Of a stretch of 64,000 nt of DNA, positions 1-64,000 are shown one piece after another. A model generated the notes under the pieces. That model was not told the DNA's origin. It did not search any database and worked only from the letters and a program-made list of their open reading frames with translations. The translations under genes were made by a program, and so were the position numbers. How positions within the stretch are numbered: position 1 is the stretch's first letter; each line of letters opens with the position of its first letter. Source of the stretch: Lineus longissimus. Taxonomy: Eukaryota; Nemertea; Pilidiophora; Heteronemertea; Lineidae. The stretch spans positions 1,984,001 to 2,048,000 of the forward strand of contig NC_088322.1 in NCBI RefSeq assembly GCF_910592395.1. The letters run 5' to 3'.

Positions 1-59
1 TTAGCATTAACCGCAGAAATGCTCGTGGGCCTCAAACAAATTACTGTTTGGCCATTTAC

Positions 60-143
60 CTTCTCATGTGTCCGCTTCTTGTATACGCCTTGGTAGCCAA
101 GTTTCTTCATCTTTGGGGCGAAGAAGTCATAAACAAAATTTGA
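60..143 (-). CDS. Possible host exon, Angel/CCR4-type nuclease family
   Basis: Read on the minus strand, an 84-nt open segment (28 codons, phase 0 to 0) lies between an AG acceptor (144-145) and a GT donor (58-59, followed by AAAT). The peptide contains DFFAPKMKKLGY and GVYKKRTHEK. This resembles the segment of Angel/CCR4-type endonuclease-exonuclease-phosphatase proteins just before the conserved DGCA motif, which would be encoded by the next exon outside the window. These enzymes act in mRNA deadenylation and decay. The upstream polypyrimidine tract is poor (an AT repeat), so the splice assignment is inferred. It would be the only host coding sequence in the window. It could instead be a chance open stretch. 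Confidence 0.35.
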
Positions 144-246
144 CTCACATTATATATATATATATACGTATACGCTCAACCAATGTACAATACAAAATCA
201 CACAAATGTATTGCCAGTAAGCACTGTAGCATTCAACAATATAGTA

Positions 247-2301
247 TTACACTGGAGACATAATCCGGATAGCAGCCTCCAAAGCAGAGGGATGACTCTG
301 GAACCTGCTATCCCCAAGAAGCTCAGTGATCAATAACACCTTCTGGCGCCATTCCGGAACAGGACCAACATGCTGTGAAAAAACATACTGTCCATCCGGA
401 CGCAGCCAGTCCGGTGGCCGACGTCGTCGACTTGACCGACGAAGAGTCTCCGATTTCGCACTCTCTGAATCTGAGTTCGACAGTGCGTCAGAATCCAGAG
501 ATGGCCCATCGGAAACCAAAGTTGACGGAATCGTCGCTGTGTCAGGAACATCCTTCAAACTAGCGGATTCTCCCTTAGTTGCCCCCTCCAACTTTTTCAA
601 AGACCTTCTTGGCCTAGGAATAGGACGGGCCAACTGAGAGTCACCGCTAGGCCGACATAAAGGATGGTCGGACTGGCACGAAATCGGGAGCAGCATATTT
701 CGGTGTAGACATTTGCGGGAACCGGACTCGGCCTCTACCACAAACACCGGAATATCTGGTTTTGACTGACAGGACACAGTATAAAACTCATCTTCCCACT
801 TGTTGGCAAGCTTGTGTTTGCCACGGTCCCCAACACGGCGAACCAACACCTTGTCGCCGATATTAAGTGTAGCACCACGTACCCTAAGATCATAATGCTC
901 CTTCTGCTTGATTCTGGAAGCTTCCAATTGCTTCTGAGCAAGGTCATATGCAATGGCTAGACGTGAACGTAAATCGTCAACAAAGGCGACCTTTGAACGT
1001 GGCTGAGCAGACGGGAGCAAAGTACCAAAATGAACATCAATGGGAAGACGAGGTTCCCTGCCAAACAGGAGAAAGTAAGGTGAAAACCCTGAAGAATCAT
1101 GACAAGAAGAGTTGTACGCATGAACAAGACTAGGAACAAAGCGTTTCCAATCCTTCTTCTTATCCGTGGGGAGTGTGCCAAGCATATTTAATAAAGTGCG
1201 GTTAAAACGTTCACAAACTCCATTCCCCATAGGGTGATAAGGTGTTGTGCGCGACTTGGAAATATTCATGAGCTTGCACAGCTCTGAAATGACCTTCCCA
1301 ACAAAATTCTGACCCTGATCACTATGAAGACGCTCAGGGATACCATAATGGACGATATAATTGTCGAAGAGAACACGCGCTGTTGTAGCCGCGGTCTGAC
1401 TTTTGGTAGGTATAGCCTGAGCATATTTAGAAAAATGGTCAGTGATGACTAGAATATTTTCATAACCATGAGACGGTTCCAGCGATAAAAAGTCCATGCA
1501 CACCAACTGCATGGGCTGAGTAGTGCAAATGCTGACAAGTGGAGCACGCTCCTGAAGCTGCGGTTGCTTCTTCTTAATACATGGAAGGCAATTCCGAACC
1601 CACTTGTCAACTTGAACTGACATTCCGGGCCAAAAAAACCGACGTTTAATAAAATCGAGAGTCCTATCTCGTCCAAGATGGCCTAAGTGATTGTGGAACC
1701 CGTTGTGGAGATTGTGGAGACAGGATGGGACCAAGATCTGTTGAAAGCATTGACCATTGAACGTTAACCTTTTACAGAGTAAACCGTCCAGTAAAATCAA
1801 GCTGTCCCAATATGAGCATAATTTTAAAAGTTCCTTGTCCTTGTCCTTCAATAAATCCCTACTCGGACGCTGCTGGAATTTGACCCAATGATAAAGCTGA
1901 GAAATAACAGGATCAGCTTGCTGTCCTGCCCTGATATCAACCTTAGGCCAAGGGGAATCAACAAGCAAAACCTCGGCCGATGACAAATCATTCGACACAG
2001 ACATACATAATGATTCAACCAAACCATGTCCACCCTGTGCCGCCTGGCAAATCGCCTGAACACTCTCAATTCCAACTGTGGACCAAGGGAACCGTGACAA
2101 GGCATCTGCTTCCACATTAGAAGCACCTGGCACATAAGATATGTCAAAATGAAAGGCAGAGAGGTCAGCCAACCAACGATGCCCTGTGGCATCTAGTTTA
2201 GCAGACGTAAGAACATAGGTTAAAGGGTTATTGTCAGTCTTGACATGAAAATAGTTGCCATACAAGTAATCAAAGAACTTCTCCGTCACAGCCCACTTCA
2301 A
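247..2301 (-). CDS. pol: Gypsy RNase H C-terminus and integrase
   Basis: A 684-residue frame continues RNase H (LKWAVTEKF, then TDNNPLTYV near residue 23). It then gives the integrase zinc finger H-H-C-C (HNHLGHLGRD to NCLPCIKKK, about residues 200-245). The catalytic core follows, with D in CMDFLSLEPSHG, D in HSDQGQNFVG and E in NGVCERFNRTLL, about residues 270-370. A basic C-terminal region follows with a GPY/F-like module (GDKVLVRRV to CLHRNMLLPI). There is no chromodomain. The true frame runs further upstream to a frameshift near 2430, so the ATG at 2301 is not a real start. It would integrate the cDNA copy of the retrotransposon. The catalytic triad looks intact. Confidence 0.9.
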   Translation of the reverse strand: MKWAVTEKFFDYLYGNYFHVKTDNNPLTYVLTSAKLDATGHRWLADLSAFHFDISYVPGASNVEADALSRFPWSTVGIESVQAICQAAQGGHGLVESLCMSVSNDLSSAEVLLVDSPWPKVDIRAGQQADPVISQLYHWVKFQQRPSRDLLKDKDKELLKLCSYWDSLILLDGLLCKRLTFNGQCFQQILVPSCLHNLHNGFHNHLGHLGRDRTLDFIKRRFFWPGMSVQVDKWVRNCLPCIKKKQPQLQERAPLVSICTTQPMQLVCMDFLSLEPSHGYENILVITDHFSKYAQAIPTKSQTAATTARVLFDNYIVHYGIPERLHSDQGQNFVGKVISELCKLMNISKSRTTPYHPMGNGVCERFNRTLLNMLGTLPTDKKKDWKRFVPSLVHAYNSSCHDSSGFSPYFLLFGREPRLPIDVHFGTLLPSAQPRSKVAFVDDLRSRLAIAYDLAQKQLEASRIKQKEHYDLRVRGATLNIGDKVLVRRVGDRGKHKLANKWEDEFYTVSCQSKPDIPVFVVEAESGSRKCLHRNMLLPISCQSDHPLCRPSGDSQLARPIPRPRRSLKKLEGATKGESASLKDVPDTATIPSTLVSDGPSLDSDALSNSDSESAKSETLRRSSRRRRPPDWLRPDGQYVFSQHVGPVPEWRQKVLLITELLGDSRFQSHPSALEAAIRIMSPV

Positions 2302-2348
2302 TGCGAGAAATTCTAACTTGTGAGCTGGATAATTACGCTCCGCTTTGT

Positions 2349-2603
2349 TTAAACTCCGACTATCATAAGCAACAACCCGACGTTGGTTATTCTGATTTTG
2401 ATAAAAAATAGCTCCGAGACTGAAGTGCTGGCATCAATGTGGAGTTCAAATGGAAGCGAAAAATCAGCAAAGCATAAGACATGAGGACTGGACAACTCCT
2501 TTACTAGTGAGACAAAAGCAGACTCTTGCTTTTCTCCCCATGTCCAGGAAGAAGTGTTGGCAACTTTTGGTCTGCCCTTCTTGGGCGTAGTAGCCGGTAA
2601 CAA
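2349..2603 (-). pseudogene. pol: Gypsy RNase H N-terminal segment, frame-broken
   Basis: This piece joins reverse transcriptase to RNase H. It contains the tether and first RNase H strand (CFADFSLPFELHIDAS), whose D is catalytic. It is cut off upstream by an in-frame TAA near 2653, where gypsy elements normally have Tyr in the GYYRKF motif. It is cut off downstream by a one-base frameshift near 2430, after which the RNase H sequence continues in the frame of the 247-2301 ORF. Both lesions are visible directly and show that this copy cannot make an intact Pol protein. Confidence 0.8.
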
Positions 2604-2654
2604 CTCATTTAAAGGACGGGCTAACGTCGAAAAGTTTCTTACAAACTTTCGGTA

Positions 2655-4385
2655 TTAGCCTGCAAACCCTAAAAATTTACGAACATCTTCAGCATTCTGA
2701 GGGGTGGGCCATGATCGAATGATTTTGACTTTATCAGGATCAGCCTCAACGCCCTTCGCTGAAACCAAGTGACCTAGATACTTTAATTTCTCCTTCAAGA
2801 ATATACATTTACTGGGTTTTAACTTCAAACCACAGTCTCGCAGCCTCTGAAACACATTTTCCAACCTTTGAAGGTGTTCCTCCACCGTTGCCGAGAAAAT
2901 AATGATATCATCTAGATACACAAGACACTCTTTTAAGTGCAAATCCTGTAAACAGCGCTCCATTAACCTTTGAAAAGTACTGGGAGCATTTGTGAGGCCA
3001 AAAGGCATTAAATTCCACTCATAGAAACCAAGATTCCCAGCAGTAAAAGCTGTGCGACATTTATGTTCCTCCTCCAACTCAACCTGCCAATATCCTGACC
3101 GTAAGTCTAACGACGAGAAGTATTTGGCCCCAGCAAGGCTGTCAAGAGTTTCATCTATCCGAGGCATGGCATAAGAATCTCGGATAGTCCTTTTATTTAG
3201 CTGACGCATGTCACAGCATAAACGCAAACTTCCATCCTTTTTCCGAACCAGAACCATGTTGGAGGCCCAAGGGCTTTTCGAATGACGGATAACCCCAGCC
3301 TGCAACATTTCCTCTAAGTGTTGTCTAACTTCTTCAAACATGGCGGGAGGAATCCGCCGATGACGCTGTTTGAGGGGAATGGGATCGTTTAACTCAATCC
3401 GGTGTTTGACTAGACTAGTTTTGCCAATTTCCAGATTGGATAGAGAAAATATGTCGTCATAACGACCAAACAGACCTTCAAGCTTGGAGACGTCACCGCT
3501 CCCCAAATGAGACAAGTCAATTTCCTCGAGCACTTTCCTTCTATGAGCAGAGTCGCAAGCTGAACCGGGACCCAAACGATCCGACATAAGATTCATGGAA
3601 TATAGGGTGGAAGATTCAGGAGTCATAGTACAATCAGACAACAGATCCTCTTTGTGGCAAACTGTATTGCCCTGAGACAGCCTACAAATCACAGAACGAC
3701 TAGGGAGAGTAACATATTTCCTCCCAGGGTTATATACACAAACTGCAACCCTCTCCTTCCGTTGCCCATGCATTTTGACCAGACTTGGAACAACTATAAC
3801 ATCGCCGGGCAATGAAATACCAGGAATACCTTCGGCAATAGCCGATGTAATTTTGCCAGTTGAAGCACCATGACAAATACCATGTACAGTTACCCTCGAA
3901 TCTGGACCAATAACAATCGGCTTTGTTGTCTGAACTTGGCCTATAATTGGTTCAGCCTGTGACACCAAAGTTGAGAAAGCTAGTTTCCATTGCTTTGGCA
4001 CAGTACCTACAGGTTGAAAGCGGGATAAAAGATTGGTTCCCACTAAGACAGGCACCCTGAGATTATACTTGGTATTGGGAACCACAAGTATAGGAACCAA
4101 GAGCTCATCATCCGAGAATGGACAGGTTACGGACGCTTCAACATAACCCAAGTACGGCAATGGGCTACCATTGGCGCTTGAAATGTACAGAAGATCAGAA
4201 ATAGGAAGAATAGGCAAAAGTGAAACGAAGTGCTGTTGGTAACAATGCTCAGAGATGGTACTTACCATCGAGCCAGTATCCAATAGACATGACAAAATCT
4301 CGCCCTCCAATTTGATGAACGACTCGTTCGACTTGCCAATTAACCCCTTAGGCAAAGAAGAGGGTGCTAAACACTTGGAGCTCAC
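2655..4385 (-). CDS. pol: Gypsy protease and reverse transcriptase
   Basis: The retropepsin motif LLDTGSMVSTIS lies near residues 35-45. The reverse transcriptase follows: the H-x-I substrate strand (VKHRIEL), the template-grip region (SPWASNMVLVRKKDGSLRLC), the D-containing strand SSLDLRSGYWQ, NLMPFGLTNAPSTFQRLM, and the active-site box VYLDDIIIFS. The ORF ends at KFLGFAG, at a TAA that replaces an expected Tyr codon. The first in-frame codon used as a start is GTG. More probably the frame is entered from gag by a -1 frameshift, because it stays open upstream past the gag stop at 4499. It copies element RNA into DNA in virus-like particles. Confidence 0.92.
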   Translation of the reverse strand: MSSKCLAPSSLPKGLIGKSNESFIKLEGEILSCLLDTGSMVSTISEHCYQQHFVSLLPILPISDLLYISSANGSPLPYLGYVEASVTCPFSDDELLVPILVVPNTKYNLRVPVLVGTNLLSRFQPVGTVPKQWKLAFSTLVSQAEPIIGQVQTTKPIVIGPDSRVTVHGICHGASTGKITSAIAEGIPGISLPGDVIVVPSLVKMHGQRKERVAVCVYNPGRKYVTLPSRSVICRLSQGNTVCHKEDLLSDCTMTPESSTLYSMNLMSDRLGPGSACDSAHRRKVLEEIDLSHLGSGDVSKLEGLFGRYDDIFSLSNLEIGKTSLVKHRIELNDPIPLKQRHRRIPPAMFEEVRQHLEEMLQAGVIRHSKSPWASNMVLVRKKDGSLRLCCDMRQLNKRTIRDSYAMPRIDETLDSLAGAKYFSSLDLRSGYWQVELEEEHKCRTAFTAGNLGFYEWNLMPFGLTNAPSTFQRLMERCLQDLHLKECLVYLDDIIIFSATVEEHLQRLENVFQRLRDCGLKLKPSKCIFLKEKLKYLGHLVSAKGVEADPDKVKIIRSWPTPQNAEDVRKFLGFAG

Positions 4386-4498
4386 AACAGGTCGGACCTT
4401 AGGAGGTTCTGGAGGTGGGGACCTCCTCCGATTACGATTAGGATCAGAACGAGCATGACAGCGACTAAGGTTCTCCTTGGGACTAATAGGCTCGCTTC

Positions 4499-6175
4499 TC
4501 AGTGTCTGTCCCCCGACACTGGAGCATTGTCTTTTAAATCCTTCCCATTCGACTTAGGGCACCTTCGACTGAAATGACCCTTCTCGCCACAGTTGAAACA
4601 AACAACATTTTGCTGTCGTTTCTGTTTATGTGCCTCAATGGCAGTCAACTTGCCCTGCAATCGCTGAACTTGGTCAGTGAGAGACTTGACGACATCAGAC
4701 TCAGGACCAGAACCGACAGTGACTTGACTAACATGTACTTGAGACGAACTATTAGCTGACAAAGACGCTGGTATAGCTGGAGCAGCGAACTCCTGCTCCA
4801 AGACCCGAGCCTGCAACAACAAGGAGTGATATGGCATAAAAGAATCATAAAGATGGCGGAGACCAAGCCGAACCCTCTCATCCCTCAATCCAGACCAGAA
4901 TTTACTACGCAGCATCTCTGGGCTGGAGATAGGGACGGCATCTCCTAGCAGATTCAATATATCCTCAAGACGACAACCCCAAGAGGCGACTGATTCGCCA
5001 ACCCCTTGGGCTGCAACATAAAATTTCTCCAACAGCTTCTCCGCTGGCAGGACATTACCAAACATGATATCAAATTTATGGAGGATTTCCTCGACAGTGA
5101 CATCTTCACCCATGTGCAAGAGAACATCCGATGCAGGATACTTCAACGATTGACGAATGGCCTGCAGCACAACGCGTTGCTGCTCAGCCTTTTGCAAGCA
5201 TTTCACCTCATATCGCCACTGATTGAAAGACACAGAATTCTTAACATCCTTTGAGCCGGAGAATGTAGCAATACGTGGCTTACCATATGTAGAAACTTGA
5301 ATCGGCTGAGAATTGTACCAAGGCTGAGATAAAGGCAAGCCTGGGGAATTGACTGGTTGTGCCTGGTAACCCGACCAAGGTTGCGACATGGGCAGAGTTG
5401 AAGTCTGCCCTGAAGACACAGGAAAGACAGGAGCTGACCACTGCTGAGGAAGATAAGAAGTTCTCCTATGCGAAGAAATGCCAGGTTGTGACAAAGACCG
5501 TGGCTGTGAGGCAGGATGCCCTGGATGTACCATCGAGTATGCTATGTCAGGCAGAGAAGACACAGGTTGTGACGCAAATGCATGCTCCTCGTAGCAAGAA
5601 ACGACAGGCTGTGAGGACGCTGGTTGTGACAAAGACCGTGGTGAAGAATACTGGTTGTGACTAGTAGTCAAGGGAGGTTGAGATAGAACATTTTGATGAC
5701 CAACAGGCTGCGACCAAGACAAAGGATTACGAAGGATATGTTGTGACGAAGAAGAATGATGAAGCGTTGATGGAACAGGTTGTGAACCTACTCTGTCCTG
5801 AGGCAATAGCGATGTTGGATAGGGCTTAATGAAAAGTTTACGATGGGGGAGACCATGTGAAGGACGACCCGAGCCCACTGGACCATGAGATTCCGAGGGG
5901 CCATCAGCAAATGAAACCCTTTTCCTTGACCCACCGGAACCATCACGGTCAAACACCCCACAACCTTCCATGGAATCGCTCCTTGGTGTACTATAAATGG
6001 AACCTTCTTCGGCATCTTCTAACGTAAGGTCTTGTAGTAATGACGGAGTGTCTTCTTGCATTAATGTAGTCATAATTTTGTTTTTTATAGCTGGGGATAA
6101 CAAACGAAGGTCCCTAAGTACCCTCAGGGCCCTCCTTCCATCTCCCCCTTCCGATTTGATTGATGGTGATTCCAT
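4499..6175 (-). CDS. gag: Gypsy Gag with CCHC zinc knuckle
   Basis: A 558-residue protein. The N-terminal third is Ser/Pro/Gln-rich with the tripeptide SQP repeated more than a dozen times (about residues 130-300). A capsid-like helical region follows (about residues 300-470: KPRIATFSGSKD, FNQWRYEVKCL, SVASWGCRLEDILNLL). A coiled stretch follows, then one CCHC knuckle (CFNCGEKGHFSRRC, near residue 525). It would form the particle that packages element RNA. The ATG at 6175 is the first in frame. The SQP-rich insert is unusual for gypsy Gag and is low-complexity. The ORF is intact in this copy. Confidence 0.9.
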   Translation of the reverse strand: MESPSIKSEGGDGRRALRVLRDLRLLSPAIKNKIMTTLMQEDTPSLLQDLTLEDAEEGSIYSTPRSDSMEGCGVFDRDGSGGSRKRVSFADGPSESHGPVGSGRPSHGLPHRKLFIKPYPTSLLPQDRVGSQPVPSTLHHSSSSQHILRNPLSWSQPVGHQNVLSQPPLTTSHNQYSSPRSLSQPASSQPVVSCYEEHAFASQPVSSLPDIAYSMVHPGHPASQPRSLSQPGISSHRRTSYLPQQWSAPVFPVSSGQTSTLPMSQPWSGYQAQPVNSPGLPLSQPWYNSQPIQVSTYGKPRIATFSGSKDVKNSVSFNQWRYEVKCLQKAEQQRVVLQAIRQSLKYPASDVLLHMGEDVTVEEILHKFDIMFGNVLPAEKLLEKFYVAAQGVGESVASWGCRLEDILNLLGDAVPISSPEMLRSKFWSGLRDERVRLGLRHLYDSFMPYHSLLLQARVLEQEFAAPAIPASLSANSSSQVHVSQVTVGSGPESDVVKSLTDQVQRLQGKLTAIEAHKQKRQQNVVCFNCGEKGHFSRRCPKSNGKDLKDNAPVSGDRH

Positions 6176-7024
6176 TCTGATTATGTATGAAATTTATTTG
6201 GGATGGTTGAATTTTTTTTTTTTTTTTTTTTTAATTTACTTTGACCTGTAATAAAAAGGGAATTTGAAATAGACTATGATGATTTTGGATTTTTTTTTTT
6301 TTTTTTTTATGAAGCCTGAAAGAAATTGATGGTGATGCAGCAAAATGACGGTAAACGATGGTGGAGGGATGAAGTGAATGATGAATGTCATGAAATGAGT
6401 GCAGGGTTAAATAACTGCAAATTATAGACGTTCGTTGTGTCACAAGAAACTTTTTGAAAGCAAAGTAATCGACCAAGTTATTTATAAACAATTCTACCCC
6501 AAGCGCTATAAAATTAACCAGGTGACTTTATGACACCAAAATAATCTAAACCCATGCAAAATCATCTAAAAAACCGAAGCTCTATGAAACTTAACTTAAA
6601 ATGCATTCACAACAAAAATGTACAACTTAATGAACATGCCGGCCATAAGGTACATGCAACATAATGAGAATAACTAAATCAAATGTCAGTGATCACATAA
6701 AACTGAATTTCACAGTGTCAGTCAACCAAAAAGAATGTTCCAACGCGGTCACAGTTCAACGTAAGAAATAAAGGAAACGAAAATGTCAATCCCTCTGAGT
6801 AGTCAACACAGCTCAGTGTTAAGCGAACCAAACAAAAAAACGAATGTGCACATGACTTGGAGGTAGAACACCCCCCGTATGCGTCGCGATTTTCAGCTAT
6901 TCGAATACTAGTATCTACACGATCCAGGTCGTCACTTCAAATCATCATGCATTATCGATATCGTAGGGTAGACTCCCCGGGTTGGTTTCAATCATTGTTG
7001 TCAATGGACGGCTGAGACCCCAAA
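6176..7024 (-). other. Gypsy 5' leader, no gene
   Basis: Non-coding stretch between gag and the LTR. On the element's sense strand it carries two long A-runs (plus-strand T-runs at 6219-6240 and 6292-6310) shortly upstream of gag. I see no ORF worth calling. A probable primer-binding site lies at its upstream edge (7007-7024). Confidence 0.6.
7007..7024 (-). promoter_or_regulatory. Probable tRNA primer-binding site
   Basis: Immediately inside the LTR end (CCACA), the minus strand reads TTTGGGGTCTCAGCCG. The TGGGG start two bases after the LTR is typical of a site complementary to a tRNA 3' end, as in tRNA-Pro-type primers. The tRNA species is not determined. Confidence 0.55.
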
Positions 7025-7452
7025 TGTGGCCGATATTTCCGGCCAGTGGCCAATTAGCAGGCATACAGGCACCTGCAAGCACATAGAATTAAGGATAAGC
7101 AAGGAATAATGTTATAGTAGAGTGATAAACTCAAGGAATGGCTTTTAATGACGGAATGACGGAATATATTTACAATTTACAGAACACGAATATGTACATA
7201 CCTGCAAGCACATAGAATTAAGGATAAGCAAGGAATAATGTTATAGTAGAGTGATAAACTCAAGGAATGGCACTGGGCCACACCAAACATTCACTAAAAT
7301 AGGTATAAGTATATATATATTATGTAATGATTAAAGGTATTAAAGAGCATTAAAACTAGTGTATTGAAAAAGGCAAGACCAGCTTGTGCTGCCATCTGCA
7401 ATGGGCAGCACAACTATTAAAGACATTAACCCATGCTCCCACACTACCCACA
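7025..7452 (-). repeat. Gypsy 5' LTR
   Basis: A 428-bp segment with perfect 5-bp terminal inverted repeats (TGTGG at one end, CCACA at the other), followed inward by the primer-binding site. Maverick polymerase coding sequence begins right after its outer end. No second copy is present in the window. Confidence 0.75.
7071..7271. repeat. 72-bp direct repeat inside the LTR
   Basis: Positions 7071-7142 and 7200-7271 are near-identical 72-bp copies separated by 57 bp. Duplicated enhancer-like blocks of this kind are common in LTR U3 regions; the role here is inferred. Confidence 0.85.
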
Positions 7453-7914
7453 ACTTTACAGTACCAGTATGTGTCTCACAGGGGTGCTGATGTTGTAGAT
7501 GTGTTCTGTAACTGGTTAATCAGGCTGGAAGAACAATTCTCTAATTTATTGAACTGTAACTTTCCTCTAACAATGACAGATGAAGATTTGGTGAGTTACT
7601 CACAAGAAACACAATGTTATTACTGTAATCAACCTTTAGGATATGACAAGGTCAAGGATCACGATCACTACAGTGGGAGATATCGAGGTGCTGCTCACAG
7701 CTCATGCAATTTGAATGAAAATAAAGCCATGTTCGTTCCAGTATTTTTTCACAATCTTAGTAATTATGATTCACACCTGTTTATCAAAGACTTAATGACT
7801 AAACTACCGAAGTACAAGAAACTGAAATTACTTGCCAAACAGCAGAGGAATACATCTCATTTCAGTTCGGTTGTTTCAGGTTTTTGGACTCGTACAGATT
7901 CATGCAGTCCAGTT
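7453..7914 (+). pseudogene. POLB: M1 DNA polymerase B, exonuclease region (fragment 1)
   Basis: This frame contains the Maverick zinc-binding/HNH-like signature (CYYCNQPLGYDKVKDHDH, then YRGAAHSSCNLN) and the exonuclease motif VFFHNLSNYDSHLFI. A one-base frameshift near 7842 moves the coding frame, which continues in the ORF to 8774. Sequence before about 7460 belongs to the LTR, so the polymerase N-terminus is missing. Family members are protein-primed replicases of roughly 1000 residues or more; here only the part from the late N-terminus onward remains. It would replicate the linear element genome. Confidence 0.88.
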
Positions 7915-8536
7915 TAGACAACATAACCAAATCAATGCTGGATGATGACTTTAAAATTACGAGACAGAAGTTCCCAAATACCATTGATTTTAAACTATTG
8001 AGGAAGAAGGGTTCAGTACCTTACTCTTTTTACACATCACATGAAAGCTACAATGTCACTTACCTAGAAAAGTCTTTGTTTTTTGAGGAATTGAAAAATG
8101 AAATAGCACCTGATTCTGCCTATGATGAGGCTAAGGTAATATGGGATCATTTCAAGATCAGGAATCACGGTGAGTTCATTGACCTCTACCTCAAAACTGA
8201 TGTGATCCTTTTAGCTGATTTATTTGAGAAATTCAGGGATGTCAATTTGAACTACTTTCAGATAGATCCATGTCACTGTTACTCGGCACCAGGCCTAACC
8301 TGGCAAGCTGGTTTGAAGTACACAGGAATAAACCTAGAACTACTGACTGATACCAACATCTTACTTACTTTTGAGAAAGCAATACGAGGTGGAATTTCGG
8401 GTGTTATGGGAACAAGACATGTCAAGGCAGATGAACACCACAAACTACTCTACGTAGACGCAAATAATCTTTACGGCTGGTCCATGATGGAACCTCAACC
8501 CTATGGTAGTTTTGAAATGATAGATATTGATCCACT

Positions 8537-8563
8537 CGAGATATGCTCTCAGGACAAAGTCCG
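8537..8563 (-). repeat. DHE copy 1 (in M1 polymerase)
   Basis: 27-bp double hairpin in the inverted orientation, flanked by ACT on both sides. One stem-2 base is mismatched (GAGA against GCTC). Read through in the polymerase frame as ICSQDKVRL. Confidence 0.85.
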
Positions 8564-8566
8564 ACT

Positions 8567-8593
8567 AGGACAAAGTCCCGAGAGCATAGCTCG
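8567..8593 (+). repeat. DHE copy 2 (in M1 polymerase)
   Basis: Adjacent to copy 1 in the opposite orientation, sharing the ACT between them and followed by another ACT. It starts with A instead of C and has spacer CGA. Read as GQSPESIAR. Confidence 0.88.
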
Positions 8594-8760
8594 ACTTAAC
8601 ATGAATGTTATTAGTAAAGAGCAGATTATGGCAATTCCAAGTGACAGTGAAGTAGGCTACTTCTTAGAGGTGGATTTGGAGTATCCAGGAAATATTAAAT
8701 TTAAGTCAAGGAACTTTCCATTCTGTCCCGAATCTTTCTTTATTGAAGATGATGAATTAA

Positions 8761-8820
8761 GTGTCAGTCCATGATACCACCATGCAGGATCATGCAAATG
8801 GTGGCAAGGTGGGGGGTCAA
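8761..8820 (+). repeat. Left TIR of the TTAA transposon
   Basis: Matches the reverse complement of 12913-12965, apart from an extra block of about 12 bp (near 8789-8800) in this copy. Confidence 0.88.
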
Positions 8821-9567
8821 CAGATCTAGTTGTAATTTCTACCACAGACCTGTCCTAGGGTACTATGAAGGCTGGTGGATTGGTTTCGAAAATAACCCCA
8901 CAGTTTTGGGGTACGGCTGTTAACCATTTCCTACTCATTTTCCTTTTAAAAAAACATGCATTATCCCTCAAAATAGGCTAAGTCTTTTGTCAATTTTCGT
9001 GCATCAAACAGAATTATCACTAAACACCGCCTATTGAAATTGAAAGTACATGATCTGAGCTACCTTTTCATGCCTTTTGTTTTGCCCCAGGTACATTTTA
9101 ATGACAGGTACAGTACGTACCAAAAACAATGCAATCTCAAATTTCAGTAAAAAGGCAATTTTAACTCTCCTTTAGCTCCAACACTGCAGTTTTTTAGGTG
9201 ATGCCACTTCCAGGTAAGGGAGTCAGAATGCTGTTTTTTAATTTGCAAAAGAAAAAAATCCGGCCGCCCTTACGGTTTTCCGGTGAGGGGGTCGAGTCGC
9301 GCCCTTCTCACTGGTGCCCATTTTTTGCCCATTCCCTCAGAAAACTGACGAAATACACATGCTTTCCAAATAAAATTACATTTTTAGATGTTAGTGAACC
9401 CCCCTCTCCCTTGCCCCTCCCACACACTCCCTCAAACAACCTATTACCCCTGTGGAGGCTTAGCGGTCTTGGCGGAAACGATCACCAGCAACGACAACAA
9501 CAACAACAGTTACAGTTACAATGCATTGTGTACATGCACGTGTACATTGTGTGATAGTCAATTGAAA

Positions 9568-10716
9568 ATGGAACCTGAAAAATCACAGTTGAAATGTGGA
9601 TTTGCTGTCATATCCAAGGATATCGAGTGTGGTACTTACGCTTCATACCCCAATGACAAGAGTGTGATCCCCTTGAAACAATGTAAGAAGGACGTGCACT
9701 CCCATTTGATGCGTTGGATGTCCTCCAGGAAAGCCAGTCAAGTCAAAAGTGAATGGGAGCTCATAGCACTTCGTGCTGGCGTGTTTGATATGAGTTCTCC
9801 AGTTCTGGACACCACAATATGCCCGAACCACCGATACAAGTTGAGTTTATCATGGAATCAGCAAAGGAGATGCCAGCACCCACTTCATCAACCCTCTAAA
9901 ACAAGTCGGAAGCCCAGAAAAGATGGTGGTTCAGTTCATCGAGTGATGTCTCGGGAAATATACATCAAGTGGGGAGTTTTTGTCCCAGTTGGCTCAGGTA
10001 AGGGATCAGTCTCAAAATCACTGAAGTAGAAAAGAAGCAGTAGGCCTGTAATGATACCCACTCTGACTAAACCTAACTTTGGTGCAAAACCAACTGAGTG
10101 ATAACGATTTACCACTTCACTTGTGTTCTTCCTAGAAAGTTGATTGGAGCCTTGGCTTGGTGATCAGGAAGTCCCAGTTATGATTCCCTGCCAGTGCCAC
10201 TGGAGGTGATGCTTCACTGCCGTACAAAATCAGCATGGCCGGTCGCATTATCAAAACAAGTCTATCATCATCATCATGTCCTCACACTATTATATTGCAC
10301 ATCATATTATCATTACCCCCATAATCTGGTGCCTTTTCAGCTCTGTGTAAAGGATGTGAGGCTAAACATCGAGTATCTGTGGCAAATGTAGAACCAGAAG
10401 TAGAACCAGCACCCATGGATACAGAGGTGAGTTGAATGAAAAAAAAGGGGAGAAGATTCGGGGCAAGCCAAAGTGAATATTGGTTAATTCTGCCTGCAGC
10501 GACTGACTTGCATGTAAGAAGGTCACTGATGAGAGAGGAGGGACTAAGCTGAAAACCTTGATGCCGTTCTGGCTCCCATCTCCTTGGCAATGAGGGATTC
10601 TAAGCCAAACCTGATTCTCCATCAATATCTTTTTTCAGTCCGCTGTTGCCTCTTCCTCTGTTCAACCAGCCGACGCCTTAGAAAACCCAGCAGACGGGAC
10701 AGAAGGGCAAATTTGA
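9568..10716 (+). CDS. Three-exon zinc-binding protein of the TTAA transposon
   Basis: Exon 1 is about 9568-9997 (donor GTAAGG), exon 2 is 10341-10426 (acceptor TTTTCAG, donor GTGAGT) and exon 3 is 10639-10716 (acceptor TTTTTTCAG, ending TGA). All phases agree. The protein of about 197 residues holds a Cys/His cluster (CPNHRYKLSLSW, RRCQHPLH) in exon 1 and LCKGCEAKHR at the start of exon 2, which looks like a split zinc-binding domain. The same C-P-x-H-R plus C-x-H-P pattern, as I recall it, occurs in unnamed invertebrate transposon-linked proteins. The start is uncertain: the frame is open back to 9388 and includes more cysteines. It may be a truncated transposase N-terminus or an accessory DNA-binding protein. 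Confidence 0.6.
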
Positions 10717-12912
10717 TGGGTAGTGTTGTTGCAACAGTATCATAAGGACTGCTGGTCAAGCACTCTTGAGCTGGGAGAGAGAAATGATAAGAGGGTGGAG
10801 ACAGATTTTCTGAAATGTTGGTCTTTGAGTCATGACTGGGCAGAATTAGCCCAGTGAAAGTTGTCAGCTACACATCAAGAATTCTTGATTTAGAATGAAA
10901 GGGTACAACTTTATTGGATGTACATTCATCAGGCTTGACCTGAGATTTTCCACGCCATTGATTGCAAATGCATTGTTCGCATTCTGCAATACATCTCTCT
11001 TTTTCTAAAAAAAATACATGGTGAATTTCCTAAAACTGTTACATAGTGTGTTTTTGTCTCCCTTGACTAACATAACCTGCAATATGAAGGACATCCAGAT
11101 TTGATGTTCTAGTATATCTAGCGGATGGTTCATCAGGTAAAATGCGGGGCTTGGTTAAAAAATGATTTTATAGCGATATCTTGGGATAAATTTGAACTTT
11201 GGCTTTCAGTAAACAATTGTAAATGCCAAGATAGATTTTTAATGTCAGTATACTTAGTAGCGCTAATGTCAGTTTTGAACAACCAAGCCTGCTACTGGAA
11301 AGTGGGACTCTCTCCTGATACTATCCTGCACTTGGGCCTGACATGTAGTACCGTAAATGAGGTGTTACTAGTATTGGTCCCTCCCTAGTAGTGGTTAGTA
11401 GTGGTTTGGCTATTGTCTGCAAAATAGCCTTTTTTCTATGTATCATTATATTAGCTTGTAAATAAATCACCCATTTGTAAAAAAAAAAGTGTCCCTGCTT
11501 CTTAGGTGGCAGCACTGTCCTCTGCAGACAGGTACAAGTGTAGCATGTGGAAAGTTGTGATCTCTCCTAAGGGACTGGACAGTACCGTAACTCAGTTCAT
11601 GAAAAACTTCTCCATTCCAGTACATGTATATGTACAATTTAGCCAATGCTAGAGCAACTCCAGGAGAACATTTCACCGCCAACCAAGGAGCTAAAAACTT
11701 CCAATAGCAGTACTCTGACGGTGCAGCCAACTGCAGGGTTGTCCTCATCAAACAGTAATTACAGTAGGAACTGCACCTTTGGTCAATTGGCTCCTTAGCA
11801 ATGGAAGGTGTTACTAGTATGTGAAATGAGCACTTCTGCAAGGTTCTTAGGAACAGGATGATCCCTGCATGGGTTGATAAAGATGTATTAGTAGGTCATA
11901 CCACATGCCCTTCAGGTGCCTTAGCCATGGGGGGGTCCAACCCTTACAACATGCTCTGGCAGCATGACACAGGCTAATGAATGGGTCAACATTAGCATCC
12001 TCACCAACAGGGGGGTTTCTTAAGGTTTTCGGACTGTAAGAAGGCCTACATGTAGCTTATTCAATTACGTTGCCATCAGGTAGGCCAAGGCCGAAATGTT
12101 ATTTGAAATTCAAATCAGCATTTCAGGACCTATGGGGCCCAATTCTCCAAAGTGCTTTCATCAAGGGCAAATTTGTAGTGATGAGCTTGTTCTTTTTTTG
12201 GGGGAAAAATGCAAGTGGAGTTATTTACCGGTAGGCCTACTTAAATAAGTTAAAATAGGTTAGTAGGCCTAGGCATGGGGGGGGGGGTGATCATGGTGGT
12301 TGACAGTAACTACTAATCCTCATGGCCAGCACCAAGCATAAATTATGTGTTCATTATGCATTTATTTTATAATTCATCAAGTGTACACAAGGTGGCAGCA
12401 CTAGCCAATGAGTGTCATTTTGGTGGAAAATAGCACTTTTTCCTTGGTTTATCCTGGGAAAACAGTAAAAGCGGCCGGAAATTTTATTTCTGATTTTGAA
12501 AGTAGGTATCATTACCTTTATCATGTGCAAGCCACAGCATTCAAAGACCTGCAGTGTTGGAGATATGAGCGTCGATAGAGAGCTCTTCCTAAGCACTGCC
12601 CCTAGGTATGCATAATTACTAGGCCTAGCACGACCAAAGTATGAAGTGTTACTCAATGACCTGTTGCAGAATGGAAGATCTCATCAAATACTTCCATCAT
12701 ACAAAGGGGGAAAATCCAGCTATTTTTTTTAGTCTCTGCAGGAGTGCCCAACATTGACCCAAAAATACACAAAAAAATAGGGGGAAAAAAGCTAAAACAA
12801 GCCCCCTAACTAGGCCTGCCCCTAACTCGGTTGCTAGTGATTTTTGAGAGTCATCAATTGCTGTGTAATGATGTCTTAGTGGAATGATCTTGCATACCTA
12901 ATCTCGTTAAAA

Positions 12913-12965
12913 ACGGTTGACCCCCACCTTGCCACCCTCTGCATGGTGGTATCATGGACTGACAC
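12913..12965 (-). repeat. Right TIR of the TTAA transposon
   Basis: Inverted partner of 8761-8820, ending GGACTGACAC directly against TTAA (12966-12969). Confidence 0.88.
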
Positions 12966-14054
12966 TTAAGTCCTTACCAGAGAGAGTTACTGGGCGATGA
13001 TAAAAGATCAAATGTAGAAAAACTAATACTAACACAAATGGATAAAACTAATTACATAGTGCATTACAGAATGCCACAATTTTACCTCAAGCACGGAATG
13101 GTACTTAAGAGGGTTCATTCGGTGATATGTTTTAAACAATCAAAGTGGTTAGCACCATACATTGATTTTAATACTAAAAGACGTATGGATTCTAAGACTG
13201 ATTTTGAGAAAGACTATTTCAAGCTCATGAATAATGCTTTCTACGGAAAGACTTGTGAGAATGTAAGGAACAGGGTGGAAATAGAATTGGTAACGGACGG
13301 GGAGAGAGCCAGGAGTGTAATGGCCAATCCCAGGTTTTCATCGATATGCGTATTTGATGAACAGAATGCTGCTATTAGCATGAGGAAAACATCAATGAAA
13401 TTCAACAAACCAATCTACATAGGAGCTTCAGTACTTGAATTGTCTAAATTATTAATGTATGAATTCTATTATGAAGTTCTTCAACCGTACTTTGGTGAGA
13501 AAAATATTGAACTACTGTATCTAGATACAGATTCCTTTGTACTTAACATTAATACTGATGACTTAACTCGAGCTATGCTCTCAAGACGAAGTCTGACTAA
13601 AGACTTAAAGGAGTTGAAACACTATTTTGACTTCAGTAATTATCCAAAAGATCATCCACTCTATGACACCAGTAAGAAGAAGGTGCCAGGTTATTTCAAG
13701 GATGAGTTAGGAGGAGTCGAGATGACTGAATTCATTGCCCTTAGAAGTAAGATGTATGCTTACAGGACAAAAGATTACGATTCTAAGAAATTAAAGGGTA
13801 TTGCCAAGAATGTAGTAAAGAGAGATATCTCATTTGATGACTATGTTAATTGTCTTGAAAAGAGTATGTCATTTTACCACAAGATGAGACACTTAAGATC
13901 AGATAAACACCAAATCTATTTGGAAGAAGTTGACAAAAAAAGCCTCAGTCCTTTTGATGATAAGAGGTTCATACTTGAAGATGGAATAAGAACGTTACCA
14001 TTTGGAATGTATTATGAAGGCTACATAGATTACAGCGATTCAAACTTCGCTTGA
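12966..14054 (+). CDS. POLB: M1 DNA polymerase B, motifs B and C (fragment 3)
   Basis: The polymerase resumes directly after the transposon. Motif B is KLMNNAFYGKTCENV and the catalytic motif C is LYLDTDSFVLN. The C-terminal region typical of protein-primed polymerases follows (YFKDELGG, RSKMYAYR) to a TGA at 14052-14054. The frame is the same as that of the piece ending at 8760 once the insert and one TTAA are disregarded. One DHE (13569-13595) sits in frame a few residues after motif C. Another (14057) begins just after the stop. Apart from these, the palm and thumb segments look intact. Confidence 0.92.
   Translation, partial: LSPYQRELLGDDKRSNVEKLILTQMDKTNYIVHYRMPQFYLKHGMVLKRVHSVICFKQSKWLAPYIDFNTKRRMDSKTDFEKDYFKLMNNAFYGKTCENVRNRVEIELVTDGERARSVMANPRFSSICVFDEQNAAISMRKTSMKFNKPIYIGASVLELSKLLMYEFYYEVLQPYFGEKNIELLYLDTDSFVLNINTDDLTRAMLSRRSLTKDLKELKHYFDFSNYPKDHPLYDTSKKKVPGYFKDELGGVEMTEFIALRSKMYAYRTKDYDSKKLKGIAKNVVKRDISFDDYVNCLEKSMSFYHKMRHLRSDKHQIYLEEVDKKSLSPFDDKRFILEDGIRTLPFGMYYEGYIDYSDSNFA
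13569..13595 (-). repeat. DHE copy 3 (in M1 polymerase)
   Basis: Flanked by ACT/ACT. Stem 1 is AGAC/GTCT, a compensated change from GGAC/GTCC. Translated as RAMLSRRSL about ten residues after the DTDS motif. Confidence 0.9.
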
Positions 14055-14056
14055 GT

Positions 14057-14083
14057 CGGACTTTGTCCTGAGAGCATAGCTCG
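14057..14083 (+). repeat. DHE copy 4 (just after M1 polymerase stop)
   Basis: Flanked by AGT/AGT. The left AGT starts with the last base of the polymerase TGA stop, so this copy lies in the 3' untranslated region. Confidence 0.9.
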
Positions 14084-14098
14084 AGTGCAAAATCTTTA

Positions 14099-14338
14099 TT
14101 AAACTAATGAATATGGTGGCGCTGATGGTAGTGGCACTGGCGGAAATTCACCCCTAACACCGAAGTCATGGTGATAGTGATAGTGATACACCACATTAGG
14201 ATTAGGACTATTTAGTCGAACTTTGTTCTCGGGAATTTGTCCTAGTCGGACTTTGTCCTGAGAGCATAGCTCGAGTCCTGTTTGATTTACTGTGACTTCA
14301 GTTTTTCTAGCATCTCTGTCTGAGCTATCTTTTTTCAT
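14099..14338 (-). CDS. Small M1 ORF carrying two DHEs
   Basis: A 79-residue frame whose ATG overlaps the stop of the upstream gene (14335-14946) as ATGA. It begins MKKDSSDRDARKTEVTVNQT, then passes through two DHEs (ELCSQDKVRL and GQIPENKVRL). It ends in a His/Tyr- and Pro-rich tail (HYHYHHD, PPVPLPSAPP). I do not recognise it. The overlap with its neighbour and the preserved frame across two inserts suggest it is or was coding, but it is short and could be a chance frame. Confidence 0.4.
   Translation of the reverse strand: MKKDSSDRDARKTEVTVNQTGLELCSQDKVRLGQIPENKVRLNSPNPNVVYHYHYHHDFGVRGEFPPVPLPSAPPYSLV
14217..14243 (-). repeat. DHE copy 5 (diverged)
   Basis: Flanked by AGT/AGT. Stem 2 reads GAAC/GTTC, a compensated change from GAGC/GCTC. 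One mismatch is present in stem 1. It shares the A-start and CGA spacer with copy 2, suggesting a subfamily. Confidence 0.8.
14247..14273 (+). repeat. DHE copy 6
   Basis: Canonical copy in tandem with copy 5 in opposite orientation. AGT flanks both sides and the middle AGT is shared. Confidence 0.9.
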
Positions 14339-14946
14339 TCTTCTAAAAAAGTCTTCTTTAAAGACTCTACATCAACAGCTGAACTTGCCTCCCTTTGTTT
14401 TTTCCTAATGGCATTTTTCATCGAAATGTATTTCTCCTTCTCCTTGAGAATCAAAGTAAACTCATTTGTAGATATGTGAGAATCGGTTAAGGCTTTACTG
14501 ACCAAATCATTGATTGTGTTCAGTTTTGAAATTGCCAACATTCTGATATTCTCATGCTTTTCAATTTTCCTTAGAATATTCTTTTTCTCCCAGCCTATGG
14601 CCGATGAAATAATGGCACTACCTATTGTTACGCCACCCAGAGCTAAACCTATCGGAGCCGTGATGACACCAGCTAGAGCGGAAACACCAACAGATCTGGC
14701 TGCTACGCTAGTTAAATTAAGGAAGTGGCTAATGCCAGTAATTACGCTAAATGCTTTTTTGTACTTTGAAAATATCTTTCTTCTAAATTCAATCTCGCTT
14801 TCTAAGAAACTCTTAACATCACATATTTGTTGTAGTCTGAAAGCCTGAGGGTTACTTTCTGTATGCTTTTCAGACCTTTCATAGTTTAAATGACTTTCAG
14901 AGTTTAAATGACTTAAATCTGGATAAACCTTGTTGTCTCCATCCAT
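14335..14946 (-). CDS. M1 membrane-active protein with glycine-rich hydrophobic core
   Basis: 203 residues. A charged N-terminus is followed by a helical segment (QICDVKSFLESEIEFRRKIF), then a Gly/Ala-rich hydrophobic stretch (about residues 75-120, GVSALAGVITAPIGLALGG and TIGSAIISSAIGW). A long charged coiled-coil tail follows (ILRKIEKHEN to KEKEKYISMKNAIRKKQRE). This architecture recurs in Maverick elements of cnidarians and other invertebrates, from what I recall. A role in membrane disruption or virion assembly is inference. It is encoded with the other minus-strand M1 genes and overlaps the next ORF by ATGA. Confidence 0.6.
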   Translation of the reverse strand: MDGDNKVYPDLSHLNSESHLNYERSEKHTESNPQAFRLQQICDVKSFLESEIEFRRKIFSKYKKAFSVITGISHFLNLTSVAARSVGVSALAGVITAPIGLALGGVTIGSAIISSAIGWEKKNILRKIEKHENIRMLAISKLNTINDLVSKALTDSHISTNEFTLILKEKEKYISMKNAIRKKQREASSAVDVESLKKTFLEE

Positions 14947-14956
14947 TTAATTAGTG

Positions 14957-15230
14957 GGAATAACTAGAATCGGTTGTTCTGACATTTATAGTGTTTAGTG
15001 TTGATCTTGCAGACACTACAGGTTTTTGAAGTACATTAAATTTTAAAGGTTTTTCTGACCCAGCAGGTTTTTCTGACCCAGCAGGTTTTTCTGACCCAGC
15101 AGGTTTTAAAGGTTTTTCGGCTCAGGCTCCAACTTTGACTCTACTTCTGCCTCTAATTCTCTATGAAATCGTTCAAATCTTTCTTTCCAATTACGTGGTC
15201 GTTTTGTGTAACCCTAAGTTCTATTCATTT
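14957..15230 (-). pseudogene. Basic small M1 protein with PAGSEK repeats, frameshifted
   Basis: One minus-strand frame encodes a basic/acidic helical segment (KRPRNWKERFERFHRELEAE) and then ends in a stop. One base off, the frame continues with PAGSEK three times (18-nt tandem repeat, about 15055-15117) and runs to SYSH near 14957. The frameshift near 15120 separates the two halves. The protein is unrecognised. A small basic virion or core protein is possible but not shown. Confidence 0.4.
15055..15117. repeat. 18-bp tandem repeat, three copies
   Basis: Three consecutive units of about 18 bp (TTTTTCTGACCCAGCAGG on plus). They encode PAGSEK in the minus-strand gene and keep its frame. Confidence 0.85.
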
Positions 15231-15284
15231 ATTCAGAAGAAATAAAATTAATATTATTTATTCAGATGAAGATAAAGATGAAAA

Positions 15285-16127
15285 TTAATTGAGTAGAAGG
15301 ATATCGTTAAATTCTGGGTTATCCCAAAAATACTTGTTTGTTATCCTTCTCCACTCGTTTATCACGTTCTGGTCTCGATAGTCAAACCAGTTTTCATTAC
15401 GCTTATTGACCATAAAGTTAAATGAGCGGCACAATTGATCCTTAAATAGTGTGTAGTCTACTGTAGCACTCTTCTGCCTGTTTTGTGTTTTAGACATTGG
15501 TCGAATGTTAAACCAAGCAAAGCACAGTTCAGGTTTATCTTTGAATTCCTGGATTGGTAAGACATGATCCAACTCCTCATCTACTATTGGAGATAGACTC
15601 CTCTGGTACTCTAACCACTGTGAGAAGAAACTGTCTGTACATCCTAGATTGAATGATGAATTACCAGTCAGACTTCGTCTTGAGAGCATAGCTCGAGTCG
15701 GACTTCGTCCTGAGGGCAGAGCTCGAGTACACTCTCCCTTAGAAATGCGGTTAAAACCAACCCTAATTTTGTGTCTGTCTCTATTACCATTTTGGTCAAG
15801 GTAATCCTTTTTGTAATATGATTTAAAACATGATCTACAGTTACCTCTATTTCCATCTTTACCGAATTCACCATCACTTAGTAATTTAACTTCTCCACAT
15901 TTACCGCATTTCTTGGTTAACGTGGAACCACATAATTTACTGTAATCAAGTAGTTTATTACGTCTGTTCTTTCCAAATTCACTTTCAAGTTTTGTTACAT
16001 CGCACTTAACACATTTAAATGTAGGCCCTGAAACTACTGGTTGATACTGATTAACAGGATACTGATTAACAGGATACTGATAAACATTGACAGTACCATA
16101 GTTAACGTTAAATATCTGTCCTTCCAT
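15285..16127 (-). CDS. M1 HNH-like zinc protein
   Basis: 280 residues. A Tyr/Gln-rich N-terminus (NQYPVNQYQP) is followed by zinc-binding pairs (CVKCDVTKLESEF, KKCGKCGEVK, NCRSCFKSYYKKDYL). A C-terminal HNH-nuclease-like region follows (LDHVLPIQEF and CFAWFNIRPMSKTQNRQKS). The DH...N pattern resembles HNH endonucleases of large DNA viruses and Mavericks, so cleavage of DNA is inferred. Two tandem DHEs (15669-15725) add 20 residues in frame between the Cys-rich part and the HNH part. The frame is otherwise intact. It lies between the integrase and the membrane-protein genes on the same strand. Confidence 0.6.
   Translation of the reverse strand: MEGQIFNVNYGTVNVYQYPVNQYPVNQYQPVVSGPTFKCVKCDVTKLESEFGKNRRNKLLDYSKLCGSTLTKKCGKCGEVKLLSDGEFGKDGNRGNCRSCFKSYYKKDYLDQNGNRDRHKIRVGFNRISKGECTRALPSGRSPTRAMLSRRSLTGNSSFNLGCTDSFFSQWLEYQRSLSPIVDEELDHVLPIQEFKDKPELCFAWFNIRPMSKTQNRQKSATVDYTLFKDQLCRSFNFMVNKRNENWFDYRDQNVINEWRRITNKYFWDNPEFNDILLLN
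15669..15695 (+). repeat. DHE copy 7 (in HNH-like gene)
   Basis: Flanked by AGT/AGT. Stem 1 is AGAC/GTCT (compensated). In the minus-strand gene it encodes RAMLSRRSL. Confidence 0.9.
15699..15725 (+). repeat. DHE copy 8 (in HNH-like gene)
   Basis: Direct tandem of copy 7 sharing the AGT spacer and followed by AGT. Stem 2 GGGC/GCTC has a G-T wobble. In the gene it encodes RALPSGRSP. Confidence 0.9.
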
Positions 16128-16202
16128 TTCTAGCTTGATTTAAAGGATAAAAAGTTTAAATTATGTTTTTTTTAGTCTTTTAGGCTTTTAGACTTTTAGG
16201 AT

Positions 16203-17371
16203 TTAGACTTTTAGGCTTTTTATTCCTGAAATTGGTAACCATTCATTGAATTCATCACTGTATCCCTTCCACTTCACTAATCCGTATTTTTTACCTTTAC
16301 TGGTCTTGTACCTCAAGATTTTCTCTATCTTGTACTCTAGCTGGTCAGGATTAGGAACATAACTCAATTCCTCTTCATAGAAATATCCTTGAATTTCCTC
16401 TTTATGATAATCTTCAAGTTTGTAGACGATAGGGTGAGTGAAGATGATCTGTTTGATTTGGAATACTTCCTCAGTGAAGTTGGGCATGTAACCTTTACCG
16501 AAAATGGACTTGTACTTTGAAATTCTTACACTGTCACCTACTTTGTACTTTGGATCACCAAAGGTTTCTTTGAGGTGAAGACCGTAAAGATTGCACCACA
16601 CAGCTCCTTCGTTTTCCATCTTTCTGGCGTCTACAGGTTTCATACCTATTGATGAGTGAAATGTGTTGTTGTAGCCACTGACCAAGTCATCCAGTACGTC
16701 GATCCACTTGTCTGTCTCCTTAGCAGTGAAATAACGCCACATTTTTTCTTTAAGAGTCCTGTTGAATCTTTCTACTACCGCTGCCTTCTTATCAGATTTT
16801 GTAGAGAACCATTCTTTGTCATTTTCTGTTAAGAGTTCCTTGAAGTGTTTGTTGTAGAATTTTGTACCGTCATCAAACTGGATCTTTTCTGGTATTGCCA
16901 CAACTGGTTTTGCTTCTCTAGAGCTTTGCTCCTTGGACGAAGTCCTGAATATCACTTTAAATGCATCTCTGATTTCTTCTCCCCTCTTACTCTTAACGGC
17001 CATAGCCCAAGCATAGCGACTGAATAGGTCAATTACTGTTAAAATGAATCTGAAACCTTTATTCGGACTTTGTCCTGAGAGCATAGCTCGATTCTTACTC
17101 TCGAATTTCTGCATGTCAACCAGGTCGGCTTGCCACTGTTGATCGATGTACGATACCATTGTTTTCCTGAAGGTGAATTTCTTAATAGCCGGTTTGTGTA
17201 GTTGGTGAGTTGGTAGTGTTTCTAGAAATTCTTTAACTTCTTTTGTTTAATAAGTTTACCATCTTCCTTGACCTGTTTCCACATCTTACTCAAAGAACTG
17301 TAAGCCACGGGACTATCGGGGTTGTAGTACAAATCCCTTAGATACTGCTGTGTGTCATCCTTTACATCCAT
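16203..17371 (-). CDS. INT: M1 retroviral-type integrase with chromodomain, one frameshift
   Basis: The N-terminal segment begins at ATG 17371 (MDVKDDTQQYLRDLYY). A one-base shift near 17240 leads into the main frame. The rve core has D in QADLVDM, D in IQFDDGTKF and E in AAVVERFNRTLK, with about 33 residues between the last two. A C-terminal chromodomain ends the protein (KYGLVKWKGYSDEFNEWLP). It would insert the linear element, giving 6-bp duplications in this family. Two DHEs sit in the core: 17064-17090 (RAMLSGQSP) between the first catalytic D and the next strand, and a decayed one at 16920-16946. The start lies only 4 bp from the divergent ATPase gene. Confidence 0.9.
16920..16946 (-). 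repeat. DHE copy 9 (decayed, in integrase)
   Basis: Both stems are intact (GAGC/GCTC and GGAC/GTCC), with loops TTT and GAA. The outer pair is A/T, the spacer is CTT, and the flanking triplets differ (TCT and GAA). It encodes extra residues (around TSSKEQSS) before the second catalytic strand. Confidence 0.65.
17064..17090 (+). repeat. DHE copy 10 (in integrase, ATT duplication)
   Basis: Canonical copy flanked by ATT on both sides. This shows that the flanking triplet is a target duplication and not part of the element. Confidence 0.92.
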
Positions 17372-17375
17372 TTAA

Positions 17376-17996
17376 ATGGGTGAAGTATTTATTTACGAGC
17401 CACATAACATGCTAATTTCTGGTGTCACCAATTGTGGTAAGACATATTTTGCCCTTGACCTCTTAGAAAAGGAGTATCGACACAAATTCCAAAACATAGT
17501 CATTTTCTGTCCAACATATTTCAACAATAAGACATATGACAGGAAATGGATTTACCAAGACAAGAGTGTCTACATAGTTAATCCCGAAGCGGTGGCCAGT
17601 AATTTGGACCTTGTGCTTCAATTTGCTACTCTGACCTTTGCTGGTTCTAACACATTATTCCTAATTGATGACTGTGTTAATTTGAGAGACACAAAAAAGA
17701 AGGTGTCCGAGTTATGTAATCTTGCCTTTTCTGGCAGGCACTACAATCTTACTGTTTGGTTACTAGTTCAGAAGTACAATTCAGTTGTCAAGGACTACAG
17801 AGAGAACATAAGAATTTTAGTATTATTTTTTAATAAAGATGAATCAGCCATGAAAGATGCCTTAGAAGAAAACAGTGTTATTCCTAAGGAGAAAAGACAG
17901 TACTACATAGAAGAACTTAAGATGAAAAAAGGATCAAAACTGATCATTAGACTACAACATCCATTTGGATTTACTCTTTCACATCAAAAATCTTAG
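17376..17996 (+). CDS. ATP: M1 genome-packaging ATPase (A32/FtsK-HerA type)
   Basis: 206 residues. The Walker A motif is ISGVTNCGKTYF near residue 18 and Walker B is TLFLIDDCVN near residue 97. An arginine- and Gln-containing sensor region follows (SGRHYNLTVWLLVQK). This is the size and layout of Maverick and virophage packaging ATPases, which pump DNA into capsids. The ATG at 17376 is 4 bp from the integrase start on the other strand, leaving almost no promoter space. The stop overlaps the 3' end of the next convergent gene (17993). There is no DHE and no lesion. Confidence 0.9.
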   Translation: MGEVFIYEPHNMLISGVTNCGKTYFALDLLEKEYRHKFQNIVIFCPTYFNNKTYDRKWIYQDKSVYIVNPEAVASNLDLVLQFATLTFAGSNTLFLIDDCVNLRDTKKKVSELCNLAFSGRHYNLTVWLLVQKYNSVVKDYRENIRILVLFFNKDESAMKDALEENSVIPKEKRQYYIEELKMKKGSKLIIRLQHPFGFTLSHQKS

Positions 17997-18452
17997 TCCC
18001 ACCTCTCATCAATGGTCTTAGTCTTTCTAACCCTAGTAAAATAATAAATTATTAATCCTAAACCACTAAGTCCTAGGATAATCCATAGGTACTCGTATTT
18101 CTTCATTTCATCACTAGGTTGGTAATAATCACTTAATTGTGGTCTCTGAGGTAGTACCATAGTTCTATCGGGATGTAAATGATTGTAAACAGTAAGTGCT
18201 GAATCAGTATTGTTAAAATCAATAGAAGCGTCTCTTTCTCTCTTTAATTCAAGATTAACAAAGTCAATAGTACTCTTTCTATGCTCCTCCCATTCGGTTG
18301 AAGCTTTTTGTAATTGCTCCTGAGCCAAATCAAGTCTTTTCACTTCAGCTTCATAACCGTTTTTATCTAGTGACTTGAAAAGGTAACCAGATCCAGTAAA
18401 TGCTAATCCATTGATTATTGCAGATCAAAATAACATGCCAATGCCAGCCATT
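17993..18452 (-). pseudogene. Small M1 membrane protein with in-frame TGA
   Basis: From ATG 18452 the frame starts MAGIGMLF, meets TGA, then stays open (SAIINGLAFTGSGYLF) through an acidic coiled-coil region to a C-terminal membrane helix (YLWIILGLSGLGLIIYYFTR) and a short basic tail. About 152 codons in total. The open part after a GTG codon begins near 18343. The family is unnamed to me; one N-terminal and one C-terminal hydrophobic segment suggest a virion membrane or minor capsid role. The TGA may be a recent nonsense mutation. Confidence 0.5.
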
Positions 18453-18473
18453 GAATTTCAACGAATTTTAATT

Positions 18474-19250
18474 TCAATGATGTGTCGGACTTTGTCCTGA
18501 GAGCAGAGCTCGAGTTAATACCAATTGGTACTGTACATCATGACCATTAAGATCGATGATGTCACCTTTTTCATCCGTTAAGCGAATATTCAGCTTATTG
18601 AATCTTGGTTTACAGGGAATTGCTATTGGTTTCTCAAAGGTGTATGCTATTAAATCCCCAAAATTAGCTTATTTTATTGGTCTTGTGGTTAGCACATCAG
18701 ATGTTTCACCATTACTTAATACACTATTAGATTCGATTATGTCACAGTGAAAAACAAAATGGTTAATTGGTCTAAAATTGATGGGTTTCTCGCTTACAAC
18801 ATCATCTTTACTTTTATTGTCTGAAGGGTAAGGCCATTCTGTTTTCATGCCAAATAACTCATTGCTTTTACCAATAAAATAGATCTGATAATGCGCCTCA
18901 TTTTTTCTCTTTAGGAAGTGTAAGATGGCCTTACCTGTTGGTTCTTCAAGGTCAAATCTGACAGCACCTCGACGCATACTATTTTCTTTCAACTTATCTG
19001 CAAATACTTTTGAAAAGCTCTGTAGGTCATAGAGACCATCTGGTAGCGTAATCTCTGCCACATCAAACCCCTTAACTTTGATTCGGTTATTCTCCCTGGC
19101 CGCACTGATGTTGTAAAATGTACAAGGTATTACTGCAAAAGTTAAAGTGATGCTACATGCATCTTGAATTTCAGTCTTGAGATTGACTGTTAAATCACTT
19201 GAACTCTGATCCGGGTAGTCGCTGGAATCGATGTTCATTACAGTTACCAT
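18474..19250 (-). pseudogene. M1 probable penton (minor capsid) protein with in-frame stop
   Basis: From ATG 19250 the frame runs 193 codons (VMNIDSSDYPDQSSSDLTV, ITLTFAVIPCTFYNIS, LYDLQSFSKVFADKL) to a TAA at 18669-18671. The same frame then continues for another 65 codons (AYTFEKPIAIP, NIRLTDEKGDIIDLNGHDV) to a TGA at 18474-18476. Length, beta-rich composition and position beside the capsid gene fit the single-jelly-roll penton of Mavericks; this is by context and not by a clear motif. The last residues before the final stop are encoded by a DHE (18486-18512). Confidence 0.6.
18486..18512 (+). repeat. DHE copy 11 (C-terminus of penton gene)
   Basis: Canonical stems with loops TTT and AGA. 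Flanks are TGT and AGT (two of three bases match). It encodes RALLSGQSP four codons before the stop. Confidence 0.88.
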
Positions 19251-19307
19251 TTAGTTAAGTAAATTTTCGTTTTCAAATTTACCTTTTATCAAATAAGTAA
19301 ATTATTC

Positions 19308-19544
19308 TTACTTCATAATATTTCTGGGTAGGATTCCTTGATCGTAAAGGTACTCTAATGTTCCATTACTAATAGCTACAGTTCCACCCAGTTTAATAAT
19401 TTCCTCTAGGTCAGCCTGACTTGGGGGACCGATATTGATTTTCAAGAACCTTTTCAGTAACATAGAGTAACCAATTGTTGTTGATGCCAACAGTAAACTT
19501 TGATACAGTGTATTTATGATATCTTTCTTTCCAGGTGTATCCAT
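19308..19544 (-). CDS. Small M1 hydrophobic protein
   Basis: 78 residues, MDTPGKKDIINTLYQSLLLA onward. One hydrophobic helix (LLLASTTIGYSMLL) is followed by an amphipathic region and a second weaker hydrophobic stretch (LGGTVAISNGTLEYL). It lies between the penton and capsid genes on the same strand. Short membrane proteins in this position are common in Mavericks and adintoviruses. I cannot assign a function. The frame is intact. Confidence 0.5.
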   Translation of the reverse strand: MDTPGKKDIINTLYQSLLLASTTIGYSMLLKRFLKINIGPPSQADLEEIIKLGGTVAISNGTLEYLYDQGILPRNIMK

Positions 19545-19607
19545 TTAGTTAGGATGAAAATCTAATGTTGTAGCGAACTCTGTTCTTGCAACACCTTAGT
19601 GTTGGAG

Positions 19608-20852
19608 TTAAGCAATCTGAGAAATCTGGAGGTTTACCTGGGCATCAGAAACCACGAATATGTGCATTTTGTATGGTCCCTTTCCAGATTTCTTTGTAAT
19701 AGATAATTGAATACCATCTTTTGTGTTCTGGAGCTTCTTTCCTGATCCGTGTAGACGATTGTCTTCAGAAGTTCTCAGGTCCAACCATAAACCATAGTGA
19801 TTAGAATCACCATAGTATTTCTCCATTGTCATGTTACAGACATGAGTTTTCTTCAAATCTTCAGACATGAAGTGTTTCTTGATCTCCTCCCATTGATCCA
19901 TCATTCTCATTCCTTCTGGGAACACCTGATTGGCAACACCCTCAATTGTGATTTGTACTTTACTTATGTTAGGGTTTTCAAACTTCTCTGAATCTCTAGC
20001 TCCATCTACATAGTCAGACACAAATAATAACAATAATCCTTTAATTGACATTCTTGGAAAGTTGATGTTCTCATTAATCAGTGTTTCATTAGCAGTAACA
20101 TTAACTGTTTTAAAATGGTCTACCCAATCATAAAATATCGAGAAACCAGAGTTGTATTTGTTGCTCAGTTGATTTGCAATCATCTTATTAGTAACTGTGT
20201 CGTATTCAAAACTGATATTTTCAAGTTTGTAGCCCATACTAGCTGTGGTTGTGGTGACTATGATTTCCTCCTTTGGTGCTAAAGTTATTTCAATAATCAC
20301 ATCTTCTTGAGTTGGAAACTTGTAAAATGGAGCATGATGGTGAAATAATTCAAAATCTAATGGTATTTTGTACTTCTTATCAAACACTTCCTTTAGTGTC
20401 TTTTCATTAGCTGTTTCACCAGTGACATCAGCTTCAGCTACTCCCGATCTTAATTCTCTAAGATTTTCTGATTGAATACCTTGAAAAACTCTATAATTTC
20501 TTTCTTCTCCAGTTAGCCACAGATCTTTAAATGTAGAAAAATGGCTGTATTCGTCAAGGTCAAATATCTGCTCTGTTCCCCACTTAACCACCATCTTTGA
20601 GATTAGATTTCTACCAAGATTATTTACAACACTATTTTTAGAATCACCAGAAATGGTTACATCAGCAGACAAATAAAGAGACATGGGTACAAAAAATGTA
20701 TTCTCTCTCAGTGCCGGTATTCTAACATACAAAGTTTCTTTGGGATTAGCAGAAGAGGGATTATGAGTAATGATGTGATGCTGCCTCTCAGCTTTCAAAC
20801 AGAGTGGAATTCTATGTGATCTATCTGTATTTAATAAATATCCAGTGGCCAT
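19608..20852 (-). CDS. MCP: M1 major capsid protein (double jelly-roll)
   Basis: From ATG 20852 (MATGYLLNTDRSHRIPL) about 414 residues. The pattern ENTFFVPMSLYLSADVTI, then LGRNLISKMVVKWG and FSTFKDLWLTGEER, matches the N-terminal jelly roll of Maverick capsid proteins. The second half holds FYDWVDHFKTVNV, YGLWLDLRTSEDNRLHG and a final MHIFVVSDAQVNLQIS strand. It would form the icosahedral shell. An upstream in-frame ATG (20918) adds a leucine-rich stretch that is less likely to be real. The frame is intact and carries no DHE. It is the last gene before the M1 terminus. Confidence 0.85.
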   Translation of the reverse strand: MATGYLLNTDRSHRIPLCLKAERQHHIITHNPSSANPKETLYVRIPALRENTFFVPMSLYLSADVTISGDSKNSVVNNLGRNLISKMVVKWGTEQIFDLDEYSHFSTFKDLWLTGEERNYRVFQGIQSENLRELRSGVAEADVTGETANEKTLKEVFDKKYKIPLDFELFHHHAPFYKFPTQEDVIIEITLAPKEEIIVTTTTASMGYKLENISFEYDTVTNKMIANQLSNKYNSGFSIFYDWVDHFKTVNVTANETLINENINFPRMSIKGLLLLFVSDYVDGARDSEKFENPNISKVQITIEGVANQVFPEGMRMMDQWEEIKKHFMSEDLKKTHVCNMTMEKYYGDSNHYGLWLDLRTSEDNRLHGSGKKLQNTKDGIQLSITKKSGKGPYKMHIFVVSDAQVNLQISQIA

Positions 20853-22088
20853 CTTGTATTTATTTACTCGTAAAATTAATAATAGTTCCAAGAGCAGGCC
20901 TCTAAAAAACACTTGCATTGACTACCAGTAGTTCAAAATTCCCGGCCATGACGTCATCACCTAGCTCACATATCATTAGGGAAAGCACTTGGAGATCTGA
21001 CATTTCGCCATACCAGCTAGCGAGACTTTTACAATGTTGTTTTTGCCTGTTTTACCGGCCAATAATGCTTCGATGCTTACATTTCTGCTCTTAATAGCTT
21101 GTAGAGAATATTCCTAAAATATTAATCTGCGTGTCTAGTAGTTACGCTTGGCTTAACACGCTAAATATCCCGGTTTCAACTTGTAAACAAAACCGCGTCA
21201 ATATGGCCGTGTTACCGTGGTTGCATTTTGCATTAAAACAACGCTATTACTCGCTGTAATTGCATGATTGAAAAGTTATTAGTTCACCTAAAATGTGTAG
21301 ATTAAGAGACAGGCCATTGGCAAACTTTATCTTAACATAAAACGCTATTTTCTGTGATGTAAACAACGCCATGCATTCTTCTGCGTACTGACGGACCAGT
21401 CCACTTTTCTAGAGGTGTGTTGGCTTGATCATGCACATACACCCTAGGTGGCATGCAGTCAATACGTGTCAAGCCAACTCTATGCCAAGGCCTTTGATTG
21501 GCTGCCAACGTGTAACGATTTGATTGGCTGCATACAAGCCTTAATTAACATACATACACGTTATTACCCATAATTCCTGTCATCTTAGCAACGGACATGC
21601 GCAAACGATCACAGTTTTGTTTTGATAGCAACGGGCAAACCAGTGTTTGCTCGTTGTACAATGACAACAATCTCAACTTCCTTGGCAACCGTCATTACCC
21701 ATAATTCCTGTCATGTTCATTACCCATAATTCCTGTCATCTTAGCAACGGACAATGTTTTGATAGCAACGGGCAAACCAGTGTTTGCTCGTTGTACAATG
21801 ACAACAAATCTCAACAGGAAGTTGTCATCCTTGGCAACCGATTGTCAGCGACATCTTTCATTGTAACATGTAACTAAACAACAAGCTTGGCATAGGCCAG
21901 TTTTCATATGTTGCCTTCACCGGGAAACGAACCTACGCCAACACATAACCTCATGTGTGGAAGCTCCATGCTTTACACACTCGGCTATTGAACTTTCAAC
22001 CAGACCAACGACATTTATGCCTATTTAACAGTAACATATGTTTAAGGTAACACCTGTTTAACATTAATTACGTCAGTGCTGCCATCTG
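20853..22088. other. Non-coding M1 end region
   Basis: About 1.2 kb between the capsid gene and the TIR with no supported gene. It holds an imperfect tandem duplication (21562-21840). It also holds an inverted pair (GTTGGCTTGA near 21419 and its complement near 21467). M3 lacks such a spacer: there the first gene starts just after the TIR. Confidence 0.6.
21562..21840. repeat. Tandem duplication of about 140 bp
   Basis: Two imperfect copies begin TTACCCATAATTCCTGTCAT (from about 21566 and 21720), with a third partial start near 21694. Both continue through AACGGGCAAACCAGTGTTTG to TTGGCAACCG. Confidence 0.85.
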
Positions 22089-22181
22089 TTTACTTGAATT
22101 TTTCCTTCAGTTTTGGATAATGAAGACAGTAAAAAGGCCATTTATTTTAAGGAATCAACCCATTGAGCTGTAGTATTCCCT
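22089..22181 (-). repeat. M1 right terminal inverted repeat
   Basis: The reverse complement (starting AGGGAATACTACAGCTCAAT) matches 59147-59240 over about 93 bp with few differences. The similarity ends where each element's own sequence begins. The outer end AGGGAATACTA is shared exactly, and the bases outside differ. The two copies point away from each other, so they belong to two elements (M1 and M3). Confidence 0.85.
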
Positions 22182-22182
22182 A

Positions 22183-22316
22183 AGTAATATATATATGAGG
22201 TGTCTGGTTCTTAGGGGTTTCTAAGCTAATTTGAGGCAAAAAGGCCTGTAAGGGATTTTGTCAAAATAGCTTCAAAATACCTACATTCCTATCACCTCAT
22301 ATATATATTGCTCAGG
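22183..22316. repeat. Palindromic MITE beside the M1 end
   Basis: About 20-bp arms (TAATATATATATGAGGTG and its complement near 22293-22315) enclose about 90 bp. The interior is homologous to the MITE at 58975-59103. Confidence 0.75.
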
Positions 22317-22330
22317 AAGATACAATTGAC

Positions 22331-23107
22331 TGTCTTGACTTATGCATAACTGACAATGGTTCCTGGTTGAAGGAGAATATGCTGAAAAAGAACGACGACA
22401 AGACGGAGGTGGCACTCTTTGCATCCATTCATCGTTCCAAGACCCTGGATCACGTTTCGGTGAATGTTGGTGACTCTATCATTGACTCTGTGGCATGCGT
22501 ACGAAATTTGGGGGTGATGTTTGACAAGAAAATGAACATGGAAGCACAGGTGAATGCTGTCTGAAGATCGGCCTACGCCCAACTGAGGAATGTTGGACTT
22601 ATCCGGCAGTATCTCAGCGCTTCTGCGGCCCGCTCGCTAGTGTGCGGCCTAGTCACATCACGGCTGGACTACTGTAATTCACTGCTCTATGGCATTTCAA
22701 AAGACCTTATGAACAAGTTGCAGAGGGTGCAGAACGTGGCGGCCCGCATCATCACGCGCACCAAGCATCGAGACCACATCTCCCCTGTACTACGCGAGCT
22801 CCACTGGTTGCCAGTTGAGCAGAGGGTGAACTATAAAATCCTCATGCACGTTTTCAAGTGTGTGCATGGAACAGCCCCGGGTTACCTGTCAAGCCTAGTT
22901 AATATCTATAGGCCAGGCAGAGACCTTCGGTCAGCTGATGACAACAGACTGGAAGTTCCAAGGGCCCGGAGCAAATATGGAGAGCGTTGCTTCTCTTTCT
23001 CGGCTGCTGTTCTGTGGAATGCGCTCCCTTTTGAGGTCAGGCAAGCAAGGAGCCTTGCATCATTTCAGACGATGCTAAAGACTCATCTTTTTCGACAGTG
23101 TTATTAA
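22331..23107 (+). pseudogene. CR1/jockey-type LINE reverse transcriptase C-terminus
   Basis: 5'-truncated LINE end. In one frame: VRNLGVMFDKKM, an in-frame TGA at 22562, then SRLDYCNSLLYG, LQRVQNVAARII, LRELHWLPVEQRV, KCVHGTAPGYL and FSFSAAVLWNALP, to a stop at 23105. These are hallmark C-terminal motifs of CR1/L2-like non-LTR retrotransposons. It ends in an ATAC-type microsatellite (about 23169-23191), as such LINEs often do. It is non-functional because it is truncated and has a stop. Confidence 0.88.
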
Positions 23108-23576
23108 TATTGTAAAAGCGCCTTTGAACGGATAATAATCTGAAAAGGGCGCTTAAATTTAAATATGGTATATACATACATACATACATACCTCGCAGAA
23201 AATGTGTTGTCGGACGGGTGAAACTAATCCGCGAGATGGCGCTTCAGTAGTTTAACCCTTCAGAACTGGGTTTCCCATTGGAAATAAGTAAGGTAACCAT
23301 TTCTAACTTGTTTTTAGTTTATTTTTCATGCAGAAAACTTATCTAAAGTGCAGTACATATATAGAAAACTTATTTCATCGACTCTTAAGATATTTTTTGT
23401 GATGTTTTTCAGCTTGAATATAGATGTTTATTTGCTTGTGACTGAAGCAAAAGGGCGGAGCCGTGCTATCGACAAGCTTGGTGGTCCGTCATGCAAGTGC
23501 ATTTATATATTGATGATTGAGACTAGATGATAAATTATTTCACCCTTTTTCTAATTGTATTTCCTTTTTACTTTCA

Positions 23577-24830
23577 GGGACCTTATGAAAAAAAGATGTC
23601 GCTGATATTTCAAGAAGATTCGTCAGAGTTCTTAGAGCAAATCGCTTCACTCGAGAGGGACCAATTGACGAATAAAGTTATATGTGAGGTTGTTGGTAGA
23701 TTGAAGAAGACCAAACAAAAAAAGAATCGTGTTTATCGTGGGAAAACATCAAAGCTGCCCTTGCCACTGTAGTCGATGATACATTGGACTGTATAACTGA
23801 GAAAAACTTGCACCACAGTTTTTTTTCTGTATATGAAAAAAGGTGCACAAAGATCAAGAATGGAAAGGATTCGGATGGCTATAAGGAGTTCCTGTCCGCT
23901 GTTTACGTTCTACCATCGACAAGAGAACCTAGTGCACCCCAACTGACACCGAGGTCAAGGCCTGTGACACCTAATTTATTTCAGGATGGTGTTAATGAGG
24001 AAGTTTTTAAAGAGAACTATGAACTGAAGCAGCAAAACAATTCTCTGCAAAATGACATTTAAGAGCGTGATGCAAAGGTTGCAAAGTTAGAAAAGCATTG
24101 TCAAGATCTCACACAAAAGAATTTCACAGAGGAACGGAAGAAGACAGAACGAAAGAGGCTCACTGAGGATAGCAAAAGACAATTTAATAGGGCGGCGTAT
24201 TGGAGGCAATTGCACTTTGATACTAAGAATGAACTCGAAATTAAAAAAAAGATTCTGACCAAGACTACTAACAGTTTGAAAAGTATGCACTCCAAATTTC
24301 TAAAAGTCCGAAGACAGCAGGCAAAGCCACTGACTGTTACTGTTACAACAAATACTTCTGAAATTTCATCTGATGATGAACTCATGAAAGTCATAGCAGA
24401 CTTGAGAACAAATGTTAAGGGGAAAAATGATACCATTGGGGTTTTGGAAGACCAGTTGCTTAAAAGCCAAGATAGGGTGAACGATCTTCTAAACCAGGAA
24501 AAGTCGACAAAGAGAGATGGAGTAGTGATCCACAACAGCCTAGCAGTAGCAGTAGCACTAGCACATTGCATGTACATGGTGACCATGATGATGGTGATGA
24601 TAGTGGTAGTGGTAGTCCTAGGCGTAGGTCTACATGTGGTGATACTGGGACTGAGAGTGATAATGAGAGTCAGAGTGCAGTAGCTGGGCCTAGCTCCAGT
24701 GGTTCTAAAGGAAACAGTGATGATACAGGCAGTGACAGTGTAAATGATTCGGCTACCAGAAAGAAACTGAACTTTTATCGTATGTTTAATAGACTCTAGT
24801 GATAGTGAAACTGAAGATCCACCTGATTTT
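23577..24830 (+). pseudogene. Coiled-coil N-terminal part of a Mutator-like transposon gene
   Basis: The frames in this stretch are fragments of one gene. There is an N-terminal part (MSLIFQEDSSEFLEQIA), a proline-rich segment (PSAPQLTPRSRPVTP) and a coiled coil (ENYELKQQNNSLQNDI). An in-frame TAA at 24060 interrupts it, after which the coiled coil continues in the same frame (KVAKLEKHCQDL, ERKKTERKRL) to about 24510. Frameshifts then lead to a Ser/Asp/Gly-rich region (HGDHDDGDDSGSGSP) and an acidic segment (DSSDSETEDPPD) that runs into the next ORF. A transposase accessory or N-terminal domain is inferred from adjacency. Confidence 0.5.
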
Positions 24831-26522
24831 TTGTTTGATGTGTTTTTGCCGGTACAGGTCTCCCTTTTGTCTGATTTGGTGAAGGGCCTGAAGTGTACTG
24901 CATGCAATGCGGCGAAGCTCTATGTTATGCCTGTTGAGAGAGGAAGGTTTGATGGTATGACGACGAAACTTGAAACTTCTTGTGGAGCTTGTGGAGAAAA
25001 GTTCAGATCCACATATTCATCTCGTCGGTTAGCCCAGAATATACCTGCGGCTGGAGAACAGGGCAGAAAAACTGCTTTTGAGATAAATCGCCGGATGGTA
25101 GCTGCAGCAGTCGACGTTGGCATTGGCAGAAATGGGTTATTGAGACTCTGTAAAATGACTGGTATGCCATGTCTCAGTAAGGAGAGCTACGAGTCTAACC
25201 AGAAAGGTTTCATCAGGTCATTACAGGATGTTGACGAGACTGTCCTCCAACATGCAGCATATGTTGTACGCAAGGTGCATCGAGAACTGAACAGTGATAT
25301 TGGCAAGGATGATGTCATTAACCTGATGGTCAGCTTTGATGGGTCCTGGTTGACTCGCGGCCGAGGGGGCCACTCAAGTTTGATTGGACTTGGAGCTGTT
25401 GTTGAGGTGATAACAGGATTAGTTATTGACTATGAAGTGTTATCAAAATACTGTCATTCCTGTGCCCTTGCAGAAAATCGTTTTGGTGCAGATACACTTA
25501 CAGTAGAATTCAGGAATTGGCATGACAAACACGAGGACTGCTTAAAAAACTATACTGGTTCCAGTAACGGTATGGAACCAAAAGCTGCTGAAATTCTGTG
25601 GCAACGATCCATAGCGAAACATTCATTCCGTTACATCCAAATGTTATCAGATGGTGATTCAAGCACCTACTCTCATGTTCAGAGACTAAATGTGTATGGA
25701 AATGATTTCCCTGTGCTAAAAGAGGAATGTGTGAATCATGCCTCCAAGCGTCTTAGCACATCACTTCGAAATTTGCGCAAACGTGAAGGCCTAGGTGGCA
25801 GGGGTGCAAGCAGGCCAACGGATTCTAAGATTGACAAAATGGCCGTTCATTATGGACGTGCAGTGAGGGGCAAGGAAACAGTTGTTAAAATGCAGAAGAC
25901 CATTATGGCAATTTTGAATCACAGTGTCTCAACAGATAGTGCTCCTGAACATTCTGTTTGCCCGGACGGTGAGGACTCTTGGTGTTTTTACAACAGGGCT
26001 TTAGCCAAGGGGGAAACTATCCCTTCGCATCAGGGCAGGGTCAGTACCCAGATCTCTGAACAAATTTTTGAGGCCATCTTGCCAACCTTTGAACGTCTTT
26101 CTGAAGCTTCGTTACTAGGTCGTTGCCTTGATGGGAAAACCCTAAATTCCAATGAAGGGCTTCATTCATTAGTGTGGAACAAATGTAAAAAAATCAATTT
26201 CTATGGTCTAGAGAGGGTGAGGGCATGCGTTGCCCTTGCCATAAGTGAATTTAATTCCGGAACAGAAAGGACAACTGACCTTGTACTTGAACAAGGTGTA
26301 GGCACCTACACTGGTAAAGTGTCCACTAAAATTGCCAAGGTATTGGACAGAGTCAGACTAAAAAAAAGTGATAAGCGTGATCACGATAAAGACTCCCATC
26401 GCCGTCAAAGCAGACACCAGGCCAGGTTGCGTGCTGAACAACAGCATGAAGCTACAGAGGGGGGTAACATACAAAAGTGGGGCTTTCTGAACAGGCTGGA
26501 CTTTTTGGGGAGAAGCAATTGA
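24831..26522 (+). CDS. Mutator-like transposase domain protein
   Basis: A 563-residue frame. It has a zinc-binding pair (LKCTACNAAK and SCGACGEKFRS), then an RNase-H-type core: MVSFDGSWLTRGRGGHSSLIG, YEVLSKYCHSC, the SNGMEPKAAEILWQRS region, MLSDGDSSTY, CVNHASKRL, PDGEDSWCFYN and SNEGLHSLVWNKC. This ordered motif set matches the Mutator-like transposase domain common in invertebrate genomes. The D residues in SFDGSW and SDGDSS and the E in NEGLHS are the likely catalytic acids. The frame is intact although the upstream part is broken. The ATG used is internal to the domain series, so the true start lies upstream. Confidence 0.75.
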   Translation: MFDVFLPVQVSLLSDLVKGLKCTACNAAKLYVMPVERGRFDGMTTKLETSCGACGEKFRSTYSSRRLAQNIPAAGEQGRKTAFEINRRMVAAAVDVGIGRNGLLRLCKMTGMPCLSKESYESNQKGFIRSLQDVDETVLQHAAYVVRKVHRELNSDIGKDDVINLMVSFDGSWLTRGRGGHSSLIGLGAVVEVITGLVIDYEVLSKYCHSCALAENRFGADTLTVEFRNWHDKHEDCLKNYTGSSNGMEPKAAEILWQRSIAKHSFRYIQMLSDGDSSTYSHVQRLNVYGNDFPVLKEECVNHASKRLSTSLRNLRKREGLGGRGASRPTDSKIDKMAVHYGRAVRGKETVVKMQKTIMAILNHSVSTDSAPEHSVCPDGEDSWCFYNRALAKGETIPSHQGRVSTQISEQIFEAILPTFERLSEASLLGRCLDGKTLNSNEGLHSLVWNKCKKINFYGLERVRACVALAISEFNSGTERTTDLVLEQGVGTYTGKVSTKIAKVLDRVRLKKSDKRDHDKDSHRRQSRHQARLRAEQQHEATEGGNIQKWGFLNRLDFLGRSN

Positions 26523-27560
26523 TTTATGCAACATTGCAATCTCTCAATGAATTTAGAACTTACACGGGCATGGAGAATAAGCAAACCAAATGTTTTTAGC
26601 AGCCTTGAGTTTGTGCCAATATTTCCATTCTAAGGTGCCTGCCTACAGGCTACACCAAACAGAGCACTAAACTTTGAAAAAAACATTCTCCAATCTAGAT
26701 AAAAAAGCAGTACTGAAGTATTTTGAATTTTCTTGAATGACATATTGGCCTGGCTTCACATTCTTGAAGCGATGCGTTTGTTGAACATTTGGCAACCTGG
26801 TATATATGCTCATCAGATTACTAAAATTCTGCAAAATGATTGTGTCTGTAATGTTTTCTTGTTGGTTTCTAGTTTATCTGATTACAAATAATATTTTTTT
26901 GTGTAAAAAAAGGGTTTTTTTCAGCATTTGTTTACATGTAGTATGTTTTCCAATGTTTACCATTGATTTTCTCAAAATGAGGTTTTTTACCTACCTTCAG
27001 GCACTATGCCCAGGACAGCAGAATAGCCTTTTCACCTATCACACTGAAACTTGGCATTATTATTCCTGATAGCCATTGCAACAAATCTACAGAGAGACCT
27101 TTGGGATAAAGGCTCAGCTTAGGTGCTAAAAATAGCTTCAAATCTAGGTCGCGACCTACTTTTGACCCCCTCGGGTGGAAAAATCATTATAGAATGGAAG
27201 CACTTTATTTATTTGCAGTTTTCTTTCTGTACATTTGTTGAGTTATGTCTCTTTCAATAATCTGCCAAGTTTGGTTCAAATCAGGCAAGCCACTGAAGTG
27301 CTGTCCTGGGCAAGAGCTTTCACCACCGGAGGCACTCCTGTCCACCACCAGGTGGCGCCACCCCCCAAAAAATGTCGTTTTTCGTATTTCACCAAACCCT
27401 ATTCATATACAAAAATTGAGATTCCTACAATGAATACTATAGAAAATAATACCTTTGGCAGAGTCTCCCCTTAAAGGGTAACACGTAATTTGGCTTTAGA
27501 GAAGGCCTTGGGATCGACCAAGCCTGCTCCTTCGCCAATGATACAATTTCTTATTCTAAC
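26523..27560. other. Non-coding repeat-like stretch
   Basis: No supported gene. AT-rich to about 27050. From about 27080 it resembles a dispersed repeat family, with ACCACCAGGTGGCGCCACC near 27342. Confidence 0.5.
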
Positions 27561-27581
27561 TCCAAGAGTAGTCCGGTGTAT

Positions 27582-27780
27582 ATGTGCAGTCTAGACGCGT
27601 CCAAATGTTTTGACCGGGTATGGCACGACGGGCTATTTTTAAGCTTTTACCTCGTATTGGGTTCGAAAAGTGGCTTTTACTGTATGAGTGGTACGCGCAC
27701 CTAAAGGCACACGTCAAGTAGAAAGGTACGCTTAGCGATAACTTTATGATAACGAGAGGTATACGACAGGGGAGCATCCT
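27582..27780 (+). pseudogene. Non-LTR reverse transcriptase fragment
   Basis: About 66 codons read SLDASKCFDRVWHDGLFFKL, then WLLLYEWYAHLKAHVK, an in-frame TAG, and FMITRGIRQGSIL. These are the LDA.KAFDRVWH and G.RQGS.LSP motifs of LINE reverse transcriptases. The fragment ends abruptly where the 168-bp repeat begins (27783), before the catalytic FADD box. Confidence 0.8.
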
Positions 27781-27782
27781 CT

Positions 27783-27953
27783 CTCATGTTTTGGATCAAG
27801 ACTGCAAGCCTAGCAATGTCAGTCATTTGAGATATCAGGCACTCAGCAGTGCTAGAATACTACTGTATTGTGGACACGTGAATGTAACTGCACTCTGCAT
27901 CTTCCAGTTTAGTTACAAGTAGACTTGAAGATTGCCTGCACACTGAAATAAAC
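27783..27953 (+). repeat. 168-bp dispersed repeat, copy 1
   Basis: Near-identical to 34172-34341 in the same orientation (CATGTTTTGGATCAAGACTG to GCACACTGAAATAAA), differing at only a few positions. It abuts a LINE fragment on the left and the orphan ORF cluster on the right. Confidence 0.9.
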
Positions 27954-27983
27954 TGGTGCGATGACTCCATCCTCCAGCTGCAC

Positions 27984-29259
27984 GTGGTGGATACGAAACA
28001 ACAGCAGCAACAGCAGCAGCAGCACGAATACGCCTACGGGGATATTAGAAAAGTGTTTCGTGGACGTTTCGAAACGCTGTTGAGTATTTTGTACAGTCTC
28101 GACAGCAGCCCACACAATGCATCATCGTCTTTGGATATCGGTAAAATTTTGAGCACTGTGTCGGGAAAGTCATCATCAAATCCGTTTTATGGGAGAATGG
28201 CGAAACCCGGCAAGCTTCATTCGGACAGTACTCTGTTTGAAATTATCGAACTATCCACGGTGCCAGTTACAGTGCACCGAGTCAAGCCAGTATCGTTGGC
28301 GCCGATCCACGACATTTTCGACATATGTTTGGTGAGCATGTCCCATAACGATTCGTTAGATGTGCATGTGGAGAAGAACTGTTGCAATGACGTTTCACAA
28401 GGAATTGTAACATTTATTGTAAACAACGTGGCCGAATCTTTCAACAAGGCCGACGTGAAGAAGTCCGCAGAAAATGAGTCGTTCGGATTTCTTGACGGAC
28501 TCTGTTCTCTGGGGGGAAGGGTATCTTGCCTGAGATGTCTGCGAAGGCAATATTTAGCGATCAGGACACATATTCGGAATACGTATCCGAATCGCTGACA
28601 TCGCTCAGTTTGAACAATCCGAATGAAATGGTTAGTGGTGCATTCTTGTGTCTCGTCTTGGAAACGTTACTCTTGCATAAAAGTTTGTACCAAGTCGTGT
28701 TGGACGGATACATGTGGGAGCATTTCCAAAAGCAATTCGAGAATCACTTGAACCTTATGCGAAGCAGTGAGTACGATGGTGCTGTGGATAACGCGTTTGT
28801 GCAGTATTCGGCCATGAAGTTTGCAGACGATCTCATGAAAGTCGTTTGCGCGCACATAACAAACAAAAAAACAGTACGTAACGAAATGCGTCCTGGGATT
28901 TCTAATGGAAACAATCAAATTTAATCGATTCTTGACGCTGTTGACGGACTTTACAAGTCGATGCGAAAAATCGGATGATCTGCTGCACTTGGATAGGAAT
29001 CTGGTTGCATTTGATATGCTCAAAAACTATGTAACTGTGGAGAAAAGGTTAGTGGACGTGTACGACACTGACAGTCGTATCGTTGAAAAAGTGAACTTCA
29101 TGTGTTGAATGCCATGTGTAATCGCTGGTCGAAGGACAAAAACATTCCCAATTGCGGTGTTGGGAAGAAGACCATTCTAAAAACTCACAAGGAGGACATT
29201 GAGTACGTTAAGATAAACTTGCCCGAGTATGTGATTGAGGCTTACAAAAACATATAATA
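27984..29259 (+). pseudogene. Orphan gene, frameshifted, unknown
   Basis: Frames 27984-28598, 28526-28924 and 28905-29108, with a tail ending near 29259, appear to be successive pieces of one protein of about 420 residues. The N-terminus has a polyglutamine run encoded by CAG/CAA repeats. Later parts are helical and not low-complexity (FRGRFETLLSILYSLDSS, TLFEIIELSTVPVTVHRV, FLCLVLETLLLHKSLYQVV, NLPEYVIEAYKNI). The first shift follows a G-run near 28515. CpG and codon use differ from the AT-rich surroundings. I recognise no family. An endogenised viral or captured gene is possible but unproven. Confidence 0.4.
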
Positions 29260-29425
29260 GTTTGGGTCGATTCATCCCATTATATCTTGAATGCATATTT
29301 CTAACTATACATGTTAATAAAATGAAGTTAGTGCTGTGAGTGTTATAAAATTTGTTTTTCTCGTTAGTCTTCAATATGTGGAAATCATTCAGACCTTCCT
29401 CCACTCCTCACCTGTTTTGTAATAG

Positions 29426-29601
29426 GGGACCATCCATTTATTACATACGCATAAAAGTTGGGATTTTTTAGACCCCCCCCCCCATCATACGCATTTTTTC
29501 TACCAAAATGTACAGTCAAATGTACACGCATACGCATTTTGGACCCAAATTCCTATACCCCCACCACCCTCTCAGTGCGTGCATAATAAATGGATGGTCC
29601 C
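29426..29601. mobile_element. MITE with GGGACCATCC termini
   Basis: TIRs GGGACCATCCATTTATTA at the left and its complement at the right end, with ATAG duplicated on both sides (29422-29425, 29602-29605). Total 176 bp, non-coding, with C-runs inside. Confidence 0.8.
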
Positions 29602-30490
29602 ATAGCAATGCGGTGTACAGTACCGTGCAAAGGTCATGGGACCACCCCCCCCCCCCCCTAAATCCTACTCACTTACAGTTAACCGTTTAATGTTTTTTTT
29701 CAGAGGAGATATTACACTGGGTCACTCCCCCCCCCCTAGACCAACCAAGTATGGTTGTAATACTGGCACTTCCTGGGGCTGAGGGGTCATTTCAGGATTT
29801 AGACCTACCGATCCCCTCCCCAGCCGGAACCAGTGAGACCCAAGTCAACCCTTACCCAAGCCAATTCCACCCTAGAGAAAGAACAAGAGGCCCAAGGGCC
29901 TGGCGCTCAGCTGAGTTGTTGCTGCGTTGTTCGTATATATAACATTACTCTTCAAACTCTACTAAACTAAGGACTCAAAGCCAAAGGATATTAGCTTCTG
30001 GATGTGTAACAGTGAATTACGGTAGACTGGCGCAATCTACTTCAAGCAAGCTCCACCCTTGCAATGTGTGCGCAAACAGATAACCTAACCTATATTGGAC
30101 CATCAATTCTACACACAGCAACATGATTCATCCTCAGCTGTTACCATGATGATGATGATGATGATCCTTTTCGCAAATTGGTCGTCTTCTGTCTTTCTTC
30201 CATACTTTAGTGCCACCGGATGTAGTCTGCCCTTGTGGAGGGAGCCTTTCAGCACAGGACACAAAAACCCATGCGAATTGAATCACATGGAGAGACTAGC
30301 CCAATCACCCGCTTTTGGCTGGGTAGAAATGGGTAAATCTCGCAGACTGGACCTTAAACTCTACTGCCGACGTGTGAGGCCGGTCTGACAGATGAGCAAG
30401 TAGGGTCCACCTAATGCAGAAGGCACCAGTTTCCCCAACAAAAAGGGTAACATTAACAAAACGCCCTACCCAACTCTATTATTGCCTAAA
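29602..30490. other. Non-coding stretch
   Basis: No supported gene. It holds homopolymer C tracts, a short dispersed motif (29878-29912) and a (GAT)n run near 30145. Confidence 0.5.
29878..29912 (+). repeat. Dispersed repeat 5' motif, copy 1
   Basis: GAACAAGAGGCCCAAGGGCC followed by TGGCGCTCAGCTGA. The same block occurs at 57211-57245. Probably the conserved start of a SINE-like family. Confidence 0.65.
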
Positions 30491-30492
30491 GG

Positions 30493-31227
30493 CCTGTGTA
30501 CACTAGTAAAATATTAGCAACATTTTTACAACATTTCCAGTTGCAACAAATGTTGCAAAAATGTTGCGTAGTGTGTACAGAGCAAAACGCGTCTTATATT
30601 TACAACATGTTGTCAAATTGTTGTCAAATTGTTGCAAATTAAATGCAATGCAATTCTTTGTTGCATGTTGTAAAAATGTTGCAAACTCTTCAGCCAATCA
30701 GAAATAGGATTTGCGTCATGTGATCTACCTGAGGTCATGTGACTTGAACAAGAAGCAGGTATAGCAACTCTCAAGTGAGTGTCTTGCTTCGTGGGGTGAT
30801 GAAACCTTTTCTAGAAGTTTCATCCATTCGCAGGAAGTTTTTGTATGACGGCTTGTCAGTCAGCCGCAACTCCTTTAACAGGCAGTGGTATGCCCCATGA
30901 TCCACCCTCATTTTGATCCAGGGCCTGGTCCATATTCTCTTTGGTTATTTCGCCGCCTCTTCCGTCTCTCAACAATGACAGCTAAAATTGCTGCAGAAGC
31001 ACTCAAAACACATCTTCTCTCCTTGGAATCATCCATTTTCCCTCCAAAATACCTTTTTGCCTTTGTTCCCACTAAAAAGTTTGCAACAATTTACCAACAT
31101 GTTGTAAAAATGTTGCTAATTTGTTGCAATGTTTTTGCTAGTGTACACAGGGCCTTGAAGGGCTTGTTGCAAAATTGTTGTAAAAATGTTGGTAAAATGT
31201 TGCTAATATTTTACTAGTGTACACCCT
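30493..31227. mobile_element. TIR element rich in TTGCAACA motifs
   Basis: Terminal inverted repeats GTGTACACTAGTAAAATATT at 30494 and the complement ending near 31226. An extra inverted copy of the end lies inside, near 31133-31158. Many TTGCAACA/TGTTGCAA subrepeats cluster near both ends. About 735 bp, no credible ORF. A non-autonomous DNA transposon of undetermined superfamily. Confidence 0.7.
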
Positions 31228-31756
31228 GCTTAAGTCAAGTGAAACTCTTACAAACCTTAGCAGAATGCCACCATTGAAATGTTGATAGCAAGTAAAAACT
31301 TTAAACAGATAGACTTGATTTTTTTAACCAACTGCCACATGCGGTTTTCTTTATTTAGTCAATTTTGAGGTAAGTATTACAGAATGAAATACTTGAATAC
31401 TAAAATTGACTGGCTCTTCTGATGATTGCACTGGTGAACACCGAAGTCGATGGGATGTGCAAAGTCATAGCTCGATCCTCTCTCCTGGTCATCTGTGATG
31501 TGGTCACCAAATATGTTCAAATGTAGCTGCAGTAGTGCAGATCATTCCTGCAAAACATGATGAGGAGATAACATTTTAATTTTGATAGATAGCTAAGCTA
31601 GCCAAGTTTTATATCAAATACAAGGCCAACAACAACTGACAAAGGCGCTAGGGCCGAATGATCAAGGAAGTTCATTGAGAATACATTGTGATAAGAGTGA
31701 TGAATCGGCCCCATTTGAAGCATTGTGCTATGTACAGTGTGCATGTGTCGGTGTAT
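31228..31756. other. Non-coding stretch
   Basis: I see no gene or clear repeat here. Confidence 0.5.
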
Positions 31757-33187
31757 GGCCAACTCGGCCAAATGCCAGCTCGGCCTACCAACTCGGCCAA
31801 CCAACTCGGCCTCGGCCTATACCAGCTCGGCCAGGGTTATGAGTTTACGTTTCTCTTATCATTTTTCAAAATATCTTCTGCCTCAATGTGTTTATCTATC
31901 ATTGTTCTATCTCTCGTGTGAATATGAATAAATTTAGTTAGTTCACGATGTTTCTGGAAGACTTTTTGTTTGCCCAATAAACAGAATTCCCTCACGCCGC
32001 GCACCGGCAGCCATATTGATCATGTGATGTGGTGGTTATTTTCAGTACGGTACTTGATTGCAGGTCATGTGACTTGCCCAAAGGGACTATAGGTAGACCA
32101 GTGCACCCGTCCCTAAAAGTACAGCTTTTCGTCTACTTTTCGTCAGCCTTTGGTGGACTGGACTATAGGGGACGGGTATAGGCAGGAGCGGTCTTCATGT
32201 GAACGTTATCTTTTAATGACTTTGTGTCATAAAGCCTGCCGTGATGTTTTATATAACTATATCTTTTAACCAGTTTTTAACCTAGTGTATACATACACAG
32301 ATGTTGCAGCTACTTTGTCTCGTGATGATGGCCCATTGTCTTATTTCTAAAACTGAATAAAATACCACAACTAAGATGCTACAATTGTTTTGTTGTGAAT
32401 ATTATATATATACATATATATATTTATGTAGTTGTCTAACTGTATCGGAACTTTCATTAATGTATATATGTATTAACGCTGATATATACCTTCTCGCTAA
32501 TCCAATAAACTTGACTAACAATAAAGAAAGAAATTGTTCGTTTTTGTATATACTGAAAAAATAAAACGCACCTACGCATCTCATTAGTGCATGGTATCTC
32601 ATCAGTGCATGGCAAGCCTCATATTGGTTACAGTAGTCAGTGTCATCCCGAATTCTCATCAATCACCTCCATCTTAGTTTTAAGTTTTATTATACACTCT
32701 AATCACTAAATGTGGTTGAGGAGAAAAATAGATGAACAATCAGACAACATACGGTACCCTAACCAAGGAGAGGTGTAATTTCCAAAAGCATCCAAATTTA
32801 GCTTCAGTTTAGCCCCGGCCGCGCCCTCTTCTTGACTCATTGAATCCATGATAGCGTTTATTTGCGTCAAGTCAAATGACCTGCAATCAAGTACCGTACT
32901 GAAAATAACCACCACATCACATGGTCAATATGGCTGCCGGCGCGGCGTGAGGGAATTCTGTTTATTGGGCAAACAAAAAGTCTTCCAGAAACATCGTGAA
33001 CTAACTAAATTTACTCATATTCACACGAGAGATAGAACAATGATAGATAAACACATTGAGGCAGAAGATATTTTGAAAAATGAAAAGAGAAATGTAAACC
33101 TCATAACCCTGGCCGAGCTGGTATAGGCCGAGGCCGAGTTGGTTGGCCGAGTTGGTAGGCCGAGCTGGCATTTGGCCGAGTCGGCCT
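31757..33187. mobile_element. Foldback element with 320-bp inverted arms
   Basis: 31757-32076 and 32867-33187 are near-perfect inverted copies, separated by about 790 bp. The outer 90 bp of each arm consists of irregular iterations of CCAACTCGGCC/CCAGCTCGGCC. The arms' inner parts contain no gene. The spacer (32077-32866) is AT-rich and non-coding. This is the architecture of foldback-type transposons. There is no obvious flanking duplication. Confidence 0.85.
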
Positions 33188-33714
33188 GTATTCCATGTGT
33201 CAGTGTGTATCAGCTATCGCATTTACTGTTTGTTGAAGTTTCAAATCGCCGGAGTCGATCCTCAATTACACTGTTTATGTACATTGGCAACCTTACCCGA
33301 TGATATCAGAACGATGTTTATTATTGTCTTGTTTATTCACATTAGTTCTGCTATGTGACAATAGTTATTTGTTGAGTAATCCATGATTTAAAGCCGGACT
33401 TTGACATCGTTTCTCAGACCAAGCTGCATTTCGCAGATCGTTTTTCAACGATCGTCGACGAACTATTTCAAATTAATCACATCCAATTAAACAATCCAAG
33501 CCTTCCCTAATGTCATCAACATGCAATAACACAAGCAGCCAAATATTATCGCCTATGAAATTGTGCATTTAATGAGAACTAACCTCCGAATCGACAGAAC
33601 GCGATCTATTCCATAGCATGGTCTCCTTACGTCTGAACTGCGCAGACTCCGAGACGTGACGTTCGCTGCACGTGGGATAACTCGCGCGAAATTTAAAATG
33701 CTATTCTTGGGGGG
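33188..33714. other. Non-coding stretch
   Basis: No supported gene. I see nothing notable beyond mixed AT-rich sequence and a CpG-richer patch near 33610-33690. Confidence 0.5.
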
Positions 33715-34022
33715 TGCTCACTAAATTGCGCCAGTAACACCACCTGGTGAGAAATTCATGAACCACGCCTATTGATAATGAAAGAGAAAGCTTTGCTCTA
33801 TAAGATTAGATTTGATTCATGATCCCCAACTTAAAGTATTAGGAGAAATCAGCTGCTGGAAAAGTTTTTGGAAAATTTCGCTCGGTGCCACCTAGTGGCC
33901 AAACCGCTCATCCTGCCGGACCCACATTTGGTCTATTCAGGAGTCCTGAAGGGTCTCAACGCCTCAGAGGGAAAATATATCGCCTATCCGCCATAGTTTT
34001 GAAACATGCCTGTTTAACGGAC

Positions 34023-34058
<36 letters not shown>

Positions 34059-34105
34059 GGACATTCATTCTACCATTTACTCATATGAATAGCTCAGCTT
34101 GTCAG
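33715..34105. repeat. SINE/LINE-tail-like dispersed repeat with (GACA)n
   Basis: Non-coding block with CACCACCTGGTG and TGCCACCTAGTGGCC, ending in a GACA microsatellite (34017-34060) and a self-complementary end (TAGCTCAGCTTGTCAGCTGAGCTA). It resembles a common invertebrate short-repeat type. The identification is by pattern only. Confidence 0.5.
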
Positions 34106-34171
34106 CTGAGCTAAAAACAACATGAGAGGAGACCAATCCATTTTTGGAGGCTTAGGCCTAGGCCTACATTG

Positions 34172-34341
34172 CTCATGTTTTGGATCAAGACTGCAAGCCT
34201 GACAATGTCAGTCATTTGAGATATCAGGCAGTCAGCAGTGCTAGAATACTACTGCATTGTGGACACGTGAATGTAACTGCACTCTGCATCTTCCAGTTTA
34301 GTTACAAGTAGACTTGAAGATTGCCTGCACACTGAAATAAA
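34172..34341 (+). repeat. 168-bp dispersed repeat, copy 2
   Basis: Direct-orientation partner of 27783-27953. On its right it abuts a minus-strand transposase-like fragment. Confidence 0.9.
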
Positions 34342-34573
34342 TTAAAACAAGGAACACTGTATGCAAATTGCTAACTGACCTGCTCTTCATTGCCTGGTAG
34401 CCGAAGTGGTACATCTTGGGAGCAAACTGGTTAATAGTGCTGTGGAAGCCCTCCAACCCTGTGGTCTGAGCATCAGAACTGAGCTTTTTAACAGATTTCA
34501 GGACCAGCTTGTTCAATATCACTCTATGGCAGAGTGTGTCATATGCCTCAGAACCTGAAATAATGAAATGCAC
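34342..34573 (-). pseudogene. Transposase-like C-terminal fragment
   Basis: The minus strand encodes AYDTLCHRVILNKLVLKSVK, then TTGLEGFHSTINQFAPKMYHF and GYQAMKSR. The string xEGFHSxxNxFAPKMxHF, as I recall it, recurs in large unnamed transposon-derived proteins of invertebrates. Only about 75 residues remain, truncated on the left by the 168-bp repeat. Confidence 0.55.
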
Positions 34574-35062
34574 ATATAATCAACACACTAATAATTTGAT
34601 TCCACAATGTTTGCTTTATGGGAGTCACATAGGTTATTTCTGATAAAGTTAGCATTTTGGAGACACTTCAGGGCTGCTTACCCTTACTTTTTTTGAGTGG
34701 GTCAACTTTTAAAAAATGTGTATTTCCCCAAATTTTTGTGTACAATTTTCTGCAATCCCAAATAATATGTGTATGATTGTCATTAAAATGTGTACAAATT
34801 TTCAAAAGTAAATTCCACAAGCACATGAGCGCGTTTTCGTCGGGCGCCAGAGCTACTGCCTTCAGCATGTTCAGCCATTTTCAATGAATGAAGAAGTCTC
34901 GCTCAATCGCAGTGTAAAATGAATTGTACTAGTGTATTGATAGGATCTATAGCGAGAGCGAGACTATCGTCTGCAACAGTTATAGTTCGTCTGTCTATCC
35001 AGAGGTGTCACTACTATGATAAAATGGACGCATACAGTGACATACATGTATCTTTTATCTTT
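34574..35062. other. Non-coding stretch
   Basis: No supported gene between the minus-strand transposase fragment and the next relic. Confidence 0.4.
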
Positions 35063-35652
35063 CCAGGTATTTTGTCCACTATATCGGCTACAGTACCAAA
35101 TGGGACCAGTGGGTTGATCATGGAGATGTCAAGTCGCAATACTTCAACAGAACAGAGGACAGATTCGCTATTCAGGAACTTCATGAATTGTTCCAAAAAC
35201 ACCTCACTGTTGGCAGAGGGGGTCAGTAGAAAGCCACATTCTCCATTCCAATGACATTGCAGCAGTTCAGAAGAATTTTCCCTGCCCACAAAAGTATCAA
35301 TCTTGGGAAATGAGTGTACGGCTCAGGATATCAGTCAAACTACGAACAGTATCGCCTTAAATCATTCAGGTACATGGACAATGTATTTGACAGGTACTGG
35401 GAGACCCGGATTCTGAATGTAAATGGTGACAACTGCTCCATCAATTTAGAATCATTGCGACTATGGATCCAGACCCCACGTTCCCTGACTCGCAAACAGT
35501 ACCATCATGGAGCGTCGGCCAAATTCGATATGAAGGATAACGTACAACGAGCGCCAAGGCTTTTTGTCTCCTTTGTGAAGCAGTTAGGAAACAGACATGA
35601 CATCCAAAGAAAGCACCAACTGCCAGACTGCAACAAAAACACTCAAAATTGA
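35063..35652 (+). pseudogene. Exon-like fragment with chromobarrel-like motif
   Basis: After a splice-acceptor-like TTTCCAG (to about 35066), the frame reads YFVHYIGYSTKWDQWVDHGD, like chromobarrel/Tudor-knot domains (VHY.GW...WDEWV). It continues EDRFAIQELHELFQKHL. Stops interrupt it. A following frame at 35314-35652 (YMDNVFDRYWETRILNVNG) may be another part. It is either a host-derived or a transposon-borne domain. It lies just before the transposase-like relic, and the two may form one gene. Confidence 0.4.
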
Positions 35653-36125
35653 TAGGTAAATCATTTTTATCTTACAGGATTCTGTTTTTGAACACTAACA
35701 GGACAGGCAATGGACGTACAGTACAGTACTGTGCAGTTTTTGAGACCCCCCAAATCCTTCCTTTACAGTTGATGGAATTGCTTTGCAATGGAATTGTTTT
35801 ACGGTATTACTGAGGCTAAATGGAGGAAATAATATACATTGTATGTTAGTTAGATACTATGCCCTCTGGTGCTTGCAAGTTCAAAGTAGGCCTACTCACA
35901 CTGGGGAAATGCCATTTCAGTGTCCCAGCTCGCCTGTTTCAACCAATACTTTGAAAATGGGAAGGTCAAAATACTCACACTGGAGAAACGCAATTCAGTG
36001 TGGTAGTATACCAGCTCCCTGTAACTATCAATACAGGTACTCACACAGAAGCCATTCAGTGTCCACAGTCTTAAGGTTAGCAGGTTTGTTTTAATCGAGC
36101 CTACAGTGTATCTTCTTCTTTTTCA

Positions 36126-38170
36126 GGACATTCCTATTGGACAGACTGCAAACCAGACTAGGACGCTCATTAAGAAGCCCCATTTCCAGAGATGTTTTGT
36201 TAGGAATTGTCAAGGACATAGGTGAAAGTTTGTGTGTTACCATTTATACCAATGAGAAGCATTTGACTAGTTTGAAAACTGCACTTTCAACCTTAATAAA
36301 TGGGTATGTGAAAGCAATTAGTCTGGGTGGAAATTCGAAGAAACGTTTTGAAGCAAACCTCAAAACATTTAGTCCTAGGAAAAGGCCCTTTTGGGAATGG
36401 CATGTTCCTTTATAAAAAGTTGAACATTCTGAATTGGTATTTGAATTGAACAGCCAAAGAGCTGAGGTATCCTCTTTGAAAGACAAACATTCCAAATTAC
36501 TGAAGCAGCTTGCCTTGTGTCAGGCTAAGGTTTAAGTGAGAAAAGCCAGAAAACATTCAGAATTGTCACGAAGCCAAAAGTGGCGATTAAAACAGAGACT
36601 AGTTGTCACTTGCCGAGAAAAGTTTTCCTTCTTAAAGTCCTATCAAATGGAATTATCCTGTGTACATGTTACATCCAGTTTGCCTGAGGGAGGGAACTGT
36701 CAGTCTGAGTCATTCAGTGTGATATCAGGTGATGATTGTCAAATTTGCCACACAAAGGACGAATCAGATAATCAGATGAGTGTAGATCGCACAATCTACG
36801 CTTTAGACAAAGGTAACATGTCTGTTATGTCTTATCACAGACTTGCCATGGCTCACAGTTCCCTCCCTCGTGTGCACCTGATTCGCAAACGGAAGGCAGA
36901 AATTGATTCATATGTATCTAGAAAGAATCAGATTCATGTAAGTCAAGAAGAGGGTGTAGATGTTGTTGAGCAAGATTTTGGTAAAAAGTGAGAGGAGTGC
37001 ATTGAGCATCTGCTGTTGGCAGGTCATGAAGTCAGATTGAATGATAATGGTACACCAGTGGGAAAGAATATCAATGTTGTCGGATTTGGATTCTCTGTTC
37101 TTGAAGAAAGGGTGTGCACATCAGCTAATGGGAATTACCCAGTATTACTTTACAAAGGTAAAGAGAATTATGAAAATTTGAAGCTAGCCCTAGAAACGTT
37201 CTTACATCAGCTGAACAATGTGCTTCTCTAACTGTTTCATGAAGGAACTGTGAAGTTGAACAGTTCTTGTGTGGAGATTACAAGTTTCTGACAAGTGTTT
37301 GTGGGTTGGAAAGCCCTGCATGTACATTCGCGTGTTTGTGGTGCAAATGTCCTAAAAGTGACAGATTTGATCACACAAAGGAATGGTCAATATCAGATCC
37401 CATGCTTGGCTGCAGAACCATCCCAGAAATACAAATATGTGAAGGGTTGAAAGGGTTGAAAGGGTTGAAACGTTTGTCTGTTAAAGCACAGCCACTGTTC
37501 CCTTGGATACCCCTGACCATGTTGTTGTGGATCCATTGCACTTATTCTCACGAATTTCTGATCAGCTCTTTAACCACCTTTTTGAAAATGTGAAACAGCA
37601 GGACCTAGTGAATCGTCCTAACAAATCCATGAATGAGAAGGGAGAAAATGTTGTCAGGTTCGAGACATATATGGCTGAAATCGATGTCCCATTCTGTTTT
37701 TTTTATTGAAAAATCTGGTAGTAAGGGCAATCTAAAAGCCAAGTCGCTGCGCGGCCCTGATTATCACAAGCTCCATAAGGCTATTGATGTGAAAAAAGTC
37801 TTGCCACTATCACCACCCCTGGAAAAGTACAGCTAGTACTGGGGCTTTGGAATGACTTCTGTTCAATTTATCTAGATATCACAGGACCAGAGGAAACAAT
37901 CAATGAGCAATTGATCTTGTCGGTGAGAGACAGAACCAGAGCCTGGTTGGAGACGTTTGTGCAGGTGTACCAAGCCAAGGATGTTACGTCGTATATATGC
38001 ACATCGTGTATGTCCATGTGCACCAATTTCTGGCTGCACATGGTAGTCTCCGGAAGTTCACACAGCAGGGTTGTGAAAAGTTCAATGACATAATGACAGC
38101 AGTCTGGATGCACTGCGTCAAGTATTCTTGAAACTCAATAGGATCAACTAATTGCAGACACCTGGACACC
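36126..38170 (+). pseudogene. Decayed transposase-like gene, unnamed invertebrate family
   Basis: Successive broken frames: a DNA-binding-like start (LLDRLQTRLGRSLRSPISRD), a coiled coil near 36420-36530, then VVGFGFSVLEERVC, YENLKLALETFLHQLN, YKFLTSVCGLESPACTFACLW, DHVVVDPLHLFSRISDQLF and, near 38010-38110, YMHIVYVHVHQFLAAHGSL and QQGCEKFND. The order (CLWCK pair, HLFLRISD-like motif, then PYMH..HV..F...HG) is what I recall from a widespread unnamed transposon-derived protein family. At least four in-frame stops or frameshifts are visible, so it is dead. A GLK-coding 12-nt tandem repeat lies at about 37443-37470. Confidence 0.5.
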
Positions 38171-39240
38171 TAAAATCATGTTCTAACCATTTGAAGATAT
38201 TTGCAGGGATGAGATTGTTCAGCTTTTAAGCTGATTTCAGCCGTAGGGGCGCCACTAAAAAGGTTCCCAAGTCGAAAATGCATCTAAAATCCATGAAAAT
38301 TAGAATAATCTTGGCATTTCACTTTCCACACCAAAAGTGCACCAACAGCATATTTTTAGCTACTAGTACTTGTATTTGGTCCAACTGTCCCTGCCATATC
38401 CGACTTTAGAGGACACAGCTGCTGCCGACCCAAAGTGTTTAAAGCAAAGCTATTGACACATGTTTTATAGGGGCCATGTTTCTTAGCAACTGCCGTATTA
38501 TTTTTTCTGCAATATTGGTTATTGATTATTTTGTTATGATTAAGGTTTTTAAATACAATTGTTATTAATCATGTTGATACATGTATGTTCTAACCAGGTG
38601 TAGTTACAAGTTTAGTTAGGCCATGGGCAATGCTTGATTGTATCTCACTTTAGTTTGGCATATCTTGGAACCTCATCCTTATTTCCATTAGGCCCTGAAT
38701 GGGTCTCAGTTTCTGCGATATTGTGCCACTTCACTGGGGGAAACTTTGCACTTTTGGAATCGGCACCCCTAAATTTCCCTAAAACACCAATTTTGTCCTG
38801 GTTCCCAGATATGTCAAACTGAACTAACTGTACATGTACTTGGCCCATGGCACCCTGAATTCAGAGTTTTGGATTCTATGTAAATTTCTTTATGTTTTAA
38901 AAGTTGAATGGGTGGCATTTTTTGTGTTCATCCTGAATATGTTATTTTATTATGTCCAATCATTAAAGATCTGAAGTGTAATTTTTTAAGTTTTGAATAA
39001 AAATCATTGATTTGTATTGTTTCTAAAAGGTTGCTCATGTTATCATTTCTCAGGTTGACTCATCTGCAGAATAATGATGTCACATTGTCATCTCCAAGTG
39101 CCTTGACCCAAGTCATGGAATGAGGGACATTCCTTGGCCTGGTTGTTCAAAACAAGTTTGACAACAATGCCACTTTTTCTGAAAAAAACCCAACCCTGCC
39201 CCTGACCCCGCCCCTGCACCCCCCCCCCCTCCCTCCAGGA
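38171..39240. other. Non-coding stretch
   Basis: No supported gene. A C-tract lies near 39218-39230. Confidence 0.5.
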
Positions 39241-39568
39241 CAACCATCCAACCCCTTGGAGATGTTCTTCTAGTGTTCACAGTAAGACCTTTTGGAGGGC
39301 AGATGCCCATAAGGAAGAATTTTAGGTGCAATTGGAAAATGTCTCCCTCACCCTTCAGGCACAGCATGTAGGACAATCCCAGTCACTTGGACTATAGATT
39401 AGGGCAACCATCCAACCCCTTGGAGATGTTCTTCTAGTGTCCACAGTAAGACCTTTTGGAGGTCAGATGCCCATAAGGAAGAATTTTAGGTGCAATTGGA
39501 AAATTTCTCCCTCACCCTTCAGGTACAGCCTATAGGACAATCCCAGTCACTTGGACTATAGATTAGGA
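39241..39568. repeat. 164-bp tandem duplication
   Basis: Two near-identical units (39241-39404 and 39405-39568), each starting CAACCATCCAACCCCTTGGA and ending GGACTATAGATTAGG. Confidence 0.92.
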
Positions 39569-40858
39569 AGCTCAGACATTGATCAATGAGAGTAAAATCC
39601 CATGTAAAATAGGTAACGTCTGCTGTTACAAGCACAAAAGGGCCTGTGTTAATTGTAGTAGAAAATTAGACAAAATGCAGTGAATTTTCTGAAGAAAAAC
39701 ATCAAAAGATCCGGTTCTAAATCTCCATAGAATGCCATGAATTGTTTACTGGACGTCCCCAAGATACAAAGAAATTCAGTTCCACTGCTACTCGTGAGAT
39801 GGCGTGGGTGAGGCATTTTCTGAAAATCAACTTCACATTCGACTTCGCTATTTCAAGCCGCTTTTCCATTAAAAATATGACGATCTCGCAGGTCCGGTAG
39901 GGATAGGCCATAACAATTAAAGCTAATGCTTTTCTGACATGTAAAAGATGTTGAAATTTCATTTGGGACTGCTACACCTGTGAATTTATTGGCCCCATCG
40001 TAGCGACGAGACGAAATCTTCATTTTCCACTGTTTCCCAACGTCGGTCGGAACTAAAATTGTAGATGGCACGTTAGTAATGTTAATGTAAGAGGCAACTC
40101 TACAAACCCTTTAAAGGGAATGCTGAAATTAAGGCTTGGTCATCTAAAGGCATTCTGCTATTGAAAATACTCACTTATCTTTCACCTAAATTATGGATTA
40201 TTATTATAGCTTATGAATGAGAGCTAATAATATCAACGCTGCACCCAAAATTTCCATACAAGTCTTCAATAATTTCACCAAGTCCAAATCAACCTAAGAT
40301 TATTCCCTTTAACAATGAACAACATGCCATATCAACGATTTAGACCTTGACCCGAACTTGATGCATCCATACAACACTCCCTCACTCACCACAAGCACAT
40401 TATTCACATTCATCATACAGTAGTACATGCATGCCACGCAAAATGACCGAAATTGTGAAAATAATACCACTGCAAATATTATAATCATCCTGCTATTATA
40501 TACGGGCTGGATGACAAACTAATTAGCTAAACATGCATTGGCAAACCCATATATAAGCAATTAGGCAATTAGTTCACTACAACACGTTATCTGCAAACAA
40601 GTCAAAATGATATGAAATGAAATGACGGTCCCTCAATATCATGTCAAATCATATCATAAAACGATTGAAAACAATAAATATACGGTCACAAAAGTTTATG
40701 ATAACTGAGGGTACGAAGGTGTTGTTATTCCTTGACCGGTGTCTATATGGCACTGCCGAACACTGGGCATCAGCCTCATTATATACAAAGAGATACAACG
40801 AGTCACATAACACCAGGTCGTAACATTCAGACTAAACATATTATATAAATACTAGCAT
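39569..40858. other. Non-coding stretch
   Basis: AT-rich sequence with no supported gene or clear repeat. Confidence 0.5.
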
Positions 40859-41276
40859 TGTACCCGTAGCGCAGGCAGGTTCAAATGGGCTATACCTTGA
40901 ATAGATTGAATTGCAATGAAAATCTAATGCAATATCAAAGGAGCAATATCGAAGAGACAAATTAAACCAACCATTTGTCCACAGACTCGGACCAAGCTGT
41001 GGCGTGCTGTATGCGTGCATATAAAAGTATATCAGTTGGTCCGATAGAGATGATGAGGCAATGCCTCGTTCCTTAGTCAGCAATGCCCCTTTTTATACGG
41101 AGAAGAAGGAATACCCGGATAGGCCTTCACATGTCGGCCTCCAAATGGCTCGAACCAATTGCACTTTCACTACTATAACTTTAAAATGCGTGCTCCTCCT
41201 ACATGTAGCCAGGTCTCGGGCAAGGCACTTACTCGACAGGCAAGCTAGAAGTTCAGCACCGTGAGCAGCTCCTTGA
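40859..41276 (+). repeat. Dispersed repeat of about 420 bp, copy 1
   Basis: Direct-orientation partner of 57571-57988, sharing GAATAGATTGAATTGC, GTGCATATAAAAGTATATCA and a common end (AGTTCAGCACCGTGAGCAGC). Together the copies bracket M2. Confidence 0.85.
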
Positions 41277-41735
41277 TAAGGCCATTTCAGGTTCAGCGCG
41301 CCTCTTCAGATCAAGTATTGAAAGCTGTGGTGAGCACATAAACAGACCATGGTAACCTTCATTATCAAGGGCTAGCTCTGGCTAACACAGCACCCATAAA
41401 CAATAGACCACCAATTTGACCCCAGCTCCTTACTGCGGGAAAACCCAAGTCCAGCAACCGAAAGTACCAAAAATACATTTTTGTTTACATTTGAACTGTA
41501 CACATACGTTTTGTAAACAAGGGACCCTAATTATAAACATGGGTCTATAGTGTCAATCAATTCATATTATTCTTTTTTGCCTCCATTCTGCACCTACCTT
41601 ACGTTTACACGTCTTCATGCAGTCATAGAGTACAATTGAACAACCCTTCACTTGTGGCTGGTGAGAGTTAAATTCGGAACATTTGTCATCATCGTCAGCA
41701 CGATGTGATGCGACATCACTAGAGTCCGATTTTGG
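41277..41735. other. Non-coding stretch
   Basis: No supported gene. It would lie just outside the M2 protease gene; no terminal repeat of M2 is recognisable here. Confidence 0.5.
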
Positions 41736-42266
41736 TTAGTCAACAATGAAACAGTCGTTATCGGTGGTGTGATCGATTTCGTCGTCAGTTTGGTTATGTA
41801 TTTTCGATGAATCGTATAAACGGTGTTTTCTGTGCAGCCAATGGTTGTCCAAGTGCGTCGGATTATCATGTTGTGCCATGACGTCAATAATCCATGGACA
41901 GACTATGGACACATAGCTCATTATGAAATACTCCGCATGTCGGACGCACATAAGTCCACAGGAAGATGTGTCCTTCTGATAACATGTTTTTTTCGTGCAC
42001 TTGGAAAACGTGAACTCGTTGCCGTGAATTGAATGGAATATATGCATAATGTAATCCCGGCGTTCATCACGGCGTTCATATAAGCTGTCGAAGACAAAAC
42101 ACTTTTTACAATGCGTATCAACGACTAGCAACACCCAGTGATGACCAGTGTTATAAGGTACAAAATAATGGCGCTTCCTTGACTCGTTTTGGGAAATAGG
42201 ACTTCGACATATTCCTTTTAGATCGTTTCCCACCTTACCCTGAAATATAAAATGCGAAGAGTACAA
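41736..42266 (-). CDS. PRO: M2 Ulp1/adenain-type cysteine protease
   Basis: 176 residues. The catalytic His sits in NTGHHWVLLVVD, and an acidic partner in CFVFDSLYERR. The nucleophile region is QKDTSSCGLMCVRHAEYF, with Gln-x7-Cys spacing typical of C48/adenain peptidases. In Mavericks and adenoviruses this enzyme matures capsid proteins. The C-terminus is acidic and His-rich. The N-terminal helices normally preceding the domain are not in this frame, so the gene may be N-terminally truncated or frameshifted near 42266. It is divergent from the polymerase gene (42516), with about 250 bp between. Confidence 0.8.
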   Translation of the reverse strand: MYSSHFIFQGKVGNDLKGICRSPISQNESRKRHYFVPYNTGHHWVLLVVDTHCKKCFVFDSLYERRDERRDYIMHIFHSIHGNEFTFSKCTKKTCYQKDTSSCGLMCVRHAEYFIMSYVSIVCPWIIDVMAQHDNPTHLDNHWLHRKHRLYDSSKIHNQTDDEIDHTTDNDCFIVD

Positions 42267-42515
42267 TGAACTGATTTATCAGTATACCGAAGTGAGATGA
42301 GTAGTATGGTTCGTCAATAAGGACCAGCATTGAGGCGGTTCTTCTGAGGCGGTTCCTGCCTCTTACATCACGCGTTCCTCTGACGTCACAAGCATCAGTG
42401 GCCAGCATGACGTCACAAGCCAGCATTCTTGTTGACCACTTAATAATTTGATAATTGACTTAGAATAAGTAATGCTGGTGCCCAATGTGTCGAATCAATT
42501 CAGCCACAGCCATGG

Positions 42516-43250
42516 ATGAAGAAAGACCCCCGTCAAAATTGTCACACGTTGGACCAACAGAATTTTACATGTAGCATTTGTTCACAAGTATATGATCGTA
42601 AAGATAACTTGGTACGACATATGAAGAGCCATGCACAGAAATCAGCAATTGCAACAGAGGCAACTACATCTGGGCAGACAAGGGGAACAAGGAAACGTCA
42701 CCAGAAACCTGAAGAAATAGCAGCTGAGGAACCATCTGACAAAATTCCGGGAAGTGTCAATCCAGCGCAATCGCACCAGGTCCATGTTCCAACATTTGTG
42801 AGACCAGAACTACATCAGATCTACTTGGAAAATCTGAAGCACATCGAGTCAAAAAGCAAGGTGAATGGACGGCGCCAGAGACTTTATAATATCATGCTAG
42901 AGTCTGCATCGTTCCAGGAATTAGAGGTAACCTTTCGAACAATTCATCAACAGCAGAATAATCAATACAAGGTTAATTATTCTTTTGGCTTTATCTTGTA
43001 CAACAATGTCTCCGGTCAGCGCAGGTATTATCACGCTAGCAACAACACCAGAGTACTAGATCGACCCCTGTTGATACAAAACGAAAGTGGGTTGAATGGT
43101 CTCTTATCAATCCTAGGAGATGTTGATATACTAGCGTATGCTAAGGCGCAGAGACCAAATAGTCAGTGGGTCGTTGATACTTTACTTTCGGCTGTCTATG
43201 GTCCCTTCCGGATATTCATGGTCCAATTTATGCCTTGCCTCCAGGAATAA
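42516..43250 (+). pseudogene. POLB: M2 DNA polymerase B, N-terminal zinc-finger part
   Basis: Starts MKKDPRQNCHTLDQQNFTC. One C2H2 finger (CSICSQVYDRKDNLVRHMKSH) is followed by a charged linker. The conserved N-terminal region of this polymerase lineage follows (RRQRLYNIMLESASFQELEV, NVSGQRRYYHASNNTRVLD). The finger and N-terminal region may bind DNA or the terminal protein; this is inference. The frame breaks near 43250, and the pogo-like element sits at 43413. The next recognisable piece is at 45633. Confidence 0.7.
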
Positions 43251-43463
43251 CTACACAAAGAAAGATTCTATTCAATAAAATTGACCAATAGGCTGTGTTG
43301 CAATCTGTTTGCACTGGTACTCACGATGAAGGCCTGAGTTCACACAGCCCCACATTGTCAATTTCATTGTGGACCATTCAAGAATTACCGCCGTAAAATG
43401 GCATGGTTTATACAGGGTGTACCAGAAAAAAAGCATCTTGCTATCATTCGACAAAAACACTGT

Positions 43464-43942
43464 GGGCCGATTTCACAAATGGTGTTTAAGACTTAGACGC
43501 GTGTAACTTCGTATATCAATCAATCAATCATTTTAGATTTAGGGTGCCTATATCCACTGCCAGTGATCAGAGACACCGTAGCTCCAATTCGGTACGGTAC
43601 ATTTCACAACATTTTCGTGCTCTTGAAGGCAGGGACACTATCGATGGCGCAAAGTTTTTGTGGTAAGTTGTTCCACACTCGTGGTGCAGCACACTGAAAG
43701 GCCCCTTTCTCTCAGCAACAACTCCCCTGATGAACGCAGAGATCTGGATGACACACACCTAGTGAGGAGCTCCACAAGGTATCCTGGCGCAAGACCATGC
43801 AAACATTTGAAAGTCAGTAGGAGGATTTTAAATTCTATCCGTCTCGCGACTGGCAACCGGTGAAGTTCACGCAGAATGCACGGTGGAAGTGCATTTAAAG
43901 TGAAGTCACACGCGTCTAAGTCTACTTTGATGAAATCGGCCC
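43464..43942. mobile_element. MITE carrying a LINE fragment, nested in pogo element
   Basis: TIRs of about 45 bp begin GGGCCGATTTCA at 43464, and the complement ends at 43942. Both include ACTTAGACGCGTGT. Between them lies a minus-strand LINE fragment (43567-43860). No clear flanking duplication. Confidence 0.75.
43567..43860 (-). pseudogene. CR1-like LINE fragment inside the MITE
   Basis: The minus strand reads ARRIEFKILLLTFKCLHGLA, then PGYLVELLTRCVSSRSLRSS, equivalent to the RV.YKI..L.FK..HG.AP.YL region near the LINE C-terminus (compare 22820-22890). A frame change occurs within it. Confidence 0.75.
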
Positions 43943-44211
43943 TGGAAGTTTATGTGGTTTGTACGACGGAATTTTTCGGCCGTTCCTGTATATGAATATT
44001 CGGTGCATTATCTGCGGATATCGGTCTGAGCTGATTGGTGAAATTAACACACTGAAGTGTGATTCACAACTTTTGTGGCATGCGATATAAAATGACGACA
44101 CGGCACTTTGTCATGAAGTTGTCAATTTCTCTCTGGTCGAGTCTTCGTGGCCATCCTAGGCCTATAAAAATGAGGTCGATGGCCATTTCCATCTCAGTTT
44201 GTCCGTCAAAT

Positions 44212-45564
44212 ATGGATCAGCAAGAACCCCTACGAAAACGGCGAAGGAGCTACTCGGTTCGTGAGAAAATTGCTTATCTGCGGGATCTAGAGGCAGCTCT
44301 CCTCAATGGCACAGTCGACAGCATGAGCGAGTTTGCGCATCACTACAAGATCCCAGTGTCGACCCTGAAGAAGTGGGACCTTCAAGACCTGGAGCGAAAG
44401 GCAGGTGAAGGTCGCGGCGACGACAGAACCTCTAAAGAGCGACAAGTTGGTCTTTGGCCCGAGGTAGAGGACGACTTGTATCAATGGTTACAGCAGCAAC
44501 GGGAGATGAGGCTACCAGTCGCAGTCCAAGACATTCAAGAACGAGCCCTGACCATTTTTGAAGACTGGTGGAATGCGTTTCCACACGAGCTGAGACAAGA
44601 CGTTATCCAGGCCAGACCGACACTCCACCAATTCAACGCATCCGCTGGCTGGGTAGAGGGATTCATGACAAGAAAGAAGATAGCCCTCCGAAAGGCGAAT
44701 AAAAACACCACCACTCTCCCAGCTGATGCCGCCTATCAGGTCCAGGTATTTCGCGACAATGTGATGCAAACTATCCAGCATTTGGAGATTGCCATGAGGT
44801 TGCTGCTAAACATGGACCAGACGTTCGCACTATTTGAGTATCGACCAATGTATACTGTCAATGACAAGGGAGCGAAGTCAGTGGATGTACGTACATCGAG
44901 ATCAAACACAAAACTGGGCTGCACCGTTAGTCTAACCATCAGTGCGACGGGATGGAAGGCACCGGCACACGTCACCTTTCCAAGAAGAGGGTTCGTACGA
45001 CAGCTCGATCACCTGCAGGAGGATGACGACTTGCCAGCAAATATCATTGTGACGTCCTCTGCTACCGGTTGGATGAGACGGGAGACAGCCCGTCATTGGT
45101 CAGACCAAGTATTGGAGCCATACGTCACCTCAGAGAACGATGAGCGATTCCTTCTAATAGTAGATAGATATCGTGTGCACCGCACAGAGGAATTCGGCCA
45201 GCGAATTACGGAACTGGGAGGGATACTCAATTTTATTCCAGCCGGCTGCACATCCTTGGCCCAACCCCTCGATCTGACTGTTATGAAGTCGTTCAAAAGC
45301 AACATGAAAAAGAAGTGGAAGGCCTGGAAACAAGAAAACACGGACGATGCAGGACGCTGTGAACGCATTGGGTTACGTAACGTGGTCAACATCATCAGTC
45401 AAGCCTGGGAATCTGTACCTGTACAAGTGGTAGAAAACGGATTTGAAACGGCTTTCAGAGCAGCAGCGGTAGACGCAGGACCAATTCAAGAGCTGGACGA
45501 TGAGGAGGACGAACCAGGACTCGAATTCTTAAACATCCAGGGGGATGAAATAGAAATAGAATAA
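44212..45564 (+). CDS. Pogo-like DDE transposase
   Basis: From ATG 44212 (MDQQEPLRKRRRSYSVREK) about 450 residues. An N-terminal helix-turn-helix (MSEFAHHYKIPVSTLKKWD) is followed by a CENP-B-type second HTH (WPEVEDDLYQWLQQQREM to FNASAGWVEGFMTRK). The DDE core has D in LLNMDQTFAL, D in FLLIVDRYRVH and the third acid in LAQPLDLTVMKSFK. The C-terminal tail is acidic (ELDDEEDEPGLE). The core signature is intact and the frame is open throughout, so this insertion is probably younger than the M2 it interrupts. It cuts and pastes the element at TA sites. Confidence 0.88.
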   Translation: MDQQEPLRKRRRSYSVREKIAYLRDLEAALLNGTVDSMSEFAHHYKIPVSTLKKWDLQDLERKAGEGRGDDRTSKERQVGLWPEVEDDLYQWLQQQREMRLPVAVQDIQERALTIFEDWWNAFPHELRQDVIQARPTLHQFNASAGWVEGFMTRKKIALRKANKNTTTLPADAAYQVQVFRDNVMQTIQHLEIAMRLLLNMDQTFALFEYRPMYTVNDKGAKSVDVRTSRSNTKLGCTVSLTISATGWKAPAHVTFPRRGFVRQLDHLQEDDDLPANIIVTSSATGWMRRETARHWSDQVLEPYVTSENDERFLLIVDRYRVHRTEEFGQRITELGGILNFIPAGCTSLAQPLDLTVMKSFKSNMKKKWKAWKQENTDDAGRCERIGLRNVVNIISQAWESVPVQVVENGFETAFRAAAVDAGPIQELDDEEDEPGLEFLNIQGDEIEIE

Positions 45565-45632
45565 ATAGTATTTTACTTGGTGGTAAAAAATCTGGGATGA
45601 TCTTTTGAACTACCCTGTATAACGCTCTTTCA

Positions 45633-46257
45633 TTTCAACGAAATCAGTCTGTAGGCCTATCGCTCATCAAACCGATCAGTTTCAAAATGATCACAGTCGG
45701 TGACTCGGATCACTGCTCTCAGTTGTACCATTCGGACAATCGGTTAAACAACTTCATTATTCCCCACCTTTCAGAGAACCAGCCAGTCGTATTGAAAGGC
45801 CTTCAACTTGGCCAGTGCATACGTAATGAATTGGTATTTAATGAAGGGACCATAGACAGCCGAAAGTAAAGTATTGTGACAAATGTACTGGTTTATGTAT
45901 ACCCGTTACACACACACCCGATAGGTACAGGACTAAATCCGCTCCCACAGTTCATCAAGAACAACCGGTCAATTATCGCATTGGATCGCAAATATAAAGC
46001 TGGGGGTGTAATCACGGACAACCTCTGTTTTTTTCGCTGTCTGGCACTACATAAAGGTCATTCAGTTCATGGTTTGGAGACACCCACGGTTGTATTATTC
46101 AATGCGTATTGTGCAATGGCAGAATTAGAAACGAGCATGGCAGAATATGGTGGTGTGATGTTACATCAACTGAGAGAAATGGAAGACATCTTTGAGATCA
46201 ATATTCAAGTTTATTCCATCAACCAACAAGCCCAGGCTGAACTCGTACGACGCAGTG
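45633..46257 (+). pseudogene. POLB: M2 DNA polymerase B, middle part
   Basis: After the pogo insertion, frames 45687-45869 and 45876-46257 hold polymerase-lineage motifs: FIIPHLSENQPVVLKGLQLG, YPLHTHPIGTGLNPLPQFIK, TDNLCFFRCLALHKGHSVHG and the strand EINIQVYSI. A stop and frame change separate the two frames near 45868. The DNLCFFRCLAL block is characteristic of Maverick polymerases. It ends at the TTA where Harbinger element A is inserted. Confidence 0.75.
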
Positions 46258-46260
46258 TTA

Positions 46261-47179
46261 TGCCCGCCGTTCACGATCAAATCTTTTGGTCAAATCTGTT
46301 GGTCAATTTTTTGTGTCAAATTTTCTAGTTCAGCCGCCCGTCGTGCACGATGGATTTATTTCATCAAATCTTTTCCAATATGGCTCCCGTGCAGTCAAGA
46401 CTGATTGCGGCAGCTGCTGCATGTGCAGCCATAACTGCAATTGCTGCGAGCCCTATACTCTTCGATCAACACATCTACAGCATTTTGTGTCCAAACCATC
46501 TTGGTACAAGCCTGCGTTTCGACCGAGTGTGCAGGTATGGTGCGAGTTGCTTGTATAAAGTTTACCTGAATTATTTCTTGGCGCATAATACTCATTATTA
46601 TAACTATTAACTGTCTTTGTCGCTGTCCAGGTGTGCAAGGGATAGTAGTCCTAGGGCTGATAGTCCGTGTAACAATAGCCCGCATTGCTAAATGTTTTGG
46701 TTAGGGTTAGCGGTACAATAGATCATGCTGCTTATTTGGTCAAATACAATGCTACCGGACTATGACTCCAGGGGGACTATATCCGCTGTCACACCGGCTC
46801 ACAAAGGATCGGTACAGTATATGAATAGGCCTACCTATTTGGACAGCTCGGATAGTGAAAGACCATGCTTTAATTGTTACTAAAAACGCCAATGCGCGTC
46901 ACACCTGAAAAAAAACCCATCTAATTGATGTGTTCATTGATTGATGGCCCGATAATATTGAAATGGCTACTTTGACTCAAACGGTTAATCGTACAGAAAA
47001 AATCCAATCCCGCCGCTCACGATCCAATATTTCCGAATCGTCCTAAATAAATAGGACCGGTTCTATCCACAACAATTTTTATCCTAGGAACATATTTCAT
47101 CCAATTTCCCGTCGTTCACGATCAAACTTTTTGGTCATATTTTTTTGGTCAAATTAAATTTGATCGTGAACGGCGGGCA
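46261..47179. mobile_element. Harbinger element A, internally deleted
   Basis: TIRs start TGCCCGCCGTTCACGATCAA at the left, with the exact complement at the right (ending 47179). TTA lies on both sides (46258-46260, 47180-47182). Inside are remnants of both Harbinger genes: a start like the transposase N-terminus of element B (46373 onward), and on the minus strand VWTQNAVDVLIEEYRAR, matching the partner gene's start. It has no functional gene. Confidence 0.85.
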
Positions 47180-47301
47180 TTATGCCCAAGCCACACTATC
47201 AAATTATTTGGTCAAACTTTTTCATCAAACTTTTTGGTCAAATTTTTCCATTCTGCCCACTCATGCCACACGGTGGATTTATTTGGTCAACCTTTTCGAA
47301 T

Positions 47302-49379
47302 ATGGCACCCGTCCAGTCAAGACTTCTATTTGCTCTGGCAGCTGGTTCAGCTGTTGCTGCAATGGCTGCAGCTGTGGCATACCACAAGATGAAGCGTCGC
47401 CGTACTAAAAGAACTGTATGGGTCAGAAAATGGATCCAGAGGAGAAAAACAAGGGGATCGTATGCCATGCTAGTAGATGAGTTGCGACTAGAGGATCCAG
47501 GATCATACAAGAATTATTTGAGGATGGATGAGGAGACGTTTGAGCACCTAGTTCAACTGGTGACGCCTTACGTGGCAAGGGAAGACACCAACATGCGCGA
47601 GGCAATTACTCCAGCAGAACGTCTGGCGGTTACTCTAAGGTTCCTAGCCACTGGGGAAACTTTCCAGAGTCTTCAGTTTTCAACACGGCTGAGTCGCTCA
47701 ACAATCGGTGCAATAATACCAGAAACGTGCTGTGCAATCTACGAAACCTTAAAGATGGATTATATCAAGGTACGTCCAAACTATCTCTTTCGAGATAATC
47801 AGATTTTCATTTGTCACATTTTCTGGAATTGAAATACAAACGAAGGAAATTGTAGGAAGATCATGTATTATTTTCTTATGTATGTTGTTGACTACAAGTG
47901 TACAACATTCTAATGATTCGAGAATGCTTCATACATAGCCTGACTTACAATATCACTTGTACCTGAACCTGTATTTTGGCCGAGTGGAACTGTGGAAAAC
48001 CGGGGAGTGACCATGTCATTACGAAATTGACAGGAAGGTCGAACTGCATTCTCAACAGACAGTGGAAAGACAGTTTCAGACGGAGGCTGTGCCTGATAGC
48101 TGCGATTTTTCACATTAACATAATTCCTCTTGGTGTTCAAATCAGCCTCCTGTCCGTCAAGCAAAGCTAAGCTGATCTTTCTTTTTACATTCTGTCGTAC
48201 ATCTGGAGATTCGATTGCACGAATCTCTGAGGCTACATACTTCCCAAACACATCATATACATCATTCGCTTCTGTTGGCGGAGGCCTATTTGATGCGAGT
48301 GCAGCATCTTTTAATTCCGCCAGAGTGTTGGTGGCCGTCTGAAACATTGACACTTCCGCTGAAACCGATTTTGATGATTTCCTTTTCGGATTCCATGAAG
48401 ACACCTTAGCAGCGATCTTGGAGGTCGATGGTTGCGTATCTACATGTATCACTTTGTCCGATTCATCCTCGGATACTTCGTCGTCATCAGACAGATCCTG
48501 AAAAAACAAAGATATCATGTGGTCACTCATTCGTGAAATAAATGTCTATCTTTTCAGGTGCCGTCGAACGAACAAGAATGGCTCAAGGTTGCAGAGGAAT
48601 TTGAAACAAAGTGGAACCTTCCCCACTGTTTGGGTGCAATGGACGGAAAACACGTTGTTTTCCGCCCACCATTGCGCTATGGCTCCTATTTCTACAACTA
48701 TAAAGGCACCCATAGTATTGTTCTGTTTGCATTGGTTGATGCCGACTACAAGTTCTTGATGATTGATGCTGGAACCAACGGTCGTGTCGGAGATGGAGGT
48801 GTTTTCAGGAAGAGCGATCTCAATAACGCTATGGCGGATGGGACTATACATTTTCCTGAGGCAAAACCCTTACACGATTGCGATGCCACCATGCCCTATT
48901 TTTTCGTAGCAGATGATGCTTTTCCTTTACAAACTGACATCATGAAGCCGTATCCATTTAGAAATCTTGATAAAGACAAACGTGTTTTCAACTACCGCCT
49001 GAGTCGGGCTAGGCGTGTGGTTGAAAATGCATTTGGGATATTAGCTAACAGATTTCGCGTGTTTCTTGCTCCTATTCTGCTATCCCCTGAGAAAGTGCAG
49101 ATGATCATTCTGGCTGCTTGTGCACTGCACAACTTCCTGAGGGTCCATAATTCGGCCAAGTACTTCCCTCCCAGGGCAGTAGATAGGGAACAATTAAACC
49201 GCGGTGTTGTAGCTAAGGGGGATTGGAGATCAGTTAAGAAAGCTGAGGAGGCTTTCCAAGGTATTGAACATCAGTCTGGAAACCGTTATGCCAATGATGC
49301 ACAATCACAAAGAGATGCTCTGCGCGGCTATGTGAATGGCATCGGACGAGTAGCATGGCAGGACAGATTTTGCAGCTAA
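47302..49379 (+). CDS. PIF/Harbinger DDE transposase, two exons
   Basis: Exon 1 is 47302-47769 (ATG in MAPVQSRLLF; donor GTACGT after MDYIK). Exon 2 is 48558-49379 (acceptor TTTTCAG, then VPSNEQEW). The phases match. Exon 1 holds the HTH-like region (YLRMDEETFEHLVQLV, FQSLQFSTRLSRSTIG). Exon 2 holds the DDE_4-type core: HCLGAMDGKHVVF (first D), FFVADDAFPLQTDIMKPYP (second D) and RARRVVENAFGILANRFRVF (E). About 430 residues with no stops. In this superfamily the transposase is recruited to DNA by the Myb/MADF partner, which is encoded antisense and interleaved with it. It may be functional. Confidence 0.9.
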
Positions 49380-49833
49380 GCCTGACAGTAGAAATACTTC
49401 GATGTGCAATGTACATGAATGTGTTGATATAAAATAAACATATTAACTGTCTATTCACCTTGTACATTTGATCGTCATGTTCATCGGCCATGGTAGATGT
49501 ACTGCATCTCGGCTCTAGATGGTCCTTTAAGAACAGCATCTTCTGAAACCACCATACTTTTGGTTGATACATGTCGTTGGCCCCTGCTCCACTTTTGTTC
49601 TTCTTCTTCATCTTGTCGAATTCTCTGGACAAATGACTTCGAAGTCCATTCTGCTTCCTTTTAACTGCTTCAACTGTGCAACCTTCACATTTTGGGGAAA
49701 GTTTGTCCACGATACCTTGGTAGGCAGTTTCTTTCTTGACCCTATTATGGTACATGGGATTCTTTGTGTCGTAGAGTACAGGGCGGGCCCTGTACTCCTC
49801 GATCAAAATGTCTGTGAGTTCTTGTGTCCACAT
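47910..49833 (-). CDS. Harbinger MADF/Myb-like partner protein, two exons
   Basis: Exon 1 is 49833-49459 (MWTQELTDILIEEYRARPVL, PMYHNRVKKETAYQGIVDKL, WWFQKMLFLKDHLEPR; donor GTGAAT). Exon 2 is 48497-47910 (acceptor TTTTCAG, then DLSDDDEVSEDESD). Exon 1 encodes a MADF/SANT-like domain that binds the TIRs in this superfamily. Exon 2 ends in a BESS-like helical segment (DVFGKYVASEIRAI). About 320 residues and no stops. Each exon lies in the transposase's intron or flank, and the transposase's exon 2 lies in this gene's intron. Confidence 0.85.
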
Positions 49834-50227
49834 ACCAGCAGTTTTTGGGCCTCATGTGCTGACGAGATACCCTTATCTGTTTATATAGTGAAGGAAATGC
49901 ACAGTGTAGGTGACATAACCATTCAAAATAGGCCTCAACACCAAGAAAATGACATATATGAGGACATAGCTATCCATAACAAAAGGCCTGGTCACTGGGT
50001 TCAAAGCGTTAATCGAACAATAAAAATATTTCCCCGCGCCACACGGTAGGATTCTTGTATTATTTGGTCAAATCCTTGGATAAAAATAGGACGGGTTCTA
50101 TCCAAAACAATTTTGGATTTGGAAATCTGGTTGGTCAAATTTGTGGATTTTCCCCGTGCCAGACGGTAAAACATTTTGGTCAAACTTTTTTGGTCAAATT
50201 ATATTTTACCGTGTGGCTCGGGCATAA

Positions 50228-51003
50228 TGCCACTATAAAACCACACTTTATTTTAACCTCTACGAGAAACATTTTAGTTATATAAAAGACTTCAAGTCCT
50301 ATTCTAAAGCACACAAGTGCAGAAGTTGTGACAGTGTCTTTGAGTACAGTTGCCATTGTATTCGTCATGAAAAAACATGTCAGGGAAAGACAAAGTTTAT
50401 TTTTCCCGGTGGCGTATTCAGACCCCAAGCAAGCATATTCGCAAAGATGGAGAGACATGGGATTCAGGTCCCTGCACAGGAGGATCAATTCCATCCGTAC
50501 AGAGCGTCATATGACATTGAATGTTACAGGGACAAAGTTAAAGACAAGACCAACACTGATAAATTGTCGTGGGTAGCCCTGCACCGCGTTGCCTCCATCA
50601 GCGTATGCAGTAATGTTCCAGAATATACAGAAGCAAAATGCTTCATCAGTTCTGGAAATGAAGATGAACTTGTAGACCAATTCGTGGCCTATTTGAATGA
50701 GATTGCAGACGCTGCTGGCAAACTACTTGATGTCAAATACCACGACCTGACCGAAATCTTAAAGAGTTTGATAGTGAAAGAAGAAGAAGCCTCCCGAAAC
50801 CCTGGTGATGACGATAAGGAGGAGGACGGTGACAAACAGATGGCAACTGAGGATGACTGTGATGGCTCTTGCGATGAGGTTGGAAATGATTGCAAAGATC
50901 CAAAGATGAGCCAGAATGTAAGAGGAAAACTCGGAGGAAAGGGTCAAGGCCAATTAACACAATTGCCATGGAATTTTCCAGATGGCGACAGCAATTACCA
51001 GTA
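50228..51003 (+). pseudogene. POLB: M2 DNA polymerase B, exonuclease I region
   Basis: After Harbinger B, the frame reads LYFNLYEKHFSYIKDF, a Cys/His pair region (CRSCDSVFEYSCHCIRHEKTC) and FPGGVFRPQ. Exonuclease motif I follows (RASYDIECY, with D and E). A long acidic insert follows (about 50790-50890: DDDKEEDGDKQ, DDCDGSCDE). A frameshift between about 50900 and 50960 moves coding to the next ORF. The acidic insert is unusual in this position. Confidence 0.85.
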
Positions 51004-52944
51004 ATTGGTTTCCACTCGGCAAAGTATGACGTCAATGCAATGAAGAGTGCATTGTTTCCCGCCCTGATAAAGTTCACCACAAGGGACGAAGAGAACCTAC
51101 CAAATATTAATGTTATAAAAAAACAGAATGTTTACATGTCTATCACTACTGATAACCTGAAGATTTTGGACATTCTAAACTACCTGGCTCCAAACACAAC
51201 GTATGCAAAATACTTGAAATCGTTCAAAGTACCCGAGGCTAAAGGCTTTTTCCCCAACGAATGGTTTGACAACTTGGAGAAATTGAAGGAGACATCTCTT
51301 CCACCTCATGACGCATTCTACAGTCAACGCAAAGACTGTAACATTACCGCAGAACAATATGAAAGTATGCAGAAGGTATGGATCGAAGAAGACATGTCAT
51401 CAATGCAGGATTTCCTTGTATGGTACAACAACCAAGATGTCAAACCCTTCATGGGGGCGATAGACAAAATGTGCAATTACTTCATGTCTAGGGGCCTTGA
51501 CCTTTTCAAAGATGGCATAAGTTTGCCTGGATTAGCAATGAAAGATCTATTTTCGGACACAGGAACCTTTTTTACCCTCTTTGGGAAGAAGGATGCTGAT
51601 TTGTATCATTCATTGCGCAATCAAATTGTTGGTGGTCCGTCCATCATTTTCAACCGCTATCAGGAAAAAGATAAAACATACATACGAAAACATGCTTTCA
51701 CAAACCCAAAGATTTGCAAATCCATTCGTGGTTTCGACGCAAACTCACTGTATCTCGAAAGTCTGATGAACGAACAAGGAACTGAATTCTACAATAGACG
51801 AAAATTAGAGAATAACTTTAAACTAGAACGTTCTTTTCCATGGGAACAACAAGCCTATGAATGGTTAGCATGGAAGAGACATGCGGATAATACTGGGATC
51901 ATACACAGACATCAAGATGGACACGAAACAAAAATAGGACCAAAGAGCATGCCTGTTGATGGCTATAGCAAGGAATTGAACAAGATTTATCAGTTTCAAG
52001 GTTGTTTATACCACGGACATGAAAAAGAATGTCCCATCACGTGTAAACACGATGTACATCCAGTAAACAAAGTTCCGCTGTCCCAACTGCGGCAGAAAAC
52101 AAAAGAAACAAATGCCTATTTGAAAGGTGAAGGATATCAGGTCGAGGAAATGTATGAGTGTCAGTGGCAGAAACTCAAAGGAAACAAAGAAATAAAGACC
52201 TTTCTCAATGACCTTCACGCGAAAACCAAGTGGAGCCGCAGACATAAAAAGGGGGCAACAACGGAGGAACTTCTGAAAGCTGTCAAAGCCAACGACCTGT
52301 TTGGTATCGTAGAATGTGACATTGCTGTCCCAGAGTCGAAGATAGAATGTTTTGATGAAATGCCACCCATCTTCAAAAATGTAGATGTGGGCATTGATGA
52401 TATTGGAGACCACATGAAGGACTATGCCGAAAGCCATGGACTAATGAAAAAGCCTCGGAAAATGACCATCGGTAGCCTTCATGGTGAAAAGGTAATGATC
52501 ATCACACCTTTGCTACGTTGGTACCTTGACCACGGACTGCTATGCTCCAAGATATATCAGGTTGTCGAGTATACACCCTCTGCATGTTTCAAGAAGGCAG
52601 GTGGGGACGCACACCCTGATAAGAGCATTCTAGCAGAAATGGAGAAACTGTTTGGAAATTCTTACTATGGAAAAACAGTTACCAATAAGGAGAAGCACTC
52701 AAAAGTAAGATATTTCAAAGAAGCCGAACATACCCGACAGCTTGACATTGCAATCAGTCGAAATTCATTTCTTGGCCTGACACAAATACACGATGATACA
52801 TACGAGATAGTCTGCTCACCCCGATCAATCAAATTGGATCTACCTATCCAAATTGGATTTTACGTGTATGGCTATGCTAAGCTCCGAATGCTTGAGTTCT
52901 ATTATGATTTCATGTGTGAAGCGTTTGAAAAAATACGACTTTGA
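50940..52944 (+). pseudogene. POLB: M2 DNA polymerase B, exonuclease II/III and motifs A, B
   Basis: The frame contains QLPVIGFHSAKYDVNAMKSA (Exo II), VWYNNQDVKPFMGAID (Exo III, Y..D) and GNFDANSLYL-type motif A (RGFDANSLYLESLM). It also contains a large insert with HG and CP elements (YHGHEKECPITC) and motif B (KLFGNSYYGKTV). It breaks at an A-run near 52928, after which motif C is in another frame. Motif A reads NSLYL where many family members have NSLYP or NNLY. It belongs to a protein-primed polymerase lineage different from M1. Confidence 0.88.
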
Positions 52945-53458
52945 ATACTGTGAAATGGACACAGATTCAGCTTACATTGCATTCAGCGGAGAGAACTTGG
53001 AAGACCTCATGAAACCAGAATTCAAAGCAAGGTATGAACAGGCAAGGAGCAGCGCTCATCAACTTGGGACCCAATATAAACCAGATAATAAACTCTCTTG
53101 GTTTCCACGCAGCTGTTGTAATGAGCATAAGGCATTCGATAAGCGTACTCCAGGATTGTTTAAATTGGAGTTCGAAGGAGATGGAATGATTGGGCTGTGC
53201 TCAAAGACATACTTTTGTTTTGGCTCTGATTCTTCTAAGTATAGCTCTAAGGGAATACAGAGGAGAAATGAACTTACGAAAGAACATTACCTCAATGTCC
53301 TAGCGTCACAACAAGCGGGATCAGGGGTTAATAGAGGATTTCGTGTGGTGGATGACAGGGTAATGACTTATGAGCAAATTCGATGCGGGTTAAGTTACTT
53401 CTACCCAAAACGCAAAGTTTTACCTGATGGTGTCAGCACGGTGGCTTTAACAATTTAA
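52930..53458 (+). pseudogene. POLB: M2 DNA polymerase B, motif C and C-terminus
   Basis: Directly after the A-run frameshift the frame gives YDFEYCEMDTDSAYIAF (motif C), then CNEHKAFDKRTPGLFKLEFEG, the Maverick LCSKTYFCFG strand and a thumb region. The stop is at 53456-53458. The slip is a single homopolymer change. A DNA polymerase palm with both Asp residues is otherwise intact. Confidence 0.88.
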
Positions 53459-53559
53459 TGATTGACAAGTTATCAAGTAGCTGAGAGAAGTGGTTGTCCT
53501 TTTTTCTACTGAAGATATATAAAAGCGGCCGTAAAGTTTAAATAATATCATACTATAAA

Positions 53560-53877
53560 ATGACTTCAAAGCAATCGCAAGGCATGAATGGTACAAAAGT
53601 GAGCTCGGTGCACAGTACAGACAGCAGCACCAAGAAGAGTGTAGTCACTCAACAATTCAAGAGACCTCTGCCACGGCTAAAACGTAGACCAAAGAACACA
53701 ACTTCTAGCCAGACACCAAAAGATGTTGGCGAGCTATTATCAGAGTTGATAACGCTAATGCAGAGTGTGGTCAGTAACATTACACAACCGGAAAAAAGGA
53801 TATATTTCCCAATTTACACTATAATTGTACCAGCAGTACCAGCAGAAAATAATAGAAAACAGACCAAAACGCAATAA
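53560..53877 (+). CDS. Small basic M2 ORF, unknown
   Basis: 105 residues. A Ser/Thr/Lys-rich, strongly basic N-terminal half (QFKRPLPRLKRRPKN) is followed by a short helix (VGELLSELITLMQSVVSN) and a hydrophobic strand (YFPIYTIIVPAVPA). It sits about 100 bp after the polymerase stop on the same strand, as small basic virion-type ORFs often do in Mavericks. I do not recognise it; it may be coding. Confidence 0.4.
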   Translation: MTSKQSQGMNGTKVSSVHSTDSSTKKSVVTQQFKRPLPRLKRRPKNTTSSQTPKDVGELLSELITLMQSVVSNITQPEKRIYFPIYTIIVPAVPAENNRKQTKTQ

Positions 53878-54116
53878 GACAGGAACATGAAGAAGACTGA
53901 GGAAAATACTCTAATGCCACAAAGAAACACAAATCATGGACAAAAAATGTAAATATTAAAGGTTATCATGCAATTAGATTGGGTTCTTTTACGTCGGCAC
54001 TGAAATCAACCAATCAGAGAAGGGGTCAGTGTATATGAGGGCAGCATCCCAAGACAAGTTATCCACTCAAGCACCGGTGCTCCACAAGTAAACAAGTCAG
54101 TTAATATTCACCTACA

Positions 54117-55031
54117 ATGACACAAGCAGCCCTCAGCCTAAAACAAGAGATGACAACTAAGATGAGTGATGGAAAGAAAAATAGGGCGAAGAGACCAAGC
54201 AGCCTAGAGAACCCAGAGACCAAGAAACGTAGAGTCAACAAAGTCTCAGAGTCTTCAAGTGAAATAGACCTCAAGAAACCTGAAGTTCCTGCAACATGGT
54301 TGTTACAACAGTATGTTCCTCAAGCACAACCCCATTTATGTCACAGTCGAGAAGGGCAAGGGCAAGTTCAGACTGTATGGGCGGCAACTTATTGCCTTAC
54401 AGGCTGAACTAATGCAGCTGACTACTGCGCTTCAAGACCAAACCCCACCCTCAGCTGACTTTACCAGGTGAAGTGGGGGTGACTCTGAAGAGTTTTGAAG
54501 GTTCAGGCCTTTACGTCGAGTTTTCAAAGACCTTCCAGGCTGGGATGAAGTGGACATTGAACTTGAAGACAGTCGAATTTGTCTATCTTCTGGAAAGCAT
54601 TCCAGATCTACTGGAGAAGCTAGACCGAAAAGAAAAATATTCCAGCGCTTCCACCATAGCCACTTCGTCAAGTTCAGTTTATGATGAAACAGTGCAATGG
54701 TTGTACAGTTGGCCATCCGAGCCAAAACCAGCACACTTGTATGGAAGAAGATGCCGGAACCATTGAGATGATGTACCTGGACCACGCTATAGAAACTGTC
54801 TCATTGGAGAAGTTTACCAGCAGTTTCCATAAGAAGACGGAGAACAAGCAAGTCGTTCTCTCATCGAAGCTATTGTGGAGCTTATGCAGAAATGGGGCCA
54901 TGCTACAAAGAATCAAAGACATAGCAATGACTCCCTACCTACTCAAGGAAGAGATTGCCTCGTTGATGGATGAAGCTGCCGTGGAGAGTCTACAAGTCGA
55001 CAACGCCACCGCTACCTCTGATAAAGTCTAG
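54117..55031 (+). pseudogene. M2 gene of unknown family, frameshifted, possible PC4-like domain
   Basis: Four overlapping frames read as one protein. First comes a basic nuclear-localisation-like start (KKRRVNKVSESSSEIDLKK). Then PIYVTVEKGKGKFRLYGRQL and IALQAELMQLTTAL, then VTLKSFEGSGLYVEFSKTF and WTLNLKTVEFVYLLESIPDL. A C-terminal helical part follows (ETVSLEKFTSSFHKK, LLKEEIASLMDEAAVESL). The middle resembles the strand-strand-helix order of PC4-type single-strand DNA-binding proteins (G..lyV......G....L....F..L...IP), which is only a suggestion. At least three frame changes (near 54300, 54465 and 54700) show decay. Confidence 0.45.
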
Positions 55032-55309
55032 ATATTTAGCGGTGGTGCATGTAGCCAACATGATCAAGAGTTTGATTTATCCGTTATTACTATGTAACCT
55101 TTTATTGTACATACATTAAAGTGTAAACCATAATATATATATATAATTCTTCACTCATTTTTACTGCATGGTTGTTATAGCGTTGCATGTTATTTCTATG
55201 CTCTTTGGCTGTGTGTTGATATGAAACAAGACTGCTGAAAAGCGTATATGTAGAAAACAGACAACGGTAATAAATAGACCGTTCCCCACCATATGCTTCA
55301 CTCATCAGG
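55032..55309. other. Short AT-rich intergenic region
   Basis: No gene. It precedes the M2 ATPase and contains an AT repeat near 55130. Confidence 0.5.
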
Positions 55310-55947
55310 ATGGACCCCCGACTTCGACATCCATTCACTTGTCTCGTGGCAGGGCCAACAATGTCTGGCAAAACCTTCTTTGTTAAAAGGATGCTGACAT
55401 CATTATCTGAGACAGTGAACACACCCATCAAGGACATCATATTTTGTTACGGAGAATGGCAACCCGGATATGAGGAGCTACAGAGACAAGGCGTACGATT
55501 TGTCCAAGGTGCCATTGACTCGGAAGAACTAAGCCCCCATATACCCCACTTGGTCATTTTGGATGATCTCATGGATCAGACTGACAAAAAGATTTGTCAG
55601 TTCTTTATTCGTGGTTCTCATCATAGAAACACTAGTGTCATTTTCATAATTCAGAACCTCTTCAATGGACACAAAGATCATCGAAGCATCAGCTTAAATT
55701 CTCACTATCTATGTCTATTCAAAAACCAAGAGACTGTCGCCAAATTGAGTATTTGGCTAACCAAATTTATTCCAAGCAATCCAAGAAGGGTATGATAGAG
55801 AGTTTCCATGAATCGACCAATGAGCCTCATGGATATTTACTGATAGATCTCCGGCAAGAAACACCCGATTGTTTTCGCCTGCGCAGTAAAATCCTCGATA
55901 ATCCCCAAGTTGTCTATATACCAAAAGGAATTAAAATAGATTCTTAA
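55310..55947 (+). pseudogene. ATP: M2 genome-packaging ATPase, one frameshift
   Basis: Starts MDPRLRHPFTCLVAGPTMSGKT; the Walker A GPTMSGKT is near residue 15. Walker B is HLVILDDLMD near residue 85, followed by the conserved FIRGSHHRNTSVIFIIQN. A shift in the A-run near 55720 moves coding to the frame that gives PRDCRQIEYLANQIY, GYLLIDLRQETPDCFRLRS and a stop at 55945. This is the typical Maverick ATPase C-terminus. It would package element DNA. Apart from the one slip, the gene is complete. Confidence 0.88.
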
Positions 55948-56111
55948 TACCTAGCCCAATCTCACCATTCACAGACAGGTGCACAGTATTGAAGGCGTCA
56001 TAATATATCATATACCTTGACCAATGTTTAATACTATGCGGGCATACCCATCATTACGATAGCAGGATCAGTTATTTATAGTTAGTACTCCAGGGCAACC
56101 ACAACGGTAGT

Positions 56112-57090
56112 TGATAAAGTATGGAATTAGTGAAACCTTGGAAACACTGATAAACCTTGTAATATTCAATGTAAACCATGGAATCACTGTGCAAATAGCG
56201 CGGGAAATCGGGTGCGTTCCTTCCACGATTTATACCCTCCCAACTGACAGTCTCGTCCCAGCTGACTTTATTGATAGCAATTTGCCAGTTAGTTCAGAAG
56301 CCAACATTTTTAATGTGGAGGATGACGTCATCAATTGGCAATGCGCTATGGTCGTTAAAATATTTTATTTCTCTTCAATGGAAGCAAAAATTAGTTTTTA
56401 TGATTGTTTTGTATTCCATAGACGATAAAGTATTATGCTCGGTACTAGATGCACGAGATCATAGGACAAACACACACGTGAATAAAAAAAAACCGCTTTG
56501 AACTGGTGACGTCACAAAGATCTCTGCATCCCTCGATGCGTACTGGAAGATGTAAGAAATCGCTCACGGCGAAGGAAATTTTCATCCGCAAACTTCGGTA
56601 ATAAACATACATGACTAGGCTTCTTTTATTCATCGTTTGTTATAAAATATCAGTCAATCATAGACAATTAGGCCTAGACATAGTCGTCAACCTTATCCAT
56701 GCATAATGCATGACAGGCCCCCAACTTCCCAAGCAACTCGTCTGATCGAAAAGGCCCCGCGTGGTGGTGGCGTATTTATAAGCGGAGCGCTATAGGTCCA
56801 TATTATGGGTGTGTGGTGGGCGTGTCTTCCCATATTTGGGAGATCAGTACTGTACACTGGAGGCGAGGTACAACTGGGTTGTTCTAAAATATAGACTATT
56901 GAATCGGATATGCGACAGATTTCTAAATTACCATAAAATTCCGATCTGATCATGTAAGAATAAGCTCCAAATGTTGATTCGTAACCACGTTAGGTTCGAA
57001 TGGCATTATTTCATGTTTTTATGCATTTTAAGGAATGTTTTTCCAAGGTTTATCAGTGTTTCCAAGGTTTCACTAATTCCATACTTTATC
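56112..57090. mobile_element. TIR element of about 1 kb
   Basis: Inverted arms of about 46 bp (56112-56158 and 57045-57090, TGGAATTAGTGAAACCTTGG) enclose about 885 bp with no credible gene. Probably a non-autonomous DNA transposon inserted beside M2. Confidence 0.75.
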
Positions 57091-57210
57091 ACCTACCAAC
57101 CACAACACATACTATAGAGCAGTAACAAATGATTTACATAGTTGTCGATGTCACAAATTAGAGAGACTAGAATGCATAAATACATTTCCCACTGGTCCAC
57201 TCAATTCATT

Positions 57211-57245
57211 TGAGAACAAGAGGCCCAAGGGCCTGGCGCTCAGCT
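57211..57245 (+). repeat. Dispersed repeat 5' motif, copy 2
   Basis: Same block as 29878-29912 (AACAAGAGGCCCAAGGGCCT then GGCGCTCAGCTG). Confidence 0.65.
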
Positions 57246-57570
57246 GGATGACCTAATAACATAGGACTGATGGTGCAAAGTAGTAAATATCGGCTTTATA
57301 CTACTGTTTGAAGGTCAAGAGAACACGTTCTACCACTAAAATTTTCAATGCAGAGCTGCCAGCTGGATGAAATATGATTGAACTAATCAGCCATGGTATG
57401 TAAATATTACAGGAGGCAACGGAAGATATCCCTAGTTCAGTATGTTGTATCGGTAGCTTTACAGAGAAGAACTGTCCTGCAGGTGATTGGAATTTACAAT
57501 ACAAAGGGTCATTTTTCATGACATTGTGCTTATCCCTAGTGAGTCGATCGGGAACCAATCTATCCTTGGC
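57246..57570. other. Non-coding stretch
   Basis: No supported gene; possibly the body of the repeat that starts at 57211. Confidence 0.4.
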
Positions 57571-57988
57571 GCAGACAGGTTCAAATTGGCTATATCTTGA
57601 ATAGATTGAATTGCGATGAAAATCTAATGCAATAAAGGAGCAATATCGAAGAGACAAATTAATCAAACCAATTGTCCACAGACATTACCCTGAAATGGCG
57701 TGATGTATGCGTGCATATAAAAGTATATCAATTGGTCTGATAGAGATGATGAGGCAATGTCAATATGCCTTGTTCCTTAGTCAGCAATATGCCCCTTTTT
57801 ATAAGGAGAAGAAGGAGATCCCAGATAGGCCTTCACATATCGGCTGCCAAATGGCTCGAACCAACTGTCCTATCACTACTATTAATTTAAAATGCGTGCT
57901 CCTCCTACATGTAGCAATGTCTCGGCCAAAAAGGCACTTAGTCGACAGGCAAGCTAGAAGTTCAGCACCGTGAGCAGCTCCTTGGTAA
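57571..57988 (+). repeat. Dispersed repeat of about 420 bp, copy 2
   Basis: Direct partner of 40859-41276, with several small indels. It runs into the GAC microsatellite. Confidence 0.85.
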
Positions 57989-57989
<1 letters not shown>

Positions 57990-58059
<70 letters not shown>

Positions 58060-58066
58060 CGACGAT
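57990..58066. repeat. (CGA)n microsatellite
   Basis: About 25 uninterrupted or near-uninterrupted CGA triplets. It creates artefactual poly-Val or poly-Asp frames that are not genes. Confidence 0.97.
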
Positions 58067-58074
58067 GTACATGA

Positions 58075-58840
58075 TGCTAACCAGGCTGTACCTGGTGCAT
58101 GTAGGCACCAGAAAAGCTACAGTCTCAATCAGAAGATTGACCTCATCGAGACATACCAATTGGAGCATGCTATAGGATTACGTCATGCTGAAACTGTGAC
58201 ATCCTTTGCTAGACACCACCGCATAGCACCGCAGACATTTAGACGTTGATTAAGCACACATGATGACTTGTTTGCCCTCCGAGATAGATCAACTCAAGAC
58301 CATAGAAGACGGAGAAGACAACGGCAACACGGCACTGCTGCACAAGGTAGTGTTTCTACAAGCATTATATTCCTCGCTAAATGAATTTCCTTCCTTGTTG
58401 GCCTATACCGACCGGAATAAGTCCGCTTCTGTGTCATGGACGGAAGAATAAGTCACACTATACATCAAAGCGACTGACCCTGACCATTGCCTGTAACAAT
58501 ATCAGTATTATTGTTCCTGGGACCTTTATTCCTAGGACTAACATTTCGTTCATACCTGTGGTTATCGGCAATCAATATTTCCAAAGATGTTAAACGTGTT
58601 AGCTTTTTTATTTCAGCATACTGGCCCGAAATGGAAAACAATTTGAACACCTGGTTCCTTGAGCGCCGAAGACTTGGTTTCCCTGTTTCCGGTGAGGATA
58701 TTAAAGGGAAAGCTGAAAGAGAATTTCGGCAATGGTGCGCAGAGCTTCCGAACGAAACGAAGGCCGAAAGGCAAGAACAGAGACCCCTGCGATACCTTTT
58801 CCATGCATCTGCACATTGGCATAGCAACTTTATGGAAAGG
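58075..58840 (+). pseudogene. Pogo-like transposase N-terminus, two-exon relic
   Basis: Exon 1 (to about 58347) encodes SYSLNQKIDLIETYQLEHA, then ETVTSFARHHRIAPQTFRR, an in-frame TGA and LSTHDDLFALRDRSTQ, a pogo-type helix-turn-helix. A donor GTAGTG follows. Exon 2 (acceptor TTTCAG at 58612-58617) encodes YWPEMENNLNTWFLERRRLG and HASAHWHSNFMER, the CENP-B second HTH, ending at donor GTGAGT (58840). No DDE core follows; a MITE and Maverick M3 start at 58975-59147. It is either a truncated transposon or a decayed host-domesticated gene. Confidence 0.6.
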
Positions 58841-58974
58841 TGAGTTTCATTCCGCTGTTGCATGGATCGGCCTTAATGGATTGTATGCGGTGAATTTTAA
58901 CAATATGCAAATTCCATTTAAGGAAACAAATCAGCTATCGAAGGAAGACCAAAGATTCAAGGGGGTTACCTGAC

Positions 58975-59103
58975 AGAATATATGTATTGCGGTGGTAGGA
59001 ACTAGGTTATGTTTTAGGCCCTTTTGACCAAAGACCTTACAGGTCTTTTGCCCCAAATTAGCCTACAACCCCAAAGAACCATCCACCGCAATACATATAT
59101 TCT
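58975..59103. repeat. Palindromic MITE beside the M3 end
   Basis: 22-bp inverted arms (AGAATATATGTATTGCGGTG and complement) around a body with its own hairpin (AGACCTGTAAGGTCT type). The body is homologous to 22205-22290 beside M1. Confidence 0.8.
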
Positions 59104-59146
59104 ATCATTCATGAGATTCCCAGTGAAGCGTTGCAATGAAATGGTG

Positions 59147-59240
59147 AGGGAATACTAGAGCTCAATGGGTTATTCCATTAAAATAAATGGCTTTTTTACT
59201 GTCTTCATTATCCAAAATTCAAGGAAAAAATTCAAGTAAA
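59147..59240 (+). repeat. M3 left terminal inverted repeat
   Basis: Starts AGGGAATACTAGAGCTCAAT; partner of 22089-22181. The preceding six bases (ATGGTG, 59141-59146) would be the target duplication, and the other copy lies outside the window. Confidence 0.85.
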
Positions 59241-59244
59241 TTAA

Positions 59245-60636
59245 ATGTATTATCCAATAGCAAATCAACATAAAAGTAAATTCACCTATGACTTCTTTAA
59301 TTTAGAAGTAACTGTTAATACTAACAATTTCTTCAGGTTACAAGAAACTAAGATAACACCTGGGTTTTTGAGCCTGAAAAATAAGAAAGACTGTCTGCGA
59401 CTGGAAAAGAATCCATTATCGTTTTACCAGAACCAATTTAACATGGCTGTTTGGTTTGCTACAACAGGTTGTGGTATTTCAATAGACGATCACTTGAATC
59501 ACAGTGACCCATTGATAAGGTCAATTTACAGGTTTCATGTTTACTATCAAATATTGAAGATCATGAAGAATCTAGAGATACCAATTCCAGGTGAAAGTGA
59601 TTTTAATGAGACAAACAATAACATTAACCGTAGGAAACTAGGAGGGTTATTGAGTGAATTTGGTTTAAAAGACGAGTACGATTTCTCGGTGTTTGAAAAT
59701 AACGGTGGTTGGAGGTCATGGAGTGTACCGGATTACAACCCGAACATAACTGATCCCGGATATTACATCAATGATTCTAAAATCAATTTCTTCCTCATGC
59801 AAGTTCATAAAAATAGAATGCCACCGATGTTCAGTAAAGACTGGGATGCTGGAATGGCTAATTTCAAATATCCTGATACTTTCATTAAGTATCATGTGAA
59901 ACAACACAAGAATGTATTTGATGTAATTACACAAAATGAATGTCAAACCTATCAACAATTCATGATATTTAAATCAAATGGTTTCTCTAATCCTGGAATA
60001 GAGAGGTTGAATGACACAATAAGAACATATGTTTACTGTATTCTGGGTGCTCAGGCGTTGACCAGAACACCAATAATTGGAGTACCGGGTACAGAATTGG
60101 ATGCTCAGAAGGAATTTAACAAACTATTAAAGGACTCGATTAATCAACATCCTGATATTCCCACTTCAATTCAAAGATACCAAAAAGCAGTGAGTGACAC
60201 TCATACAAGACTAGATTATGTAATAGCACCAGGATTGTATGTCATAGGATCAAATATGGTACTCGTTATTGGTAAGCTGGATAACTACAATAATAACATT
60301 TTAATAGCACCAAAAAATGCTAAACCCGGTAAGAATGACATTAACCACAAAAAGACCTTACCACCACCACTGATGGAAGGAAATAGTTCTAAGAAAATAA
60401 GAGTTAAGAGTAGCGTTGGTACTGTCAAGACGGACTTCGTCCTGAGAGCAGAGCTCGAGACCAGTCATAAACCAAAGAGTAATGTTGAAACACCAAAAAC
60501 AACTGAAACCTCAAAGAATACTCCTACAACTACTAAACTTGACACCAAAGTTGAGAAGGTGGATGATACTCATGAAACAATTAAATTCATGCTTTACTCA
60601 GTTGTTGGTACATTGATTGTTTTTATGGTTAGATAA
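59245..60636 (+). CDS. M3 large conserved-type protein with C-terminal membrane anchor
   Basis: 463 residues. It has a long globular part with Asn- and aromatic-rich stretches (NNGGWRSWSVPDYNP, FDVITQNECQTYQQFMIF, GIERLNDTIRTYVYCILGAQ), then a Lys/Thr/Pro-rich linker. A single C-terminal hydrophobic helix ends the protein (FMLYSVVGTLIVFMV). The IRTYVY..LGAQ block recalls an unnamed Maverick gene in other invertebrates. A virion membrane or entry-vertex role is only inference. One DHE (60431-60457) sits in the linker, read as DFVLRAELE. The start is 4 bp after the TIR. The next gene begins 4 bp after its stop. Confidence 0.6.
   Translation: MYYPIANQHKSKFTYDFFNLEVTVNTNNFFRLQETKITPGFLSLKNKKDCLRLEKNPLSFYQNQFNMAVWFATTGCGISIDDHLNHSDPLIRSIYRFHVYYQILKIMKNLEIPIPGESDFNETNNNINRRKLGGLLSEFGLKDEYDFSVFENNGGWRSWSVPDYNPNITDPGYYINDSKINFFLMQVHKNRMPPMFSKDWDAGMANFKYPDTFIKYHVKQHKNVFDVITQNECQTYQQFMIFKSNGFSNPGIERLNDTIRTYVYCILGAQALTRTPIIGVPGTELDAQKEFNKLLKDSINQHPDIPTSIQRYQKAVSDTHTRLDYVIAPGLYVIGSNMVLVIGKLDNYNNNILIAPKNAKPGKNDINHKKTLPPPLMEGNSSKKIRVKSSVGTVKTDFVLRAELETSHKPKSNVETPKTTETSKNTPTTTKLDTKVEKVDDTHETIKFMLYSVVGTLIVFMVR
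60431..60457 (+). repeat. DHE copy 12 (AGA duplication)
   Basis: Canonical stems with loops TTC and AGA, flanked by AGA on both sides. In frame in the linker of the 463-residue protein. Confidence 0.92.
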
Positions 60637-60640
60637 ATAA

Positions 60641-62236
60641 GTGATTATGGCTGAAGGAGGAGAATATTATGATATGGATTATTACGATCCTAAATACGAT
60701 GTTGATCATGAAGATTATGTTCCTGATTGGAGAGAGTCGAAATATTTTAAAGATGACGGCACAAGATACAACACAGGAGATGAAAATCTTACTGATGAAA
60801 CTTCATTCAGTATACCTCCAGAAAGGCCAGGCACAACATACAACACAGGAGGTGAAAATCTTACTGATGAAACTTCATTCAGTAAAACTCCAGAAAGGCC
60901 AAGAGGTATTGTCCCTGAATTGATGGAAAAGGAGTCATTGCTAGAGGATAAAGAGGATAAACTTGCAAAAGCATTGAAAAAAAGTGGTAAATGGAAATAT
61001 GACCCTAACAAACTAAGTAATCTAGCATCACGTATTTATTTGCGCAACAACGAACCTTGCTTCTTGCCAACAGATGATGAACTCGCAAACTTTACAGAAC
61101 AACAAAAGAACAATATGATTAATGTTCCTTATGGGAAAGGGACTTCCGCTATGATTCCTTTAATTAAATCAGATGGTAAATTCCTTTCTGAAGGCACATT
61201 AAAGACTAAGTATGGTCTGAGATTTGTTAATATTTTAAAAGATATGATTGCACCTGATGAACCAGCACCTATGGAAGTACCTAGAATGGCACCTATGGAA
61301 GGCCCAACACCAGTAAGTCAACCTACATTAGTAACCCCTGAAACACAGGCAGTAATTAATGAGGTAAACAGTTCAAACAAACCAATAGATAAACTGATAG
61401 ATTCTAATGATGATGAACTTAAATCACTGGGTTTTACTGAATATGCCTTGAGAGAACTTAGAGGGTTAAAACAGGCTGGTGATGAACTAGCTGCAGTAAA
61501 GATGGATAAGGACATGCAAATAGAGGAATTAAAAGATCAGCTTAAAAACTTAGAAAGAGACTATGTAAAGTATGTAGAAGAAGATACTAAAGATAAAGGA
61601 GAGTTGAAAAAGCAAATAGATGAACTAAATTACAAATTGTATGAGGAACAGTCAAAGGTATGGAGGTTAGACAATGACAGGGAGTCACAAACTAGAAGAA
61701 TTAAACGTTTAATTGTTGATGTTCTAAAGAAACCAGATTCAACTATTCCTCTAAAGGACAGAATAAAGTTACTTTTTAAGACGTATGGTGTAACCATTAG
61801 CGCCATAATAACAGCTGTTGTAATGACACTTACAACTCTAGGTCTTAGTATCAGTAGTGCTTTAAGTGGTGCCACTAAATCTGTAAAACCATCTCCAGGA
61901 CCAGACCCAACTCCAGGACCAGACCCAACTCCAGGACCTACACCAGAACCTGGACCAGGACCAAAACCATCAATACCAGATAAAGTAAAAGAAGGTCTTA
62001 AGAAGTTTGCTGAATGGCTAAAAGAACTAGCCAAGAAATCAGCTGCGGCTTTACCGGGAATAATAGGGTCTTTAGTTTCATTTCTCCTGAAAACAATTGG
62101 TGCAGTTGTTGGCTTTCTAGCTGAACATCTGATCATAGCAGTTATTGCTATTGTTAGTTCCATAATCTATGGTTTAATAGAGGGTGTTAAAGCCTTAAAA
62201 TCACGTAAAGCCTTAAAATCACGTAAAATGTCTTAG
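60641..62236 (+). CDS. M3 coiled-coil membrane protein
   Basis: 531 residues. An acidic Tyr/Asp-rich N-terminus is followed by a duplicated block (YNTGDENLTDETSFS and YNTGGENLTDETSFS). A globular segment follows (LSNLASRIYLRNNEPCFLPT), then a coiled coil (about residues 285-350, ELKDQLKNLERDYVKYVEE), a hydrophobic helix (SAIITAVVMTLTTLGLS), a Pro/Gly/Asp repeat (PGPDPTPGPDPTPGP) and an amphipathic-to-hydrophobic C-terminus (LPGIIGSLVSFLLKTIGAVV, IIAVIAIVSSIIYGLI). Similar C-termini recur in invertebrate Mavericks as I recall them. A membrane-remodelling or fibre-like role is inferred. The start at 60641 versus the next ATG (60647) is undecided. Confidence 0.6.
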   Translation: MIMAEGGEYYDMDYYDPKYDVDHEDYVPDWRESKYFKDDGTRYNTGDENLTDETSFSIPPERPGTTYNTGGENLTDETSFSKTPERPRGIVPELMEKESLLEDKEDKLAKALKKSGKWKYDPNKLSNLASRIYLRNNEPCFLPTDDELANFTEQQKNNMINVPYGKGTSAMIPLIKSDGKFLSEGTLKTKYGLRFVNILKDMIAPDEPAPMEVPRMAPMEGPTPVSQPTLVTPETQAVINEVNSSNKPIDKLIDSNDDELKSLGFTEYALRELRGLKQAGDELAAVKMDKDMQIEELKDQLKNLERDYVKYVEEDTKDKGELKKQIDELNYKLYEEQSKVWRLDNDRESQTRRIKRLIVDVLKKPDSTIPLKDRIKLLFKTYGVTISAIITAVVMTLTTLGLSISSALSGATKSVKPSPGPDPTPGPDPTPGPTPEPGPGPKPSIPDKVKEGLKKFAEWLKELAKKSAAALPGIIGSLVSFLLKTIGAVVGFLAEHLIIAVIAIVSSIIYGLIEGVKALKSRKALKSRKMS

Positions 62237-62374
62237 GTGACATTCTATCAAAACAATGTTTAAAAAATAATTATTATGTAAATAGAAGTGAATAGGATGA
62301 TTTCATTAAAAGACTATTTTAGTAAATCTAGCAATGAAAATCTTACTGGATTCCTTCGTCCTAGGGTTATGGAT

Positions 62375-62401
62375 CGAGCTATGCTCTCAGGACTGCGTCC
62401 G
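62375..62401 (-). repeat. DHE copy 13
   Basis: Stems canonical, with loops TAT and TGC. Flanks GAT and ACT differ. Read as RAMLSGLRP in the zinc-ribbon gene. Confidence 0.88.
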
Positions 62402-62458
62402 ACTGGAAATTCTACATTCAATAAAAAAGATGACAGTGGAGAAGATGATACGCCTACT

Positions 62459-62485
62459 CGAGCTATGCTCTCAAGACGAAGTCTG
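62459..62485 (-). repeat. DHE copy 14
   Basis: Flanked by ACT/ACT. Identical over its 27 bp to copy 3 in the M1 polymerase, with compensated stem 1 AGAC/GTCT. Read as RAMLSRRSL. Confidence 0.92.
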
Positions 62486-63404
62486 ACTGAGACAGGCAAA
62501 GATGAAAACAACTTTCTTGTGCACAGCTCTGCTGTTACTACCAAAGGTATGCCAAAAATGAAAGAGTATGACACCAGTACCATCGCCAAAGCGGAATTAT
62601 GTAGAAATTGTAAAAGGTGGACCCTTTTTGAGTATCAAAAAAACTTGAATTCAGCAAGGTACGCAGCTAAAACTGTCAGGTATCAATTCTGCACCAATTG
62701 CAATTCGACTACTTACGACGATGATTTTAAAACTCTTGAGATCAATATTGACAACAAGACACGTTACTTTGACAGTATTCTAAGGAAACTTGGATGGATG
62801 CGGCTGTCCGAATCGGCAGTTAAGTATTTAAAGGACTTTGTGGAATGGTATTTGCAGGGTTACTTTTCAAGTTCCAGAAAATGCCTCAGTAAGCAGAGAT
62901 ATATAAGTACTCTTCAGTCAGCCCTAAAAATGGGTATTAACACTCTCCCCTCTAAGGTATGTAACCAAGGGTTACATGGTGAAGCCATGCTTTTTAAATT
63001 TCACTGTGGGGAATGTTTCTTGCAATAGAATTTATTAACAGGGCAATTGGTAAACCCCAATTAACAGATGAGAATATCACTGACCTTAGACTAGTTTACT
63101 TTGCCTTCCTAAGATTTCTGCATTACTGTGGTGTCAAGGTCACCATTAACTACAAGGTATTTTTACACCAAGCCTTTAAAACGCTGAAAATTGATTATGT
63201 AATATTTACACCTTTTTTAACCAACAAGGAGCGAGTTAATGATTTGGAGAGATTATGGTATGATTTCACTCAAAGTATTTTCTTCCAAAATTACAAATTT
63301 GAGAAGGTATATGACCAGGATATTGACAAGCAGTTTGACGTTTTATTGAGTGCTAGTGCAGGTCGAGACAATAACTGCATCAGTAGTATTAAGTTTACAC
63401 CAGC

Positions 63405-63431
63405 CGGACTTCGTCCTGAGAGCATAGCTCG
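63405..63431 (+). repeat. DHE copy 15 (AGC duplication)
   Basis: First unit of a perfect tandem pair. AGC lies before, between and after the units. Read as GLRPESIAR. Confidence 0.93.
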
Positions 63432-63434
63432 AGC

Positions 63435-63461
63435 CGGACTTCGTCCTGAGAGCATAGCTCG
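63435..63461 (+). repeat. DHE copy 16 (AGC duplication)
   Basis: Second unit, identical to copy 15 over 27 bp and sharing the central AGC. Confidence 0.93.
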
Positions 63462-63534
63462 AGCTAGTGTTAAGATGCAATAAAGTTGTGAAAACAGCAT
63501 TTTGCACTTAACAGTCATTTTTCCATAATTTTAA

Positions 63535-64000
63535 ATGAATAATCAGCAAATGAACAGTCAGACATCTGCAGCGATTGAACAGCAAATGAAACAGATTGGT
63601 GTTATCATTCCAAACCCAGTCGGACACAGTCCTGAGAGCTTAGCTCGAGTTGGGGCTTCTAACCCACAGAACACTGGTAGTTACCAACAGAACAGAACTA
63701 ACTTTCAACAGAACTGCACTACAAATCAACAAGTTTCAAACAAGCAGTTGAATAGTTCAAATTTAGTTACTCCTAGTCAGGGAATAGTTAATCCCAGTCA
63801 GGGAATAGTCAATTCTAGCAATCAACTAGGCTCAACTCGAGCTACGCTCGCAGGACAAAGTCCGACTAGCAATCAACTAGGATCAACTAGCAATCAACAT
63901 AATTTGAACTATTTGACTGATAGTGGCCTTGAAGCCAAACAAGACTTAGAGATTCTAGTTGCAACTGGTAAAATCAAGGATTTCCTTAATAAACAAAAAC
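63535..64000 (+). CDS. M3 Asn/Gln-rich protein, open at window end
   Basis: From ATG 63535 (MNNQQMNSQTSAAIEQQMKQ) the frame is open for 155 codons to the window edge. It is Asn/Gln/Ser-rich, with short internal repeats (PSQGIVN twice; SNQLGS twice) and a more globular end (SGLEAKQDLEILVATGKIKD). Two DHEs lie in frame in different reading phases: 63621-63647 (GHSPESLAR) and 63838-63864 (RATLAGQSP). Composition resembles the Gln/Asn-rich N-terminus of the M1 HNH-like protein, but I cannot assign a family. Confidence 0.6.
   Translation, partial: MNNQQMNSQTSAAIEQQMKQIGVIIPNPVGHSPESLARVGASNPQNTGSYQQNRTNFQQNCTTNQQVSNKQLNSSNLVTPSQGIVNPSQGIVNSSNQLGSTRATLAGQSPTSNQLGSTSNQHNLNYLTDSGLEAKQDLEILVATGKIKDFLNKQK
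63621..63647 (+). repeat. DHE copy 17
   Basis: Flanked by AGT/AGT. Loops ACA and TTA differ from all other copies while both stems are perfect. Confidence 0.92.
63838..63864 (-). repeat. DHE copy 18
   Basis: Flanked by ACT/ACT, spacer GCA, loop TAC. It sits within a local repeat of SNQLGS-coding sequence. Confidence 0.9.

Follow-up and report, generated by a model that had tools for sequence, protein, structure and literature searches.

A probable 27-bp double-hairpin mobile element in the Maverick DNA of Lineus longissimus

Introduction

The closest analogues of the element described here are the GC clusters of yeast mitochondria, the MITE-like repeats of giant viruses, and the Rickettsia palindromic elements (RPEs). 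GC clusters (such as the 42-bp GC42) and the double-hairpin elements of fungi are mitochondrial and mostly intergenic; we liken them to the Lineus longissimus element by architecture, whereas the latter occupies Maverick DNA, lies mostly in genes, and comprises 27 bp plus a 3-bp repeat. Among eukaryotic DNA viruses, palindromic repeats (M1 and M2 in pithoviruses and the submariner MITEs in pandoraviruses) are described as invaders with putative target duplications, and the pithovirus annotations discussed in that report yielded no transposase for these repeats (PMC10664404). The giant-virus repeats are about 140 nt long, reside in noncoding DNA, and duplicate a dinucleotide; the Lineus element, by contrast, has 27 bp, lies mostly in coding DNA, is accompanied by a 3-bp repeat, and belongs to an animal Maverick. 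RPEs are reported as in-frame inserts in many unrelated genes (PMC10969869), and the Lineus element, too, is inserted in frame in unrelated genes; RPEs, however, are about 150 bp long and bacterial.

Other small repeats offer partial parallels. REPINs are presented as pairs of very short hairpins that act as a mobile unit (PMC3116915), and bacterial small dispersed repeats of about 20 bp might be mobile (PMC2884548). Unlike the Lineus element, both are bacterial; moreover, REPs are extragenic, and REPINs are paired with RAYT transposases. We know of no target duplication in REPINs. Repetitive hairpin-forming elements have been described as invading an animal's genome in sponge mitochondria (PMC2800124), in contrast to the Lineus element, which is neither mitochondrial nor confined to intergenic DNA as these are. 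PARCEL repeats are coding repeats with dyad symmetry that are thought to be mobile (PMC2996958), but they form tandem domains of 25 residues in microbes, whereas the Lineus element contributes 10 residues in several frames.

Results

Architecture and copies. The 64-kb stretch of L. longissimus DNA analyzed here (the window) contains 18 copies of an element with the consensus C-GGAC-nnn-GTCC-TGA-GAGC-nnn-GCTC-G, which comprises two small hairpins, and every copy lies inside Maverick DNA (Table 1). The Maverick/Polinton identity of this DNA follows from matches to an rve integrase with chromodomain, DNA_pol_B_2, and a Pox_A32 ATPase, accompanied by a capsid match below its cutoff. Mismatches to the fixed letters number zero in nine copies, one in three, two in four, and five in two (14217 and 16920). 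Ten first-order Markov shuffles of the window gave a minimum of five mismatches (one match at five, four at six), ruling out a chance origin of the window copies. Left out of the count are 15699 read in reverse and a candidate at 21748 that has six mismatches and 5 of 9 pairs.

All 18 copies of the preliminary description were recovered at or near where it had placed them (16 within two mismatches), in both orientations and each with a core of 27 bp; it mentioned neither the 3-bp direct repeat at the element ends nor the 30-bp period of the tandem copies, both of which we find here. Its view that loops vary freely while stems are kept is right for the loops and, mostly, for both 4-bp stems in the window copies, but it fails for the outer pair. 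In an enlarged set of 192 copies, this pair is C-G in 147; in 30 copies, the supposed A/T variants instead have A opposite G, and the outer pair is therefore not a kept stem. Orientations in this set are balanced (97 versus 95), and because the scan behind it allows at most four mismatches to the commonest letters, old copies are missed. Many copies are genic, as had been proposed, although rather than at least eight genes we count 14 of the 18 in seven long reading frames (three in polB, two each in the endonuclease VII-like and integrase frames, and one, two, two, and two in four M3 frames). The others (14057, 14217, 14247, and 18486) either have no 60-residue frame around them or sit in frames of 90 or 64 residues.

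Table 1. Element copies and Maverick genes in the window
Feature	Position	Strand	Flanking triplets	Context or match
Maverick M1 DNA polymerase B, N part	7803..8774	+		DNA_pol_B_2
Element copy	8537..8563	-	AGT/AGT	polB N part
Element copy, hairpin 1 flipped, loop AAA	8567..8593	+	ACT/ACT	adjoins copy 8537..8563
Maverick M1 DNA polymerase B, C part	12963..14054	+		relatives named DNA-directed DNA polymerase; no Pfam match
Element copy, compensated stem AGAC/GTCT	13569..13595	-	AGT/AGT	polB C part; site empty in 8 other Maverick stretches
Element copy	14057..14083	+	AGT/AGT	directly past polB reading frame
Element copy, degenerate, 5 mismatches	14217..14243	-	ACT/ACT	
Element copy	14247..14273	+	AGT/AGT	
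Endonuclease VII-like reading frame, two tandem copies inside	15285..16139	-		phrog_1035, E 5.1e-11; no Pfam match
Tandem pair, copy 1 (30-bp period)	15669..15695	+	AGT/AGT	endonuclease VII-like frame
Tandem pair, copy 2	15699..15725	+	AGT/AGT	endonuclease VII-like frame
Maverick integrase (rve) with chromodomain, two copies inside	16203..17246	-		rve match
Element copy, degenerate, 5 mismatches	16920..16946	-	TTC/AGA (unequal)	integrase; net +27 bases by length versus relatives
Element copy	17064..17090	+	ATT/ATT	integrase
Packaging ATPase (Pox_A32-like), free of copies	17376..17996	+		Pox_A32 match
Element copy	18486..18512	+	TGT/AGT	outside long reading frames
Possible major capsid protein, free of copies	19608..20921	-		Capsid_N match below its cutoff
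Element copy	60431..60457	+	AGA/AGA	M3 frame 59245-60636
Element copy	62375..62401	-	AGT/ATC (unequal)	frame 62282-63028
Element copy, compensated stem AGAC/GTCT	62459..62485	-	AGT/AGT	frame 62282-63028
Tandem pair, copy 1	63405..63431	+	AGC/AGC	
Tandem pair, copy 2	63435..63461	+	AGC/AGC	
Element copy	63621..63647	+	AGT/AGT	frame 63535-63999
Element copy	63838..63864	-	AGT/AGT	frame 63535-63999; empty in 2 other Maverick stretches

Empty sites. The element copies are insertions. The insert is missing from all 25 aligned relatives of the integrase (picked from 120 listed matches of 3,917) and from all 18 aligned relatives of polB (picked from 120 listed matches of 3,083); in this part of the relatives, the same peptide in the Mavericks of other hosts, which the preliminary description had named as the mark of a conserved protein feature, is thus absent. 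One relative of the endonuclease VII-like gene lacks both tandem copies (compared by eye), and in the three genes the compared relatives are short by exactly 10 or 20 residues at the insert sites. At 17064..17090, the repeated triplet encodes an Asn found at that position in 25 of 25 aligned integrase relatives. The predicted integrase structure is of modest quality (mean pLDDT, 68.6); there, the insert (from residue 51) lies within a stretch of pLDDT about 54 preceding a strand, which carries little weight.

Maverick copies within the genome give the same picture: distances between flanks equal 30n-3 in 807 of 919 comparisons, with empty sites making up 263 of these (the pairs overlap and are not independent, nor are orthologous copies), and the unit is therefore a 27-bp element plus a 3-bp repeat. 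An empty counterpart exists for 22 of 35 site groups, a grouping that divides some likely single sites (15/31 and 20/27), and in 21 of the 22 the flanks are at least 88% identical. One site is filled in one copy and empty in another with only 8 differences in 2,000 flanking bases (99.6% identity). The preliminary description had proposed a mobile insertion and a comparison of genes with and without the insert at one site; the empty sites in three genes and in these groups bear its proposal out. At the tandem site 63405..63461, other Maverick stretches hold one, two, three, four, or seven copies, and one stretch is empty. Copies at the same site can differ in element sequence despite zero flank differences in 200 bases; over 87 same-site pairs, divergence per base is 2.3% in elements versus 1.0% in flanks.

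Reading-frame neutrality. A stop in the gene frame is absent from 141 of the 150 copies for which that frame is clear. Thirty is divisible by three, and the commonest element form leaves four of its six frames open; genic insertions are therefore usually tolerated as 10-residue additions. Where the TGA spacer would block the frame, all 12 copies (4 sites) use a different spacer, set against TGA in 151 of 192 overall; where the ATA loop would do so, 21 of 22 (5 sites) have another loop, with ATA present in 83 of 192 overall.

Flanking triplets and target. The 3-bp direct repeat is exact in 15 of 18 window copies, and in the enlarged set 128 of 192 copies have matching triplets, a proportion that counts against the explanation preferred below; some unequal-triplet copies sit in compound arrays or are truncated. 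Equal triplets in most copies, together with empty sites overlapping by exactly 3 nt, correspond to the target-site duplication of MITEs. At 13 of 17 tested sites (of which 15 and 31, with flanks in common, could be a single site), some copy has both triplets equal to the empty site, ATT, AGC, and AGA targets included; at 7 of 17, at least one copy has a side unlike it. Most nonmatching sides need a single base change and could, judging from sequence, be due to mutation; AGT/ATC on an ATC target requires two, and ACC on an ACA target is seen at two sites. The target triplet begins with A at 20 of 21 sites (background, 31%; p 8e-10) and reads ANT at 13 of 21, with a pyrimidine two bases ahead of it at 20 of 21 (noticed after the fact). 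Tandem arrays reach seven copies at exactly 30 bp, and one permuted copy (L014:6393) is opened at the TGA spacer, with TCA flanks.

Hairpins. Like double-hairpin elements, the unit has two hairpins whose stems are conserved and whose loops vary, and both hairpins covary: under the two-hairpin model, 95.7% of cells are paired (91.8% in shuffles) with 18 double changes (2.5 in shuffles), values reached in 0 of 500 shuffles, and four pairs show a double change (1.8 in shuffles; 14 of 500 as high). Further pair types are no more numerous than in shuffles (91 of 500). DNA folding energy is clearly better than that of shuffles in only one of four copies tested, and that copy folds as a single long hairpin. 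The element ends pair in 64.8% of cells, versus 21 to 41% when slid; covariation for this pairing of the two ends (one long hairpin) is not above shuffles, and the pairing may arise because the two halves are similar palindromes.

Distribution. The genome holds 1,496 exact copies, against none for the reversed pattern. On scaffold C1, all 89 exact copies fall in nine clusters, with Maverick genes in each cluster where sampled. No copies occur in 120 kb of host DNA or in 44 kb of non-Maverick DNA in the window, and the element is thus confined to Mavericks in the part of the genome examined; its copies adjoin Maverick genes on scaffolds of 16 to 29 Mb, which is not a mitochondrial location. The preliminary description placed the copies in "one Maverick lineage," which may be too narrow given the genome-wide count and the half-copies present in Maverick-like DNA only 68 to 77% identical to the stretches studied. 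Scans of IMG/VR gave zero matches to the exact pattern and, for integrase relatives, 15 pattern matches, none confirmed. A protein search with the peptide region returned one protein (E 3.1), by eye an empty-site relative, and among 240 listed homologues scanned with the element peptide patterns, the one carrier was the L. longissimus integrase P0002.

Discussion

With a probability of roughly 0.7, we read these copies as a noncoding, nonautonomous 27-bp mobile DNA element with two hairpins that inserts in Maverick DNA with a 3-bp repeat. It would enter at a short preferred target, roughly pyrimidine-N-A-N-T, each insertion leaving the 3-bp repeat and so adding 30 bp, or 30n in tandem runs. 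The element would move as DNA, through an activity provided in trans that we infer to be linked to the replication or repair of Maverick DNA because neighboring host DNA is untouched; the Maverick-encoded endonuclease VII-like nuclease is a candidate mover only. Its length speaks against this explanation, since a transposase substrate of 27 bp would be very short.

The flanks also bear on a different process, which we hold possible if on the unlikely side: during Maverick replication, a 30-nt unit made up of the 27-nt element and a triplet taken along with it would be copied by strand exchange or template switching, donor and target overlapping by only about 3 nt. Arrays would then represent several rounds of copying, and the triplet would be partly donor derived instead of a simple target duplication. 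Sites at which one side matches the empty site while its partner reads AGT, ACT, AGC, or ACC fit this account, as do the two changes needed for AGT on an ATC target, the permuted copy, and the long exact arrays; the sites matching on both sides, the single base change that explains most nonmatching cases, and the target preference count against it. We think it unlikely that the unit is a 30-nt hyperparasite without coding capacity, moving by three-base strand exchange with its donor triplet, possibly as a tiny circle or dumbbell, with the Maverick endonuclease VII-like enzyme excising and inserting it.

A strict MITE, derived by deletion from an ordinary host DNA transposon that makes 3-bp duplications and mobilized by the transposase of that transposon, would share the 3-bp repeat, both orientations, and the target preference, and might explain why the ends pair and one variant folds end to end; the end pairing lacks covariation, though, and the absence of copies from the host and non-Maverick DNA sampled makes such an origin doubtful. 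The left end without the right half has 44 matches (control, 1), and the 8 fetched all lie in DNA matching Maverick stretches: this search, made with one end, found no partner element, and a host transposon sharing the left end is not supported by the 8 of 44 matches examined. Spread through RNA, in which the hairpins are transcribed, reverse transcribed, and inserted, is discussed in a report on yeast GC clusters (PMC4478555) and, according to the sponge-element paper, was suggested for Allomyces (PMC2800124), but the exact ends, 3-bp repeat, and target preference make it very improbable here; retroelement domains are nearby in the window, with no tie to element copies. Peptides repeated in tandem within one frame, such as AGLRPESIARAGLRPESIAR, might suggest a conserved protein feature or simple peptide-repeat expansion. 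The empty counterparts in three genes and at 22 sites already refute that view, which is also at odds with copies in different genes, on both strands, in several frames, and outside genes.

The mobile-element reading points to mobility, in animal DNA, of a unit as short as 27 bp, and the Lineus element may rank with the smallest mobile DNA elements of animals; if the hyperparasite moving by strand exchange were the true account, it would perhaps be the smallest. As far as examined, it is confined to a virus-like Maverick, whose core genes tolerate copies because these are frame neutral. What moves double-hairpin elements, long known from mitochondria, becomes a testable question in Lineus, where exact copies exceed a thousand, empty sites occur within nearly identical flanks, the target preference is clear, and linked candidate enzymes are few.

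Copies in the window and their apparent confinement to Mavericks

Scanning both strands of the window for the 27-base pattern (C-GGAC-nnn-GTCC-TGA-GAGC-nnn-GCTC-G) recovered 18 copies, of which 16 depart from the fixed letters at no more than two positions and the other 2 at five, bearing out the eighteen 27-bp copies of the preliminary description; one further place, with six mismatches and poor pairing, is excluded from this count. Ten shuffles of the window yielded no match with fewer than five mismatches, one with five, and four with six. The three bases flanking either end (the triplet) are identical in 15 of the 18 copies, AGT being the commonest, and tandem copies have a period of exactly 30 bases (27 + 3). 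All copies fall within the two Maverick parts of the window, 14 of them inside seven long reading frames.

Genome-wide, the exact pattern occurs at 1,496 places and its reversed control at none. Among the first 100 exact copies listed, 89 are on scaffold C1, where they group into nine clusters covering 0.43% of its length, none lying singly, and 11 are on C2. At least one stretch was fetched from each of the nine clusters, and every one contains Maverick genes. No copy within six mismatches was present in 12 arbitrary host stretches from scaffolds C1 to C3 (120 kb in total), nor any within five mismatches in the window's 44 kb of non-Maverick sequence. The left end occurs unaccompanied by the right half at 44 places, versus 1 in the control; eight of these were fetched, three with polB sequence and five matching Maverick stretches at 68 to 77% DNA identity, and these eight may be read as half or decayed copies.

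Coordinates of features in the window (W) and in fetched genome stretches (L)
Feature	Location	Description
First Maverick part (M1)	W, ~7–22 kb	Recognized by polB, integrase with chromodomain, packaging ATPase
Second Maverick part	W, ~59–64 kb	Recognized by frames common to other Maverick stretches
Interval between N and C parts of M1 polB frame	W:8774–12963	~4.2 kb
polB insert	W:13569 (same site, L017:4789)	Different element variants, 200 flanking bases identical
Variant pair	L017:2873, L011:6279	Different element variants, same site, 200 flanking bases identical
Integrase insert	W:17064	10 residues
Tandem array	L016:6055–6261	Seven copies at exactly 30 bp
Permuted copy	L014:6393–6419	Single copy with permuted hairpin order, open at the other spacer; its inner spacer is GAGTC and TCA is repeated on its flanks
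Retroelement-domain frames	W:247–6193	Beside M1; zinc knuckle, PNMA-like gag, reverse transcriptase, RNase H, integrase domain; presumably Gypsy-like
Direct repeat	W:7071–7142, 7200–7271	Exact, 72 bp, 129 bp apart
Tandem pair	W:39237–39564	164 bp
Nested inverted repeats	W:31757–33186	Large
Mutator-like transposase frame	W:24771–26522	Host part
DDE_1 transposase frame	W:44056–45564	Host part; Tc5-type binding domain
DDE_Tnp_4 transposase frame	W:48537–49379	Host part

Evidence for insertion

The copies had been proposed to be insertions and not conserved protein features, and comparison with other hosts upholds this. The integrase insert is absent from 25 of 25 aligned relatives (from 120 listed of 3,917 found; two are Bartonella-labelled, 87% and 83% identical), and the triplet repeated there is the codon of an Asn present at that position in all 25. 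The polB insert is likewise absent from 18 of 18 aligned relatives (from 120 listed of 3,083 found), and a Bartonella-labelled relative of the endonuclease VII-like gene (E 3.1, compared by eye) is without exactly 20 residues, corresponding to both tandem copies. Among 240 listed homologues, a pattern search for an element-like peptide found only the Lineus longissimus integrase P0002, at another position. Judged from these alignments, the element is an insertion relative to the genes of other hosts. Five Bartonella sp. CLxxQHWL records (P0001, P0039, P0121, P0125, and P0241) resemble proteins of the Maverick (integrase, polB, and endonuclease VII-like); apart from P0241, they are 83 to 95% identical to the window, and all five are free of the element in the parts seen. 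They probably reflect contamination of rodent Bartonella assemblies by DNA of a Maverick-carrying animal.

The element is also an insertion among Maverick copies of the same genome. Twelve 10-kb stretches fetched around copy clusters, each matching Maverick genes of the window, contain together with it 192 copies (at most four mismatches) at 144 occupied places in 35 site groups, where some groups could represent one and the same site. In 807 of 919 flank comparisons between stretches, which overlap and are not independent, the flank-to-flank distance is 30n − 3 (−3, 27, 57, 87, 117, or 207), 263 being empty sites at −3. At least one empty counterpart exists for 22 of the 35 groups, one only at 72% flank identity and 21 at ≥88%. 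One site is filled in L012 and empty in L019 with flanks differing at 8 of 2,000 bases, so that movement is recent relative to Maverick duplication. At the site of the seven-copy array, other Maverick stretches have one to four copies or are empty, and the variant differences at the two sites with identical flanks may represent re-insertion or exchange between copies. At the integrase site, among 40 long matches genome-wide (40 of 473 candidates scored, the window's own included; match lengths only, gap positions not displayed), the first insert is by length kept in 22, 16 are without 30 bases (one without 31; three without 57, i.e., 30 + 27), and 2 fall short by 45, lengths that agree with a 30-base insertion.

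Reading frames and hairpins

Each insertion length is a multiple of three. A clear gene frame, called from the flanks alone (≥150 open codons and 1.3-fold the next-best frame), was available for 150 of the 192 copies, of which 141 are stop-free in that frame. Where the TGA spacer would block the frame, 12 of 12 copies (4 sites) carry CGA, AGA, or GGA, and where an ATA loop would do so, 21 of 22 (5 sites) carry another loop; orthologous copies in these counts are not independent. Such avoidance would be expected if functional genes are under selection, or if the forms inserted were suited beforehand.

Across 64 distinct copies, 95.7% of the cells of the two 4-bp stems are paired, versus 91.8% in shuffles, and double changes number 18, versus 2.5; none of 500 shuffles is as high in pairing, double changes, or covariation score. 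Kinship among copies can exceed shuffles without structure, but most of the signal disappears when the pairing partners are slid. Four stem pairs have a double change, versus 1.8 in shuffles (equalled or exceeded in 14 of 500); the number of additional pair types in the stems does not exceed that in shuffles (equalled or exceeded in 91 of 500). As for one long end-to-end hairpin, the two ends pair in 64.8% of cells, above slid controls, and their pairing shows no covariation; in single-strand DNA folding of four copies, three gain little over shuffles; the fourth does better and folds end to end. Loops are often reverse complements of one another (TTT/AAA, AGA/TCT), as though individual hairpins had flipped.

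Target preference and possible mechanism

At 21 of the sites having an empty counterpart, A is the first base of the triplet in 20 cases (background, 31%), 13 of the triplets are ANT, and a pyrimidine lies two bases before the triplet in 20 (a pattern seen post hoc). Flanking triplets are equal in 128 of the 192 copies; part of the remainder are in compound arrays or truncated. Seventeen sites offer single copies as well as good empty relatives: 13 have a copy matching the empty site on both sides and 7 have one with a side unlike it, some sites showing both kinds. Mutation could account for most differences, which involve one base (GGT/AGT, ACC/ACA at two sites, ACT/ACC, AGC/AGT, AAT/AAA); an AGT/ATC copy on an ATC target requires two base changes.

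The 3-bp repeat, exact ends, free orientation, and target preference suggest that element DNA would enter a 3-base staggered break or be introduced through 3-base strand exchange; in view of the unequal triplets and the permuted copy, strand exchange may be considered beside a plain transposase. Since the element seems restricted to Mavericks, the activity may be located where Maverick DNA replicates or be Maverick-coded. The Maverick codes for an endonuclease VII-like protein (phrog_1035 match, E 5.1e-11); enzymes of this family cut branched DNA and cruciforms, and the protein is a candidate mover. The Maverick integrase is an unlikely one, because the rve enzymes of polinton-like viruses reportedly leave 6-bp duplications (PMC12220804).

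Relation to known elements

A length of 27 bp would be unusually short for an animal mobile element. Searches of open-licence full texts listed no report of a comparable element in Mavericks; among the papers listed, the one combining “palindromic element” and “polinton” is on giant viruses (PMC5799277). The nearest analogues are the GC clusters of yeast mitochondria, which have AG or ACT at their flanks (PMC4478555), pithovirus palindromic MITE-like repeats (PMC10664404), Rickettsia palindromic elements (PMC10969869), REPINs (PMC3116915), sponge mitochondrial hairpin elements (PMC2800124), and PARCELs (PMC2996958). Double-hairpin and palindromic mobile elements are known, and we rate the present one as a member of this kind in a new setting, the Maverick, with a very small size and a location mostly in coding DNA.
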